Shown here piece by piece: positions 1 to 40,158 of a stretch of DNA of 40,158 nucleotides; positions within the stretch are counted from its first letter, which is position 1; the number at the start of each line of letters is the position of its first letter. Under the pieces are notes generated by a model, which did no database searches, was not told the origin of the DNA, and saw only the letters and a list, made by a program, of their open reading frames with translations. Position numbers and translations under genes: made by a program. Source of the stretch: a virus; IMG/VR virus record IMGVR_UViG_3300037324_000047, positions 1 to 40,158 of that record; one strand, written 5' to 3'.

Positions 1-154
1 TAGCTGAAATTCTTTTATGCTTCCAAGATCTAGGCAAGGAACATCTCGGTAAAAAAACTCCTTACTTTCCAGTCTAGGTACTGAATCAATTCCAAACCCC
101 ACACCTAAAATGGCATCTATTGTTCTATAAAAATCCTGAAAGCTTGTCTTTAAA
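1..154. repeat. Contig-end direct repeat (left copy)
   Basis: These 154 bases recur at 40005-40158 with two differences, at 127 (A here, G there) and 153 (A here, G there). Both fall inside the same minus-strand gene and are synonymous (TAT/TAC for Tyr and TTA/CTA for Leu). An end overlap of this kind is expected when a circular or circularly permuted genome is assembled. The unique length is then about 40,004 bp. Confidence 0.95.
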
Positions 155-1242
155 ACTGGACTCTCAAATTCTCTTATAGCATCTCCACATGTTAGAAACA
201 AATTACTCGATTTTAAAAGGTCACTTATTGCACCTTCATCATTTCCGTAGTTCATTTTTCTTATGAGTTCAAGATATAAATCGTTTGCTCTTATTGCTCT
301 TGCCAAGCTTGGTGCCGTAAGGATTTCATTTGTTATCCTGAATGGAAAGTATACAGCATTAAAGCCAGCATTCATGTTGCCCGACTTTCTTAATGTCAAA
401 AATAGCCTTTCATTTTGCTGTAAAAGTATTGTTTCATTAAACTCAAAAACGAACTGTAGCTGAGTCAATATGCCTTGTTCAACTAATATCGCTCTTACAA
501 TTCCATCTTGGTTGACCAATTCTAAAAAAGCTCTGCCTCCAGTGTTTGCGTTAAAAATAGCCTCAAGCCTCCCACTAATCACAACCTCTGTCGAAGTATT
601 CGCCCTTACTATCCAATTACTCGAAGTGCTAAAATTAGGATTGTTCTCTTCAATTGAGATTTTTGTTTCGACTCTACTATTAATTAGCTCATTTATCTCT
701 ACATCATTTGGCAATATTTTCCTAGTGCCATCTGTTGGATAATCATAAATCTGTGGCAAGATCAAATTTTGAGCAACATCTATAAGCGATATTCCCGGTA
801 TTTCAACAAAAACTGAATTGTCTTGGTTTAGCGGTATTTCGTACTCTGCCTTATCATATATCGCGATCATTTCTGCAACTCCAATGTCTGTGCATCTCAC
901 TGTAACAATATTTCCAGACCCACTGCCGGTATCTTGAAACTCTACAAGGTCAATCTCTCCGTCATACAAATTTCTGTATAGCCAATTTGATCTGTTCAGC
1001 TCCTCAATCTTAAAATTTATTTTTGCATTTATTCCTTCATCTCCATACACTGCCAAACGAATTAAGTAAGCTCCATCTAGAACAAACTTCATCGGTACAG
1101 TAAACGAGCGAGTCAAGCCAAAATAATTTCCAGACCTTTTAAAATTTAGAAAGGTTTCCTCCCATCCTTCGACTGCATTTAGCAAGACATAAGGAACAGA
1201 ATTAATTGTAAGAGTATATCGAAAATCTGGTGGTTGGATCAT
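1..1242 (-). CDS. Putative distal tail / baseplate hub protein, N-terminal 414 residues (runs over contig junction)
   Basis: The ATG at 1242-1240 overlaps the tape measure stop in an ATGA. The frame stays open to base 1 and, on the circular genome, continues at 40004 to a stop at 39246, giving a protein of about 666 residues. It begins MIQPPDFRYTLTINSVPYVL and is rich in beta-strand-like segments, with no signal peptide or membrane segment. A large protein directly after the tape measure is typically the distal tail or baseplate hub protein of a siphovirus. I do not recognise a named domain, so the role comes from gene order alone. The gene is complete in nature and split here only by where the circle was opened. 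Confidence 0.6.
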   Translation of the reverse strand, partial: MIQPPDFRYTLTINSVPYVLLNAVEGWEETFLNFKRSGNYFGLTRSFTVPMKFVLDGAYLIRLAVYGDEGINAKINFKIEELNRSNWLYRNLYDGEIDLVEFQDTGSGSGNIVTVRCTDIGVAEMIAIYDKAEYEIPLNQDNSVFVEIPGISLIDVAQNLILPQIYDYPTDGTRKILPNDVEINELINSRVETKISIEENNPNFSTSSNWIVRANTSTEVVISGRLEAIFNANTGGRAFLELVNQDGIVRAILVEQGILTQLQFVFEFNETILLQQNERLFLTLRKSGNMNAGFNAVYFPFRITNEILTAPSLARAIRANDLYLELIRKMNYGNDEGAISDLLKSSNLFLTCGDAIREFESPVLKTSFQDFYRTIDAILGVGFGIDSVPRLESKEFFYRDVPCLDLGSIKEFQL

Positions 1243-4200
1243 AATAATTTACTGTCATATAAACTAGCCTTTTTGCCTTTCTCGTGCATCATTGTTATCC
1301 CCTCTCTTGTGATGTTTACTCCAGATCCTCGGCTTCTTCTTAACTCTTTTTTTAACACCTCTGTAGATCTTCTCTGCTCAAAGATCATTGCATCAAAAGT
1401 GTCTTTCTTTGACTCGACTAATTTTAAGCTTTCTTTATGAGGTATAATCTGAGTTCCTTTTTGCAGATAAGTCAATGTTGCTTTATCTGGAGTCATCTCC
1501 TCTGATCCATCTGGGTTAATTCTCATTTCAGATCCTTGTTCTCCCACCCACGCAATTCCCTCTGGAGAGTATTTTGTTCCCTTGGCAAATGCTGGTATTT
1601 GTTGAGCGACAACCTGTGCAATTTGTGCCGCTCCTATGCCTGCAATTATTGGAATTAATGGCCCTGAAATTGGGAAAAATGGCGCCCCGGCTAATTGCAC
1701 AATTATAGCCTGAGCTGTGCTTCTTATAATATTTGCAATGGCCAGAACCTTATCGAATCGAGCTTGCTTAATTTTTAATTGCCTTTGTTTCTCTGCAATT
1801 TTCTCTGTTTCAAGTTGAGCTCTCTTTTCAGCATTGCTTAACCTTAATTGCTTTTCCTCTTCATTCAATACTGTTGCTTCAATCTGGGCAATTTCGTCTT
1901 CTTTCCTTACCTCTACATTCTCCTGTTCTTGAGCGAGCTTTTGTTCCTCTTTTTCAAACCTTTGCTGAATAAGAGTTACACCTAAATTGAAAAGCTCATT
2001 TGCCAACTGGGCCTGCAATTCTTTTAATTGCTTTTCTTTTTCCTCAATCTTTTTTAAGTCATCAATGGTTTTTGCAGTTGTTTCCTCACTTAATTTTTGC
2101 TTTATCTCTGCAATTTTCCTCTCCTCTTCGATTACTGAAATTCCCTTTGTTTTATTAGCAGATATTATGTCCTCTATTGATCTAATCTCTGCCTCTAATG
2201 CGAGTCTTCCATAGGTAGAAATAATTGAAAGTTTTTGTTCTTGGAACTGCTTTTCTGTAATCAGTCCAGAATTAAAGGCATTGTTTAATTCAGTCAGCTT
2301 TTCCGCTTGTTCTTTTTTGATTCCTTCAATCTCAGCCTTAACTCTTTCTGCCGTTGCTTTCTCCTGAGCATTTAATTGATCTTGCAGGATCTTCATTCCT
2401 ATTTCGGCTCCTTCAATCTTTAGATTAGCGATTTCATTCTCTGCATTCTCTGTAATTTTTACCCTTTCATCTTCTAAAAGATCTTTGTTTGACAGCTCAA
2501 AATCTCTTGCTAGTTTAATTAGCTTTTCTTCATTGACTAAATACTGCTCAAGGTTACTGATCCTGTCCTCAAGCCCTAGTTTTTCGTCCTGGGCAACACC
2601 TTTGTTTCGGTCAATTGCTCTCTTTAATCTGGAATTTTCAAGATCAAAACTAGCCTTGTCGATTCTTTTTAAAGCATCCTCCTCATCTTTTTCTCCTTTT
2701 CTTCTCTCTGTTTCTGCTTGTTTTCTTATTGATTCTTGCTCTTTAAGCAATTTCCTCCTTGCCTTTGAAGCTCTTCCAGATATTTCTGCAATTTCTTTTT
2801 CCAAATCTCGCTCCTTTTGTTTGTCTGCTTCTACCGAAATTGTCAATTCATTCTGTAATCTTGTGGTTTTTAATCTTTCCTGTTTTAGCTTAATCAATTC
2901 CCTTTCATTTGAGCTTTCAATTTCAAATGCTTTTGTGCTTGCATCAAGCCTATCTTTAAAGCTTTTTGTATCATCGTTTGAAACTTCTCTTAGCCTTTCA
3001 AACTCTGCTTTATTCTGAGCTACTGTAACACCTAGGTCTGCTTCTGCCTTGTCTAGCTCTTGAATTATTCCTTTTAGTCTTGACGCCTCTTCGGCAGCCT
3101 TGGCCGCAGTTGCTCCAAGTTCTATAATATTGACCGGTTCAATTTTGGAAACAGCATCCTTAATACCTTGAAAGCCCTCTTTTATTTGGCTAATATTCAC
3201 GTTTTGCAGCCCTAATATGACTTTTCCTAGACCCTCCAAAACAGGCATAATGTTTTCGGCAATTTGCTTTCCTAAAAGAGTAAACCCATCAAGCAAGACT
3301 GCCAAAAAAGTTGTCAATCCTTCGGTTGCCCTGCCTAGAAAGTCCATGCCTTCCTGAGTTCTGGTAAGGAACCCTATTAAAGATCCTATTAAAATAATTA
3401 TGGCACCAATTCCAGTACTGATCAGCACCGCTTTAAATGACGCTGTACTAATTGTTGAAGCTTTCATTGCAAGATCATAAAGACCTGTAGCTTGTTTTAG
3501 TACGGCCATCTCTCGACTAAAAAAACCTGTCTTCTGGAGAGCATCCTGAGCTTGGTTGGAATAATCTGCTACACTTCTATTAAAAACTCCCTGTGTGGCA
3601 TCAGTCTTTTTAAGCTCTTCATCATATCGCTTTATGCTTTCAAGCAAAACTCCTCCAACCTGAGCATTTTGCCTTTCTTCATCACTTAATTGCTTATATG
3701 AAGCCCTTAATCTGTCAAGCCTAATTGCTTTTTGCTCAAGTGATCCTGTTGCAAGTTGACTTTCTTTTGTCGATCTCCTAAGCTCCAAGGCTGAGGCTGT
3801 AATTGCCTGTCTTAATTCATTCTCTCTAGTAGCCAAGGCAACTTTGGATTTTGCCAATTGTCCGTTTACAGAGGTTGAACTTGTACTCTGTCTATTAAGC
3901 GCTTTTTGCTCTTCTCTTACGCTTTGCAATTCAACTTTTAACCTAAGGTTTGCCCTTACCTGCTGATCCATGCTACCAGCCAAACCATTTAATATTTTGC
4001 TTTCCTCTTCAAAAGCCACCAGTTTGGATTTACTGACTTGAACAGCTTCTTGTTCTGCCCTTGTGACATCTGTCCTTTGTACCCGGACTCTGGCTAAAGT
4101 TTCTTCCAGCTTTACAAAGTTTTTTTCGCTGACTTTTACAGAATCGTTTAGCTCTTTTATACTTGTGCTTTTTCCAATTGAACTATTTACGGTTGCAACG

Positions 4201-4316
4201 CTTGTGGCCAAGACTCCAAATGCTGTTTGCGCCATTCCTAATTTTTGCAATAATGCATCTAACTGTTGGAATGCTTGTGGGCTTATTATCTCATCTATTT
4301 TTTCGCTATTAGCCAT
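1239..4316 (-). CDS. Tail tape measure protein
   Basis: This 1025-residue protein sets tail length and occupies the tail lumen. Residues 1-280 and about 400-840 are highly charged with long coiled-coil stretches. Around residues 285-330 there is a hydrophobic segment (ISTGIGAIIILIGSLIGFLT), and a second hydrophobic patch rich in Ile, Gly and Pro lies near 865-910. The tail end contains IPAFAKGTKYSPEGIAWVGE, a motif common at the C-terminus of tape measure proteins. At roughly 0.15 nm per residue it predicts a tail of about 150 nm. It is the longest gene, as expected. It overlaps the upstream gene by one base and the downstream baseplate gene by four, indicating translational coupling. Confidence 0.94.
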   Translation of the reverse strand: MANSEKIDEIISPQAFQQLDALLQKLGMAQTAFGVLATSVATVNSSIGKSTSIKELNDSVKVSEKNFVKLEETLARVRVQRTDVTRAEQEAVQVSKSKLVAFEEESKILNGLAGSMDQQVRANLRLKVELQSVREEQKALNRQSTSSTSVNGQLAKSKVALATRENELRQAITASALELRRSTKESQLATGSLEQKAIRLDRLRASYKQLSDEERQNAQVGGVLLESIKRYDEELKKTDATQGVFNRSVADYSNQAQDALQKTGFFSREMAVLKQATGLYDLAMKASTISTASFKAVLISTGIGAIIILIGSLIGFLTRTQEGMDFLGRATEGLTTFLAVLLDGFTLLGKQIAENIMPVLEGLGKVILGLQNVNISQIKEGFQGIKDAVSKIEPVNIIELGATAAKAAEEASRLKGIIQELDKAEADLGVTVAQNKAEFERLREVSNDDTKSFKDRLDASTKAFEIESSNERELIKLKQERLKTTRLQNELTISVEADKQKERDLEKEIAEISGRASKARRKLLKEQESIRKQAETERRKGEKDEEDALKRIDKASFDLENSRLKRAIDRNKGVAQDEKLGLEDRISNLEQYLVNEEKLIKLARDFELSNKDLLEDERVKITENAENEIANLKIEGAEIGMKILQDQLNAQEKATAERVKAEIEGIKKEQAEKLTELNNAFNSGLITEKQFQEQKLSIISTYGRLALEAEIRSIEDIISANKTKGISVIEEERKIAEIKQKLSEETTAKTIDDLKKIEEKEKQLKELQAQLANELFNLGVTLIQQRFEKEEQKLAQEQENVEVRKEDEIAQIEATVLNEEEKQLRLSNAEKRAQLETEKIAEKQRQLKIKQARFDKVLAIANIIRSTAQAIIVQLAGAPFFPISGPLIPIIAGIGAAQIAQVVAQQIPAFAKGTKYSPEGIAWVGEQGSEMRINPDGSEEMTPDKATLTYLQKGTQIIPHKESLKLVESKKDTFDAMIFEQRRSTEVLKKELRRSRGSGVNITREGITMMHEKGKKASLYDSKLL

Positions 4317-4903
4317 TATGTCTTTGGTTTGTTATCTCTCTTGTAATTTTTTAAAACTTGCACAAACTCACTAACTGTTACCTTGTCTTTCTCTAATCTG
4401 TAACCTTGGTACTTTCCTAACTGGACTAATAAGCTGTCAAAGTCGGCCTCCGTAACACCTCCCTTGGCCTTGTCTCTAAATTTCTGCTCCATTCCTTGAA
4501 TGATTTCAGTCATTTTTTTGACGTCTTTGGCCACTTTTTCAAGATCTGAGTAATATTTTTCCTTTTCGAAGTGATTAAAATCATACCTATACCCTAGCAT
4601 TCTTAACACTTCAACCAATTTATGGTTGTTTTTCATCTTCAAAACCTCCAAAGTACACCCTGCTAACCTTGCTTTTGCCCTTAATAAAGCCACGTCTTTT
4701 AACTGACTCAACAAAATAGCGTATCCATCTGAGTTGGATCCTTGTAGATATTCGTCAAAGATTGAATTGTAAGCATCCTCCAGCCTTGAAATGCTTACGA
4801 TTCCAGCCCTCTTTAGTCTTTTTATATCTCCTAATACCACCACGGCAATAAAGACCGATAAGGGGCATTCTGTAGCCGTTTTGTAATAGGTTCCAAAAAT
4901 CAT
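4316..4903 (-). CDS. Putative tail assembly chaperone-like protein
   Basis: A 195-residue protein directly upstream of the tape measure gene, where tail assembly chaperones normally sit. It begins MIFGTYYKTATECPLSVFIA and its C-terminal half is charged and helical. It overlaps the preceding gene in an ATGA and ends at the tape measure start. The lambda-type chaperone pair is made by a -1 frameshift. An A7 run occurs inside this gene near 4507-4513, but the -1 frame stops at once, so I see no productive slippage. Function is inferred from position; no family is recognised. Confidence 0.5.
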   Translation of the reverse strand: MIFGTYYKTATECPLSVFIAVVVLGDIKRLKRAGIVSISRLEDAYNSIFDEYLQGSNSDGYAILLSQLKDVALLRAKARLAGCTLEVLKMKNNHKLVEVLRMLGYRYDFNHFEKEKYYSDLEKVAKDVKKMTEIIQGMEQKFRDKAKGGVTEADFDSLLVQLGKYQGYRLEKDKVTVSEFVQVLKNYKRDNKPKT

Positions 4904-5343
4904 GTCATTTCTATTTTTGTGATTCCTTCAATATAGTTTTTCAGAGTATTAAAAAACAATCCTTTAATATAGATGGCCTTGCTTTCATCAGACAAACCAA
5001 ATATTGCCTTCCCGTATTTGCTCTCCAGATCATCGCTTTTTGAATCTGTTGAGCCAATTATAAAATTGTCCTCTTCGATTGACACAAAAAAACCACTATA
5101 AAAATCTCCGGTAAGGTACAGATCAACAAGGCCACCCAAGGCTGGGTTTAATTCCTTTTTAATATTCTCATATAACTCAAAATAATACCCTCCAAGATTG
5201 TTCCCCAAACTGTCTAAACTTGATTTGTACATCTGAGCTTGATTGAGCAATATAATTTCATCACTGGTTAGCTCAATTATAACCGGCACCTGCTCCCTTA
5301 AATTTAACCTTCCAAACCTCCTATATGCTTCTGCGATAGTCAT
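4900..5343 (-). CDS. Hypothetical tail-region protein, possible first tail assembly chaperone
   Basis: A 147-residue acidic protein starting MTIAEAYRRFGRLNLREQVP. A TTG two codons upstream is a poorer start than the ATG at 5343. It overlaps the next gene by four bases (ATGA). It is the first gene after a terminator at 5383-5410, so its expression needs read-through or an unseen promoter. Its place between the tail tube gene and the tape measure fits a tail assembly chaperone or tail completion protein, but the sequence alone gives no recognisable domain. Confidence 0.45.
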   Translation of the reverse strand: MTIAEAYRRFGRLNLREQVPVIIELTSDEIILLNQAQMYKSSLDSLGNNLGGYYFELYENIKKELNPALGGLVDLYLTGDFYSGFFVSIEEDNFIIGSTDSKSDDLESKYGKAIFGLSDESKAIYIKGLFFNTLKNYIEGITKIEMT

Positions 5344-5382
5344 AACCAAAAGTAAGCACCATAATCATAAAAGTCCAGACAT

Positions 5383-5410
5383 AAAAAAAGCTCCTCCAAA
5401 CTGGAGAAGC
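5383..5410 (-). terminator. Rho-independent terminator
   Basis: On the minus strand, an 8-bp stem (GCTTCTCC pairing with GGAGGAGC, one G-U pair) with a five-base loop is followed by seven T. It ends the short transcript of the two small genes at 5870-5447 before the tail chaperone region. Confidence 0.85.
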
Positions 5411-5446
5411 ATTTCGCTTTTAAGGAACACAATAAACTGTCTTTTT

Positions 5447-5620
5447 TTATCTTCTAATAGTCCTAGATGCTAATTTTTTACTTCTTTCTACTTTATCAAA
5501 AGCCAATTTCTCCGCATCCTCTTTGCTGTCTCCTAGATCCATGTAGAATTTTAAGGTTGCATTAAACAAACATTTGTGCGCTCCACTGAATTTGCTGATT
5601 TCGATTTCTAAATTTTTCAT
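5447..5620 (-). CDS. Small hypothetical protein of the duplicated early-type cassette
   Basis: A 57-residue basic protein, MKNLEIEISKFSGAHKCLFN onward, ending KKLASRTIRR. A longer frame reaches 5716 but overlaps the upstream gene. The ATG at 5620 is preferred because the leader motif AATCAGTCAATCA (5634-5646 on the opposite strand) lies about 14 bases upstream, as in the early genes near 28.6-31 kb. It is followed by a good terminator. No family is recognised. Its early-type leader inside the tail region suggests it belongs to a transplanted regulatory or host-takeover cassette rather than to virion assembly. Confidence 0.6.
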   Translation of the reverse strand: MKNLEIEISKFSGAHKCLFNATLKFYMDLGDSKEDAEKLAFDKVERSKKLASRTIRR

Positions 5621-5653
5621 AATTTCTTTTGTTTGATTGACTGATTGAAAATA

Positions 5654-5671
5654 GGCAGGAACCCTCCTGCC
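5654..5671 (-). terminator. Weak terminator or attenuator hairpin
   Basis: GGCAGGA and TCCTGCC form a perfect 7-bp stem with a four-base loop, followed on the minus strand only by TATTTTC. It lies between the 63- and 57-residue genes and may reduce, or stabilise, the mRNA between them. Confidence 0.45.
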
Positions 5672-5678
5672 CTTTATT

Positions 5679-5870
5679 TTATGGCTGAACTTCCAAATCC
5701 TTAATTTTGCAACCATAAAAATCGGCTACTAATCTTCCCGCCTCTCTTAATGTTCCGCTTGCAAACTGAATCTCTGAATTATTATCTGTTGAATTTAAAA
5801 AACCCCACATGCCTCGTACCACTGTGCTTGGATTCTTACCGTGCGATCTAAAATATTTTGCTGTTTCCAT
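5679..5870 (-). CDS. Small hypothetical protein under an early-type promoter
   Basis: A 63-residue soluble protein starting METAKYFRSHGKNPSTVVRG. No domain is recognised. The gene has its own copy of the phage's palindromic promoter (5903-5933) about 33 bases upstream, although the surrounding genes encode tail proteins. The upstream sequence is also a duplicate of the region between the spanin gene and the early genes at 31 kb. It is probably an early gene that moved into the tail region with its promoter. Confidence 0.65.
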   Translation of the reverse strand: METAKYFRSHGKNPSTVVRGMWGFLNSTDNNSEIQFASGTLREAGRLVADFYGCKIKDLEVQP

Positions 5871-5885
5871 CTCGATTTTTGTTTT

Positions 5886-5933
5886 TGATTAATTGATATA
5901 GACAAATATATACTTTTTAAGTATATGATAAAA
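5886..5933 (-). promoter_or_regulatory. Palindromic Bacteroidetes-type promoter P1 with leader motif
   Basis: On the minus strand, TTTTA is followed after 18 bases by the -7 box TATATTTG (5910-5903). Between them lies an inverted repeat, ATATACTT-N3-AAGTATAT (8-bp arms, 5908-5926). A degenerate copy of the early leader motif follows (5898-5886). The 18-base spacing equals that of the copies at 30010, 30605 and 30970. Confidence 0.8.
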
Positions 5934-6047
5934 GCATTTTTATATATTTTTTTTGTAGACAAGTTAATTTTGTTAAATCTTTTGCCTATGCCATTTTCTT
6001 ATTTAAAACATACCAATACATAGCTAATACGTTTGCTGTTTGCTAGG
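5903..6047 (-). repeat. Intergenic segmental duplication, copy A
   Basis: About 145 bases align with copy B at 30970-31115 in the same orientation, with a few small gaps. The match covers the promoter, an AT-rich middle (sharing TTAATTTTGT and AAATCTTTTGCC) and a stretch ending GTTTGCTGTTTGCTA. In copy B the last part encodes the C-terminus of the spanin-like protein (RGIANSK). Copy A translates to RGLANSK behind a stop codon, so it carries a dead fragment of that gene. Confidence 0.75.
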
Positions 6048-6061
6048 CCTCTGTTTTAACC

Positions 6062-6089
6062 AAAAAAAACCGCCCTAATCTAGAACGGT
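6062..6089 (-). terminator. Rho-independent terminator
   Basis: The minus strand forms a 9-bp stem (ACCGTTCTA with TAGGGCGGT, two G-U pairs) and a three-base loop, then eight T. It closes the four-gene accessory cassette at 7343-6114, immediately before repeat copy A. Confidence 0.85.
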
Positions 6090-6113
6090 CTTTGTACGAT
6101 TCAACTAACCTAA

Positions 6114-6428
6114 TTATGGCAATAATACTTTTATAATGACTTCTGCCTGCTCTGGAGTCTTCATAAAAGCTTTAATGTATTTTACTATTCCCTTGGATCC
6201 TCTTTTAATAAAAGATCGCTTCATTCTTCGATAGTGATTTGCCTCCCTGTATATCGGGCTTTTCATATAATACACTTTTTTAGGGTCTACTTCTTTTTCT
6301 TCGACTTTGTTTGTCCCTGCCAAAATCAGATCCTCTCCAGATATTTCTATCATTTCTAATGATCCATATAAACTAGTCGGCAGGATCTTAGCTATGGCCC
6401 TAATCTTCTTTTGTTCTAGACTGTTCAT
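6114..6428 (-). CDS. Hypothetical protein, last gene of the accessory cassette
   Basis: A 104-residue basic protein starting MNSLEQKKIRAIAKILPTSL, with a Lys/Arg-rich centre (YRRMKRSFIKRGSKG) that could bind nucleic acid. No family is recognised. It overlaps the upstream membrane protein gene in an ATGA and is followed within 25 bases by a strong terminator, so it is the final cistron of a four-gene unit. Confidence 0.6.
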   Translation of the reverse strand: MNSLEQKKIRAIAKILPTSLYGSLEMIEISGEDLILAGTNKVEEKEVDPKKVYYMKSPIYREANHYRRMKRSFIKRGSKGIVKYIKAFMKTPEQAEVIIKVLLP

Positions 6429-6610
6429 TTGTCATTTAATATATTGTACACGGCCCATGTTGATAGTGTTGCAAATACTGCAATACTTGACCAAGTCCAT
6501 CTAAGTAGACCCCATTCTAGATTGAGAAAAGCAAACACTAAAAATAAAATCATGTACGCTACTAAACATCTAAAGACATTGAGCACGTTTCTTTTTGTTT
6601 CAAATTTCAT
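6425..6610 (-). CDS. Small membrane protein with two transmembrane segments
   Basis: A 61-residue protein with two hydrophobic stretches at about 13-30 (FRCLVAYMILFLVFAFL) and 38-56 (WTWSSIAVFATLSTWAVYN) and a positively charged N-terminus. It should sit in the inner membrane. It overlaps both neighbours in ATGA junctions. It is far from the lysis genes, so a holin role is unlikely; superinfection exclusion is one possibility, but nothing in the sequence proves it. Confidence 0.6.
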   Translation of the reverse strand: MKFETKRNVLNVFRCLVAYMILFLVFAFLNLEWGLLRWTWSSIAVFATLSTWAVYNILNDK

Positions 6611-7143
6611 GGCAAATATTTTTCAGGGTTTTTATGATATGTGCTTTTCTTTATTTTCAGACTAATTGATTTCTCTATTGGCTCGCCCTTATAAATGCAA
6701 AGGAATGTTTCTCGTAATATTCCAGTTTTAAATCCCTCCTTTTTTAGCCCTCCTGCAATTCTCCAAGCATCATTTCTTAATCCACTCTTGTCGAATCCTT
6801 CGACTATTAGAATGCCATTGTCCATGAGTATTTCGTAAAATCTTTTTACTCTTTCCTCTAAATTTGATTCGTCCCATTCTCTTAGCAGGATAACTGCATA
6901 AGCTTGTTTATTTTCAACTGCCCAAAGAAGTAAAAAGTCTTCAATAGAAACATGCCATACATAACTTGCAGACTTTTCAGGAAGTGGAAGCATTTTTTCT
7001 GGGTCAAAAATAATCTCTGTATTTCCTTTGATCATACGGCAGATTTTGCCGTCTCCTCCAACTTCCAAATAATCTTTTCTGTCCCACGCTCTCAATGTCG
7101 TGTTGATAAAGTTCCAGATCCTCCAATAGCTTTTTTTTGTCAT
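6607..7143 (-). CDS. Methyltransferase-like fragment or fold (uncertain)
   Basis: A 178-residue protein with a central stretch resembling the second half of a class I Rossmann methyltransferase: AYAVILLREWDESNLEERVK, then FYEILMDNGILIVEGF at about 110-125. The glycine-rich SAM-binding loop expected near the N-terminus is not visible. It may be a truncated or degenerate methyltransferase, or an unrelated alpha/beta protein. It is coupled to both neighbours by ATGA overlaps, inside a cassette bounded by terminators at 7354-7384 and 6062-6089. Confidence 0.4.
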   Translation of the reverse strand: MTKKSYWRIWNFINTTLRAWDRKDYLEVGGDGKICRMIKGNTEIIFDPEKMLPLPEKSASYVWHVSIEDFLLLWAVENKQAYAVILLREWDESNLEERVKRFYEILMDNGILIVEGFDKSGLRNDAWRIAGGLKKEGFKTGILRETFLCIYKGEPIEKSISLKIKKSTYHKNPEKYLP

Positions 7144-7343
7144 ATCTTTTTAATTAACTGATCTCTAAAATAAAGCTCTGATCTTTTTAGCGTACTAGGT
7201 TTTAACTGTAAACGTACACTGTTAAAATTGACCTCTGCTTCTTTCTGTGTTACGGCATATCCTTTTCCAATATCAAAATTGCCATCTTTCTTTTCAAATA
7301 CTATCCTATAATTATATACAGGTCTATAATTTTTAGCTCCCAT
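7140..7343 (-). CDS. Small hypothetical protein, first gene of accessory cassette
   Basis: A 67-residue basic protein starting MGAKNYRPVYNYRIVFEKKD. A TTG at 7349 extends it by two codons, but the ATG at 7343 is preferred. The start lies only about 10 bases after the T-run of the tail tube terminator, leaving no room for a separate promoter, so translation depends on read-through. It overlaps the next gene in an ATGA. No family is recognised. Confidence 0.55.
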   Translation of the reverse strand: MGAKNYRPVYNYRIVFEKKDGNFDIGKGYAVTQKEAEVNFNSVRLQLKPSTLKRSELYFRDQLIKKI

Positions 7344-7353
7344 ACTCAAAGAT

Positions 7354-7384
7354 AAAAAAAAAGGGGCTTCGTTTTTGAAGCCCC
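7354..7384 (-). terminator. Strong terminator after the tail tube gene
   Basis: A perfect 8-bp stem (GGGGCTTC with GAAGCCCC) with a six-base loop is followed on the minus strand by nine T. It starts about 20 bases after the tail tube stop. It probably lowers expression of the accessory and tail assembly genes relative to the capsid and tube genes. Confidence 0.93.
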
Positions 7385-7406
7385 CTAAATTATTTACTCC
7401 ATCTGT

Positions 7407-8324
7407 TTATGGAATATTAACCTTTACCGGTATTGACTCATAGCCACTTACTCCAGCGGTGTCTAATGCTTCTGGATCAACAAGTCCAATAAAGTAACTT
7501 TTTGCAGCGCTTGAAACAGTTACAGTAAATGCCATAAGACCTGGGTTTGCAACCACGGCAGACACTGTTAGCACCAAGCCATCGACATCAGTTGCTTTCC
7601 ACAACGCAGGGGCTGACAACTCTCCGCTAAGCTCTGTAAATAGATTTTTTCTGTCACAACCTGAAAGAACGCGAACATTTGTAATAGGCGCATTCAATGG
7701 ATCCAATACAACAAGCGCAAGATTTTGAAGCCCCTTAAATGAACTCATAACCAAGCCCATTGCAGACAAATCAACAAAAGCAATGTCATCATTTGCAGGC
7801 TTTGCCTTGAATGATAATCTGATATTGTACACTGTGCTTGCACTTCCATCATTAACTTTCCAAGGCGAAGCATAATACATTGTCAAAGGTATTGCTTGCA
7901 TTGACTCCCCTACTGTAGTGCCGAATAACACGCCATTAGCATCAACAAAGAAAATTCCTTTTTTTGTGCTATTGAATTTCCTCAAAGATTTTAAAAGGCA
8001 TAGGCCTCCATCGACAAACCGCAAAGTCCAATCGTATTCGCCCTCTCTACTTACGGCCTTTCCACCATATCCAAAGCTTTCAATAGTTGGATCCTCACTA
8101 TTATCAGTTATGGCCACAAAGTCATTGACTGGGTACCATCTTTCTGAGGCATCGGCCTCGTTTATTTTTGTTTGCAGGTAGGCTCCAAAGTCCGATAAAT
8201 CAGCTTCTAGAACAGTCGCTCCGATTGGGGCGATAATTATTGCAACCACATTTTTTGGATCTAATGTACAGTCTCCAAAGCCAGTGTTTGCACCACCTGC
8301 CAAACAGATTATTTTGTTTAGCAT
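7407..8324 (-). CDS. Probable major tail tube protein
   Basis: A 305-residue soluble protein starting MLNKIICLAGGANTGFGDCT, with many Gly, Ala and Val residues and beta-rich predicted character. The C-terminal 100 residues (from about PITNVRVLSGC) look like an added immunoglobulin-like decoration domain. It is the last gene before a strong terminator and follows the head-tail connectors, the usual place for the abundant tube subunit. The start overlaps the preceding gene by seven bases. The assignment rests on order, size and composition rather than on a recognised signature. Confidence 0.65.
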   Translation of the reverse strand: MLNKIICLAGGANTGFGDCTLDPKNVVAIIIAPIGATVLEADLSDFGAYLQTKINEADASERWYPVNDFVAITDNSEDPTIESFGYGGKAVSREGEYDWTLRFVDGGLCLLKSLRKFNSTKKGIFFVDANGVLFGTTVGESMQAIPLTMYYASPWKVNDGSASTVYNIRLSFKAKPANDDIAFVDLSAMGLVMSSFKGLQNLALVVLDPLNAPITNVRVLSGCDRKNLFTELSGELSAPALWKATDVDGLVLTVSAVVANPGLMAFTVTVSSAAKSYFIGLVDPEALDTAGVSGYESIPVKVNIP

Positions 8325-8863
8325 GCTTTTATGATTTTAAGTTTTAGATTTTTTATTTCAATAACATCTAGGTAATCATTAAAAATGTTACCCTCATTTC
8401 CGTACAGTCCAGATCTCCCCCAATACAACCTGTCCCATTTTTGCCTTTGCAACCTATCAACTGAGTACACCTGAAACGATTTATCTGCTACTATTTGCCT
8501 TAAAAACTCCTCGTAAATAGGGTACAGAAACGGCACAAAATTATATTCATACCTCTCACTTGCAATGTATTCTCTCTTAGTTCCTTTTGCTATAATGAAA
8601 TGCAATGTAGCTTCTGTCTCAATACCTACATTGTTTGCTGTAGATTCTTCTGGAAAGTCTTGGAATAGGGCAATCAGCGGATACTTGTTAAACCTAGCTG
8701 ACTGCCCTTTATCCTTTTGCTTTAACCTGTTAATTATCTCCAAGGGGTGACCATGCATGTATTGAACAGTACCGGCACTGGATAATATATCTGGTCTCTT
8801 TTCCATCAATACTAAATTTATCCTTTCCACAACCTCCCTAAAAATATTAACAACTGGCTTCAT
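8318..8863 (-). CDS. Putative head-tail joining / tail completion protein
   Basis: A 181-residue protein starting MKPVVNIFREVVERINLVLM and containing YPLIALFQDFPEES at about 82-95. Position between the connector gene and the probable tail tube fits a neck, head-closure or tail terminator protein. It overlaps the upstream gene in an ATGA and the tube gene by seven bases. No named domain is seen. Confidence 0.5.
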   Translation of the reverse strand: MKPVVNIFREVVERINLVLMEKRPDILSSAGTVQYMHGHPLEIINRLKQKDKGQSARFNKYPLIALFQDFPEESTANNVGIETEATLHFIIAKGTKREYIASERYEYNFVPFLYPIYEEFLRQIVADKSFQVYSVDRLQRQKWDRLYWGRSGLYGNEGNIFNDYLDVIEIKNLKLKIIKAC

Positions 8864-9363
8864 AAATTGAATGAATTAATGACACTGAAATTTTTACCTG
8901 CCCTCTGTGAATAGTTTCTCATTAACAGATCCAACGGATCCAGCATTTCAATCATATCATTCCATGCTTTTACGCATCTGTCATCTGGACTAACCATTCT
9001 GGCGTTCTCTGCTATTCCAAAAACTTCACCAACTCCCTGTTGGGAAGTGATCATGTCTTGAGCGAAATAATAGAAAACATAATTTGCAATAGGGCTAAAT
9101 TTGTCAATATTCTTTAATCCAACCCAATCATAAGCTTTGCCAGAATAACTGAATAGCGCTCCGTTCAGGATCTTGGCTATCTCTGGATCAGTAGGACTTA
9201 AATTTTCTGTGTTGATTTCATTCATCAACTCAAGGCCAAAGTAGTTAAGTAAGAATCGTTTTTCATACTTCTTAATAAAGAAGTTTACATTCTCCTGCAC
9301 CTCTGGTTGTCCTAACTGAGCAATGTTGATTTCTCCAAAGAAATATCCCGTGTCAATAATCAT
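8860..9363 (-). CDS. Putative head-tail connector (adaptor) protein
   Basis: A 167-residue acidic, largely helical protein starting MIIDTGYFFGEINIAQLGQP. Helical proteins of this size just after the capsid gene are usually the gp6-like adaptors that dock under the portal. It starts directly after the stop of the 76-residue gene and overlaps the next gene in an ATGA. The family was not proven from the sequence; the call combines size, predicted fold and position. Confidence 0.5.
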   Translation of the reverse strand: MIIDTGYFFGEINIAQLGQPEVQENVNFFIKKYEKRFLLNYFGLELMNEINTENLSPTDPEIAKILNGALFSYSGKAYDWVGLKNIDKFSPIANYVFYYFAQDMITSQQGVGEVFGIAENARMVSPDDRCVKAWNDMIEMLDPLDLLMRNYSQRAGKNFSVINSFNL

Positions 9364-9594
9364 TTATTTCGCTTTTTGAGCCTTTTCTTGAGCTTCGATA
9401 GCCCCCTCTCTTTTTGCTTTGACTTTGGATATAAGTGCCTCCATAACCTCTTTTGCAGGCTTTGTAGTCATCTTTGCTCCTGTGTCCTTTAATTTCTCTG
9501 CAACTTTTACATTCATTGCATGAACCCCTTTTTTGTGATATCTAGTATCCTCGCTTAGGGTTACAATTACTATCTGTTCAATTTTACCTGCCAT
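9364..9594 (-). CDS. Small Lys-rich hypothetical protein after capsid
   Basis: A 76-residue protein starting MAGKIEQIVIVTLSEDTRYH and ending in a Lys/Ala-rich helix (REGAIEAQEKAQKAK). It lies between the capsid and connector genes. It could be a capsid-associated or head-completion protein, but no family is recognised. A possible promoter lies upstream at 9616-9623. Confidence 0.55.
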   Translation of the reverse strand: MAGKIEQIVIVTLSEDTRYHKKGVHAMNVKVAEKLKDTGAKMTTKPAKEVMEALISKVKAKREGAIEAQEKAQKAK

Positions 9595-9615
9595 TTTTTA
9601 ATTGGTAATTGGTTT

Positions 9616-9623
9616 CAAATTTA
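9616..9623 (-). promoter_or_regulatory. Possible -7 promoter box downstream of the capsid gene
   Basis: The minus strand reads TAAATTTG, matching the Bacteroidetes -7 consensus TAnnTTTG, 22 bases before the ATG of the 76-residue gene. No convincing -33 box is present. An imperfect dyad with 10-base arms (9633-9657) overlaps the capsid stop codon just upstream. Confidence 0.35.
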
Positions 9624-9652
9624 TTTATACTATTACTTTAACCTAAATCAGA

Positions 9653-10981
9653 TTAAGGTTTTGCGATCGCAGACAAAATGTTTGCAATCGTGTCGTACAT
9701 AACTCCATTTAATTTATGGCTTGGAATATAAGAAAGAACCTCTTGGTAACCTCTGTAAGATGTTCTGTCTTTTCGGAAGTCATCATCGTTTAGTCCTCTT
9801 TCAAAAACTACATCGCCAAAGTTTCTGATTTTAAAACCAACATTAGCACTTGTAAACAATAAATGAGTACTTGGAATATCTTCCGCATCTGATGGCACAA
9901 CTTCAATGCCTGCAATAAACAAGGCTCCAACAGCATTGACATAAACGAGGCTATTGTTCTTGTACTTGTCGTCTGCATCCTTTAAAATGTGCATAGCAAA
10001 AAAGACATCTTCTGCAACAAACACTTTTTGTGGTATCTCTTTTAAACTGCCCATATAAGCAGCCCCGGCTACAATTGCATCTATGATATTGGGAGATGAA
10101 ATTTGTGAGTCAAAAGCAGGAGTTGGCGCAAAGGTTATTGCATTTGTTTTTAAACCTATTGGGCCGTCTGGATTAATAGCAGGATTATTGTTAAGTAAAC
10201 CATCGTTATATGTTTCTCTCATTTCTTCAACAAAATCCTCCCTGATAAATAGCTCCATTCCAGACACGTCTTTCAGAAGTTTATCTTCGACAGTTCCAAA
10301 GATCGCAAGCTTCTTAGCCTCTACCTTTCCTGTTCCAACTCTAAAAGATCTCATTGGCTTGGCATCACCTGAGGCGATCCATTCAGCACCTCCTGCATCT
10401 CCAGCTACAGGGTTTGCATCTCCCACTTCGATTTTTTCCATGTACAAAAGCTCAGGAACACCAATGCTAGAAATAGTAAAGTTGTCCAGAATTAAATTTC
10501 GCTTTCGATTGCGTTGATAAAGCTCTGGGTCAATTTCCCTTCCAGCAAACACACTTGGATCCGTTCCGGCAATTCCAGTAAAGAATGTGGCCATTCCGAA
10601 AACTTCTGGTGCCTTAATTGTAATCTCAGCCTCAGACCTTGTCTTGCTAGCTCCATTGAAAACTTTACCTATAAATTCCTCAATGTCTTTTAAGGAAACA
10701 AAACTTTTCTTTTTACCGGTATTATCCCCCTCTTTAGACTTATTCTGCTCCTCTCGAATGTCACAAATCATCTCTCGGTACTTTAAAAGAGTTGTGTTAA
10801 TGTTCAAGATCTCCTTGTCAACATCTTTTTCGCTCATAGTATTGATAGTCTTTTCCAAACCATCAATTTTTAACGTTAGGTCTGTTAAACCTTTCTGCTC
10901 TTTTACCTCAACAAGCTCCTGCTTAAAACCTTCAATTTGTTCTTTTAGCAAGGCTAAGGCTTTTAATTCGTCTTCTCCCAT
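9653..10981 (-). CDS. Major capsid protein, HK97 fold, with N-terminal delta-like domain
   Basis: A 442-residue protein. Residues 1-120 are charged and coiled-coil, like the HK97 delta domain that acts as an internal scaffold and is cut off by the prohead protease. The rest, from about EVFGMATFFTGIAGTDPSVF at 126, resembles an HK97-type capsid protein, with long beta-hairpins and a C-terminal YRGYQEVLSYIPS region. It begins one base after the protease stop (TAAAATG). The cut site probably lies around residues 110-130. The order terminase, portal, protease, capsid is canonical and supports the call. Confidence 0.88.
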   Translation of the reverse strand: MGEDELKALALLKEQIEGFKQELVEVKEQKGLTDLTLKIDGLEKTINTMSEKDVDKEILNINTTLLKYREMICDIREEQNKSKEGDNTGKKKSFVSLKDIEEFIGKVFNGASKTRSEAEITIKAPEVFGMATFFTGIAGTDPSVFAGREIDPELYQRNRKRNLILDNFTISSIGVPELLYMEKIEVGDANPVAGDAGGAEWIASGDAKPMRSFRVGTGKVEAKKLAIFGTVEDKLLKDVSGMELFIREDFVEEMRETYNDGLLNNNPAINPDGPIGLKTNAITFAPTPAFDSQISSPNIIDAIVAGAAYMGSLKEIPQKVFVAEDVFFAMHILKDADDKYKNNSLVYVNAVGALFIAGIEVVPSDAEDIPSTHLLFTSANVGFKIRNFGDVVFERGLNDDDFRKDRTSYRGYQEVLSYIPSHKLNGVMYDTIANILSAIAKP

Positions 10982-10982
10982 T

Positions 10983-11813
10983 TTAATTTTTTGTTAAAGT
11001 GATTAATTCATTAAGTAAATCTAATCTTTTTTGAGTGGATTTCTCCGGCTCGACCTCTGAAGTGGCATAGTTGCCGGCTTCAAATAATGTTGGCGTGGCG
11101 CTGTTGGATCCTTCCATAACCATGCTGCCTTCTTTGTAAATTTTTGCCTCCTTGACGGCCCAAAAATAACCGTTTTTAATTGCCGAATCTTTGTTTACAA
11201 TTTTATTAACATACTTCTCGTAAGTTTTTCTTTCCTCCTCCCAATCCTTGTCATCTGAGTTGACTGCAAGCGAGATCTTGACATATTCCATCCTAATCGA
11301 ATGTTGCACCTTTCTACGGTTACGATATGCTTTAAATCCAATCTCGTTAGAATCGTCTGTCATTCTAGCTTCAAAAACGAGAGCTTCTGTATCTCCTTCA
11401 TAATCCAGCCCTAAATCTTTCCATGGTATAATTTTGACCATTGCCACCACATCTTCTGGGTATGCTATTACCTGGCCTATTTTATATTCATGGTTTAGGA
11501 TTAAGGCAGGCTTTACTCCATCACTGATTGACTTGTTCCAGATTCCATTTAAGTGTACATCTTCGTGTGAGTCATAAAAAAGTGTTGTGTTTATTACAGG
11601 ATAAACCATGTCCCCAAATTCAAGCTTAACCTCCTGCCCTTCTGCTTTACTCGAATTTATTTTAATTCCTAGCCCGGCAGAACTTGGAACTCCATCAGCA
11701 TTTTTTATGGCCGACTTTTTTGCCTGAAAGATCTTACTTGCCTTTCCTCTCATAGCCCTAAACATCTCCTCGTAAGTGTTAAAATCTTGGCCTAAAACTT
11801 TGCAGTGTATCAT
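10983..11813 (-). CDS. Prohead maturation protease, S78/HK97-like
   Basis: A 276-residue protein that should process the capsid delta domain and then itself. Residues 104-116 (LILNHEYKIGQVI) match the active-site His region of HK97-type proteases, with H108 the likely catalytic His. S172 in VQHSIRMEYVKI fits the nucleophile. The C-terminal 60 residues look unstructured. It lies between portal and capsid, 18 bases after the portal stop and 1 base before the capsid start. Confidence 0.8.
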   Translation of the reverse strand: MIHCKVLGQDFNTYEEMFRAMRGKASKIFQAKKSAIKNADGVPSSAGLGIKINSSKAEGQEVKLEFGDMVYPVINTTLFYDSHEDVHLNGIWNKSISDGVKPALILNHEYKIGQVIAYPEDVVAMVKIIPWKDLGLDYEGDTEALVFEARMTDDSNEIGFKAYRNRRKVQHSIRMEYVKISLAVNSDDKDWEEERKTYEKYVNKIVNKDSAIKNGYFWAVKEAKIYKEGSMVMEGSNSATPTLFEAGNYATSEVEPEKSTQKRLDLLNELITLTKN

Positions 11814-11831
11814 TTAATTACCTCCCCTTTT

Positions 11832-13124
11832 TTAAGTTTGTTGATCTTCTCCTGTATCGACTGTTTCAGCTTCTGGCTCAACTCCTCCTGCAGGAGCTTG
11901 TTCTTGAGTTGCTGGATTTGGCTTTGGTTTTTCATAAAGGAATTTTTTAAATTTTAAGTCTACAAATGCAAGCGCTTCTTTCTGGTCTATTCCCAACTCC
12001 AAAAGAGATTTTAAATTAGCTAACTTCTTAGCCTTGGTTTCCTCTCTATCTTTTTCCATCACTTGTACGAATGGTAGGTGATCCCAACTCATAACAATTT
12101 CACCAACAAGCCCAAAAAAATCCGTAATGCCTTGTGACAACTCTTGCCCTTTTGGATCAAGGCAATAAGCAATATGACTGGATCTAGCTTTTTCTTGATT
12201 TTCATAAGTAGAGCTTTGGTTGGCCTCAAGTACATCTCTTGGTATGTTATACATTCCACCGATTACCGCATAATCGGCTAAATAACTTTGGCTCAACTCC
12301 ATGCTTTTCATATTATCAACAAAACGTCTAATCTCCACCATTGATTTTACAGCATGAATATTCTTCCCTCCATCTTCTATTTTTGTTTCAATGTCGTCTT
12401 TCTCCTTTTCGCCAAGCATTCTTTTAGTCACGTCCATTGCATCGGTTCTCCCTGCCACAATAAATTTACCCGAAAACTTTGTGTTGATGTTTTTTGATTT
12501 TAGAACCTCTTCAGAATTAAGAATGACTTTGTAGAGCGAATCCAATCGGCTAAGTCCGTTTATGTCCTTAACTGCGCTGTTCGTAAGATCCATGAATTGC
12601 ATTAACTCTCCAAAAGGAATTTTCATTATCTTACCGTTTTGCTGGCAATAAGTTATTTCTTTTCCCTGCATTTCCTCCCAGCTATTACTGGACAAAATTA
12701 AACCCTGCTCTTTTAATACTGTTGGAAAGTCCATCTCGAAAGGATTCAAAACAAACATCTTTGTCGTGTCTGGAAAATTTTTGTCCCTTACGTAGATCCA
12801 ACTATTGCCCAACATGTTCCAGAACATCCAGTCCCAAAGAAACTGCCTAATGTTGTCTTGGTAATTAGGCCTTTTTAGAACCTTAGCGACCTCTTCGGGC
12901 ATGTCTTTTTCCTTATCCTTTTCGTAATAATAGAACTTGCCTAGGCTAAACATGTCACATTGTAGGGCTATTACCTTAATCATTGCCGGGTTGGCAATAA
13001 CAAGCTCCAGAACCTTTTGCATCTTCATTCTACTGAATGATGCTCCCCCTAAAATGTCGTAGCTGAAATAATTGTAGTTCTTATTGAACCCGAAAATTGA
13101 ACTTAGGCCTTTTAGTAAATCCAC
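11832..13124 (-). CDS. Portal protein, HK97 family
   Basis: A 430-residue protein that forms the DNA entry ring. It shows the usual pattern of HK97-type portals: a WDWMFWNMLGNSWIYV region at about 92-107, a NGLSRLDSL segment at about 190-198, and an Asn/Gln/Ser-rich helix region (DVLEANQSSTYENQEKARSS) at about 313-332. The C-terminal 30 residues are Pro/Glu-rich and probably disordered. It follows the large terminase gene by 33 bases. Confidence 0.88.
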   Translation of the reverse strand: MDLLKGLSSIFGFNKNYNYFSYDILGGASFSRMKMQKVLELVIANPAMIKVIALQCDMFSLGKFYYYEKDKEKDMPEEVAKVLKRPNYQDNIRQFLWDWMFWNMLGNSWIYVRDKNFPDTTKMFVLNPFEMDFPTVLKEQGLILSSNSWEEMQGKEITYCQQNGKIMKIPFGELMQFMDLTNSAVKDINGLSRLDSLYKVILNSEEVLKSKNINTKFSGKFIVAGRTDAMDVTKRMLGEKEKDDIETKIEDGGKNIHAVKSMVEIRRFVDNMKSMELSQSYLADYAVIGGMYNIPRDVLEANQSSTYENQEKARSSHIAYCLDPKGQELSQGITDFFGLVGEIVMSWDHLPFVQVMEKDREETKAKKLANLKSLLELGIDQKEALAFVDLKFKKFLYEKPKPNPATQEQAPAGGVEPEAETVDTGEDQQT

Positions 13125-13157
13125 GTTGATAGCATTTTTTTTACTAATGTAAAGCTT

Positions 13158-14570
13158 TTATGCCATTTTTATTACTCCTTCCATCTGTAAAAAAGTCACT
13201 ACATATCTGGCAGGATCAATTGTGTGATTGTCCAAGTCCATTGGATCCTCTAAAACAAGTCCATATCTGTCATTTTTGTAACTGTAATTCTCTTGTTCAT
13301 ATTTGACATTTTTGCTTTCTGAAGTATAATAAACATTAAGATTTTGAAGCAAATCAATTCCATCTTTTATGCTTCCAGGCGGTTTGTGTGCTGACAAAGC
13401 ATCATCATAACCACACTGGCGTAGAGCTATTATTTTCAGCTTTCTGTTTGGATCGCAAATGATATAACTGTCTTGTGGGATTCCAAGCTTTTTGAACAGC
13501 CATATAACCAGTCCTTCATCTTCAAGATCAATTTGTGCTCTTTCTGTATTGGTTAATTTGCTTCTGATTTCATTCTCTGAATTATAATTTAGCTCATGAA
13601 TGTAAAGCCCTCCATCATAATATTTGCATTCGATAATTCCAAAAGGATCAGACTTGCCCCAGTCAACCCCATAAATGCTTTGGACTTCCAGATCATAAAA
13701 CTCTTGCAAGGAAATTTCATTCCATCTAAAAATTCTGTTGGGCTTCTCTGCCTTTAATCCTAATCCATAAACGCTCCAGTTATAATTGTCTGCGCTCTGC
13801 TTCTTTTCATTCTCTTGGCATCTAGTTAATTCTGCCAAATCTTCTTCGTTAAGCTCTTTCTCGTTTTTTACATGATCATATATCAATCCTTCGCTTAGAC
13901 TTAACCTTTGCCCCTCTACTGCTTTGCACATATCTACAGGTTGATAGCTCAGGATCTTGAGCCTTTGCTCCCTTGGACAAAAAGGATTGTCCATAAAAGT
14001 AGAATGAATGACTAGAGTTCTTTTGTCCTTTTTTAAATTGTCGACCCAGTGAGCTTTTTTAGGATTCCAATCTATAATAATAAGCTCTGTTGTTCTCTGA
14101 TCAATCTGGTCAAAGGTTCCTTTTGAAATTTGATAAGGTTCGTTAAGCCAAGCAATATCGCCATTGTAGCCCATCACTTTTTTCTCGTCATCTGTTCCTG
14201 TGATCTCAATTACCGAACCTGTGTTCAAAAAATGATACAACCCTTTTGATTCCTTAAACCTGCAATATTGAGCAAATGGCAGATAAGGATAAATTTGTCC
14301 CATGTCATAACCTACTGTGTCTTTGCAATCTTTCTTGGTATCTCTCCAGACCGATATTCTTTTGCTCTTTTTCTTGAGCCCAAACATATACAGCGATTGG
14401 ATAATTGAATAAGTCTTTGAGCTTCTTGAGCTACCCTCATGTACTATGTATTTGTACTTTCTAATCTTTTGCCCATTCTCGTCAATCAATATTTCGCCAT
14501 CTTCTCCCACATCAAACAGGTTCATGGCCTCCCACTGCCTTTCAAATACTCCTGTTGCATTTATCTCCAT
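13158..14570 (-). CDS. terL: Terminase large subunit, PBSX type
   Basis: A 470-residue packaging ATPase and nuclease. The Walker A-like loop GSSRSSKT is at 46-53, the Walker B region (GDIAWLNEP) at about 137-145, and the nuclease domain begins IYGVDWGKSD (D303). Further acidic residues occur at D373 (IICDPNRK) and in DNHTIDPARY at 447-456. This arrangement matches the PBSX-like terminase family. It lies about 100 bases after the small subunit gene. That gap (14571-14671) has a GC-poor spacer and no recognisable pac or cos site. Confidence 0.95.
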   Translation of the reverse strand: MEINATGVFERQWEAMNLFDVGEDGEILIDENGQKIRKYKYIVHEGSSRSSKTYSIIQSLYMFGLKKKSKRISVWRDTKKDCKDTVGYDMGQIYPYLPFAQYCRFKESKGLYHFLNTGSVIEITGTDDEKKVMGYNGDIAWLNEPYQISKGTFDQIDQRTTELIIIDWNPKKAHWVDNLKKDKRTLVIHSTFMDNPFCPREQRLKILSYQPVDMCKAVEGQRLSLSEGLIYDHVKNEKELNEEDLAELTRCQENEKKQSADNYNWSVYGLGLKAEKPNRIFRWNEISLQEFYDLEVQSIYGVDWGKSDPFGIIECKYYDGGLYIHELNYNSENEIRSKLTNTERAQIDLEDEGLVIWLFKKLGIPQDSYIICDPNRKLKIIALRQCGYDDALSAHKPPGSIKDGIDLLQNLNVYYTSESKNVKYEQENYSYKNDRYGLVLEDPMDLDNHTIDPARYVVTFLQMEGVIKMA

Positions 14571-14671
14571 TCCAAATATTGTTCTGTTATTTTAATAATT
14601 ACAAACTAATTTTAAAAAGCCTCCCAACTTAAGACCAGCCATGCCAAAATAAAATATTGAATTTCTCCTTT

Positions 14672-15022
14672 TTACTTCTTTATGTTAATTGTGATCTCCA
14701 TGTCGTCCTGAATTTCAAAGCTATTATGCTGATTTGTCAATGCTCTTAATTCATCTTCATCAGCAAGCAGTTTCATATAAGCAATTTGCAAGGTGGGATT
14801 CTCTGAATCAAACCACTTTTTAAACATAACCGCTTTAATTTTGCCCTTTGCCGTATTGATCTCCTGCTGAATCCTTTTATGCCTGTCCGATCCTGTAGGA
14901 AAATAAGTGTAAAATGTTTCTCGACTAATACCCATTAACGCAATAAGCATATTTAAGCTATGGGGCTTATTCTTAGTTACAGTTTCAACTGCTGTGTTAA
15001 ATAGGTCGTCTGGATTGTACAT
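14672..15022 (-). CDS. terS: Terminase small subunit
   Basis: A 116-residue DNA-binding protein. A helix-turn-helix occurs near 22-42 (SLNMLIALMGISRETFYTYF), followed by a helical oligomerisation region with KKWFDSENPTLQIAYMKLLA at about 68-87, typical of small terminases. It lies immediately before terL and should recognise the packaging start site. It starts 13 bases after the stop of the second glycosyltransferase gene. Confidence 0.82.
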   Translation of the reverse strand: MYNPDDLFNTAVETVTKNKPHSLNMLIALMGISRETFYTYFPTGSDRHKRIQQEINTAKGKIKAVMFKKWFDSENPTLQIAYMKLLADEDELRALTNQHNSFEIQDDMEITINIKK

Positions 15023-15035
15023 AACTTTTTGCCTT

Positions 15036-15794
15036 TTAAACTCCTTTAATTGGCACTTTGATTACTGGATTAATGTCAAATATAGTTTCTTTTTTTTTGC
15101 CTTTTTTCTTTCCTTTATCAAGCCGGACTATCTTACTGCCCCACTTGCGTTGGAACAACTTCATCTGCTCGCGCCCCCTTTCGATTGTTCGATTATCTGA
15201 GCATCCTCCAATATTTCCATGGTCTTTTTTTATCATGTGAATGTAATTGAACCTTAATGCTCCTCTGTATTTATTAAAATGTTGCAGGCAATAATCGTAA
15301 TCCTCTTTTAAGGGCAAATTTTCGTCAAACAGAATTGGGTTTGGGATTATTCCCATCAAAGACCCGCTGATATAGTTTGTAAAGCTTAATGGCGTATACT
15401 CTCTGTAGGATCCTTTATCTCCAATGATGTTTAACCCAAATAGTTTGTACCCTGCTTCTTTAGCCATAACAAAAGCCATCTCGAAGAACTCTAATATGTC
15501 TTCTGCTTTCATTGATTTTAAAAACGGGCTTTTATCCTTAAAATCCCACAGTTTAAAATCCTCAATATCATCGTCAATCATAATACCGCCATTTTTTAAT
15601 AAGACCTGAGCAATATGGTTTCTTACCCTTGATAGGTTCCCTCTCAGATCATTTGGTATCACTCTTATTTTGTGACCTTCTGCCCTATACTCATGCTCTT
15701 CAAATTCATGCACAACGTAAATGACACTTGGCAAAATTTTATGGGTCTTGACCCCTTTTGCTCTTTTGTAGCTTGGTGCGTAGATTTCATTCAT
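15036..15794 (-). CDS. TAGT-like GT-A glycosyltransferase, second copy
   Basis: A 252-residue protein related to the next gene upstream. It starts MNEIYAPSYKRAKGVKTHKI, has SRVRNHIAQVLL and then the metal-binding acidic triad IDDD at 73-76, and a later acidic pair in LKEDYDYCL. This pattern matches small GT-A glycosyltransferases of the TET-associated (TAGT) type found in phages, which are proposed to put sugars on modified pyrimidines in DNA. The sequence shows the fold and metal motif, not the acceptor. Both copies end with the same tail, PIKGV. It overlaps the upstream copy in an ATGA. Confidence 0.65.
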   Translation of the reverse strand: MNEIYAPSYKRAKGVKTHKILPSVIYVVHEFEEHEYRAEGHKIRVIPNDLRGNLSRVRNHIAQVLLKNGGIMIDDDIEDFKLWDFKDKSPFLKSMKAEDILEFFEMAFVMAKEAGYKLFGLNIIGDKGSYREYTPLSFTNYISGSLMGIIPNPILFDENLPLKEDYDYCLQHFNKYRGALRFNYIHMIKKDHGNIGGCSDNRTIERGREQMKLFQRKWGSKIVRLDKGKKKGKKKETIFDINPVIKVPIKGV

Positions 15795-16507
15795 ACTCCT
15801 TTAATTGGTATTCTAAATTCAAACCTTGTCTTGTTCCAGATCATTATTTGTCTGCCCCATTTGTTGTTTATCTGTTTTGCGAATTTCTTTTTGTCCTGAA
15901 CACTGTATTTTATTACTGATTCCTTTCCTCCATCCTCTCCATTAAAAACGCAAACAAATCTGTTTTCTCTGATCATAAATCTATTTTTATTCATTTTAGA
16001 CGCCCAAAACTCAACATCTTCTGTGATTCTAAAATTCTCGTCATACTTAATGCCATCGAGAACATTAATTAATGCATTGCCAAAAACAGGCTTGGTAAAA
16101 GAAAATGGCTGAAAGTCTTTTAACTTTAAATTGTCTGATGAATAATCAAACCCTCCAAGCCCGGCCTGCATATCCTCTGCCATAATTTGTACCCATTCCA
16201 TTGCTTCCAAAGCTTCATCGCCTGTCAGCTTTTTTTGATGCTTTTTTTCTTTGATGCAGATAAGATCATCATCACATATCCAAGCCCAACCGTCCGGCTC
16301 CCTCTCTTTAATTAACTCCAAAATAGCATTTCTTTTTTTTGCAACAGATCCATCTTTTTTATTAGGTATACTCACTACATTTTTGCCATATCTTTTTTTG
16401 TAATTAAGAAACTGACTTTCCGGCACTACAATAGTTCCACTTTCTAAATATTCAAAGGTCTTGACTGATTCCCACCTATTAAATGAAGGTATATAAATGC
16501 TATTCAT
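15791..16507 (-). CDS. TAGT-like GT-A glycosyltransferase, first copy
   Basis: A 238-residue protein. It starts MNSIYIPSFNRWESVKTFEY, has KKRNAILELI and the metal-binding CDDD at 78-81, a second acidic motif ITEDVEFW, and the C-terminus RIPIKGV shared with its tandem paralogue. The likely reaction is sugar transfer from a nucleotide sugar. TAGT family proteins are associated in other phages with base hydroxylases and ParB-like proteins, and here a ParB-domain gene overlaps it by eight bases. No hydroxylase is visible in this genome, so the acceptor is open: DNA, RNA or protein. Confidence 0.65.
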   Translation of the reverse strand: MNSIYIPSFNRWESVKTFEYLESGTIVVPESQFLNYKKRYGKNVVSIPNKKDGSVAKKRNAILELIKEREPDGWAWICDDDLICIKEKKHQKKLTGDEALEAMEWVQIMAEDMQAGLGGFDYSSDNLKLKDFQPFSFTKPVFGNALINVLDGIKYDENFRITEDVEFWASKMNKNRFMIRENRFVCVFNGEDGGKESVIKYSVQDKKKFAKQINNKWGRQIMIWNKTRFEFRIPIKGV

Positions 16508-17093
16508 TTTTTAGGCTATTCAAATATTCTGCTCCATTTATTACCCTGCCTATGCCTTTGCTCCACGGCTTGCCGTTTGCTCTCTGACTATAAACAGATT
16601 TTAATTTAAAGTGGGTCATGGCTGAAAGCCAATCAATTTCATTGTCAAATTTCAACACCACATAATTGTTCGCCTCTCCAAGATATTCACTGAACTCAAT
16701 CTCGGCTTCTTGAATATCAAGCTTTTCTTTTATTTCCTCGTCAAAGCCCCATCCTTTCAACTGTTCAACGTCCCAATTTAAAGCAAGATCTTCTGTCTCC
16801 CACTCTCCAAAAGACAAGTTGTCCTTAATTATGAATTCCTTTTTTTGATCGTCAGATAAACTGTCAGCATAAATAACCGGCACTATTTCAAACCCTGCTT
16901 CAATACATGCTTTTAGCCTCATATTTCCACCCAAAACAACTAGGTCAGAATCCACCACTATTGGCCGTAATTCCAGCATTTCAGGAAAGTCTTTTACAGA
17001 TTTTACAAGCTGTTGAAACTTTTTGCTTTTTATCGTCCTTGGATTAATTGGATTTATTTTTAAAAGCTTAACGCTAATTTTTTTCCACTTCAT
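16500..17093 (-). CDS. ParB N-terminal-domain protein
   Basis: A 197-residue protein of the ParB/sulfiredoxin fold. It starts MKWKKISVKLLKINPINPRT, has the conserved VVLGGNMRLKACIEAGF at about 52-68, and a later IIKDNLSFGEWETEDLALNW segment typical of ParB-domain proteins linked to DNA-modifying enzymes. A longer frame reaches 17135, but it would overlap the terminator hairpin at 17124-17152; the ATG at 17093 has an A-rich leader and avoids it. It overlaps the first glycosyltransferase gene by eight bases, so the three probably act together. No methyltransferase domain is fused to it. Confidence 0.78.
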   Translation of the reverse strand: MKWKKISVKLLKINPINPRTIKSKKFQQLVKSVKDFPEMLELRPIVVDSDLVVLGGNMRLKACIEAGFEIVPVIYADSLSDDQKKEFIIKDNLSFGEWETEDLALNWDVEQLKGWGFDEEIKEKLDIQEAEIEFSEYLGEANNYVVLKFDNEIDWLSAMTHFKLKSVYSQRANGKPWSKGIGRVINGAEYLNSLKNE

Positions 17094-17123
17094 AACAGAT
17101 TTTTGTTTGTTCAATTTAAACAG

Positions 17124-17152
17124 AAAAGGAGCCACTGCAAAACAGCGGCCCC
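17124..17152 (-). terminator. Terminator before the ParB-glycosyltransferase-terminase unit
   Basis: The minus strand forms a 10-bp stem (GGGGCCGCTG with CAGTGGCTCC, two G-U pairs) with a five-base loop and then TTTTCTG. The T-run is short, so some read-through into the late genes is likely. Confidence 0.7.
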
Positions 17153-17184
17153 AAACTGGGTGTTTATCAACTTTATTGTTCTAT

Positions 17185-17445
17185 TTATTGCACCCTCTTA
17201 GTTACTGAAATTATAACCGTGTCCCCTACATTTATTTTACTGATTAATAAATGATCACTTATTCCTCCGCAAGGCTGGTTTTTCCATCTGCAATTTTCTC
17301 CCCTCCAGAAAACTGTGTAAAAACCATATTTTGAATTAACCTCGGTCACTATTCCTTCGGTACTCATTATTCGCTGACTGACAACATTTTTTTTGTATGC
17401 CTCACAACCTGAAAGGAGTAAGAAGAGCAATATTAAGTATCTCAA
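17185..17445 (-). CDS. Small lipoprotein
   Basis: An 86-residue protein with a type II signal peptide: MRYLILLFLLLSGC, the lipid-modified Cys being residue 14. The mature part holds two further Cys (ENCRWKNQPCGG) and should be attached to a membrane facing the periplasm or surface. It overlaps another small lipoprotein gene in an ATGA. Expression between replication and packaging genes suggests a role in the infected cell envelope, such as blocking superinfection, but this is inference. Confidence 0.65.
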   Translation of the reverse strand: MRYLILLFLLLSGCEAYKKNVVSQRIMSTEGIVTEVNSKYGFYTVFWRGENCRWKNQPCGGISDHLLISKINVGDTVIISVTKRVQ

Positions 17446-17747
17446 TTGTTTACCGCTTTTGCCCTATCATTAAGCAGATCAATTTTTGACCGCATCTCCT
17501 TATCTTGAGCCCTTTTTTTACTTGCCTTTTTGCTTTGCTTCAAAAAGTCTTTTGACCTTTTTAGACTTGCATTTTCGTGTCCAAAAACATTTGCATGTCT
17601 TTTTAGCCAAGCAGGATATTCCATTTGTGATGCAGTTGTGTTTTGGTAAATCTTTGCAGGCGACCTTGACAAACTGCATCCTGAAAAAATTATGATAAGC
17701 ATCATAATTACAAATAAAGCGATTACTCCAAATTCCAGTTTTTTCAT
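17442..17747 (-). CDS. Small basic lipoprotein
   Basis: A 101-residue protein with an N-terminal hydrophobic segment (VIALFVIMMLIIIFSGC) and a lipobox Cys at residue 24. The mature part is strongly basic (SKDFLKQSKKASKKRAQDKE). It overlaps the 86-residue lipoprotein gene by four bases, so the two are made together. The function is unknown; paired small phage lipoproteins can act in superinfection exclusion or in lysis. Confidence 0.62.
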   Translation of the reverse strand: MKKLEFGVIALFVIMMLIIIFSGCSLSRSPAKIYQNTTASQMEYPAWLKRHANVFGHENASLKRSKDFLKQSKKASKKRAQDKEMRSKIDLLNDRAKAVNN

Positions 17748-17762
17748 TTTATTTTAAGTTAT

Positions 17763-17780
17763 GGGGGCTTTTAAACCCCC
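17763..17780 (-). other. Hairpin between the repeat protein and lipoprotein genes
   Basis: GGGGG and CCCCC pair around an eight-base loop. No T-run follows on the minus strand, so it is probably an mRNA-stabilising or processing hairpin rather than a full terminator. Confidence 0.4.
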
Positions 17781-17786
17781 GGTTAA

Positions 17787-19187
17787 TTATAATTTTTCAA
17801 CTTCTTTCTTTGCCCACTGCTTGAATCCTTCAAACTTTTTCAGGATCTCAGCGCTCAACTCGTTTTCCACTGGAGCATTTGTGATATTCATTGAATCAAT
17901 CCAAGATTGAAACTGCTTTTTTACTGGAGCCTTTGCTAATTTCTCTGCGTCTTTTGCATCCTTAACAGCCTTTTCCTTTCGGTCATTCTCAATCCCTTGC
18001 AACCTGACTCTCTCTGCCCGCTCTTCGCCTTCTTTTGTGGCCTGTAAGCGTAATTCCTGAGTCCTTTTATCCGCTCTTTCCTGAGCATCTGTCAAGCCCT
18101 TCTGAAATTCAATATCAGTAGAGTTAATTAACTTTTCGTAATCATCAACAAAGAAAAGAATTGAAGATAATTTTAAGCCTCTTCTCTCTCTTTTTGCCTT
18201 AACATCTTTTTCCTCTTTATCCTTATTAACACAGGATGCCATAACCTTTGCAAATCCAACCACATCAAGAAGCAAGACCTTTTCAATATTGTCAATAAAC
18301 CTTAAATATGGTAGGGCTAAAGCTTTTTTTCTTTCTCTCTCTTTCTGATCTCTTTCTGCATCAATAAGCTTAAATAGAAAGTTATCAAAATTAGAATTTG
18401 TCATCTCTCTAAAGTCGTAACTGGTAATTGGATCCGATAAAAGATTGACATATTTTGCAACCTGTACAAATCTTTCTTTTCCGATATCGTTGATCTTTTT
18501 GGTTGCTATTGCCCCTTCAATTAATCCCAAATATTCATCTGCAGAAATTTCTGTAAGTTCTGTAATCCCGTATCTTTTCTTTAAATATGGACTTAGCTCC
18601 ATTAATTCAGCAAACCTCTCTTGTCCTACAAGGATCTTTTTTGCCTCTTCTTTTTGTTTGATTTCAGCATCTTTTTCGGCCTGAATCAATTCTAAGCTTT
18701 GTTGTATCTTTTTCTCCAGATAAGATTCCCATACATCTTCTTGCATTGATCCAAAATTAAGATCGTTATGCTCAAGGTCTATGTATGGTTTTATCTGGCC
18801 TAATCTCTTTTTGTTAAGCTTTTCAACCTTTTCTGCCAGCTTTATTGCACTGTAATTCTCCACTCCTAAAAGCTTTTCCTCCAGACCCTGTCCAGCAAAA
18901 AGCTGAGCGTTTTTCCATCCATCGATGTATTTGCCGGCTTTTATGTAGAACTCCTTTTGGTCTTTATGAATTGATGCTGTGCCAGTCCTGGCTTTTACTA
19001 GCTTTAGTCGAACCTCTCTAGCCTTTTCCTCGCTTTCCTTAGTCCCCTTTTTCATCTCGAAAACCTTATTGGCCTGCTCCTCCAATGCATCCATGAGCTT
19101 TAACATTGGCTCAAATTGCTGACGGATCTGCTTGGCTTTTACCTCTTCGATTCCAAATTTTTCTGCACTTACGTTTTCAACGTTCAT
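17787..19187 (-). CDS. Coiled-coil protein with about five imperfect PY-type repeats
   Basis: A 466-residue charged, cytoplasmic protein. Residues 10-125 are coiled coil. Five imperfect units follow near 128-164, 190-230, 239-280, 288-320 and 337-375; each is roughly R-x(4-6)-PY or an equivalent, then an acidic turn, then a Phe/Tyr-Leu helix (for example RLGQIKPYIDLEH and ERFAELMELSPYLKKRYG). The C-terminus is Lys/Glu-rich. I know such repeats from Bacteroidetes phage recombination regions but not a function. It has its own palindromic promoter at 19219. Confidence 0.6.
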   Translation of the reverse strand: MNVENVSAEKFGIEEVKAKQIRQQFEPMLKLMDALEEQANKVFEMKKGTKESEEKAREVRLKLVKARTGTASIHKDQKEFYIKAGKYIDGWKNAQLFAGQGLEEKLLGVENYSAIKLAEKVEKLNKKRLGQIKPYIDLEHNDLNFGSMQEDVWESYLEKKIQQSLELIQAEKDAEIKQKEEAKKILVGQERFAELMELSPYLKKRYGITELTEISADEYLGLIEGAIATKKINDIGKERFVQVAKYVNLLSDPITSYDFREMTNSNFDNFLFKLIDAERDQKERERKKALALPYLRFIDNIEKVLLLDVVGFAKVMASCVNKDKEEKDVKAKRERRGLKLSSILFFVDDYEKLINSTDIEFQKGLTDAQERADKRTQELRLQATKEGEERAERVRLQGIENDRKEKAVKDAKDAEKLAKAPVKKQFQSWIDSMNITNAPVENELSAEILKKFEGFKQWAKKEVEKL

Positions 19188-19218
19188 TTTTCAAATATTT
19201 ATCTGTTTAACTTATTTT

Positions 19219-19249
19219 CAAATATATACTTTTTATGTATATTAATCAA
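19219..19249 (-). promoter_or_regulatory. Palindromic Bacteroidetes-type promoter P2
   Basis: The minus strand carries TATATTTG (19226-19219) with the inverted repeat ATATAC-N7-GTATAT (19224-19242) just upstream and a TTG at 19249-19247 as possible -33 element (20-base spacing). It is 32 bases before the start of the 466-residue gene, and lies just beyond, and partly inside, the end of the preceding 61-residue gene. Confidence 0.75.
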
Positions 19250-19431
19250 GCTTTTAAAATTATTTCTCCAGCATCAATTGAATCAATCCCTTTTTTAAAC
19301 AATCTGAGCTCAAGCCTTGTGTACTCTCTTCTGCTGTCGACATAAAAAAGAAAGTTTCTAACCTCTATTTGCCAGTCTTTAAACTTTTTTGAATGCTGAC
19401 AACTTAACGATGTACCTGAATTTTTTACCAT
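19246..19431 (-). CDS. Small hypothetical protein nested at the SSB 3' end
   Basis: A 61-residue protein starting MVKNSGTSLSCQHSKKFKDW. The frame opens 13 codons earlier, but the ATG at 19431 gives the smaller overlap; it still lies 53 bases inside the SSB gene, in a different frame. No Met lies downstream, so translation must start within SSB. A normal composition supports a real gene. Function unknown. Confidence 0.45.
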   Translation of the reverse strand: MVKNSGTSLSCQHSKKFKDWQIEVRNFLFYVDSRREYTRLELRLFKKGIDSIDAGEIILKA

Positions 19432-19687
19432 CTTTTCCCTCCCATTTTTCTGTAACAAGTTTTCCTTCAAACTTACAAATGTCTCCGCTTTTAAGCTCTT
19501 CTTTACAAGCTTCTCCTAGCTTGTTCCATGCCTCGCAGTTGACCCATGAAATAGTTTCTCCGCTCTCTCCGCTTTTTCTAGTGTATTCCTCTGTGATCCT
19601 TACATTGAACTTTGTTACACTAGCCTTTTGTAAATCTTTTACCTTAGGATCCGCACCTAGCATTCCTGTGAAAATAAATCTATTCAT
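19379..19687 (-). CDS. ssb: Single-stranded DNA-binding protein
   Basis: A 102-residue OB-fold protein starting MNRFIFTGMLGADPKVKDLQ. It shows the SSB order FIFTGMLG, then VTKFNVRITEEYTRKSG, then ISWVNCEAWNKLGE and LKSGDICKFEGKLVTEKWEG. It lacks the acidic C-terminal tail of full-length bacterial SSB, which is common in phage versions. It lies with recombination genes and overlaps the HNH gene by eight bases. Confidence 0.92.
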   Translation of the reverse strand: MNRFIFTGMLGADPKVKDLQKASVTKFNVRITEEYTRKSGESGETISWVNCEAWNKLGEACKEELKSGDICKFEGKLVTEKWEGKDGKKFRYIVKLSAFKKV

Positions 19688-19952
19688 TTCTGTAATATTT
19701 TTCTATTAGTTCCTGCTTTTTGCGCATGAATATTACAAATGTTTCCTGCTTTTCATGCTCCTCAGGTAACATAAGCATTATGTTTTCCTTTCTGTACTTA
19801 TACCTTGGGTATGCTTGTTTTCCCAAAATGTGAGCAAACTGCCAGTGCCACTGCGAATGGTTTGGATATAAAAGAGGTTTGCCAGATACTTGAGAAACAT
19901 GCTCTCGCTCCTCCCATATCTCGGCAAACATCTTTTTAATTTGTCCTTGCAT
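19680..19952 (-). CDS. HNH-type / NinG-like nuclease
   Basis: A 90-residue protein with SGKPLLYPNHSQWHWQFAHI followed by LGKQAYPRYKYRKENIMLML and PEEHEKQE, an H...N...H arrangement typical of HNH and NinG-like phage recombination nucleases. The N-terminal zinc Cys pairs of larger NinG proteins are absent. It sits between SSB and an unknown gene in the recombination block, consistent with DNA junction or nicking activity. Confidence 0.65.
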   Translation of the reverse strand: MQGQIKKMFAEIWEEREHVSQVSGKPLLYPNHSQWHWQFAHILGKQAYPRYKYRKENIMLMLPEEHEKQETFVIFMRKKQELIEKYYRNE

Positions 19953-20577
19953 ATAAGTTTTTAAATATTATTTCCTCTTTTTCTCCTTCTTTTTCATCCT
20001 TCCATTCTTCGGCAAAAACTTCATCTTCGCCAGAATAATTGAAGATCTCTGGATTTGCAACCTTTGAGTTGTAAATAAAATCGTATGCCTCGGACTCCAG
20101 ACTATCCACAATTGCAATAAGCTTTGCCTCAAAACCTCTGCTCTCTGATACAAGTAATATTCTCGGAGTATTTATGGCTACTCTCTGATTGTTGTCAACC
20201 GCAAAGCTTGCTGTAATTACAACCCCTCGCTTTCCTTCTTCTCCAGATACCGCAATTCCTGTTATTCTGATTTTCTCATGAATAAAATCAACATATTTTG
20301 CCACTGATTCTTTTTGTAGAATGTCAGCTTTAAAGACTGGACTCATTACAATATCTCTGGCATTTGTAAAGCAAAAAACCTGTGCCACCATTGGCGCTAA
20401 TGCAATTAGGTTTTCTTCAAGGTCTAGGTGAGCCTGTTTTGTTGAGTCCTGCTTTTGCTTTGACTGATAAGTATCTGCTCCGATTACTTCTTGCAAAGTG
20501 TATTCGACTGACAAACCACCTCCAGAGATAAGCTTTAGCTTATTGAGTTTAAAATTTGTTTTGCTTGGATTTTTCAT
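19936..20577 (-). CDS. Hypothetical protein of the recombination block
   Basis: A 213-residue soluble protein starting MKNPSKTNFKLNKLKLISGG, with mixed alpha/beta character and an acidic C-terminal third (EWKDEKEGEKEE). Its 17-base overlap with the HNH gene indicates co-translation. No domain is recognised. Context (SSB, HNH and RuvC-like genes) suggests replication or recombination. Confidence 0.55.
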   Translation of the reverse strand: MKNPSKTNFKLNKLKLISGGGLSVEYTLQEVIGADTYQSKQKQDSTKQAHLDLEENLIALAPMVAQVFCFTNARDIVMSPVFKADILQKESVAKYVDFIHEKIRITGIAVSGEEGKRGVVITASFAVDNNQRVAINTPRILLVSESRGFEAKLIAIVDSLESEAYDFIYNSKVANPEIFNYSGEDEVFAEEWKDEKEGEKEEIIFKNLYARTN

Positions 20578-20604
20578 GTTTCAAATTGTTTTTTTGGTTA
20601 TAAA

Positions 20605-20994
20605 TTAATCACTGATAAAATAATCAAATTCTTTACTCGCTATGTACTTTGAGTTCCTTATTAACTCATTTAATTGCTCTTGGCTAAGATCTTCAAGCTC
20701 CAAAACCTCATTGTCTTTTATGCATACTGGAGTCCAGGATCTCAAAGTATAGCTAATTTTTTCCTTTGTAGTAAATTCGTTTAAATGAATTTTAAATATT
20801 TGAATGTACTCCAGACAAATAATATGCATGAAGTAATTTATGCTGAATTTTGATGCAGGGCTATCAGCTAAATGAATTGATACAATCATATCAGTCGATT
20901 TATGCTGTTCTAAAAAGCTCTTAAAAGCCTTGGCATCTCGAAGCTTAAAATTACCGTCTTTGTCAATGGATCCTTTAAATGCTTTTTCCATCAT
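20605..20994 (-). CDS. Hypothetical protein, possibly NinB-like position
   Basis: A 129-residue protein starting MMEKAFKGSIDKDGNFKLRD, with a predicted alpha/beta fold and an acidic C-terminal region (LELEDLSQEQLNEL). Two adjacent ATG codons (20994 and 20991) are possible; the first gives an ATGA overlap with the upstream gene. It occurs near an HNH/NinG-like gene, where lambdoid phages have ninB, but I see no decisive motif. Confidence 0.5.
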   Translation of the reverse strand: MMEKAFKGSIDKDGNFKLRDAKAFKSFLEQHKSTDMIVSIHLADSPASKFSINYFMHIICLEYIQIFKIHLNEFTTKEKISYTLRSWTPVCIKDNEVLELEDLSQEQLNELIRNSKYIASKEFDYFISD

Positions 20995-21287
20995 TCAACA
21001 CGTAAAACCATTTGCCCACAAGCTCTAGCACCTAATTTGTGCAAGTTTCCTTTTTTGGATCTTAAAACCTCCTCGCTTGGCACAATCTCATCGCATTCAA
21101 CGCAGTGCCACTCGTCAGACTCTAAAATTCTCAGTCTCTCTGCCATCTGATCATAAGCAATTAATATGTTTTCTGCTATTACTCTATTCTTAACGTCCGG
21201 GTACATCTTCCAAAACTTTGTTATAAACTCTCTCCTTGCTTTTTTGATGTAATTTGCAAAACCTTTTTCAACCCATATTTCTTGCAT
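20991..21287 (-). CDS. Hypothetical zinc-binding protein
   Basis: A 98-residue protein. The second half contains CVECDEIVP (a CxxC) and, further on, NLHKLGARACGQ, which together could bind one zinc ion. The basic N-terminal half (YIKKARREFITKFWKM) may contact nucleic acid. It begins one base after the RuvC-like gene ends and overlaps the next gene by four bases. Confidence 0.5.
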   Translation of the reverse strand: MQEIWVEKGFANYIKKARREFITKFWKMYPDVKNRVIAENILIAYDQMAERLRILESDEWHCVECDEIVPSEEVLRSKKGNLHKLGARACGQMVLRVE

Positions 21288-21288
21288 A

Positions 21289-21789
21289 TTAAAATAGGTC
21301 TAGATTGTTCATTGAACCTCCAACAAGCGGGTGTTTTTCTTTTATCATTTTGATTCCACAAGCTAGAATGCAAACTGCATCTCCTTGGTATTTATGGATT
21401 TTATTTTGATTGGCCCATTTTTTAGCAAACTCGAAATATTTTTGCTTTCTCTCAGCCTTGTCCATACCCTTGAACTTTAGGCCTAACTGAGTCTGCCAAG
21501 TCACTGGCGCAACCTCCACAACTCTAAAGCCCATGAACTCCAGAACGGTTTTTAACTCTCTTGCCTGTCCAAGCATTTTAATGATAGCATATTTTTTGGC
21601 ATCATTCTCTCCAATGAATGCCGAAACTTTTTCAATAAAAATAATGCTAGTTTCTGGAGTATAAGATTCAAAAAAACCTTTGAGGCTTTTTGTGTCTTTT
21701 GGCATTTTTACAATTCTAATAGTAGAATTTTTTGCGACAGCGATTGCTCCGCTTTTTCCTACGTCAATCCCAAATATTATTTCCTGCAT
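21289..21789 (-). CDS. RuvC-like Holliday junction resolvase
   Basis: A 166-residue RNase H-fold nuclease that should resolve four-way DNA junctions in replication or packaging. The acidic residues are where expected: D9 in GIDVGKSGAIA, E52 in IIFIEKVSA and D136 in HKYQGDAVCILA. Length matches phage RuvC-like enzymes. It overlaps the upstream gene by 26 bases and is followed one base later by the zinc protein. Confidence 0.85.
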   Translation of the reverse strand: MQEIIFGIDVGKSGAIAVAKNSTIRIVKMPKDTKSLKGFFESYTPETSIIFIEKVSAFIGENDAKKYAIIKMLGQARELKTVLEFMGFRVVEVAPVTWQTQLGLKFKGMDKAERKQKYFEFAKKWANQNKIHKYQGDAVCILACGIKMIKEKHPLVGGSMNNLDLF

Positions 21790-22618
21790 TTTTCAGTTTT
21801 TCAAATAGTTCCAAAATTAATTCTGTGCTTTTTATTCTCTCAGCATAAGCTAATATTTTGTTGCCCTCCAACCCTTCGACCCCTTCAAACAAATTTTGCT
21901 TTTTCTTTTTTTCCTTCAACTTCTCTGTCAGAATTATAGTGGCCTTTTGTATGTCCTTTTCTGAAATTTCCCGGTCAATTATCTTATCATGCTTAATCAG
22001 ATACTTTGCGGTAAAAACTGGAAACAAGATGTTTAAAATCCCAGTTTCTCCATACTCATTAAACTGCTCCTGTAAAGTGTTGTGAAAATCCTTTTGAATT
22101 TCCTCAATCTGCTCTTCTGTAGGCGGTGTTTCTTCTTTCTCGGAACACTTATACACCTTGCCCCAAATGATGCCCTTATACTTCTTGTATGCAGAAAGGA
22201 TCTTGGTTATAAAATCAAGCGAAAATAACTGATACGAGTTTTTGTCTGGATTTCCATTCCTGTCTTTTGGCAAAAACTCGTCTAAACCTCCGATTAATGC
22301 CAGCTCAAATGCTGTTCGAATTTCGTCCAAGGTGAATCCTGAATAATACTTTCGCAGAATATCCAAAAACCTAAAAGTTTCTAGATCGGTTACGCCTCTG
22401 ATTGCATAATCTCTACAAATTCCTACGGTAAGAATTTTGACTTTAACCGGCAGACCCTCCTCCCCTTCCAAAGAATATTCAGCGATTGTTTTTCTTAGTG
22501 ATAGTCTTGCTATCCTCAGCTCGTGTTCACTGACTCCAGATAAAACGCTTTTCAATTCGAGTAGATTTTTTTTCTCCTCTAATCTCTTAATTCCAAATTC
22601 TTGTCTAATTGCTAGCAT
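21764..22618 (-). CDS. Hypothetical replication-associated protein
   Basis: A 284-residue, mostly helical protein directly downstream of the initiator gene and overlapping it by 14 bases. It starts MLAIRQEFGIKRLEEKKNLL. In lambda-like order this is where a helicase loader (P-like) would sit, but no P-loop or loader motif is visible. The C-terminus is Lys-rich then acidic. I infer a partner of the initiator without recognising a family. Confidence 0.5.
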   Translation of the reverse strand: MLAIRQEFGIKRLEEKKNLLELKSVLSGVSEHELRIARLSLRKTIAEYSLEGEEGLPVKVKILTVGICRDYAIRGVTDLETFRFLDILRKYYSGFTLDEIRTAFELALIGGLDEFLPKDRNGNPDKNSYQLFSLDFITKILSAYKKYKGIIWGKVYKCSEKEETPPTEEQIEEIQKDFHNTLQEQFNEYGETGILNILFPVFTAKYLIKHDKIIDREISEKDIQKATIILTEKLKEKKKKQNLFEGVEGLEGNKILAYAERIKSTELILELFEKLKNAGNNIWD

Positions 22619-23366
22619 TGCTATCTTTTAAATATTCCAAATATTGTTCCTGTTCTTTTGAGCTAGTTTTATTTTTAAGCTTACCCGCTTTAAAATCATT
22701 CCTAATCCAAGTTCTTGCTGTTGCAATCCAACCTTCATTTGTTCGCAAAATCTTGGTGTTTTTTTGTAAACTCCAATCTGCCACGGCATGAAAGTAGTAA
22801 TTAATGTCTATATTTTTAAACTCCTCTCCAATAAACTTTTTTTCAAACACCTCAACATTAGCCACCAAAGAATTTTTAAACATGACTTTTTTTGCCTTTA
22901 AATTTTCTTTGTCTTCTAAATCAAACAAATTGAGTGAAACTGCTTTTTCGCAGTTGAGCTCTTTTTTAATTATACTATTATTATCAGTTCTATTATTATA
23001 GGGATTACTTTTTACACCAAGGTTCGGTACACTTTGTACACTGCTCGGTACACTTTGTACACCGTCGGTTTTTTTTGAATGATTGTCCAAATACACCTCT
23101 TGCCACATTTCTGAGGTCTTCAAATACTTGGTTAAATTATCCCTTTCCAAAAAACCGTATTCAATCATTCTCTCAATCATTTTTATTACTCCAGACTTGC
23201 TGATTCCAAGATCCTCGGCAATATTTTCTCTAGTCATATAGCACCATCCAAAGTGAGATTTTGCTGTGCTTGACAAATAGAAAATCATGTCACATAGGAT
23301 ATACTCATTGTTGCTAAGCCCATTTCTTTTTCTAAAACCATGCTGAATATTAGTGAATGTTAACAT
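22605..23366 (-). CDS. Phage replication initiator with winged-helix domain
   Basis: A 253-residue protein. Residues 15-95 form a helix-turn-helix/winged helix (YMTRENIAEDLGISKSGVIK, then MIERMIEYGFLERD). A low-complexity linker with two VQSVP units (103-114) and Asn-rich sequence follows, then a C-terminal domain with WIATARTWIRNDFKAGK typical of DnaD/O-type initiators. The linker DNA contains the iterons at 23027-23062, as in lambda O, where the origin lies inside the gene. The gene overlaps the upstream gene by seven bases. Confidence 0.75.
   Translation of the reverse strand: MLTFTNIQHGFRKRNGLSNNEYILCDMIFYLSSTAKSHFGWCYMTRENIAEDLGISKSGVIKMIERMIEYGFLERDNLTKYLKTSEMWQEVYLDNHSKKTDGVQSVPSSVQSVPNLGVKSNPYNNRTDNNSIIKKELNCEKAVSLNLFDLEDKENLKAKKVMFKNSLVANVEVFEKKFIGEEFKNIDINYYFHAVADWSLQKNTKILRTNEGWIATARTWIRNDFKAGKLKNKTSSKEQEQYLEYLKDSNASN
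23027..23062. repeat. Iteron cluster, candidate replication origin
   Basis: GTACAC occurs at 23027, 23036, 23048 and 23057, as two exact 17-base units CGGTACACTTTGTACAC 21 bases apart (two helical turns). A related TACACC lies at 23013. An AT-rich stretch (about 22968-23010) adjoins it and could unwind. The array lies in the linker-coding part of the initiator gene. Confidence 0.65.
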
Positions 23367-23611
23367 CTCTCAAACTTTTTACCAGTTAAGGCATAAATCA
23401 AGACCAAAATTTGTTCTAAGGTCTTAATTTCAAATGGCTGGTGAGTGTAACTTATAAACACAAACGAGTTTTTGTTTTCTTGAAAAATTAAATCAATTGA
23501 CTCAAATCCAAAAAAATTAGAGTATCGAATTCCTATTTTTGATTTTTGCTCCACAAAACCCAATTTCTTTACCTGTTCAATTGTCAAGGTGTTTTTTGTT
23601 CCAAATCCCAT
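23360..23611 (-). CDS. Small hypothetical protein upstream of the initiator
   Basis: An 83-residue protein starting MGFGTKNTLTIEQVKKLGFV and containing aromatic strands (FVFISYTHQPFEIK). It overlaps the initiator gene by seven bases. Its ATG lies about 12 bases after a terminator T-run, so either read-through or an unrecognised start of transcription feeds the replication operon. No family is recognised. Confidence 0.55.
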   Translation of the reverse strand: MGFGTKNTLTIEQVKKLGFVEQKSKIGIRYSNFFGFESIDLIFQENKNSFVFISYTHQPFEIKTLEQILVLIYALTGKKFERC

Positions 23612-23622
23612 ATTTTTTAAAT

Positions 23623-23674
23623 AAAAAAGCCCTGTCTGGCTTCACGGTATCCACTCCGCTCCACCAGACAAGGC
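23623..23674 (-). terminator. Terminator with 11-bp stem
   Basis: The minus strand pairs GCCTTGTCTGG with CCAGACAGGGC (11 bp, one G-U) around a 24-base loop, followed by six T. It separates the PP-loop cassette from the replication operon. Confidence 0.85.
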
Positions 23675-23701
23675 TTGTTATAATTTCTTGATGCAAACTT
23701 A
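23623..23701 (-). ncRNA. Candidate short RNA (promoter box followed by terminator)
   Basis: The minus strand has TAAGTTTG at 23701-23694, a match to TAnnTTTG, with the terminator hairpin starting about 20 bases later. Transcription from it would give an RNA of about 65 bases made mostly of one hairpin with a 24-base loop. The -33 region is poor, and a degenerate TATATTTA lies further upstream near 23723-23730. It could instead be an attenuating leader for the replication operon. Confidence 0.3.
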
Positions 23702-23757
23702 GGTGGATAAATTGCAATGCTTAAATATACTTTTAATTTTTAAATTTAGAACTGCTT

Positions 23758-23886
23758 TTAACATTCAATAAAACTCATTAAAACGAGCTTTATTTCATCG
23801 TTGTGTACAAGCACTACATCCATGCTAGTACAGATATTTTTCTGATCCTCAACGAAGAGAAATAAAAATTCCTCCCCGCTTTGCCT
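23758..23886 (-). pseudogene. ORF remnant after the PP-loop gene
   Basis: An open stretch of 42 codons between a TAG and a TAA has protein-like composition (GEEFLFLFVEDQKNICTSMD, ending LVLMSFIEC) but no start codon near its beginning. The first ATG, at 23823, would leave only 21 residues. It may be the end of a gene broken by insertion of the cassette at 23.9-25.26 kb. The rest of the 23612-23902 gap holds the terminator and possible short RNA. Confidence 0.35.
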
Positions 23887-23902
23887 CTAAGGAGGCATTG
23901 GG

Positions 23903-24814
23903 TTAATCATGGCAGTGCCCAGAATTACAATAGAATCCTACGTCAAACAAACCTACTTGAGTTGGTAGATTAATGATCTGATCTACACTAAAATCGGAAT
24001 TGAACGTATGACCGTATTTCTTTTCAATCTTTCTAGTCCAATCTCTAAGTGCCGTACGTTCTTTGTACATCTGTTGTAATTTTTCCCAGGGCTTCCAGAA
24101 GCAGTTATTACAATTACTTTCGTAAGCAAATTCTACATTTTTATCTCTCCAGTATTTTTGAACATGGAATACGGTAATCATATCTTCTACTAAATCAAAT
24201 CTTCCATTTCTCCAATTCTTGAAAATCTTATTTCTCATTTTATGCTTTCCGTAATTGGCGCATTGAGTAGCAATTTCAAATTCAGTTGAGAATCTATCGC
24301 ATCTTTCCTTTTCATCGTAACGATACCCAATTTTCATTTCAATAGGGTTATTACAGAAATACGGTCTTGACTTGCTGAATTTTGGAGTCTCAATAGGGAT
24401 AGCTTCTAAATCATGATTGAGATAGAAATATTCAAATATTGGTTTCATCTTCATTTCATCCGTGCAAAACCTAGTCAGCTTATTCGGTATCATTGATTTT
24501 CTTTCTATAATACTATCAAATGATTCACCACGAACCCAAGTTATTTCCCTTCCAATATGCTGTTCTAAATCGAGTATTGTTTTTATGATCGTAGGATCTT
24601 CAGTAGTTCCAATAAATTCACCCCATCTAGCAGTATAATTTGAAAGTCTATCATTAGCTATTTGCATCAGCTTCTTGTCTGGGTGGGATAATTTTGAATC
24701 ATCAGCACAAACCAAGGAAAATATTTCAATATCACTTGGATAGTGAGCAGCTATATAGGCAGATGATTTCCCACCTGAAACACTATTTGCAGTTAAAATT
24801 TTCCCAACGCTCAT
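23903..24814 (-). CDS. PP-loop ATPase of the PAPS reductase family
   Basis: A 303-residue protein from the ATG at 24814; an earlier ATG at 24847 adds 11 basic residues and has a poorer leader. The ATP-binding PP-loop is VSGGKSSAY at about 12-20. Mid-protein it has RFCTDEMKMKPI, as in PAPS-reductase-like enzymes, then NCNNCFWKPWEKL and a Cys/His C-terminus (CNSGHCHD) that may bind a metal or iron-sulfur cluster. Such enzymes adenylate a substrate or move sulfur; phage members may act in nucleic-acid thiolation or sulfur metabolism. The substrate is unknown. It follows an attC-like palindrome and is probably acquired. Confidence 0.8.
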   Translation of the reverse strand: MSVGKILTANSVSGGKSSAYIAAHYPSDIEIFSLVCADDSKLSHPDKKLMQIANDRLSNYTARWGEFIGTTEDPTIIKTILDLEQHIGREITWVRGESFDSIIERKSMIPNKLTRFCTDEMKMKPIFEYFYLNHDLEAIPIETPKFSKSRPYFCNNPIEMKIGYRYDEKERCDRFSTEFEIATQCANYGKHKMRNKIFKNWRNGRFDLVEDMITVFHVQKYWRDKNVEFAYESNCNNCFWKPWEKLQQMYKERTALRDWTRKIEKKYGHTFNSDFSVDQIINLPTQVGLFDVGFYCNSGHCHD

Positions 24815-24861
24815 TTTTATTTCTCTTTTTCCTCGTGGATACCTCATTTGTTAATCAACCG

Positions 24862-24955
24862 TGCCAGTACACAACACCAGCTATACCCCAGCCTTGCCGC
24901 AGGCGCAACACAAGGCCGTTGCATAGCTATCGCCGTTATAGTGCATTGTGCTTAA
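24862..24955 (-). other. GC-rich imperfect palindrome resembling an attC recombination site
   Basis: Arms 24929-24912 and 24897-24880 (minus: AGCTATGCAACGGCCTTG and CAAGGCTGGGGTATAGCT) pair over 18 positions with only an AA/GG mismatch and two G-U pairs, around a 14-base loop. Outside them ATAAC and GTTGT can pair with an uneven spacer. This follows the layout of integron attC sites (outer R boxes, inner L boxes, mismatched spacer), though the R box (GTTGTGT) is not a perfect GTTRRRY. It is more GC-rich than its surroundings and lies between two genes. Confidence 0.4.
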
Positions 24956-25206
24956 AGTGGGTTACAACTATTGCAGTTTATACCCATTGAAGGTGCTTCT
25001 ATAATATCATCGCTTCCGCATACATCGCACAACGTACCCTTCGGCACAATAACACTATCTATAGGTAATGTTTGCCCTTGCTTTAGTGCTTTAATTAACA
25101 GTTCTTGCACTTCGTCTGTGTTCCAAGTAAGTTTACATACATCTTCCCACTCAGAGCTTGACGTATGGTCTAGTATTATATCTAATGCTTTGTCTTCTAT
25201 ATTCAT
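24952..25206 (-). CDS. Small zinc-ribbon protein of the inserted cassette
   Basis: An 84-residue acidic protein starting MNIEDKALDIILDHTSSSEW. The C-terminal third has CDVCGSDDI and then NCNSCNPL, two CxxC knuckles that should bind one zinc. The stop adjoins the attC-like palindrome. Its base composition and style differ from the neighbouring phage genes, fitting recent capture together with the PP-loop gene. Function is unknown; it may be a partner of that ATPase. Confidence 0.6.
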   Translation of the reverse strand: MNIEDKALDIILDHTSSSEWEDVCKLTWNTDEVQELLIKALKQGQTLPIDSVIVPKGTLCDVCGSDDIIEAPSMGINCNSCNPL

Positions 25207-25245
25207 AATTCAGTTTTATTTATTCGGGCAAAAACTACCCATAGA

Positions 25246-25257
25246 TTTAACGTTAAA
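25246..25257. other. 12-bp perfect palindrome TTTAACGTTAAA
   Basis: This palindrome lies between the YopX-like gene stop and the cassette gene. It contains GTTAAA(T), which matches the integron core GTTRRRY on the minus strand, so it may mark the upstream edge of the inserted cassette. It may equally be chance in AT-rich DNA. Confidence 0.3.
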
Positions 25258-25264
25258 ATCAATT

Positions 25265-25597
25265 CTATAAAACAATCAACGGCCTAAATATATCCTCTAA
25301 ATAATACGGAAAATTCAAACTACTATAGGCTAGCATTTTTCCGTTTACAAATTTGACATTGTAAAAGTACCCGTGTCCAGATCTTAATTTGTCCCCTTCA
25401 TAAATGAAATTAACCGATAAGTCCAGTATTCCACTACAAAGCCCTACCGTTTCCGATAGGACTTTGTAAGAAGCAAAAACTTCTCCATTCTCTTCTTGTG
25501 CGATATAATCTGAATCTTTAGACTGCAACAAACTCCCAAAAATCCAATCGCTTTTAAGTGAGACTTTTCCTCTGTAAATCCTTGTCTGTAATTCCAA
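25265..25597 (-). CDS. YopX family protein
   Basis: A 110-residue protein. The N-terminus RIYRGKVSLKSDWIFGSLLQ matches the usual YopX opening (FRGK...W.YGSLL), and the later SYKVLSETVGLCSGILDLSV followed by NFIYEGDKL matches the conserved G..D..G..IYEGD block. YopX proteins are common in phages of Gram-positive and Bacteroidetes hosts; their role is unknown. The start overlaps the upstream gene by 44 bases, but the conserved N-terminus supports it. Confidence 0.78.
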   Translation of the reverse strand: MELQTRIYRGKVSLKSDWIFGSLLQSKDSDYIAQEENGEVFASYKVLSETVGLCSGILDLSVNFIYEGDKLRSGHGYFYNVKFVNGKMLAYSSLNFPYYLEDIFRPLIVL

Positions 25598-26261
25598 TTC
25601 CTATGTGGTTTGTTATGATCTCTAGGTTTTCTCTAGAATGATTTGGCACCAAGCTGACAACTGGAAAACGCTTTTTTGAGGCGGGCTTATTTGATTTGTG
25701 CATAGTGATATTTAAGTCAAAAATAATTCCTCTAATAAATCCACGTTGCTCAATAACAGCATCAAAAACTGAAATTATTTCAGGTATTGTGCTTTTCTCT
25801 CCACTGGTGCTAAACTCCCAATGTCCAATTATTCCACCAATTTTTGGCAATAAAAACCTCAAGGTCAATCTAGACCTCCACTCATTTTTGTGCTTCTCAG
25901 CTAATTTTTCCAGCATTTCTGGGTGATCTTGAAGCGAATAATCATTGTACCCTTCGCTTTTTTGGTCATAAATCTTAAAGTCCAGGCCATCGCCATGAGC
26001 CACCAAAGCCCCTGCGCTATCTCTTAATTCCAACCTTTCATCGCAAACTAGTTCTGGTCGATCTTCCATAAATATCACTTGCAGGGTACTTGGCTTCTCT
26101 CCGTATTCTTCTTTAAAGTATTTCTCATACTTTCCTGTTGCTAGAAAATAATCTAGTGCCATAGGGTAACCTTTCTCCGTCTTTTTTCCGCATTTTATTT
26201 TTCCGATTAATGGAAATTGCAACCTTGGTGCCTGTGGCGGTCTTTTTATTCTACCTGTCAT
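25554..26261 (-). CDS. gp3-like protein (recombination directionality factor-like fold)
   Basis: A 235-residue protein from the ATG at 26261, which overlaps the exonuclease stop in an ATGA; an upstream ATG at 26303 would lie inside that gene. It begins MTGRIKRPPQAPRLQFPLIG and has KGYPMALDYFLAT then EYGEKPSTLQVIFMEDRPEL, resembling the phage gp3/RDF-like family (GRP..LDYF, YG..P). In phiC31 gp3 controls integrase direction. No integrase is visible here, so the family name may not describe its job; many lytic phages carry it among nucleases. Confidence 0.55.
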   Translation of the reverse strand: MTGRIKRPPQAPRLQFPLIGKIKCGKKTEKGYPMALDYFLATGKYEKYFKEEYGEKPSTLQVIFMEDRPELVCDERLELRDSAGALVAHGDGLDFKIYDQKSEGYNDYSLQDHPEMLEKLAEKHKNEWRSRLTLRFLLPKIGGIIGHWEFSTSGEKSTIPEIISVFDAVIEQRGFIRGIIFDLNITMHKSNKPASKKRFPVVSLVPNHSRENLEIITNHIGIGITDKDLQRKSLT

Positions 26262-26893
26262 ATTAGCCCCCTTTTTAAAAGCTCGAAATAACATTCTGCG
26301 CAACCTTCTGTATCAGAAATAGCTTGGTGCGCTCCTTCAAACTCTTTTTCAAAAAGGATCCTGTACAACTCTTCTAATTTTGGAAACTTAAAACCGCTCC
26401 CTCCTTTTGGAAAAGGTAATCTGCAATAGTCGATTGTACTTTTCATAGTACAGAATTTAGGCTTTCTGGGCAAAAGAAGTCCTGCCATATTTAATTCTGA
26501 TCCTAAAACTAAACTGTCAAAATCCATATTGTGAGCCACAATCAAATCAGCATCTTTGTGATGAAATTTGAAAAAATTTAGAGCATCAATAATTGGAACA
26601 CCTCTTGTATGGCTTTCCTCGTTAGTGAATCCGTTGTCTGTCCAAAATTTAGATCTCTTTTCAGCCTCTACATCAGAAATTCCCTTGTTAAGCCAATAAT
26701 CTAAATCTGGTATTTTCCAGCCATCTGGTTTAATAAGAAACTCCTTGCTCTTTATTTTCTGGACTCCTACTGTTTCACTCTCAAGATAAACAGAAACAGC
26801 TAACTGAATAATCCTTGGCTGTATTACAACTCCTGCTTCGTTGCGCTTTGGGAACCCGGTTGTCTCCGTATCGAAAAACAATATCCTACGCAT
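26258..26893 (-). CDS. DEDDh 3'-5' exonuclease (DnaQ-like)
   Basis: A 211-residue nuclease with the complete DEDDh set: FDTETTG at 7-13 (D8, E10), AHNMDFD at 120-126 (D124 or D126), and GAHQAISDTEGCAE with H189 and D194. It should remove 3' nucleotides from DNA or RNA. No polymerase is encoded nearby, so it may act with the host polymerase or in host DNA breakdown. It overlaps the upstream nuclease gene by eight bases and the gp3-like gene by four. Confidence 0.93.
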   Translation of the reverse strand: MRRILFFDTETTGFPKRNEAGVVIQPRIIQLAVSVYLESETVGVQKIKSKEFLIKPDGWKIPDLDYWLNKGISDVEAEKRSKFWTDNGFTNEESHTRGVPIIDALNFFKFHHKDADLIVAHNMDFDSLVLGSELNMAGLLLPRKPKFCTMKSTIDYCRLPFPKGGSGFKFPKLEELYRILFEKEFEGAHQAISDTEGCAECYFELLKRGLI

Positions 26894-27908
26894 CTTGTCC
26901 CCCCTTCTTTAATTTTACCAACTCTGAAAGGTTTATGTTTACAAAGTTGCTATCTAAGCAACCATCTGCGAGGTTTATTTCTCCAGAACATACCAATACA
27001 CTGCTTTTCTTATTCCTGCGATCTATGGCTATCAAGCCTAACAAATGAGGCATTTTATCCACTACATTCTTGTGGGATTGCTCAGTAAAATTATAACTTG
27101 GTAAGGATCCTCTCCATGCTTTAGGCGACCAATTGTAAGTTTGCTCAATCAATATATCTGGGTAATGCTTATTCCAGATTAATTTGTAGGCCTCAAGCTG
27201 AAAGATATGCGAATCGTAAAACCCCTTTCTCCCACTCTTAAAATCTACTAAAGCATTTATTTCAATCTCTCTTTTTCCTTCTTTTGGACTCCCTTTTTTT
27301 TCTCCAGACTTGTAAACCTCTCCGAAAAAACCTTTTTCCTCAACGGTTATTTTACATGGCAGATCCAAGGCCCCTGCTAGTCCTGTTTCTTCATCAGCCA
27401 AAATAATTTCGATTGCCAAAGGCTTTACCTTATAATCAATACACCACTGAGCAAATGCAAGAATGTCTTTTTTTAACTCCTCCTCATGGTAGATAAATTT
27501 TTCGGGCAATTGGTTTTCGTCAATATACTGCTTAAGCTTTCCTCTGATTGCATCAAGATTGTAAATCCCTTTCTGAATTAACAGGGTTGAACACTCAATG
27601 TGCATAAATGTGCCGTAATCAGCCCTTTCATTTTTATAAAGCTCAGCCTCCTCAAATCCCATGTCAGCAATCCACTTAATCAAGTGCGGACTGGTGGGCA
27701 ATACCCTTCCTAGTGCCGTTGTAACTGACTCATAAAAGAACGGTTCCCCTGCTTCATCAAAAGTGTAATAAACCCTTTCGCTTGTTCCTCCAACCCGGTA
27801 CACAGTCCTTGGCTGAATCTTCAATGCATCTTCATTGAAAAAAAGCGCTTTTAGCTCTTCGACTGTTATGCCGTTTTCTAGCTCAAAATATTTTTCTAGC
27901 TCATTCAT
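26886..27908 (-). CDS. PD-(D/E)XK nuclease, RecB/Cas4-like
   Basis: A 340-residue protein with the RecB-type nuclease order: H103 in DYGTFMHIECS, E167 in LAIEIILADEETG, D182 in LAGALDLP, D222 and K224 in LVDFKSGRKGFY, and Q237 in HIFQLEAYK. It probably degrades DNA ends as a phage recombination exonuclease. No separate annealing protein is recognised beside it, though one of the unknown genes could serve. It lies directly after the helix-turn-helix gene. Confidence 0.9.
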   Translation of the reverse strand: MNELEKYFELENGITVEELKALFFNEDALKIQPRTVYRVGGTSERVYYTFDEAGEPFFYESVTTALGRVLPTSPHLIKWIADMGFEEAELYKNERADYGTFMHIECSTLLIQKGIYNLDAIRGKLKQYIDENQLPEKFIYHEEELKKDILAFAQWCIDYKVKPLAIEIILADEETGLAGALDLPCKITVEEKGFFGEVYKSGEKKGSPKEGKREIEINALVDFKSGRKGFYDSHIFQLEAYKLIWNKHYPDILIEQTYNWSPKAWRGSLPSYNFTEQSHKNVVDKMPHLLGLIAIDRRNKKSSVLVCSGEINLADGCLDSNFVNINLSELVKLKKGGQDA

Positions 27909-27919
27909 GTTTCTCTTTT

Positions 27920-28147
27920 TTAGTCTTGTCCAAATAAATAATTTGTATCACATATTAACCTGTCGCAGAGCATGCTTATGTGATCAATTTTTATGCTCCT
28001 TGTCTCCCCTGAACATAATCTCATAATGTTCATCCTTTGAGTTTTAATGCTAGACTCTGGCCACAACTCCTTCGCAAGATCAATCATTTTAATCTGCTCC
28101 TCGTACTTACTATTGTGCATTTCAATAGCCTCTTTAATTTTTAACAC
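27920..28147 (-). CDS. Helix-turn-helix protein, Cro/C1 type
   Basis: A 75-residue protein with a four- to five-helix XRE-like layout: MIDLAKELWPESSIKTQRMN, then SIKIDHISMLCDRLICDTNY. Its size suits a Cro-like regulator. It is the only clear regulator in the genome and so the best candidate to bind the shared operator ATATAC-N7-GTATAT. It lies after the terminator at 28168-28190 and has no obvious promoter, so it may depend on read-through. Confidence 0.7.
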   Translation of the reverse strand: MLKIKEAIEMHNSKYEEQIKMIDLAKELWPESSIKTQRMNIMRLCSGETRSIKIDHISMLCDRLICDTNYLFGQD

Positions 28148-28167
28148 TTTTTGTTTTTTAGGTAAAT

Positions 28168-28190
28168 AAAAAAAAGGGGGTATTTCCCCC
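28168..28190 (-). terminator. Terminator after the zinc-ribbon gene
   Basis: GGGGG and CCCCC pair around a five-base loop, followed on the minus strand by eight T. It overlaps the end of the 144-residue gene and precedes the helix-turn-helix gene. Confidence 0.85.
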
Positions 28191-28193
28191 TAT

Positions 28194-28628
28194 TTAATTC
28201 CTTGGATTATAGTAGTCTTCTTTTTGCATCTCCAGACCTTGAACACCTCCACAATTTTTGCACTTTCCTAGAGCCTCGCCATTGTTCCCAAAATCAAAAA
28301 GCTCTTCAATACTGGATCCACAATTTGAACAGTTGCCTGTTCCCCTAAAATAAAGGCCTGAAAAAGCAAGCTCTAAATCCCTTGTCCATCTTGAAAATAT
28401 TTTTAAACAAACGGCACCAACTGTCCAACCCTCGGCCTCAATAATTTCTTTTACCGGTCTAAGCCAAAAATCTTGATCTAGCTCAATCCCCTCTTTATTG
28501 CATATCTCTTCAAATCTTCTTTCGATTCTGGAGGCTAATCCCTTCCAGCTAGACCTTGGAAAAAACTGCAATAAATCTTTCCACTCCTTTGAGTTTCTGT
28601 CTATTTCTATTCCGTTGTAAATTTGCAT
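28194..28628 (-). CDS. Hypothetical protein with C-terminal zinc ribbon
   Basis: A 144-residue protein from the ATG at 28628. A longer frame to 28715 runs through the promoter and leader, so it is rejected. Residues 1-100 are helical and basic (SSWKGLASRIERRFEEICNK). The C-terminus has NCSNCGSSIEELFDFGNNGE and then KCKNCGG, a CxxC pair that should bind zinc. It has promoter P3 and the shared leader upstream, so it is an early gene. Function unknown. Confidence 0.65.
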   Translation of the reverse strand: MQIYNGIEIDRNSKEWKDLLQFFPRSSWKGLASRIERRFEEICNKEGIELDQDFWLRPVKEIIEAEGWTVGAVCLKIFSRWTRDLELAFSGLYFRGTGNCSNCGSSIEELFDFGNNGEALGKCKNCGGVQGLEMQKEDYYNPRN

Positions 28629-28642
28629 TTTTTGATTGTTTA

Positions 28643-28689
28643 TGATTAACTGATCTTCAAATATATACTTTTTATATAAACGCAACAAA
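28643..28689 (-). promoter_or_regulatory. Bacteroidetes-type promoter P3 with degenerate operator
   Basis: TATATTTG (28665-28658) is preceded by ATATAC at 28663-28668, but the second half-site is changed to ATAAAC, so the dyad is broken. TTG at 28685-28683 (17-base spacing) or TTTG at 28689-28686 could be -33. The leader motif follows (28655-28643), with a 27-base run nearly identical to that of the DUF932 gene. Confidence 0.72.
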
Positions 28690-28726
28690 TAATATGTAGA
28701 TATAATTTGGGCCATTTTAAGCTATC

Positions 28727-28738
28727 TCTAAGCTTAGA
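28727..28738. other. 12-bp perfect palindrome TCTAAGCTTAGA
   Basis: It lies about 65 bases upstream of promoter P3, in a 220-base gap with no gene. It might be an additional operator; no second copy was noticed. Confidence 0.3.
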
Positions 28739-28769
28739 TCATCTCTAGATATATGAACACTCCAGAAAC

Positions 28770-28803
28770 AAAAAAAAAGGCTAGGGTAATCACCCCCTAG
28801 CCT
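28770..28803 (-). terminator. Terminator after the DUF932 gene
   Basis: The minus strand pairs AGGCTAGGG with CCCTAGCCT (9 bp) around an eight-base loop, followed by nine A on the plus strand (T-run on the transcript). Confidence 0.92.
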
Positions 28804-28848
28804 ATCAGTCAATCAATGCCCCTGTGTGTGGGACAAAGATCAAATGTA

Positions 28849-29976
28849 TTAAACTTTCTTTAACAATGCCACTCTATTCATAAGCTTTCCGGCTATTTCC
28901 TGAATTTCTCTGCCTCTTGCCGATTCAGCATCTCTGCCAACTGCTGTCACACCATTAACCAACTTCCAAAGGCTAGGCTCTCCAGACACTCCGTTTTCGG
29001 TTTTTCCATCCATCAAAACCTTGCCCACTTTTTCCACTTCGGCTTTGATCAGCCCTGTCTTGGCAAGTAACTTTATTTCCTTGTCTATGTCCACTTCCAT
29101 ATAGCTTGCGTCCTGAATAAGCTCCATCTCTTTTTGGATCATTTCAGCCTTGAAAATTTGGCCTGTCAGATCCTTTAAAAGAGAAGCTTGAAGGTTTGTG
29201 TCATGCCGGTATGTCTCCTCTGATAGTCTTAAATTATCGGGCAATTTTGCGCCTAAATGAATGGTTCTTAGCACTGACTCTCCTACCATTCCATTCAAAC
29301 ATACTCCTTGCATTGTGAACGTCCTTAATTCAAGCGCCCCATCTCCATAATCAGATGTCGCTAACCTTGCGCCATAACTCATGACTACCTGGCCATTCCT
29401 TGGCGTGTCAAAGACTAGAGGCTGAGGCATGAGCATTTCTAGAAAGAACTTTGTGTCTGTCATTAGGCCATCTGCCATAACGGATCCATGCTCATAACCT
29501 GCTTTTACAAAATCTTGCACTAATTTTTCGCTGTGCAATCTTCGGTATTGGTCTGAAAGAAAACCGCGAACCTCTCCACCTACTGAGCGAACAAGCACCT
29601 TGCTTCTCTTGGTATATCCAATATGCTCATTTAAGATCCTAGCACAAAGATCACGCTCCCACTCTACTCCTCTTGCTAACTGCTCCAGATACTTTGCAGG
29701 AACGCTCATTTTTTCTCCTAATTGACGAACTGCATTTGAATGAATCGAATACTCTTCAACCTCTCCTGCAATCTGGATCTCCATTTTTACTTTGCCATTT
29801 GCAGTAAAATTAATGGCAGCATTTCTGTTGTCATTATTGGTTCCTACTGGAGTAATAAAATCTTTACTCATTTTTCCTTCTGCTACTAATCTTTGAAAGG
29901 CCATCTCAGCATTAGGCTGATGACTCTTAATTCGTCTTTCTAGATTTGCGATTGTTACTTCTGTGAACGTGTTCAT
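28849..29976 (-). CDS. DUF932 family phage protein
   Basis: A 375-residue protein from the ATG at 29976; the frame extends to 30012 through the leader. It contains the DUF932 hallmarks near 80-230: SIHSNAVRQLGEKMSVPAKY, then a GFLSDQYRRLHSEKL block and a YGARLATSDYGDGALELRTF segment followed by TMQGVCLNGMV. DUF932 proteins are frequent in phages and plasmids; the function is unsettled. It is the longest early gene, has its own promoter P4 and its own terminator, so it is probably expressed strongly and alone. Confidence 0.75.
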   Translation of the reverse strand: MNTFTEVTIANLERRIKSHQPNAEMAFQRLVAEGKMSKDFITPVGTNNDNRNAAINFTANGKVKMEIQIAGEVEEYSIHSNAVRQLGEKMSVPAKYLEQLARGVEWERDLCARILNEHIGYTKRSKVLVRSVGGEVRGFLSDQYRRLHSEKLVQDFVKAGYEHGSVMADGLMTDTKFFLEMLMPQPLVFDTPRNGQVVMSYGARLATSDYGDGALELRTFTMQGVCLNGMVGESVLRTIHLGAKLPDNLRLSEETYRHDTNLQASLLKDLTGQIFKAEMIQKEMELIQDASYMEVDIDKEIKLLAKTGLIKAEVEKVGKVLMDGKTENGVSGEPSLWKLVNGVTAVGRDAESARGREIQEIAGKLMNRVALLKKV

Positions 29977-29993
29977 CTTTTTTTGATTGTTTA

Positions 29994-30040
29994 TGATTAA
30001 CTGATTGAACAAATATATACTGCTAATGTATATAATAAAA
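29994..30040 (-). promoter_or_regulatory. Palindromic Bacteroidetes-type promoter P4 with leader motif
   Basis: TATATTTG (30017-30010) and TTTTA (30040-30036) are 18 bases apart. The inverted repeat ATATAC-N7-GTATAT (30015-30033) keeps its arms although the seven-base centre (TGCTAAT) differs from the other copies, which argues that the dyad itself is selected. The leader motif lies at 30006-29994. Confidence 0.82.
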
Positions 30041-30065
30041 GCATTTATCTACTTTTTTTTAATAT

Positions 30066-30087
30066 AAAAAAAGGGGCTACTCGCCCC
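30066..30087 (-). terminator. Terminator overlapping a stop codon
   Basis: GGGGC and GCCCC pair around a five-base loop, followed by seven T on the minus strand. The TAG stop of the 82-residue gene (30079-30077) lies partly in the loop, so translation ends inside the hairpin. Confidence 0.8.
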
Positions 30088-30325
30088 CTGTGAATTTCTG
30101 CCAAGATTTGCCAACTCGTTCCATCTTTTCAATAAAGATCTCTCTGGGTATTTCTCTTATAATCGAATTGCTGTTTAAAAAACTTTCTTTCTTATAAATA
30201 GAAACTTCCGCTCTGTCCTCCCATATCCAAGGTGCCAGCACCTCTTCTCCTTTTATGCTTACAATCCACTCGTGACTTTTTGGGCCATCTTTGACTCCAT
30301 AAAAGCCATCCTTAATATTTTCCAT
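30077..30325 (-). CDS. Small hypothetical early protein
   Basis: An 82-residue protein starting MENIKDGFYGVKDGPKSHEW, with many aromatic residues and a charged C-terminal helix. No family is recognised. It has the leader motif AATCAGTCAATCA (30353-30341) 16 bases before its start but no promoter of its own; it should be co-transcribed with the 73-residue gene, whose stop overlaps the motif. Confidence 0.6.
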   Translation of the reverse strand: MENIKDGFYGVKDGPKSHEWIVSIKGEEVLAPWIWEDRAEVSIYKKESFLNSNSIIREIPREIFIEKMERVGKSWQKFTGGE

Positions 30326-30351
30326 GGTTTTTTTTTATTGTGATTGACTGA

Positions 30352-30573
30352 TTAAAATGAATAGAAACGAACTGTTAAGCCTCTTCTCAACTTGCAAATT
30401 GTGATGTCTTTTCCTTCTGCAAATGCTCTTTCAACCAACTTAGCAGAAAGATCTAGGCCACATAAGGCAACAAGGCCTTTGACTCCAACAAGCTTACTCA
30501 TTGAGGATCCGTTAAAATTTTTACCGTTTACTTTGATTTTGAAGTTTGAATTGATTTCGCTAACTGATCTCAT
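30352..30573 (-). CDS. Small hypothetical early protein, basic
   Basis: A 73-residue basic protein starting MRSVSEINSNFKIKVNGKNF and ending RRGLTVRFYSF. A hydrophobic centre (GVKGLVALCGLDLSAKLVER) suggests a folded alpha/beta domain. It has promoter P5 and the leader motif just upstream. Unknown function; a host-takeover role is typical for genes at this place. Confidence 0.62.
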   Translation of the reverse strand: MRSVSEINSNFKIKVNGKNFNGSSMSKLVGVKGLVALCGLDLSAKLVERAFAEGKDITICKLRRGLTVRFYSF

Positions 30574-30588
30574 GGCCTTTTCCTTTTT

Positions 30589-30635
30589 TGATTAACTGAT
30601 TGAACAAATATATACTTTTTATGTATATGATAAAA
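30589..30635 (-). promoter_or_regulatory. Palindromic Bacteroidetes-type promoter P5 with leader motif
   Basis: TATATTTG (30612-30605), TTTTA (30635-30631), 18 bases between, the inverted repeat ATATAC-N7-GTATAT at 30610-30628, and the leader motif at 30601-30589. This is the clearest copy of the set. Confidence 0.85.
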
Positions 30636-30655
30636 GCACTAATTAAAAAAAGATC

Positions 30656-30676
30656 AAAAAAAAAGGGCAAATGCCC
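30656..30676 (-). terminator. Terminator after the first early gene
   Basis: GGGC and GCCC pair around a four-base loop with a nine-T run after it on the minus strand. The stem is short but the T-run is long. Confidence 0.65.
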
Positions 30677-30697
30677 CCTCTTTTTAATCAACAACTT

Positions 30698-30937
30698 TTA
30701 TAATTGGTTAATTAGCTTTGAGTGCTGTTTTTGATCTAAATGGTAAAGGATAAAATTTCCGCATTCAATAACTTTACCTCTTCGGTTGTAATTGCAGGTT
30801 ACTTCTGCGGTATCTCCAACGACTTTTATTTTTTCTATTTGATAAATGTCATTATACCTATTATCAAAATATTTTGCACCTGCCTCTATTTTGCTTGCAT
30901 ATCTGCCTTGATTTTCAAAAGTCTCAATACTTTCCAT
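30698..30937 (-). CDS. Small hypothetical early protein
   Basis: A 79-residue protein starting MESIETFENQGRYASKIEAG, with beta-rich character (IEKIKVVGDTAEVTCNYNRR). It may be a small SH3- or Tudor-like barrel, which I cannot confirm. It has promoter P6 and the leader motif, and its own terminator, so it forms a single-gene unit after the lysis genes. Confidence 0.6.
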   Translation of the reverse strand: MESIETFENQGRYASKIEAGAKYFDNRYNDIYQIEKIKVVGDTAEVTCNYNRRGKVIECGNFILYHLDQKQHSKLINQL

Positions 30938-30953
30938 TTTTGATATGTTTAAA

Positions 30954-31000
30954 TGATTAACTGATTGAACAAATATATACTTTAAAAGTATCCGTCAAAA
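30954..31000 (-). promoter_or_regulatory. Palindromic Bacteroidetes-type promoter P6 with leader motif
   Basis: TATATTTG (30977-30970) and a TTTTG -33 box (31000-30996) are 18 bases apart, the best consensus match in the set. Here the dyad is ATACTTT-A-AAAGTAT (30977-30991), different in sequence but at nearly the same place. The leader motif is at 30966-30954. Confidence 0.82.
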
Positions 31001-31115
31001 GCAATTCTTGTATATATTTTTTGTAGATAGTTAATTTTGTCAAATCTTTTGCCAGTGCCATTATCTATTCGATAACATACAAACACTTACCTATAAGTCT
31101 TGCTGTTTGCTATGC
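30970..31115 (-). repeat. Intergenic segmental duplication, copy B
   Basis: It aligns with copy A at 5903-6047 in the same orientation, including promoter, AT-rich middle and the last codons of the spanin-like gene. Here the coding part is intact, so this is likely the source copy. No terminator is seen between the spanin stop and promoter P6. Confidence 0.75.
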
Positions 31116-31599
31116 CCCTAAAAAGCCGGAATGCAATATATCCAATAATTGCTATGCCAAATATCCAAAGGCTTGTTGTTAGATATTTATATGCCCTTTT
31201 AAAAATGTTTTCTCGCTCTCTAATTACAACCCTTTCAAATTCTTTTCTTATAAACTCTCGTTCCTCTACCATTAATGCAATCATTCTTTCCTGCTGATCG
31301 CAAACCGCCATCAAATTACCCAAACTGTCAATTAATATTCCAACCTTGATTTTAGTCTGTGGATCTTCTCTAATTAAAGTTCGCTCTATTATTTTTGGAT
31401 CCACACCTGAGCGGATCATTTTTGCCAAACTGTCAATATTGATTTTAAAACTTTCTCCAGAACTTGCTGGAACTAGCACCTGTTTTTCAACTGTTCGAAA
31501 AATAACAGAGTCACGAACTATCCTTTCGCTCTGCAAAATTTTAGGGCTACTACAGCCACTTATTAAAACTGCGAGTATTATTATCTTGAGGTAATCCAT
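31087..31599 (-). CDS. Probable unimolecular spanin (lipoprotein with C-terminal membrane anchor)
   Basis: A 170-residue protein with a signal peptide and lipobox (AVLISGC, C16) for outer-membrane anchoring, a charged, partly coiled-coil middle (VEEREFIRKEFERVVIRERE at 111-130) and a C-terminal membrane segment at 141-160 (TTSLWIFGIAIIGYIAFRLF). This layout is that of u-spanins, which join the outer and inner membranes to finish lysis of Gram-negative cells. It overlaps the endolysin gene by 19 bases in the expected holin-endolysin-spanin order. Confidence 0.65.
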   Translation of the reverse strand: MDYLKIIILAVLISGCSSPKILQSERIVRDSVIFRTVEKQVLVPASSGESFKINIDSLAKMIRSGVDPKIIERTLIREDPQTKIKVGILIDSLGNLMAVCDQQERMIALMVEEREFIRKEFERVVIRERENIFKRAYKYLTTSLWIFGIAIIGYIAFRLFRGIANSKTYR

Positions 31600-32246
31600 C
31601 TGAATGCTTTTAAAGTTTGCTCAATCCTATCGTCCAGCCCATTCCTGCCACCATTAATGAGCATACTAACCTTTTCTATTGTTTCCTCTTTCATATCAAT
31701 ACACGCTTTAAAAATGTTGTTTTCATCAAAGAAAAACTTGGCGCTTTCTAGAGCAAATTCACTGGCCACCAAGTCCGGGTTGACCAATATTAAAGCATTG
31801 CCAATTCTTTTAGAAAAACTAGTATAATTATTTCTGCCTGTCAACTGAATAACTCCCCTGCCTCTGAATCTGTAACCATCTCCAGACTGTGTTGCGTTAT
31901 TGCCCATTCTGTTTGCATAAACTAGGTTTGCAATTTCTTTGGGCTTATTAGCATACTCACTAGCCAACATCTTTAAGTTAGCTTTCCCCTGACTTCTGTC
32001 AACAATTTTTTGTTCCTTGGTTGTAAAATACTTCCCAAAGATTTTTAGTAGACCATCTTGGCTATAATTTAGATTTTCTTCCACTATTGAAAACCCTGCG
32101 CTTTCATGCCAGCATTGCCCCATAAAATGAGCTCCTGCGACTGGATTAAGTTTTAAAAAAACCACCAATGCTTTGGCTGATTTTGGGCCAAAATTTCCAT
32201 CTTGAATTGCCCCTATTTTTTTCTGTATTGTTTTTGTAGGATCCAT
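31581..32246 (-). CDS. Endolysin, GH19 family, with possible N-terminal peptidoglycan-binding motif
   Basis: A 221-residue lysozyme-like enzyme. Residues 44-60 (QCWHESAGFSIVEENLN) hold the catalytic Glu (E48) of GH19 enzymes; YANRMGNNATQSGDGYRFRG and RGVIQLTGRNNY at about 109-140 are the conserved core. Residues 7-32 (IQKKIGAIQDGNFGPKSAKA) look like a peptidoglycan-binding repeat. There is no signal peptide, so it needs the holin just upstream to reach the cell wall. Confidence 0.95.
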   Translation of the reverse strand: MDPTKTIQKKIGAIQDGNFGPKSAKALVVFLKLNPVAGAHFMGQCWHESAGFSIVEENLNYSQDGLLKIFGKYFTTKEQKIVDRSQGKANLKMLASEYANKPKEIANLVYANRMGNNATQSGDGYRFRGRGVIQLTGRNNYTSFSKRIGNALILVNPDLVASEFALESAKFFFDENNIFKACIDMKEETIEKVSMLINGGRNGLDDRIEQTLKAFRWITSR

Positions 32247-32252
32247 ATCTTT

Positions 32253-32804
32253 TTAGTCTTCTCTGTTTTCGCTTTTACTTTCTTTTTTTTTATTTAAAAA
32301 CTTAATCAAAAACTTTTTAGGATTGACAAAACTGTCGATCATTTCAAATTGTTCTTTTGTGATAAAATTAAGATCTCTAGCATTTTCAACGCTTGAATAT
32401 ATAATTGAAAGGCAGAAAACTAAAAAAAGACCCTCAATAAATACTTTTTGTATTATAACTGGAGAAACTAAATGTAAGTTATAAGTTATCGCAATAAACC
32501 AAGTCATCACAATAAACCGAATTGCTGACCTGTTAAGCTTTGCATAGCTTATACTCTCCCCTTTATTTATGATTGAATTTGCTAGTCCAAGTGCAAAATC
32601 TCCTACTGAAATGATTGCCAGTAACCATATTCCTGCGCTTGGCGAATATATATAGCTATTAATACCTATGTCCAACTCGATAAAAATATAAGCAATACAC
32701 GAAAAGGAGGTTGCATAGACATGAATCATTGCAAGCTTAATTTTAAGCGCAAAAACAGCCTGAATTAACTCAGCAATTGATTCATACCCTATTACTTTGA
32801 ACAT
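32253..32804 (-). CDS. Holin, phage_holin_4-like
   Basis: A 183-residue membrane protein from the ATG at 32804 (context AAAATATAAAATG); a start at 32837 would overlap the upstream gene. It has about three to four hydrophobic segments, and a centre VGDFALGLANSIINKGESIS resembling the D..LG..K conserved block of the phage_holin_4 (Cp-1/TcdE) family. It ends in a Lys-rich cytoplasmic tail. It lies six bases before the endolysin gene and should release it through the inner membrane. Confidence 0.78.
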   Translation of the reverse strand: MFKVIGYESIAELIQAVFALKIKLAMIHVYATSFSCIAYIFIELDIGINSYIYSPSAGIWLLAIISVGDFALGLANSIINKGESISYAKLNRSAIRFIVMTWFIAITYNLHLVSPVIIQKVFIEGLFLVFCLSIIYSSVENARDLNFITKEQFEMIDSFVNPKKFLIKFLNKKKESKSENRED

Positions 32805-32805
32805 T

Positions 32806-33171
32806 TTATATTTTACTTGCTTGAATAAAGAAATCATCTGTTTGATCTTCGCTCATTTCTAGCATACCTGCCATTGCTGCGATGTGGATATTATCCCTAT
32901 TCCAGCTAAGTGAATACTCCCAGAATATTGCCAAAGCATCCTCGGTTGAGTTTTCGACTGCTTCTTTGACCGCTGCTAATAATCCCATTTGTAGCAACAT
33001 CATTCTACCTTGGGATGGTGTGATTGAGAAGGGTACCTCTTCCAAAGGTAAATCTTCGCCCGTTGCCAAGATATATGCTTCCCTTGTGATGTACTCTATA
33101 CTACGCTCAGTTGTAATTACTTGATCATCTATAAGTATTCCGTATTCTTTTGCTAGTTTGTAGAATTTCAT
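32806..33171 (-). CDS. Small tail-fibre-associated protein
   Basis: A 121-residue acidic helical protein, MKFYKLAKEYGILIDDQVIT onward, with ITPSQGRMMLLQMGLLAAVK and a C-terminal LEMSEDQTDDFFIQASKI. This resembles small proteins often encoded between the tail fibre and lysis genes of siphoviruses; their role is not known, though fibre assembly is likely. It overlaps the fibre gene by four bases. Confidence 0.6.
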   Translation of the reverse strand: MKFYKLAKEYGILIDDQVITTERSIEYITREAYILATGEDLPLEEVPFSITPSQGRMMLLQMGLLAAVKEAVENSTEDALAIFWEYSLSWNRDNIHIAAMAGMLEMSEDQTDDFFIQASKI

Positions 33172-35033
33172 ATTCCTCCGTCGATTATTGTCCAGAAATT
33201 AGGCGAACCCGTTAAAACTGCTCTTGCTACGCTTGCCGCTGACGTATATCGTATAGTTCCAAAGTTGATAGAGATATTTGGCTTTACGGGTCTATTTGCC
33301 CACCCTATTAGCAATGCATTGTAATTTACTGTGGAGTAGTTTAAGAACGTCTTACTTGCCATAAAATTTGTAAAATTAGTAACATTGCTAACATTCCAAG
33401 CTCCAATATTCTGATTGAAAGCATTTGCGTTATTAAACATATCAACCATAGTAGTAACATTGCTAACATTCCAAGCTCCAATATTCTGATTGAAAGCAGT
33501 TGCGCTTTGAAACATCTGTTGCATATTAATAACATTCTGAGTATTCCAAGCTCCAATATTCTGATTGAAAGCATTTGCGTTATTAAACATACTACCCATA
33601 TTAGTAACATTGCTAACATTCCAAGCTCCAATATTCTGATTGAAAGCAGTTGCTCTAAAAAACATAACTGCCGTATTAGTAACACTACTAACATTCCATT
33701 CATTCATACCCCTCACCTTTGTAAGGTTTACACAATTTCGAAAAGCGGTGGAAATATTTGTAGAAATATTATAAGGAGCATCTTTCACGTCTATAGCCGC
33801 TAAATTTTCACAACCGTAAAAAGCAGATGTACCTATAACAGTTCCACCCCAAGAAATTATTTCTCCAATTTTCAAACGCTCAGCTCCGTTATTGAACTGC
33901 AAAAAGAAGATATTACCGTAGATTTTAATTCTGTATTCCCCTCTTACAAGGTATGTTTTAGTTGTATTTTCAGAGTTAAAAGTTGATATGTTTTCAACAT
34001 CACCATTACCCCAATCAACTATTACAGGTTCAAAACTTACACTTGAAAATGGTAGCCTAACCTGAAAATCGTTACTTCCACCTCCTCCTAAAACATTTCG
34101 TGTATCAAAGAATGCCTCGAAAGGTGTACTTATAATATTTCCCGTAATAATTATTTCTTGAGTTAATCCTCTTTGGCGAATGCTAAAATCAGATTTTGGA
34201 TTAATTAAAGGTTCTGGATTTCCAAATGGAAAAGTCTTTGCTCCAAGTTTTGAAATTTGTAAAAATCCGTTTCGTACAATTACTCGAAAAGTCCAGTTAA
34301 CCGAAAATAGCTGTGCTGGAATTGTTATTGTAGAATCATTTGTGACTATGATTACTTTGTTTCTCCAAGCTTCCAAAGCAGTTACATCTTCAGAAACTTC
34401 TATTTGCGTTGCTGGATCAATGATGTTAGCTAATACTATATTCTTCGCAGCCTCCGCAGCCGCAGCACTTGCAGCCGATTGCCCTGCCGATGTACTTGCA
34501 TTTCCCGCTTCTTGAATAGAATCATCTCTTGCACCTTCACTCAATAATTTTGCGTCCTCTGAATCATTTGCGAAGTTTGCTGAATCACTGGCTGAGTTTT
34601 CTGAATCTGTAGCCCGATTGTTTGAAATCTCTGCCGAACTTACAGCTTCATCTTTGTAGGCATTTGATTCAAAAGCTGATTGAGCTGAATCACTAGCAGA
34701 CTGAATCGCTTCGCCTGCTTTTTCAATCGATATATTGGCTTGCTGTGTAGCAATAATTTCAGAATCATTTGCTTCAATAGCTTTATCGGTTGCGATTTGA
34801 GCCTGAGCAATTGCCGTTTCTGCGCTTAGTACAGCATCTCCAGCCATGCTTGAAGATATTTCTGCCCCTGCAATAGAAACATCTCTTGCTTGCTCACTTA
34901 ATACTTTTGAAGCATCCGAGGCAACAGCAGACTCCAAAGCAGATATCGCATACTCTCTGGCCAAGTCAGGATCATCTTTTTTGATTATAATACGATACTC
35001 AGTAGTTTGAACTTTGACAACTTTTACGCTCAT
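33168..35033 (-). CDS. Tail fibre with BspA/DUF285-type repeats (receptor-binding candidate)
   Basis: A 621-residue protein. Residues 1-200 are Ala/Ser-rich heptad-like sequence (SAGQSAASAAAAEAAKN), probably a trimeric shaft. A beta-rich part follows with IVDWGNGDVENISTFN and RGEYRIKIYG, like a PKD fold. The tip holds an IGTSAFYGCENL unit and then five near-identical 25-residue repeats built on FNQNIGAWNVSNVTNM and a variable MF...A end, as in BspA surface proteins (DUF285). Such repeats bind surfaces, so this is the best receptor-binding candidate. Confidence 0.82.
   Translation of the reverse strand: MSVKVVKVQTTEYRIIIKKDDPDLAREYAISALESAVASDASKVLSEQARDVSIAGAEISSSMAGDAVLSAETAIAQAQIATDKAIEANDSEIIATQQANISIEKAGEAIQSASDSAQSAFESNAYKDEAVSSAEISNNRATDSENSASDSANFANDSEDAKLLSEGARDDSIQEAGNASTSAGQSAASAAAAEAAKNIVLANIIDPATQIEVSEDVTALEAWRNKVIIVTNDSTITIPAQLFSVNWTFRVIVRNGFLQISKLGAKTFPFGNPEPLINPKSDFSIRQRGLTQEIIITGNIISTPFEAFFDTRNVLGGGGSNDFQVRLPFSSVSFEPVIVDWGNGDVENISTFNSENTTKTYLVRGEYRIKIYGNIFFLQFNNGAERLKIGEIISWGGTVIGTSAFYGCENLAAIDVKDAPYNISTNISTAFRNCVNLTKVRGMNEWNVSSVTNTAVMFFRATAFNQNIGAWNVSNVTNMGSMFNNANAFNQNIGAWNTQNVINMQQMFQSATAFNQNIGAWNVSNVTTMVDMFNNANAFNQNIGAWNVSNVTNFTNFMASKTFLNYSTVNYNALLIGWANRPVKPNISINFGTIRYTSAASVARAVLTGSPNFWTIIDGGI
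33371..33715 (-). repeat. 75-bp tandem repeats in the fibre gene
   Basis: Four to five units of 75 bp share a conserved block (minus: TTCAATCAGAATATTGG followed by AGCTTGGAA) and a variable block of about 20 bases. The variable parts of two non-adjacent units are almost the same, which suggests duplication or exchange of units. Confidence 0.9.
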
Positions 35034-35398
35034 AATGTTACCGTGTTTTTAATGTTAACAAATCCACCGATTAAGGTTTGAAAGTCTACTCCGTCATGAA
35101 ACAGAATATCGTAAATATACTGAATGTCGTTTACGTTGATAAAGTCTCTGTCAAACGAAATTTGAAGCACATTGAAATCAGCCCCTATAATCTGCAACCC
35201 AGATCCAATCGCTAAAGACTTAACCACCGGCATTTCTACTTCTGTTCGCTTTTTAATATCCATTCTTATTGAATCGTATAGCCTCAAGTCTATTGGAATT
35301 TCAACATTGAAAAGGTCAAGATCAAAAAAAGACAAGGTATATGCCTTGTTGTTTCCTCGTATTAAATCTATCGGTAATATTCCTATTTCGTTTTGCAT
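35030..35398 (-). CDS. Putative baseplate or upper-fibre attachment protein
   Basis: A 122-residue beta-rich protein starting MQNEIGILPIDLIRGNNKAY. The opening RGNNKAYTLSF and the later SIRMDIKKRTEVEMP resemble the N-terminal BppU-like domain that fixes fibres to the baseplate. It lies between two fibre-type genes and overlaps the fibre gene by four bases. The family call is tentative. Confidence 0.45.
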   Translation of the reverse strand: MQNEIGILPIDLIRGNNKAYTLSFFDLDLFNVEIPIDLRLYDSIRMDIKKRTEVEMPVVKSLAIGSGLQIIGADFNVLQISFDRDFINVNDIQYIYDILFHDGVDFQTLIGGFVNIKNTVTL

Positions 35399-35410
35399 TT
35401 TGTGGTCTTT

Positions 35411-36274
35411 TTATATTGCCCCTATACTTGTTAAATATTTTTCTACTGCAATCAACAACCTTGGTGAATTAATAAATCTACTTCCGGCAAATTGAAACAT
35501 TAATAAACCTACTGTATTAATTCCACTAGGGTTACCAATAATAGGAAATGTACCTCCATTTGGTGCGCTGTTTGTTGCAAGACTGTAAAAATTAAGCTGA
35601 AAATTAGCTCTAAAGGTTGAAGTTTGAGGAGAAACAAATAAGTCTTCAATTCCCTGGTAAAGCAAAGTTCTATTTCCTCCAAACCCACCATTGAAGTAGC
35701 TTCCTCCTCTCTCTATTTCTCTCATACCTGCACCGGCCGTTGCAAACCATTGCCTACTTGTTCCCCAAGAGTCATAAATTCTCATGCCAATAATTGGAGA
35801 TAGTGACATTTCGGCTGCTCCGGCTCCACCAGTGGTTGTTCCGAATCCAGTAATTCTGTTGTTATAATCAGCGGTTATATAACCCCCAAATTTTGAAGAC
35901 GTGCTAAAATAATCCTGAATTTGTGAATAATTTTCTTTGATGTATGAATTACCGTTTGTCACACTTCCTCCCACTCCTTTATCTGCTGTAAACCGAATTG
36001 TTCCAATTTCGTCTCCATCCAACGTATTACTAGTCCAATCTAATAAAGAGGCTTGTTTATCGTGCGATGCCCTTAAGTGAATAGTAAGAAATCTTAAATG
36101 TAAACTATTGACCCCTAAGCAAAGGCCTTGACTTAATTTTATGTCTTTTATAAAAGCATCGTATACCAATTCTCTGGCGCTACTTGGCGCTACTGCCATT
36201 CTAGCAACTGTTGCTATTGTCTCTGGCTCTAAGGCAACACAGCCACCGCATTCACTTTTTCCGAATCCAAACAT
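35411..36274 (-). CDS. Tail fibre / virion protein, Gly-rich
   Basis: A 287-residue protein from the ATG at 36274, which overlaps the upstream stop (TGATG); an earlier ATG at 36286 is also possible. It begins MFGFGKSECGGCVALEPETI and is rich in Gly, Ser and Thr (GFGTTTGGAGAAEMS; GGSYFNGGFGGNRTLLYQG). This suits a fibre or tip protein. No domain is recognised; position among the fibres is the main evidence. Confidence 0.55.
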   Translation of the reverse strand: MFGFGKSECGGCVALEPETIATVARMAVAPSSARELVYDAFIKDIKLSQGLCLGVNSLHLRFLTIHLRASHDKQASLLDWTSNTLDGDEIGTIRFTADKGVGGSVTNGNSYIKENYSQIQDYFSTSSKFGGYITADYNNRITGFGTTTGGAGAAEMSLSPIIGMRIYDSWGTSRQWFATAGAGMREIERGGSYFNGGFGGNRTLLYQGIEDLFVSPQTSTFRANFQLNFYSLATNSAPNGGTFPIIGNPSGINTVGLLMFQFAGSRFINSPRLLIAVEKYLTSIGAI

Positions 36275-36933
36275 CAGAATCCACAAGATTTATATCCATA
36301 CAAATCTGATCCATCCCAGTACAAACTAATAAAGGTTACACTATTGGCTTCTGTGTCAACAATAGGAACCTGTCCCCCCTGCCATATTACTGTTTTACCA
36401 TCCCAGGTAAGTATTCTACCTCCTGAATAGGCCTGTTTCACTCGATATATTGTCTGGAATGCAATTGTTGTTTCGTATGTACCAATTAAGGTAATCTTAG
36501 TGTTTGATACTAGAACAACATTCACAAATTTAAATAAACTAGGATCTGTAGAGGCCGATGCTCCAATTGTTGTAATTGAGGCCACCGCTCCACCTCCACC
36601 GCCAATTTCTCGATAATCATCAATAACTCCTGTAGAAGTTTCTAATTTTCGCCACTCTTTTAATCCATCAAAATAAGCATAATCTGGCAACTGATTCACT
36701 TGATCTGCAAGCATTAAGGCTTGAGAATCATAGCTCTTTCCTAAAGGTGGTAAGCCAAAATATCTCCACTCGGTTCCGTTATAAATAGCGCCAAGTTTTT
36801 TAGAGCTTATTGAATGATAGCAGATTTGCCCCTCGAATGGATCTGTAGGTAAATTAAGCAAAGCCTGCAACCTGACATTTAATAGCTCCTTTTGATGCAG
36901 GTCTATTGGATCATAAAAATCATGTTTAGCCAT
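36274..36933 (-). CDS. Tail fibre-type protein
   Basis: A 219-residue protein starting MAKHDFYDPIDLHQKELLNV, with the pattern ICYHSISSKKLGAIYNGTEW at about 37-56 seen in many Bacteroidetes phage fibre proteins, a GGGGGA linker, and a beta-rich C-terminus. It probably links the baseplate to distal fibres. It shares one base with each neighbouring gene's start or stop. Confidence 0.6.
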   Translation of the reverse strand: MAKHDFYDPIDLHQKELLNVRLQALLNLPTDPFEGQICYHSISSKKLGAIYNGTEWRYFGLPPLGKSYDSQALMLADQVNQLPDYAYFDGLKEWRKLETSTGVIDDYREIGGGGGAVASITTIGASASTDPSLFKFVNVVLVSNTKITLIGTYETTIAFQTIYRVKQAYSGGRILTWDGKTVIWQGGQVPIVDTEANSVTFISLYWDGSDLYGYKSCGF

Positions 36934-37667
36934 TAGTTTAAAACTCCTCCACCGCTTACAATTCCATCGAAATAAAATCTAATTACATTGTTATCGACCC
37001 ATTCCCAGTTAGGGTATTGTGGGTTCCCTGTGCTGTCTTTAATTGCAAAACATGGAAACTTGCCCATTTTATGGTTAATCTGCCAAGTGTCTGACGCTGA
37101 AGCAACCGTGAATTTTACCGATTTGTCCCCTGAAATTACTGCTGGAGTAATTCCAACTATTGTGCCATCCGCTTTCCTTCCAAGATATTCGACAAAATTT
37201 TGGTCGTCTGTAACTGTGCTTGTTAGTATTATTTTTCCAAAGCTAACAATGTGAGGAGTAGAGTCATTTTCGTCTTTTCTTAAATACCTAGCATCTAAAG
37301 CTGGCAAATCTACTGTGCCAGGATCTCCTTTTTCTCCAGTGATAACCTTCCATTCTTGTGCAATTAAGTCCCAGTCATAGTGAGCAAAAGTTGTCTCTGT
37401 TCCTACTAATGCCCAAGCTCCATCCTGAACATCAGCAGTGCTTGCTTCGACTAGGCTTGTTTCTGTGTCAAAATATCCAAAGAACAATGCGGTTTCGTCA
37501 ACCCCTGTTAACTGATCCAATACCCATTTTTTGTTCACTAAATCTAAATCAGCAAAATCAGCCGTATGATCAGTCAAATAAGAAAGAATGTTTTCAACCT
37601 GAATCTTGCCTCCTCCTTGCTTTAAAATCTTCTCGACTATTAGTTTTTTTGTTTTAGTCTGGTTCAT
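36933..37667 (-). CDS. Tail fibre-type protein with short collagen-like motif
   Basis: A 244-residue protein starting MNQTKTKKLIVEKILKQGGG. A single GEKGDPG element at about 125 (collagen-like) is followed by ARYLRKDENDSTPH, common in fibre proteins, and a beta-rich C-terminal domain with WQINHKMGKFPCFAIKDS. It lies directly after the collar-domain protein gene. Role inferred from composition and context. Confidence 0.62.
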   Translation of the reverse strand: MNQTKTKKLIVEKILKQGGGKIQVENILSYLTDHTADFADLDLVNKKWVLDQLTGVDETALFFGYFDTETSLVEASTADVQDGAWALVGTETTFAHYDWDLIAQEWKVITGEKGDPGTVDLPALDARYLRKDENDSTPHIVSFGKIILTSTVTDDQNFVEYLGRKADGTIVGITPAVISGDKSVKFTVASASDTWQINHKMGKFPCFAIKDSTGNPQYPNWEWVDNNVIRFYFDGIVSGGGVLN

Positions 37668-37668
37668 C

Positions 37669-39249
37669 TTAAAATATTTTTTGGATATAAGCTTTTACAA
37701 TGTAAGGAGGCATATTGTTATGAGGCTCTCCTCCTCCACTTGAACCTGTTGTTGCCTGAGCATTATTTGTAAAAAACTGGTTTCCTACATTTCCCCTTTT
37801 GTACAAGTTGCCTAATGCAGACAAAAAATTATGACTGTGTGAGGGCATCTCTGGAATGGATAAAATATGCTCTCTTTCTCCTCCGATTCCTCCATCTGAA
37901 TTATTAATATTTTTAAATCCAAAAACAAACCTTTCTCCTAGGTCTGGAGTGCCATTGGATCCATTGCATATTGCCCATCCATAAAATTCTTTTTCCTCTA
38001 TTCCTATTCCAGTAGTTAGATTAAAGTCATCAGAAAGAACCCTGCCTGCTACTCCTCCCCAAATTGCAATTATTCCAATTGGTACCTGTCCACTTGCAGG
38101 AACACCACCCCCGGCCGGGTTTTCAATTAAGTTTTTCCAAATCACTGACAAAAACGGCAATTGAACATTGAATCCTGACAAGTAAAGGGTTGTTTCGGCC
38201 AAAAAAAGCTTGTTTATTATTAAAACAGCATCCACCTCACTAATTAAAAACTCTCCTATTTCATCTCCTCCAGATGTTGTTCCTACCTTTAAAATCAAAT
38301 CTGGACTGCCTTGAGTCATTTCAAGTCCTATTTTTTCTAATAGCCGATACTTGCCAAATGTTCCAGCGATAACTATTTGCGTACTGACTCCAAAGAAATT
38401 GTTTATTTTTTGCACAACCGTGAAATTAGCTCCTGTTCCTCCTCCTCCTTCTGCTCTCTTTAATCTTTCAAGCAGACTATTGTCCACTGTCATAATCTCA
38501 ATCCGTAGTCCACTAAAAGCCTGTTCGTTTCCTCTTAAAACCTCCCACTCTGCCCCCTCCACTTTGCTAATGTAGCCATCAAATGTTTCACTGTCAACCC
38601 TTACAACATCGCATGACATAATTCTATTTGCCTTGTCAATAATCCAATCAGGCAAGCCCTCTTCATTTCCGATAAACATGGTAAAAGATCTCCAAGGTAC
38701 TGAATTTAAAAGCCTTGAATTTTTTAACTGATCGTTATAAATCACATCGTCGCTTTTAGGCTCAAAATTAGCAACAAGCCCTTCAATCCTTAAATCAAAT
38801 TCGAAGTTGTTGTCAAAAACTACAGAAAAATTGTTTTCTGAATTTAGATATTTAAACAAAATAGTGCTTTCCCATCCATCAGAAACAGCCCAAGGCTCAG
38901 AGATTAAACTGTTTCCATCATATTGAATCACTGAGTAATAATGGCCTGACTCCAGAAATGAAATGTCTACTGTGTACACCTTAAAAGTTTGTCCTTCAAT
39001 TCCTGTCGAAAATTCAACTGGCAGAATATCCTCCAATTCTTGATTTGTTTCCAGATCAAATATTTTAAAGGTAAATATCCAATCTGAAAGGATTTGCAAT
39101 CTTGTATTATCTCCAATGTTCCATTTTTGAAAGTAGCATTTTTTCTCTTGGTACCTATTGATTAGGTCAACCATTAACTCTGTATCGAACTTATTTCCTG
39201 CTCCTCCAGTAAATCGAATTGGGTTCAAAAGTGGTATGTAGAAAGTCAT
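37669..39249 (-). CDS. Baseplate/tail protein with C-terminal phage tail collar domain
   Basis: A 526-residue protein starting MTFYIPLLNPIRFTGGAGNK. The C-terminal 130 residues hold a tail collar domain: IGIIAIWGG, then GWAICNGSNGTPDLGERFVF, IPEMPSHSH (a metal-binding H-x-H) and PPYIVKAYIQKIF. The N-terminal part is beta-rich and likely attaches to the baseplate. It overlaps the baseplate hub gene in an ATGA, and begins the fibre operon segment. Confidence 0.82.
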   Translation of the reverse strand: MTFYIPLLNPIRFTGGAGNKFDTELMVDLINRYQEKKCYFQKWNIGDNTRLQILSDWIFTFKIFDLETNQELEDILPVEFSTGIEGQTFKVYTVDISFLESGHYYSVIQYDGNSLISEPWAVSDGWESTILFKYLNSENNFSVVFDNNFEFDLRIEGLVANFEPKSDDVIYNDQLKNSRLLNSVPWRSFTMFIGNEEGLPDWIIDKANRIMSCDVVRVDSETFDGYISKVEGAEWEVLRGNEQAFSGLRIEIMTVDNSLLERLKRAEGGGGTGANFTVVQKINNFFGVSTQIVIAGTFGKYRLLEKIGLEMTQGSPDLILKVGTTSGGDEIGEFLISEVDAVLIINKLFLAETTLYLSGFNVQLPFLSVIWKNLIENPAGGGVPASGQVPIGIIAIWGGVAGRVLSDDFNLTTGIGIEEKEFYGWAICNGSNGTPDLGERFVFGFKNINNSDGGIGGEREHILSIPEMPSHSHNFLSALGNLYKRGNVGNQFFTNNAQATTGSSGGGEPHNNMPPYIVKAYIQKIF

Positions 39250-40158
39250 AATATCAATTTAGTAAGGTCTGTGTCTGGATGTAAATTTAAAGTAATCTCT
39301 CTGTCTGTGTCTTTTGCCACATCGGTTGAAGCTTCTTTTATAAATCCTTTGAATACATTGGAATTGTAGGTAAAAGTAAAATATCCATACATGTTTTCGG
39401 TGATAATCTTCCAAGCATTTAATGGTAATGCTGTCTTAATTTTTACTTTATAAGGCAAAATTAACGCTTTATTCATAGCCCCTACTGACTGATCTTGCCT
39501 TTCGGTAACAACCTTTCCTGCTATTTGACTTGTCAGGTCAGCATTTTTGTCAGCGCTCCCAAAGCTTAGCACTGTAGATTCAAAACCTTTTAGTCCAGAC
39601 CTGAGCAAAGATCCGCTTCTAAGCATGTTTCGCTTTGGACTCAATCGAACATTTATCGCATTTTCAGGATTGGCAATTCCTGTCACATAATCTAGGTCAG
39701 ATCCTTTTTCAAGTTTATGTATTCCGCTTTCCTCAACTCCAGACCCCTGCAAGATCCAAATATCATTGTCGCTTTCCGAATCAATCCCCTTTATGTTGTC
39801 TATAATAGTCATCCTACGCAATAGAGCGAGCCCGTACTGATCTCCTCTGTATTCTGCGACCATACTCAACACTTTATTTGTTTTGCTGTTCCTACAAGTC
39901 CAGCTTTGCCCTTGGTTGAACTCCTCCCTACCTTGGTTCTCCTCATACTTTTGTTCCTTATAACCTATTTTTATTGCCGAGAACATTAAGTCACTGTCAA
40001 TTACTAGCTGAAATTCTTTTATGCTTCCAAGATCTAGGCAAGGAACATCTCGGTAAAAAAACTCCTTACTTTCCAGTCTAGGTACTGAATCAATTCCAAA
40101 CCCCACACCTAAAATGGCATCTATTGTTCTGTAAAAATCCTGAAAGCTTGTCTTTAGA
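39246..40158 (-). CDS. Putative distal tail / baseplate hub protein, C-terminal part (runs over contig junction)
   Basis: This is the other end of the 666-residue protein whose first 414 residues are encoded at 1242-1. The unique part covers 252 codons (40004-39249) plus the stop; bases 40005-40158 repeat the left contig end. It contains YKEQKYEENQGREEFNQGQS and ends REITLNLHPDTDLTKLIL. An internal ATG at 40106 gives a false short gene if the circle is ignored. It overlaps the collar protein start by four bases. Confidence 0.6.
   Translation of the reverse strand, partial: LKTSFQDFYRTIDAILGVGFGIDSVPRLESKEFFYRDVPCLDLGSIKEFQLVIDSDLMFSAIKIGYKEQKYEENQGREEFNQGQSWTCRNSKTNKVLSMVAEYRGDQYGLALLRRMTIIDNIKGIDSESDNDIWILQGSGVEESGIHKLEKGSDLDYVTGIANPENAINVRLSPKRNMLRSGSLLRSGLKGFESTVLSFGSADKNADLTSQIAGKVVTERQDQSVGAMNKALILPYKVKIKTALPLNAWKIITENMYGYFTFTYNSNVFKGFIKEASTDVAKDTDREITLNLHPDTDLTKLIL
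40005..40158. repeat. Contig-end direct repeat (right copy)
   Basis: Same 154 bases as 1-154 with changes at 40131 and 40157, both silent in the encoded protein. It marks the closure point of the circular map. Confidence 0.95.

Follow-up and report, generated by a model that had tools for sequence, protein, structure and literature searches.

Repeated promoters in a phage of apparently Bacteroidota-type hosts share a candidate operator and a start-associated leader

What do six similar promoter-like sequences, scattered over one phage genome, do in common, and do they answer to one regulator? The window analyzed here is a whole stretch of 40,158 nt, positions 1 to 40,158 of the IMG/VR virus record IMGVR_UViG_3300037324_000047, and the hosts of this virus look like Bacteroidota-type bacteria. 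To our knowledge, little is known about the timing of genes in Bacteroidota phages. A first-pass annotation had proposed that an inverted repeat between the -33 and -7 boxes of six promoters defines a phage-wide regulon, with a 75-residue helix-turn-helix (HTH) protein as the candidate regulator.

RESULTS

Six promoters apparently of Bacteroidota type. We found all six copies, at 5903, 19219, 28658, 30010, 30605, and 30970. Each is on the minus strand and has the -7 box TATATTTG, preceded by GTA and followed after 29 to 33 nt by the ATG start codon, and the 11-mer GTATATATTTG occurs six times in the record, exclusively at these promoters. The Bacteroidota housekeeping promoter has a -33 TTTG and a -7 TAHHTTTG element, the latter being the Flavobacterium johnsoniae consensus, with transcription starting 4 to 5 nt past the -7 box, and hosts of this type lack Shine-Dalgarno (SD) sequences (PMC6847099). 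At all six sites, TATATTTG provides the -7 element TAHHTTTG upstream of a gene start. The -33 region is not uniform (GCTTTT, CTTG, TTTGTTG), with TTG or TTTG at 19219, 28658, and 30970 and TTTT at 30605, 30010, and 5903. On sequence grounds, the six sites appear to be Bacteroidota-type promoters that are co-ordinated. The copies are also alike in upstream and leader sequence, and those at 30970 and 5903 have approximately 85 bp in common.

The term "phage-wide" is too strong for this set, because promoter-like sites at 7354 and 9623 in the same genome have neither the dyad nor the leader described below and because the promoter ahead of the HTH operon has an incomplete dyad. The DUF932 label given to the gene at 28849-29976 has no Pfam or NCBIfam support; its product matches phrog_1362, and its true start is probably the ATG at 29976. 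The features are collected in Table 1.

Table 1. Promoter modules, leaders, terminators, and candidate regulator in the window
Feature	Coordinates	Strand	Details
Promoter module 1	30954..30991	-	Dyad ATAC-N7-GTAT 30977-30991; -7 box TATATTTG 30970-30977; leader TCAATCAGTTAATCA 30954-30968; 5' of 79-aa gene 30698-30937
Promoter module 2	30589..30628	-	Dyad ATATAC-N7-GTATAT 30610-30628; -7 box 30605-30612; leader 30589-30603; 5' of 30352-30573 (phrog_32997 family)
Promoter module 3	29994..30033	-	Dyad 30015-30033; -7 box 30010-30017; leader 29994-30008; 5' of 28849-29976 (phrog_1362)
Promoter module 4, dyad lost	28643..28668	-	GTA plus -7 box 28658-28665; leader 28643-28657; 5' of zinc-ribbon-like gene 28194-28628, then terminator, then HTH gene
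Promoter module 5	19204..19242	-	Dyad 19224-19242; -7 box 19219-19226; diverged leader 19204-19218; 5' of 466-aa gene 17787-19187
Promoter module 6	5886..5926	-	Dyad 5908-5926; -7 box 5903-5910; diverged leader 5886-5900; 5' of small-gene cassette 5447-5870 within tail region
-7-like box TATCTTTG, no dyad, no leader (internal control)	7347..7354	-	3 nt before ATG
Leader without promoter, before internal gene	5634..5648	-	1 mismatch; 13 nt before ATG (probable start, 5620)
Leader without promoter, before internal gene 30077-30325	30341..30355	-	2 mismatches; 15 nt before ATG
Weak leader before gene 6607-7143	7151..7165	-	4 mismatches; core TCAGTTAAT intact
Intrinsic terminator	30652..30689	-	Upstream of promoter module 2
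Intrinsic terminator	30071..30089	-	Upstream of promoter module 3
Intrinsic terminator	28778..28803	-	Upstream of promoter module 4
Intrinsic terminator	28175..28191	-	Between gene 28194-28628 and HTH gene
75-aa Cro/C1-type HTH protein, candidate repressor of dyad promoters	27920..28147	-	HTH_26 match below cut-off; predicted structure

A dyad in the promoter spacer. The pattern ATAC-N7-GTAT occurs five times in the window, each time at one of these promoters, compared to an expected 0.36, and 100 shuffles always gave fewer than five, so a dyad at five of the six promoters stands as claimed; the sixth copy, at 28658, reads TTAT-N7-GTAT. When the spacers were shuffled with the right arm fixed, the mean was 0.06 sites and none of 20,000 runs gave three or more, a test that overstates independence because the promoter copies are paralogous. 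Since they are also partly homogenized, the dyads do not represent six independent events.

The half-sites are 11 bp apart, about one helical turn, and the dyad of 15 to 19 bp lies within the promoter spacer, with its right arm overlapping the first three bases of the -7 box, which supports the proposal that a protein bound there would occlude RNA polymerase. The centers vary (ATTAGCA, TTTTAAA, ATATAAA, and TTAAATA). At 30970, where the dyad was said to be rebuilt with other bases, we found that the inner arms ATAC and GTAT are identical to those of the other copies, that the outer AT is lost, and that the new center TTTTAAA extends the symmetry inward. We rejected a role of the dyad as RNA structure because it sits upstream of the expected transcription start.

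The dyad is kept in close relatives only. In the close relatives L123, L128, L131, L019, L071, and L121 the dyad is kept, and its arms stay while the center drifts. At orthologous sites outside the 28658 group, ATAC had 0 changes in 28 opportunities compared to 23 in 147 for the center and upstream positions (Fisher, 0.013), whereas the same test with 28658 included gave 0.19. A search of the 5903 region by protein rather than by motif recovered the same three contigs, all dyad bearing, and one without the cassette. The dyad does not mark every TATATTTG promoter of these phages, as a conserved TATATTTG site in L071 (4022), L121 (2972), and L130 (11511) has neither dyad nor leader.

More distant relatives retain the -7 box, a layout with several promoters, and an HTH orthologue but not the dyad: the repeated promoters of L124, L148, L155, L172, L145, L294, and L295 have no ATAC-N7-GTAT, and their HTH proteins are 28 to 50% identical to that of the window. 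Thus, the dyad is lineage specific as judged from these comparisons, and we rejected the idea that it is general to phages having the HTH protein. The earlier expectation that relatives keeping the -7 box would also keep the dyad holds at close range but fails at this level of HTH identity. A search of IMG/VR for ATAC-N7-GTATATATTTG returned 116 stretches; among matches with both box and leader, the clear cases belong to the lineage of the window phage, and the remainder look like single chance matches. In INPHARED, no phage was close at the DNA level to the first 25 kb of the window.

The candidate regulator. The 75-residue protein is an HTH protein as proposed, with a confidently predicted Cro/C1 (XRE) family fold (pLDDT, 93.8). 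Its structural matches include ImmR, P22 c2, CylR2, and others at Z values of approximately 7 to 8.6 (7.7 for P22 c2, 6.8 for 434 Cro), and the best are mostly XRE proteins (Z, 6.6 to 8.6). The Foldseek E values were above 0.1, the match to Pfam HTH_26 (E, 0.0036) was below the cut-off, and the HTH profile had no matches among PDB sequences. The recognition-helix segment TQRMNIMRLCSGET is identical in L126, which keeps the dyad, and altered in relatives without it. The promoter ahead of the HTH operon, at 28658, is the only one of the six whose dyad is incomplete. It is plausible that the HTH protein, as a putative repressor, binds the dyad.

A start-associated leader. We also found a second shared element, missed in the first-pass annotation: the leader TCAATCAGTTAATCA, which also precedes internal genes that have no promoter. 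With up to 2 mismatches there are five copies on the coding strand and none on the other (0.15 expected per strand), all of them 13 to 17 nt before the ATG; leaders precede 5 of 57 genes compared to 0.37% of random positions. Plus-strand matches such as that at 28801 were set aside, having at least 3 mismatches. In L123, only four of eleven leaders have a -7 box.

Comparison of relatives directly showed small-gene cassettes gained, lost, or swapped at the leader: L123 has two extra genes there, L128 and L131 have 55-aa or 84-aa open reading frames, and L071 has swapped cargo. At 5903, the promoter is kept with different cargo in L071, and the whole cassette is missing in L133.

More distant relatives have a covarying start-associated RNA hairpin. 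In L295, a more distant Bacteroidota phage, a hairpin with a covarying 5-bp stem stands at the leader's place and presents CAGUUA as its hexaloop, and related loops (CGGGUU, CGGGUA, and CGUUUU) occur in L294, L172, L155, and L145. Rfam gave no families in the window or in L145, L155, L172, L294, and L295.

DISCUSSION

We lean slightly toward the reading that one expression module, copied to all six sites, is read early, repressed by the HTH protein at its operators, and equipped with a start-associated leader. From 5' to 3', this module would comprise a weak -33 element, a spacer with the operator ATAC-N7-GTAT, the -7 box TATATTTG, whose first bases would double as operator, the start point 4 to 5 nt past that box, and a leader of about 30 nt opening with TCAATCAGTTAATCA. 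Early in infection it would be read by the RNA polymerase of the host, carrying the primary sigma factor of Bacteroidota, until a repressor encoded by the phage (most likely the 27920-28147 protein as a dimer) bound the five full operators, covered the -7 boxes, and shut these units down together. Since the leader also precedes internal genes without a promoter, it would be a separate element acting on the mRNA, probably aiding initiation in hosts without SD sequences. Small genes could be swapped at the leader with regulation intact because every unit starts with the same promoter and leader. A more specific proposal, that in SD-less hosts the leader serves as a tag for translation starts, encoded by the phage, is quite doubtful; it would be an RNA element with the core CAGUUA unpaired in this lineage (also in L148 and L134) and held as a hexaloop in L295, and a component of the ribosome or an RNA-binding protein of the phage would recognize it.

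Alternatively, the dyad would not be an operator, and its symmetry would be a coincidence passed on by descent: a single strong promoter, with an A-tract around -18, an AT-rich sequence around -28, and GTA ahead of the -7 box, would have spread together with its leader as one unit, and the dyad would be its spacer. We consider this rather unlikely, although the extended sequence common to the copies, the loss of significance when 28658 is counted, and the distant relatives that retain box, A-tract, and leader without the dyad (for example, L148 at 7178, where AAAAAGTATATATTTG is present and ATAC absent) all fit it. Part of the arm conservation could indeed reflect promoter strength, because promoters of F. 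johnsoniae normally have AT-rich motifs at positions -18 and -28 (PMC6847099). Against it, the C of ATAC is outside any AT-rich motif and is present at every dyad site, whereas the A-tract varies, and the symmetry at 30970 survives a new center. Cassette breakpoints fall within or adjoining the leader at three places, terminators lie between several units, and cargo at 5903 is exchanged or missing between relatives. The repeats could thus be mainly junctions for gene shuffling, as in the PeSL cassettes of T4-type phages, with regulation secondary; this is unlikely, since pure recombination substrates need neither arms that are kept while their neighbors drift nor leaders at a fixed distance from the ATG on one strand.

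It is distinctly improbable that the dyad is an operator for another protein, whether a regulator of the host, the zinc-ribbon-like product of the gene immediately downstream of the 28658 promoter, or a MerR-like activator acting from the 19- to 20-bp spacer. The position of the dyad in the spacer, the place of the zinc-ribbon-like gene as first in the 28658 operon, and the coexistence of HTH orthologues with dyad-less promoters are consistent with such a protein; yet the proteins scanned included none with a MerR-type domain, the zinc-ribbon matches were far below the cut-off, and the HTH protein is the only clear Cro/C1-type regulator in that set, with a recognition helix that tracks the dyad.

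Our search of the literature on Bacteroidota phages found no description of promoter-operator-leader modules. A close parallel is the SAS/ESAS system of cluster K mycobacteriophages (Pope 2011, PMC3203893; Adephagia, PMC11373665), in which a short start-associated sequence stands near the start codon of many non-structural genes in one orientation, and about half of the SAS copies also have an upstream intergenic repeat that includes a housekeeping promoter together with an imperfect inverted repeat, whose sequence differs between subclusters while the SAS is common to them. We likewise found a conserved sequence before small non-structural genes and a subset with promoter and inverted repeat (five of six modules with the dyad in the window; 4 of 11 leader copies behind a -7 box in L123). 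The two are similar in architecture only: the leader TCAATCAGTTAATCA does not match the 13-bp cluster K SAS consensus GGGATAGGAGCCC, and a Bacteroidota -33/-7 promoter with an SD-less leader contrasts with a SigA-type promoter and an SD-containing SAS, with no sequence relation. The spacing to the ATG is 13 to 18 nt here and 3 to 9 in SAS, and the dyad of 15 to 19 bp is inside the promoter spacer compared to ESAS repeats of 15 to 17 bp. The resemblance is apparently convergence.

PeSL, as represented in a paper citing Arbiol 2010 and Comeau 2014 (PMC4503421), also place a promoter beside a terminator between small genes and are tied to gene shuffling; here the common part is promoter, operator, and leader, and terminator sequences are not conserved. 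The intergenic repeats of halovirus HF2 are likewise promoters conserved in position within a genus, but they are archaeal, and the portion of the HF2 description used here (PMC8707807) includes no start-associated element. P22 c2 and 434 Cro share with our system the candidate regulator fold and a palindromic operator with half-sites about one turn apart between promoter boxes; they differ in having clustered switch operators rather than one operator per scattered promoter, and no lysogeny module was identified here.

With its defined operator, its candidate regulator, and its start-associated sequence, the module can be tested part by part through single changes. Its likeness to ESAS/SAS suggests that phages with shuffled small genes have repeatedly arrived at a promoter-operator combined with a start tag, and if the leader acts on translation, it would provide a handle on how initiation is tuned in an SD-less phylum.

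Genome and relatives

The record is 40,158 bp long. Its two ends (1-152 and about 40007-40158) carry near-identical direct repeats of some 150 bp, so the window represents a nearly complete genome. Almost every gene is on the minus strand. The ORF at 39246-40106 runs on through the record ends, and its GTG start is therefore an artefact of the cut point. In a DNA comparison of the first 25 kb, we found no close relative among INPHARED phages; proteins similar to its own occur in phages of Flavobacterium, Bacteroides, Croceibacter, Parabacteroides and Elizabethkingia, and the promoters have a -7 box of the Bacteroidota form. The genome also encodes a distantly related tandem gene pair (15036-15794 and 15791-16507, ~26% identical), whose first member matches TET-associated glycosyltransferase PF20691, suggesting that the phage DNA is modified. 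The product of 25554-26303 strongly matches a Gp3-like recombination directionality factor (PF18897, E 3e-30), and no integrase was noticed. The tail-region protein at 33168-35033 has AFNQNIGAWNVSNVT repeats near its C-terminus, which we take to resemble BspA/DUF285-type surface repeats.

Promoter modules and their dyad

The six shared promoter boxes reported in the first-pass annotation are all present: GTATATATTTG occurs in the whole record only at 5903, 19219, 28658, 30010, 30605 and 30970 (modules 6 to 1), always on the minus strand. The dyad it described at five of these copies was also recovered, with ATAC seven bases before GTAT in five of the six, and ATAC-N7-GTAT occurs nowhere else in the window (5 found, 0.36 expected). 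The 28658 copy has TTAT in the arm position and lacks the dyad. At 30970, the dyad was said to have been rebuilt with other bases, but the arms there are unchanged, and the differences are limited to the centre and the outer AT. Since homology between the 30970 and 5903 promoters (30938-31060 and 5871-6000; about 85 bp) extends well upstream of the boxes, one was probably copied from the other. We infer that the six modules are active promoters.

Orthologous sites were compared in contigs fetched by protein similarity, namely L123/L131 (12031_000091) and L128 and, for 5903, L019, L071 and L121. Those used for 5903 had initially turned up in a motif search; searching by protein gave these contigs again, with one further contig that lacks the cassette, so their sampling is unbiased. 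With the 28658 group excluded, ATAC changed in 0 of 28 opportunities, the centre in 5 of 49 and the upstream part in 18 of 98 (Fisher test, 0.013 for the ATAC arm versus the rest and 0.10 versus the centre alone). With 28658 included, a site at which even the two phages have different arms, the value is 0.19 and not significant. GTA and the -7 box are unchanged at every orthologous site. We take this pattern as a genuine but modest sign that five of the dyad sites are under selection, with decay at the sixth.

Outside these modules, two other promoter-like sites of the window, TATCTTTG at 7354 and TAAATTTG at 9623, lack both the dyad and the shared leader. The 7354 type is conserved across distant relatives (see the table): its -7 box directly follows a terminator-like stretch and stands just 2-5 nt ahead of the ATG, which suggests a promoter that gives leaderless mRNA.

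Candidate regulator

The 75-residue protein encoded at 27920-28147 (minus strand) has a single, sub-threshold Pfam match (HTH_26). Its AlphaFold model is confident, and the structural neighbours are mostly of the Cro/C1 type, including ImmR, P22 c2, CylR2, SinR and 434 Cro. No other clear transcription factor of this kind was found among the proteins scanned. By analogy with this family, a dimer occupying both half-sites, which are spaced by 11 bp, would overlap the -7 box and keep polymerase off; the 75-residue protein is a candidate repressor acting at the dyad.

Seven farther phages (L148, L124, L155, L172, L145, L294 and L295) each have several promoters of one local type and a helix-turn-helix gene close to an exonuclease gene. 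Identity to the window protein is 50% in L148 (alignment A4), 42-43% in L124, 39% in Elizabethkingia phage TCUEAP2 (L145) and 28-31% in L155 and L172. ATAC-N7-GTAT was not found in the repeated promoters of any of the seven, which share other spacers, often TTTGG then TTAAAA; the dyad is thus confined to one lineage. The window and L126 both carry the dyad, and their helix-turn-helix proteins (73% identical overall) have the same segment TQRMNIMRLCSGET; the segment reads TQRINVSNLIHGKT in L124 and TQRMNISKLAGGKR in L148. These differences would fit changed binding specificity, as a correlation from few lineages.

A start-associated leader

The first-pass annotation described the promoter and dyad of the shared module and overlooked a shared leader: each -7 box is followed by TCAATCAGTTAATCA or a near copy. 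If transcription starts 4-5 nt after the -7 box, as in F. johnsoniae (PMC6847099), the leader is the 5' end of the message. Five copies with at most 2 mismatches lie on the coding strand, and the opposite strand has none (0.15 expected per strand); all five are 13-17 nt before an ATG. Copies also precede internal genes without a promoter, at 5648 (gene start 5620), 30355 (gene 30325) and weakly 7165 (gene 7143), and only 4 of the 11 copies in L123 follow a -7 box. The leader is therefore tied to gene starts and is an element separate from the promoter. The core of the leader, CAGTTA, is retained in L148 and L134, where the dyad is absent. The leader presumably acts in translation.

In the more distant Bacteroidota phages L145, L155, L172, L294 and L295, the leader instead carries an RNA hairpin: GA is followed by a stem of 5 bp whose hexaloop starts with C, and most copies lie 18-21 nt ahead of the start codon. 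Scanning for such hairpins found 14 on the coding strand, of which 13 are credible and one, in L146, is doubtful; the opposite strand had none. Across 14 aligned copies, all pairs are kept and four of the five change on both sides, a covariation score reached by 0 shuffles. No Rfam match to the hairpin was found. The L295 loop is CAGTTA, and from this hexamer and its position one might speculate that hairpin and window leader are linked.

Promoter-like sites and start-associated hairpins
Feature	Genome	Position	Strand
Promoter-like TATCTTTG, near-ATG -7 box	window	7347-7354	-
Promoter-like TAAATTTG	window	9623	
Near-ATG -7 box	L071	4022	
Near-ATG -7 box	L121	2972	
Near-ATG -7 box	L130	11511	
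Near-ATG -7 box	L138	17175	
Near-ATG -7 box	L144	4948	
RNA hairpin	L145	5502, 5905, 7492, 13890	
RNA hairpin	L155	5929, 6224	
RNA hairpin	L172	5459, 5753	
RNA hairpin	L294	2024, 10633	
RNA hairpin	L295	155, 1943, 4120, 10128	

Cassettes and known systems

In L123, the promoter side of the 30010 module matches one leader copy and the gene side another, and two additional genes (95 and 80 aa) lie between these copies. The overlap of the two matches is 29 bases long and corresponds to the leader. At 19219, an inserted 55-aa ORF directly follows the leader in L128, with both flanks >94% identical; in L131, two leader copies enclose an 84-aa gene. At 5903, the promoter and dyad are still present in L071 but the gene carried is another one, and the cassette is missing from L133. 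Modules 2, 3 and 4 are each preceded by a terminator. Judged by these comparisons, the units act as plug-in cassettes.

In mycobacteriophages of cluster K, many non-structural genes are preceded by a start-associated sequence, about half of them with an extended element carrying an inverted repeat (PMC3203893); in Adephagia, this element includes a SigA-like promoter as well as the inverted repeat (PMC11373665). Between subclusters the inverted repeat differs and the start-associated sequence does not. T4-type PeSL cassettes (as cited in PMC4503421) and HF2 intergenic promoters (PMC8707807) are further relatives in kind. Since the window modules closely match the cluster K elements in architecture but show no sequence similarity to them, we regard them as another form of that architecture, probably reached by convergence.

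Follow-up and report, generated by a model that had tools for sequence, protein, structure and literature searches.

The repeats inside the gene at 22605-23366 are, judging from sequence comparison, very probably the replication origin of this phage, located within the gene of its own initiator. The winged helix of this protein would bind dyad-symmetric sites, a neighboring AT-rich tract would melt, and the C-terminal domain would recruit the replication machinery. The window, meaning the whole stretch of DNA analyzed (40,158 nt), is the whole virus record. Its first and last 154 bases (1-154 and 40005-40158) are identical at 152 positions, and the record therefore probably represents a complete genome of about 40,004 bp, either circular, circularly permuted or terminally redundant. 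The phage is tailed and probably infects Bacteroidota bacteria. Neither an Rfam family nor a tRNA was found in the window.

Organization of the initiator gene

The features considered here are the following.

22605..23366, minus strand: replication initiator gene, 253 aa (PHROG 428 and 678; relatives L002-L076)
23076..23342, minus strand: winged-helix N-domain, residues 9-97, presumed iteron reader (AlphaFold2, fold matches)
22899..23072, minus strand: disordered-linker part, residues 99-156, containing the putative origin (AlphaFold2 pLDDT <50 nearly throughout)
23047..23063, minus strand: iteron 1, GGTGTACAAAGTGTACC (mismatch-tolerant 17-bp search)
23026..23042, minus strand: iteron 2, AGTGTACAAAGTGTACC (mismatch-tolerant 17-bp search)
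23002..23018, minus strand: weak, degenerate third copy, GGTGTAAAAAGTAATCC (17-mer repeat scoring)
22937..23001, minus strand: AT-rich tract, presumed DNA unwinding element (75% AT, best 50-mer 80% AT)
22620..22889, minus strand: C-domain, about residues 160-249, presumed partner recruiter (common to initiators with different N-domains; phrog_6969)
21764..22618, minus strand: overlapping next gene, 284 aa, candidate helicase loader (conserved beside the C-domain; weak fold match)

The protein matches the replication-initiator families PHROG 428 (E 1e-9) and PHROG 678, "O-like" (E 1e-8), and phrog_6969 matches its residues 149-230. Its weak Pfam matches include HTH_36 and DnaD_N, while the RepA_N domain (PF06970) was found neither for this protein (E cutoff 0.1) nor for 24 aligned relatives (E cutoff 0.01). 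AlphaFold2 modeled the N-domain with a mean pLDDT of about 85-97 in most blocks, and its fold match to DnaD-N (2v79, Z 9.4, rmsd 4.7, 95 aligned) is no better than those to MarR-type and other winged helices. The iterons, the third copy and the AT-rich tract all lie inside the linker-encoding part; the first-pass annotation had already placed the repeats in the linker of a winged-helix initiator. An 83-aa ORF without clear family match (23360-23611) overlaps the start of the initiator gene and lies mostly in a segment without DNA homology in the relative L045.

A 17-bp interrupted palindrome is the probable iteron unit

The exact direct repeat is 18 nt long, TCGGTACACTTTGTACAC, and occupies 23024-23041 and 23045-23062. 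The first-pass annotation had described two exact blocks of 17 bases 21 bp apart, of which the spacing is right and the length one base short. With simple low-complexity repeats excluded, no other exact direct repeat of at least 14 nt within 80 nt occurs in the 40 kb, except for a 75-nt array in a tail gene (33377 onward); this tandem repeat (33375-33698, about four copies) lies in a 621-aa presumed tail protein (33168-35033). Four GTACAC units are indeed present (23027, 23036, 23048 and 23057), but we dropped this hexamer, which had been proposed as the iteron unit, since a 17-bp dyad around AAA fits better. The degenerate copy at 23002-23018 had been missed in the first-pass annotation. On the coding (minus) strand of the gene the unit reads as an interrupted palindrome, GGTGTAC-AAA-GTGTACC, in which 5 of 7 arm positions are complementary around the central AAA, and it is probably the working iteron unit in the window. 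When up to 3 mismatches were allowed, GTACACTTTGTACAC gave 3 matches in the window versus 0.48 expected, and the 17-bp unit was found solely at 23026-23042 and 23047-23063 (0.02 expected). The filter GGT-n4-AAA-n4-ACC alone proved too loose, with 8 window matches versus 2.35 expected.

We then considered whether the DNA or the peptide is under constraint. Both window copies are in frame and encode VQSVP, and this peptide repeat accounts for part of their base identity, as it would if VQSVP were a functional linker peptide selected at the protein level. In 20,000 codon shuffles that kept the protein, 18 identical bases arose at this position at a rate of 0.035%, a figure that is post hoc for the 21-nt distance; when protein-preserving shuffles were scanned at distances of 12-89 nt, 0 of 100 reached 18 identical bases. 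The codon identity is thus above the protein-preserving null, and the linker is predicted to be disordered, both of which speak against a selected peptide. On the other hand, the looser 17-mer score was not significant for the window gene alone (p about 0.12-0.13). This, together with the presence of just two good copies and the tolerance of linkers to repeats, would also suit a recent neutral tandem duplication devoid of function. With just two good copies, which share a frame, the window alone cannot cleanly separate DNA from protein constraint.

Most N-domain relatives keep DNA repeats and change the peptide

We checked ten relatives with the N-domain type of the window (L049, L057, L071-L076 and the more distant L068 and L069). 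Results showed that linker repeats score above all 60 protein-preserving shuffles in eight of them (L057, L068, L069 and L071-L075), while the 17-mer repeat score of L049 and L076 does not exceed this null, weaker dyads being visible there by eye or with a dyad filter. In all eight repeat-passing relatives the copies are spread over at least two reading frames (the L068 gene is cut short by the chosen start, with no effect on whether its copies share a frame). For example, near-identical DNA in L057 is read as GCKESLQ or GVKNLD in different frames. Since one and the same DNA is translated in two or three frames in many relatives, and hence into different peptides, we conclude that the DNA is what is selected. 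A functional VQSVP peptide is therefore extremely improbable, and the earlier suggestion that VQSVP is a by-product of the DNA repeat gains support.

The closest N-domain relative, L071, has an N-domain 59% identical to that of the window and a site, GGTGCAGAAAGTGCACC, identical to the window's at 14 of 17 bases; the linker repeat of L072 is GGTATGGAAACCATACC. A more distant group was mixed, with repeats of another shape in L061, L063 and L064 and weak ones in L060 and L065. When viral contigs were searched for the doubled iteron, the sole match was the 99%-identical relative. Across the relatives, repeats and AT-rich tract are kept, whereas the sequence of the repeat and the peptide change, and often the frame as well; the first-pass annotation had named such a comparison as a check.

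The sites are also symmetric. Over 15 representative sites the arms are complementary at 93 of 105 positions, compared with a mean of 61 and a maximum of 80 when arms were swapped between genes (20,000 swaps). These numbers lean towards a dyad, as representatives and register were picked by eye, for the most part with the central AAA as guide; related genes, moreover, do not count as independent. With the same choice of sites and register, the covariation score (pair count, 14 sites) was 0.67, versus 0.18 for shuffled pairs and at most 0.15 for slid registers. Both measures concern symmetry of the DNA, not of an RNA. Relatives have independent repeats at this position that differ in sequence, are dyad-symmetric and have co-varying arms. 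Together with the close match of the L071 site, they make a functionless duplication very unlikely.

An AT-rich tract follows the iterons

The AT-rich DNA reported beside the repeats was confirmed at 22937-23001, where the best 50-mer ranks in the top 1.6% of the window. In all 22 genes examined, the 50 nt after the iteron block are AT-richer than the rest of the gene (mean 0.78 versus 0.62; Wilcoxon p 5e-7, with block limits set by eye and related genes not independent). This is also the case in GC-rich genomes, such as L069. Cumulative GC and AT skew curves were monotonic over the window and gave no origin signal.

Alternatively, the repeats could be an operator, at which the winged-helix protein would control its own operon while replication starts elsewhere. 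Most of the best fold matches of the N-domain are transcription regulators, and the dyads of the family resemble sites for dimers; operator and origin roles could also coexist. However, the sites lie in the middle of the gene, after the N-domain, rather than at a promoter, promoter-like matches in the region are no more frequent than by chance, the protein families are those of replication initiators, and an operator does not account for the AT-rich tract that follows the repeats in all 22 genes. We therefore consider an operator very unlikely, and an origin remains our preferred interpretation.

Repeats follow the N-domain, and partners tend to follow the C-domain

Relatives sharing the C-domain were found in phages of Bacteroides, Parabacteroides, Alistipes, Croceibacter, Flavobacterium and Elizabethkingia and in viral contigs, and a scan of genome contigs gave three relatives. 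Many of them have linker repeats quite different in sequence from those of the window: GGTTGGAAAATCCAACC, with copies in two or three frames, in L003, L004, L017 and L029, and CTAAACGAAAGTTTAG in L009, with a near form in L016. L013, whose protein is identical to that of L014, shares the C-part and next gene of the window at 80% and 82% identity, but its N-part is 19% identical and its linker repeat is a different one, GCGGTAAAGATTCTTTA. DNA homology to the window stops at 23592 and resumes at 23000, so that the N-domain and the iterons differ together, as one segment.

Not all C-domain relatives have this layout, as about a dozen have no clear repeats or weak ones. Among those with other N-domains, no clear repeat was found in L005, L019, L021, L026, L027, L028 and L031, and repeats are weak in L006-L008, L018 and L050. 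L032, L034, L041 and L043 passed the exact-repeat test and failed the 17-mer test, and L011 passed neither of them clearly. L050 is a contig binned as a Propionibacterium MAG that carries a Bacteroidota-phage-type initiator, and is probably misbinned phage DNA. Four genes encode the C-domain only (L020, L022-L024) and have no repeat above the null; upstream of them we found just one 15-nt repeat, in L024, 0.7 kb away. These stand-alone proteins of about 150 aa (L020 2327-2779, L022 2327-2782, L023 and L024 2324-2779) lack the winged helix. By eye, a homologue of the gene at 21764..22618 lies close downstream in all four, and a tyrosine-recombinase-like gene directly upstream in L023 and L024.

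The product of this next gene matches a PHROG of unknown function and has a weak fold match to the DnaD C-domain (Z 4.7, rmsd 4.5, 69 aligned), its predicted model giving no confident fold match. From its position and this weak match, we regard it as a candidate helicase loader. Most relatives sharing the C-domain have a homologue of it adjoining, an ATPase-like gene taking its place in L032 and L041. In L071-L073, where the window's N-domain type is joined to another C-domain, the adjoining gene reads by eye like a DnaB helicase. This pattern of neighbors suggests that the N-domain goes with the repeat, while the C-domain tends to go with the partner. Such a coupling is expected if one end of the protein reads DNA and the other recruits the helicase.

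Elsewhere in the window, two adjacent genes (15036-16507) encode proteins that look alike by eye and possibly act in DNA modification, and the adjoining gene at 16500-17135 appears ParB-like by eye.

Comparison with lambda, RepA_N plasmids and sequenced Bacteroidota phages

The lambda origin lies in the middle of gene O and consists of four inverted-repeat iterons with central A-tracts and a 38-bp AT-rich tract (PMC3349717, PMC7466680), and a passage of PMC7466680 citing Dodson 1986 states that two iterons and the AT-rich region suffice for unwinding. The window resembles lambda (iterons as annotated in NC_001416) in its repeats in the middle of the initiator gene, inverted and with a central A-tract, in the adjacent AT-rich tract and in the overlapping next gene. 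Both the window N-domain (E 1e-8) and lambda O (E 2e-35) match PHROG 678, a remote link made through a shared winged-helix-type profile. The differences are in the iteron sequence, in the number of good copies (two versus four), in the C-domain (phrog_6969 versus phrog_277 and phrog_2357 in lambda O) and in the next gene, which is not recognizably P. The likeness to lambda ori drawn in the first-pass annotation is therefore right for the layout and the N-domain type and fails for the C-domain; a full-length homologue of lambda O was ruled out on this ground.

In the plasmid pSK41 the origin encodes the Rep linker, which tolerates in-frame deletion, and in pPR9 the N-domain and origin region have been exchanged naturally with retention of the C-domain (PMC5703833). 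The iterons of the RepA_N family are inverted repeats that meet at a poly-A tract (PMC7145576). The window shares with these plasmids the winged-helix N-domain, repeats encoding the linker and a separate C-domain, and differs in having no RepA_N match and in belonging to a phage, not a plasmid. By its sequence, the window follows the plan already known from lambda and from some staphylococcal plasmids of the pSK41 type, with a sequence and a C-domain of its own.

Homologous C-domains and linker repeats were also found in Parabacteroides PD491P1, Bacteroides BKO1-3, Flavobacterium FCOV-F56 and Elizabethkingia TCUEAP2, which differ from the window in repeat sequences and N-domains. All four have a gene of about 300 aa next to the initiator, followed in BKO1-3 by an annotated resolvase. 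Their annotations list the initiator as "hypothetical" and mark no origin in the portions examined.

Model and implications

In the model we propose, the three 17-bp dyads, of which two are good and one is weak, would be bound by the winged-helix N-domain, presumably in dimeric form; the AT-rich tract adjoining them would melt, and replication would start here. The C-domain would recruit the replicative machinery, probably the host DnaB helicase loaded via the product of the overlapping next gene. The linker peptide would largely be whatever the origin DNA happens to encode.

Going further, and only tentatively, winged-helix domain and origin repeats may move between initiators of Bacteroidota phages as a cassette, with a shared pattern of roughly GGT-n4-AAA-n4-ACC whose inner four bases are variable and symmetric; we hold this to have slightly under an even chance. 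As site and reader are adjacent in one gene, recombination can exchange both at once. A literature search found no description of origins in these phages, although it covered open-access papers only and is weak evidence of absence.

These data provide a candidate origin, directly testable, for a group of Bacteroidota phages of which some are cultured, and add comparative evidence to the lambda/pSK41 design, in which the DNA determines the linker peptide. The co-varying half-sites are a starting point for understanding how these winged helices choose their DNA. If the cassette interpretation is true, the origin would be predictable from sequence and the specificity of the initiator readable from the half-site.
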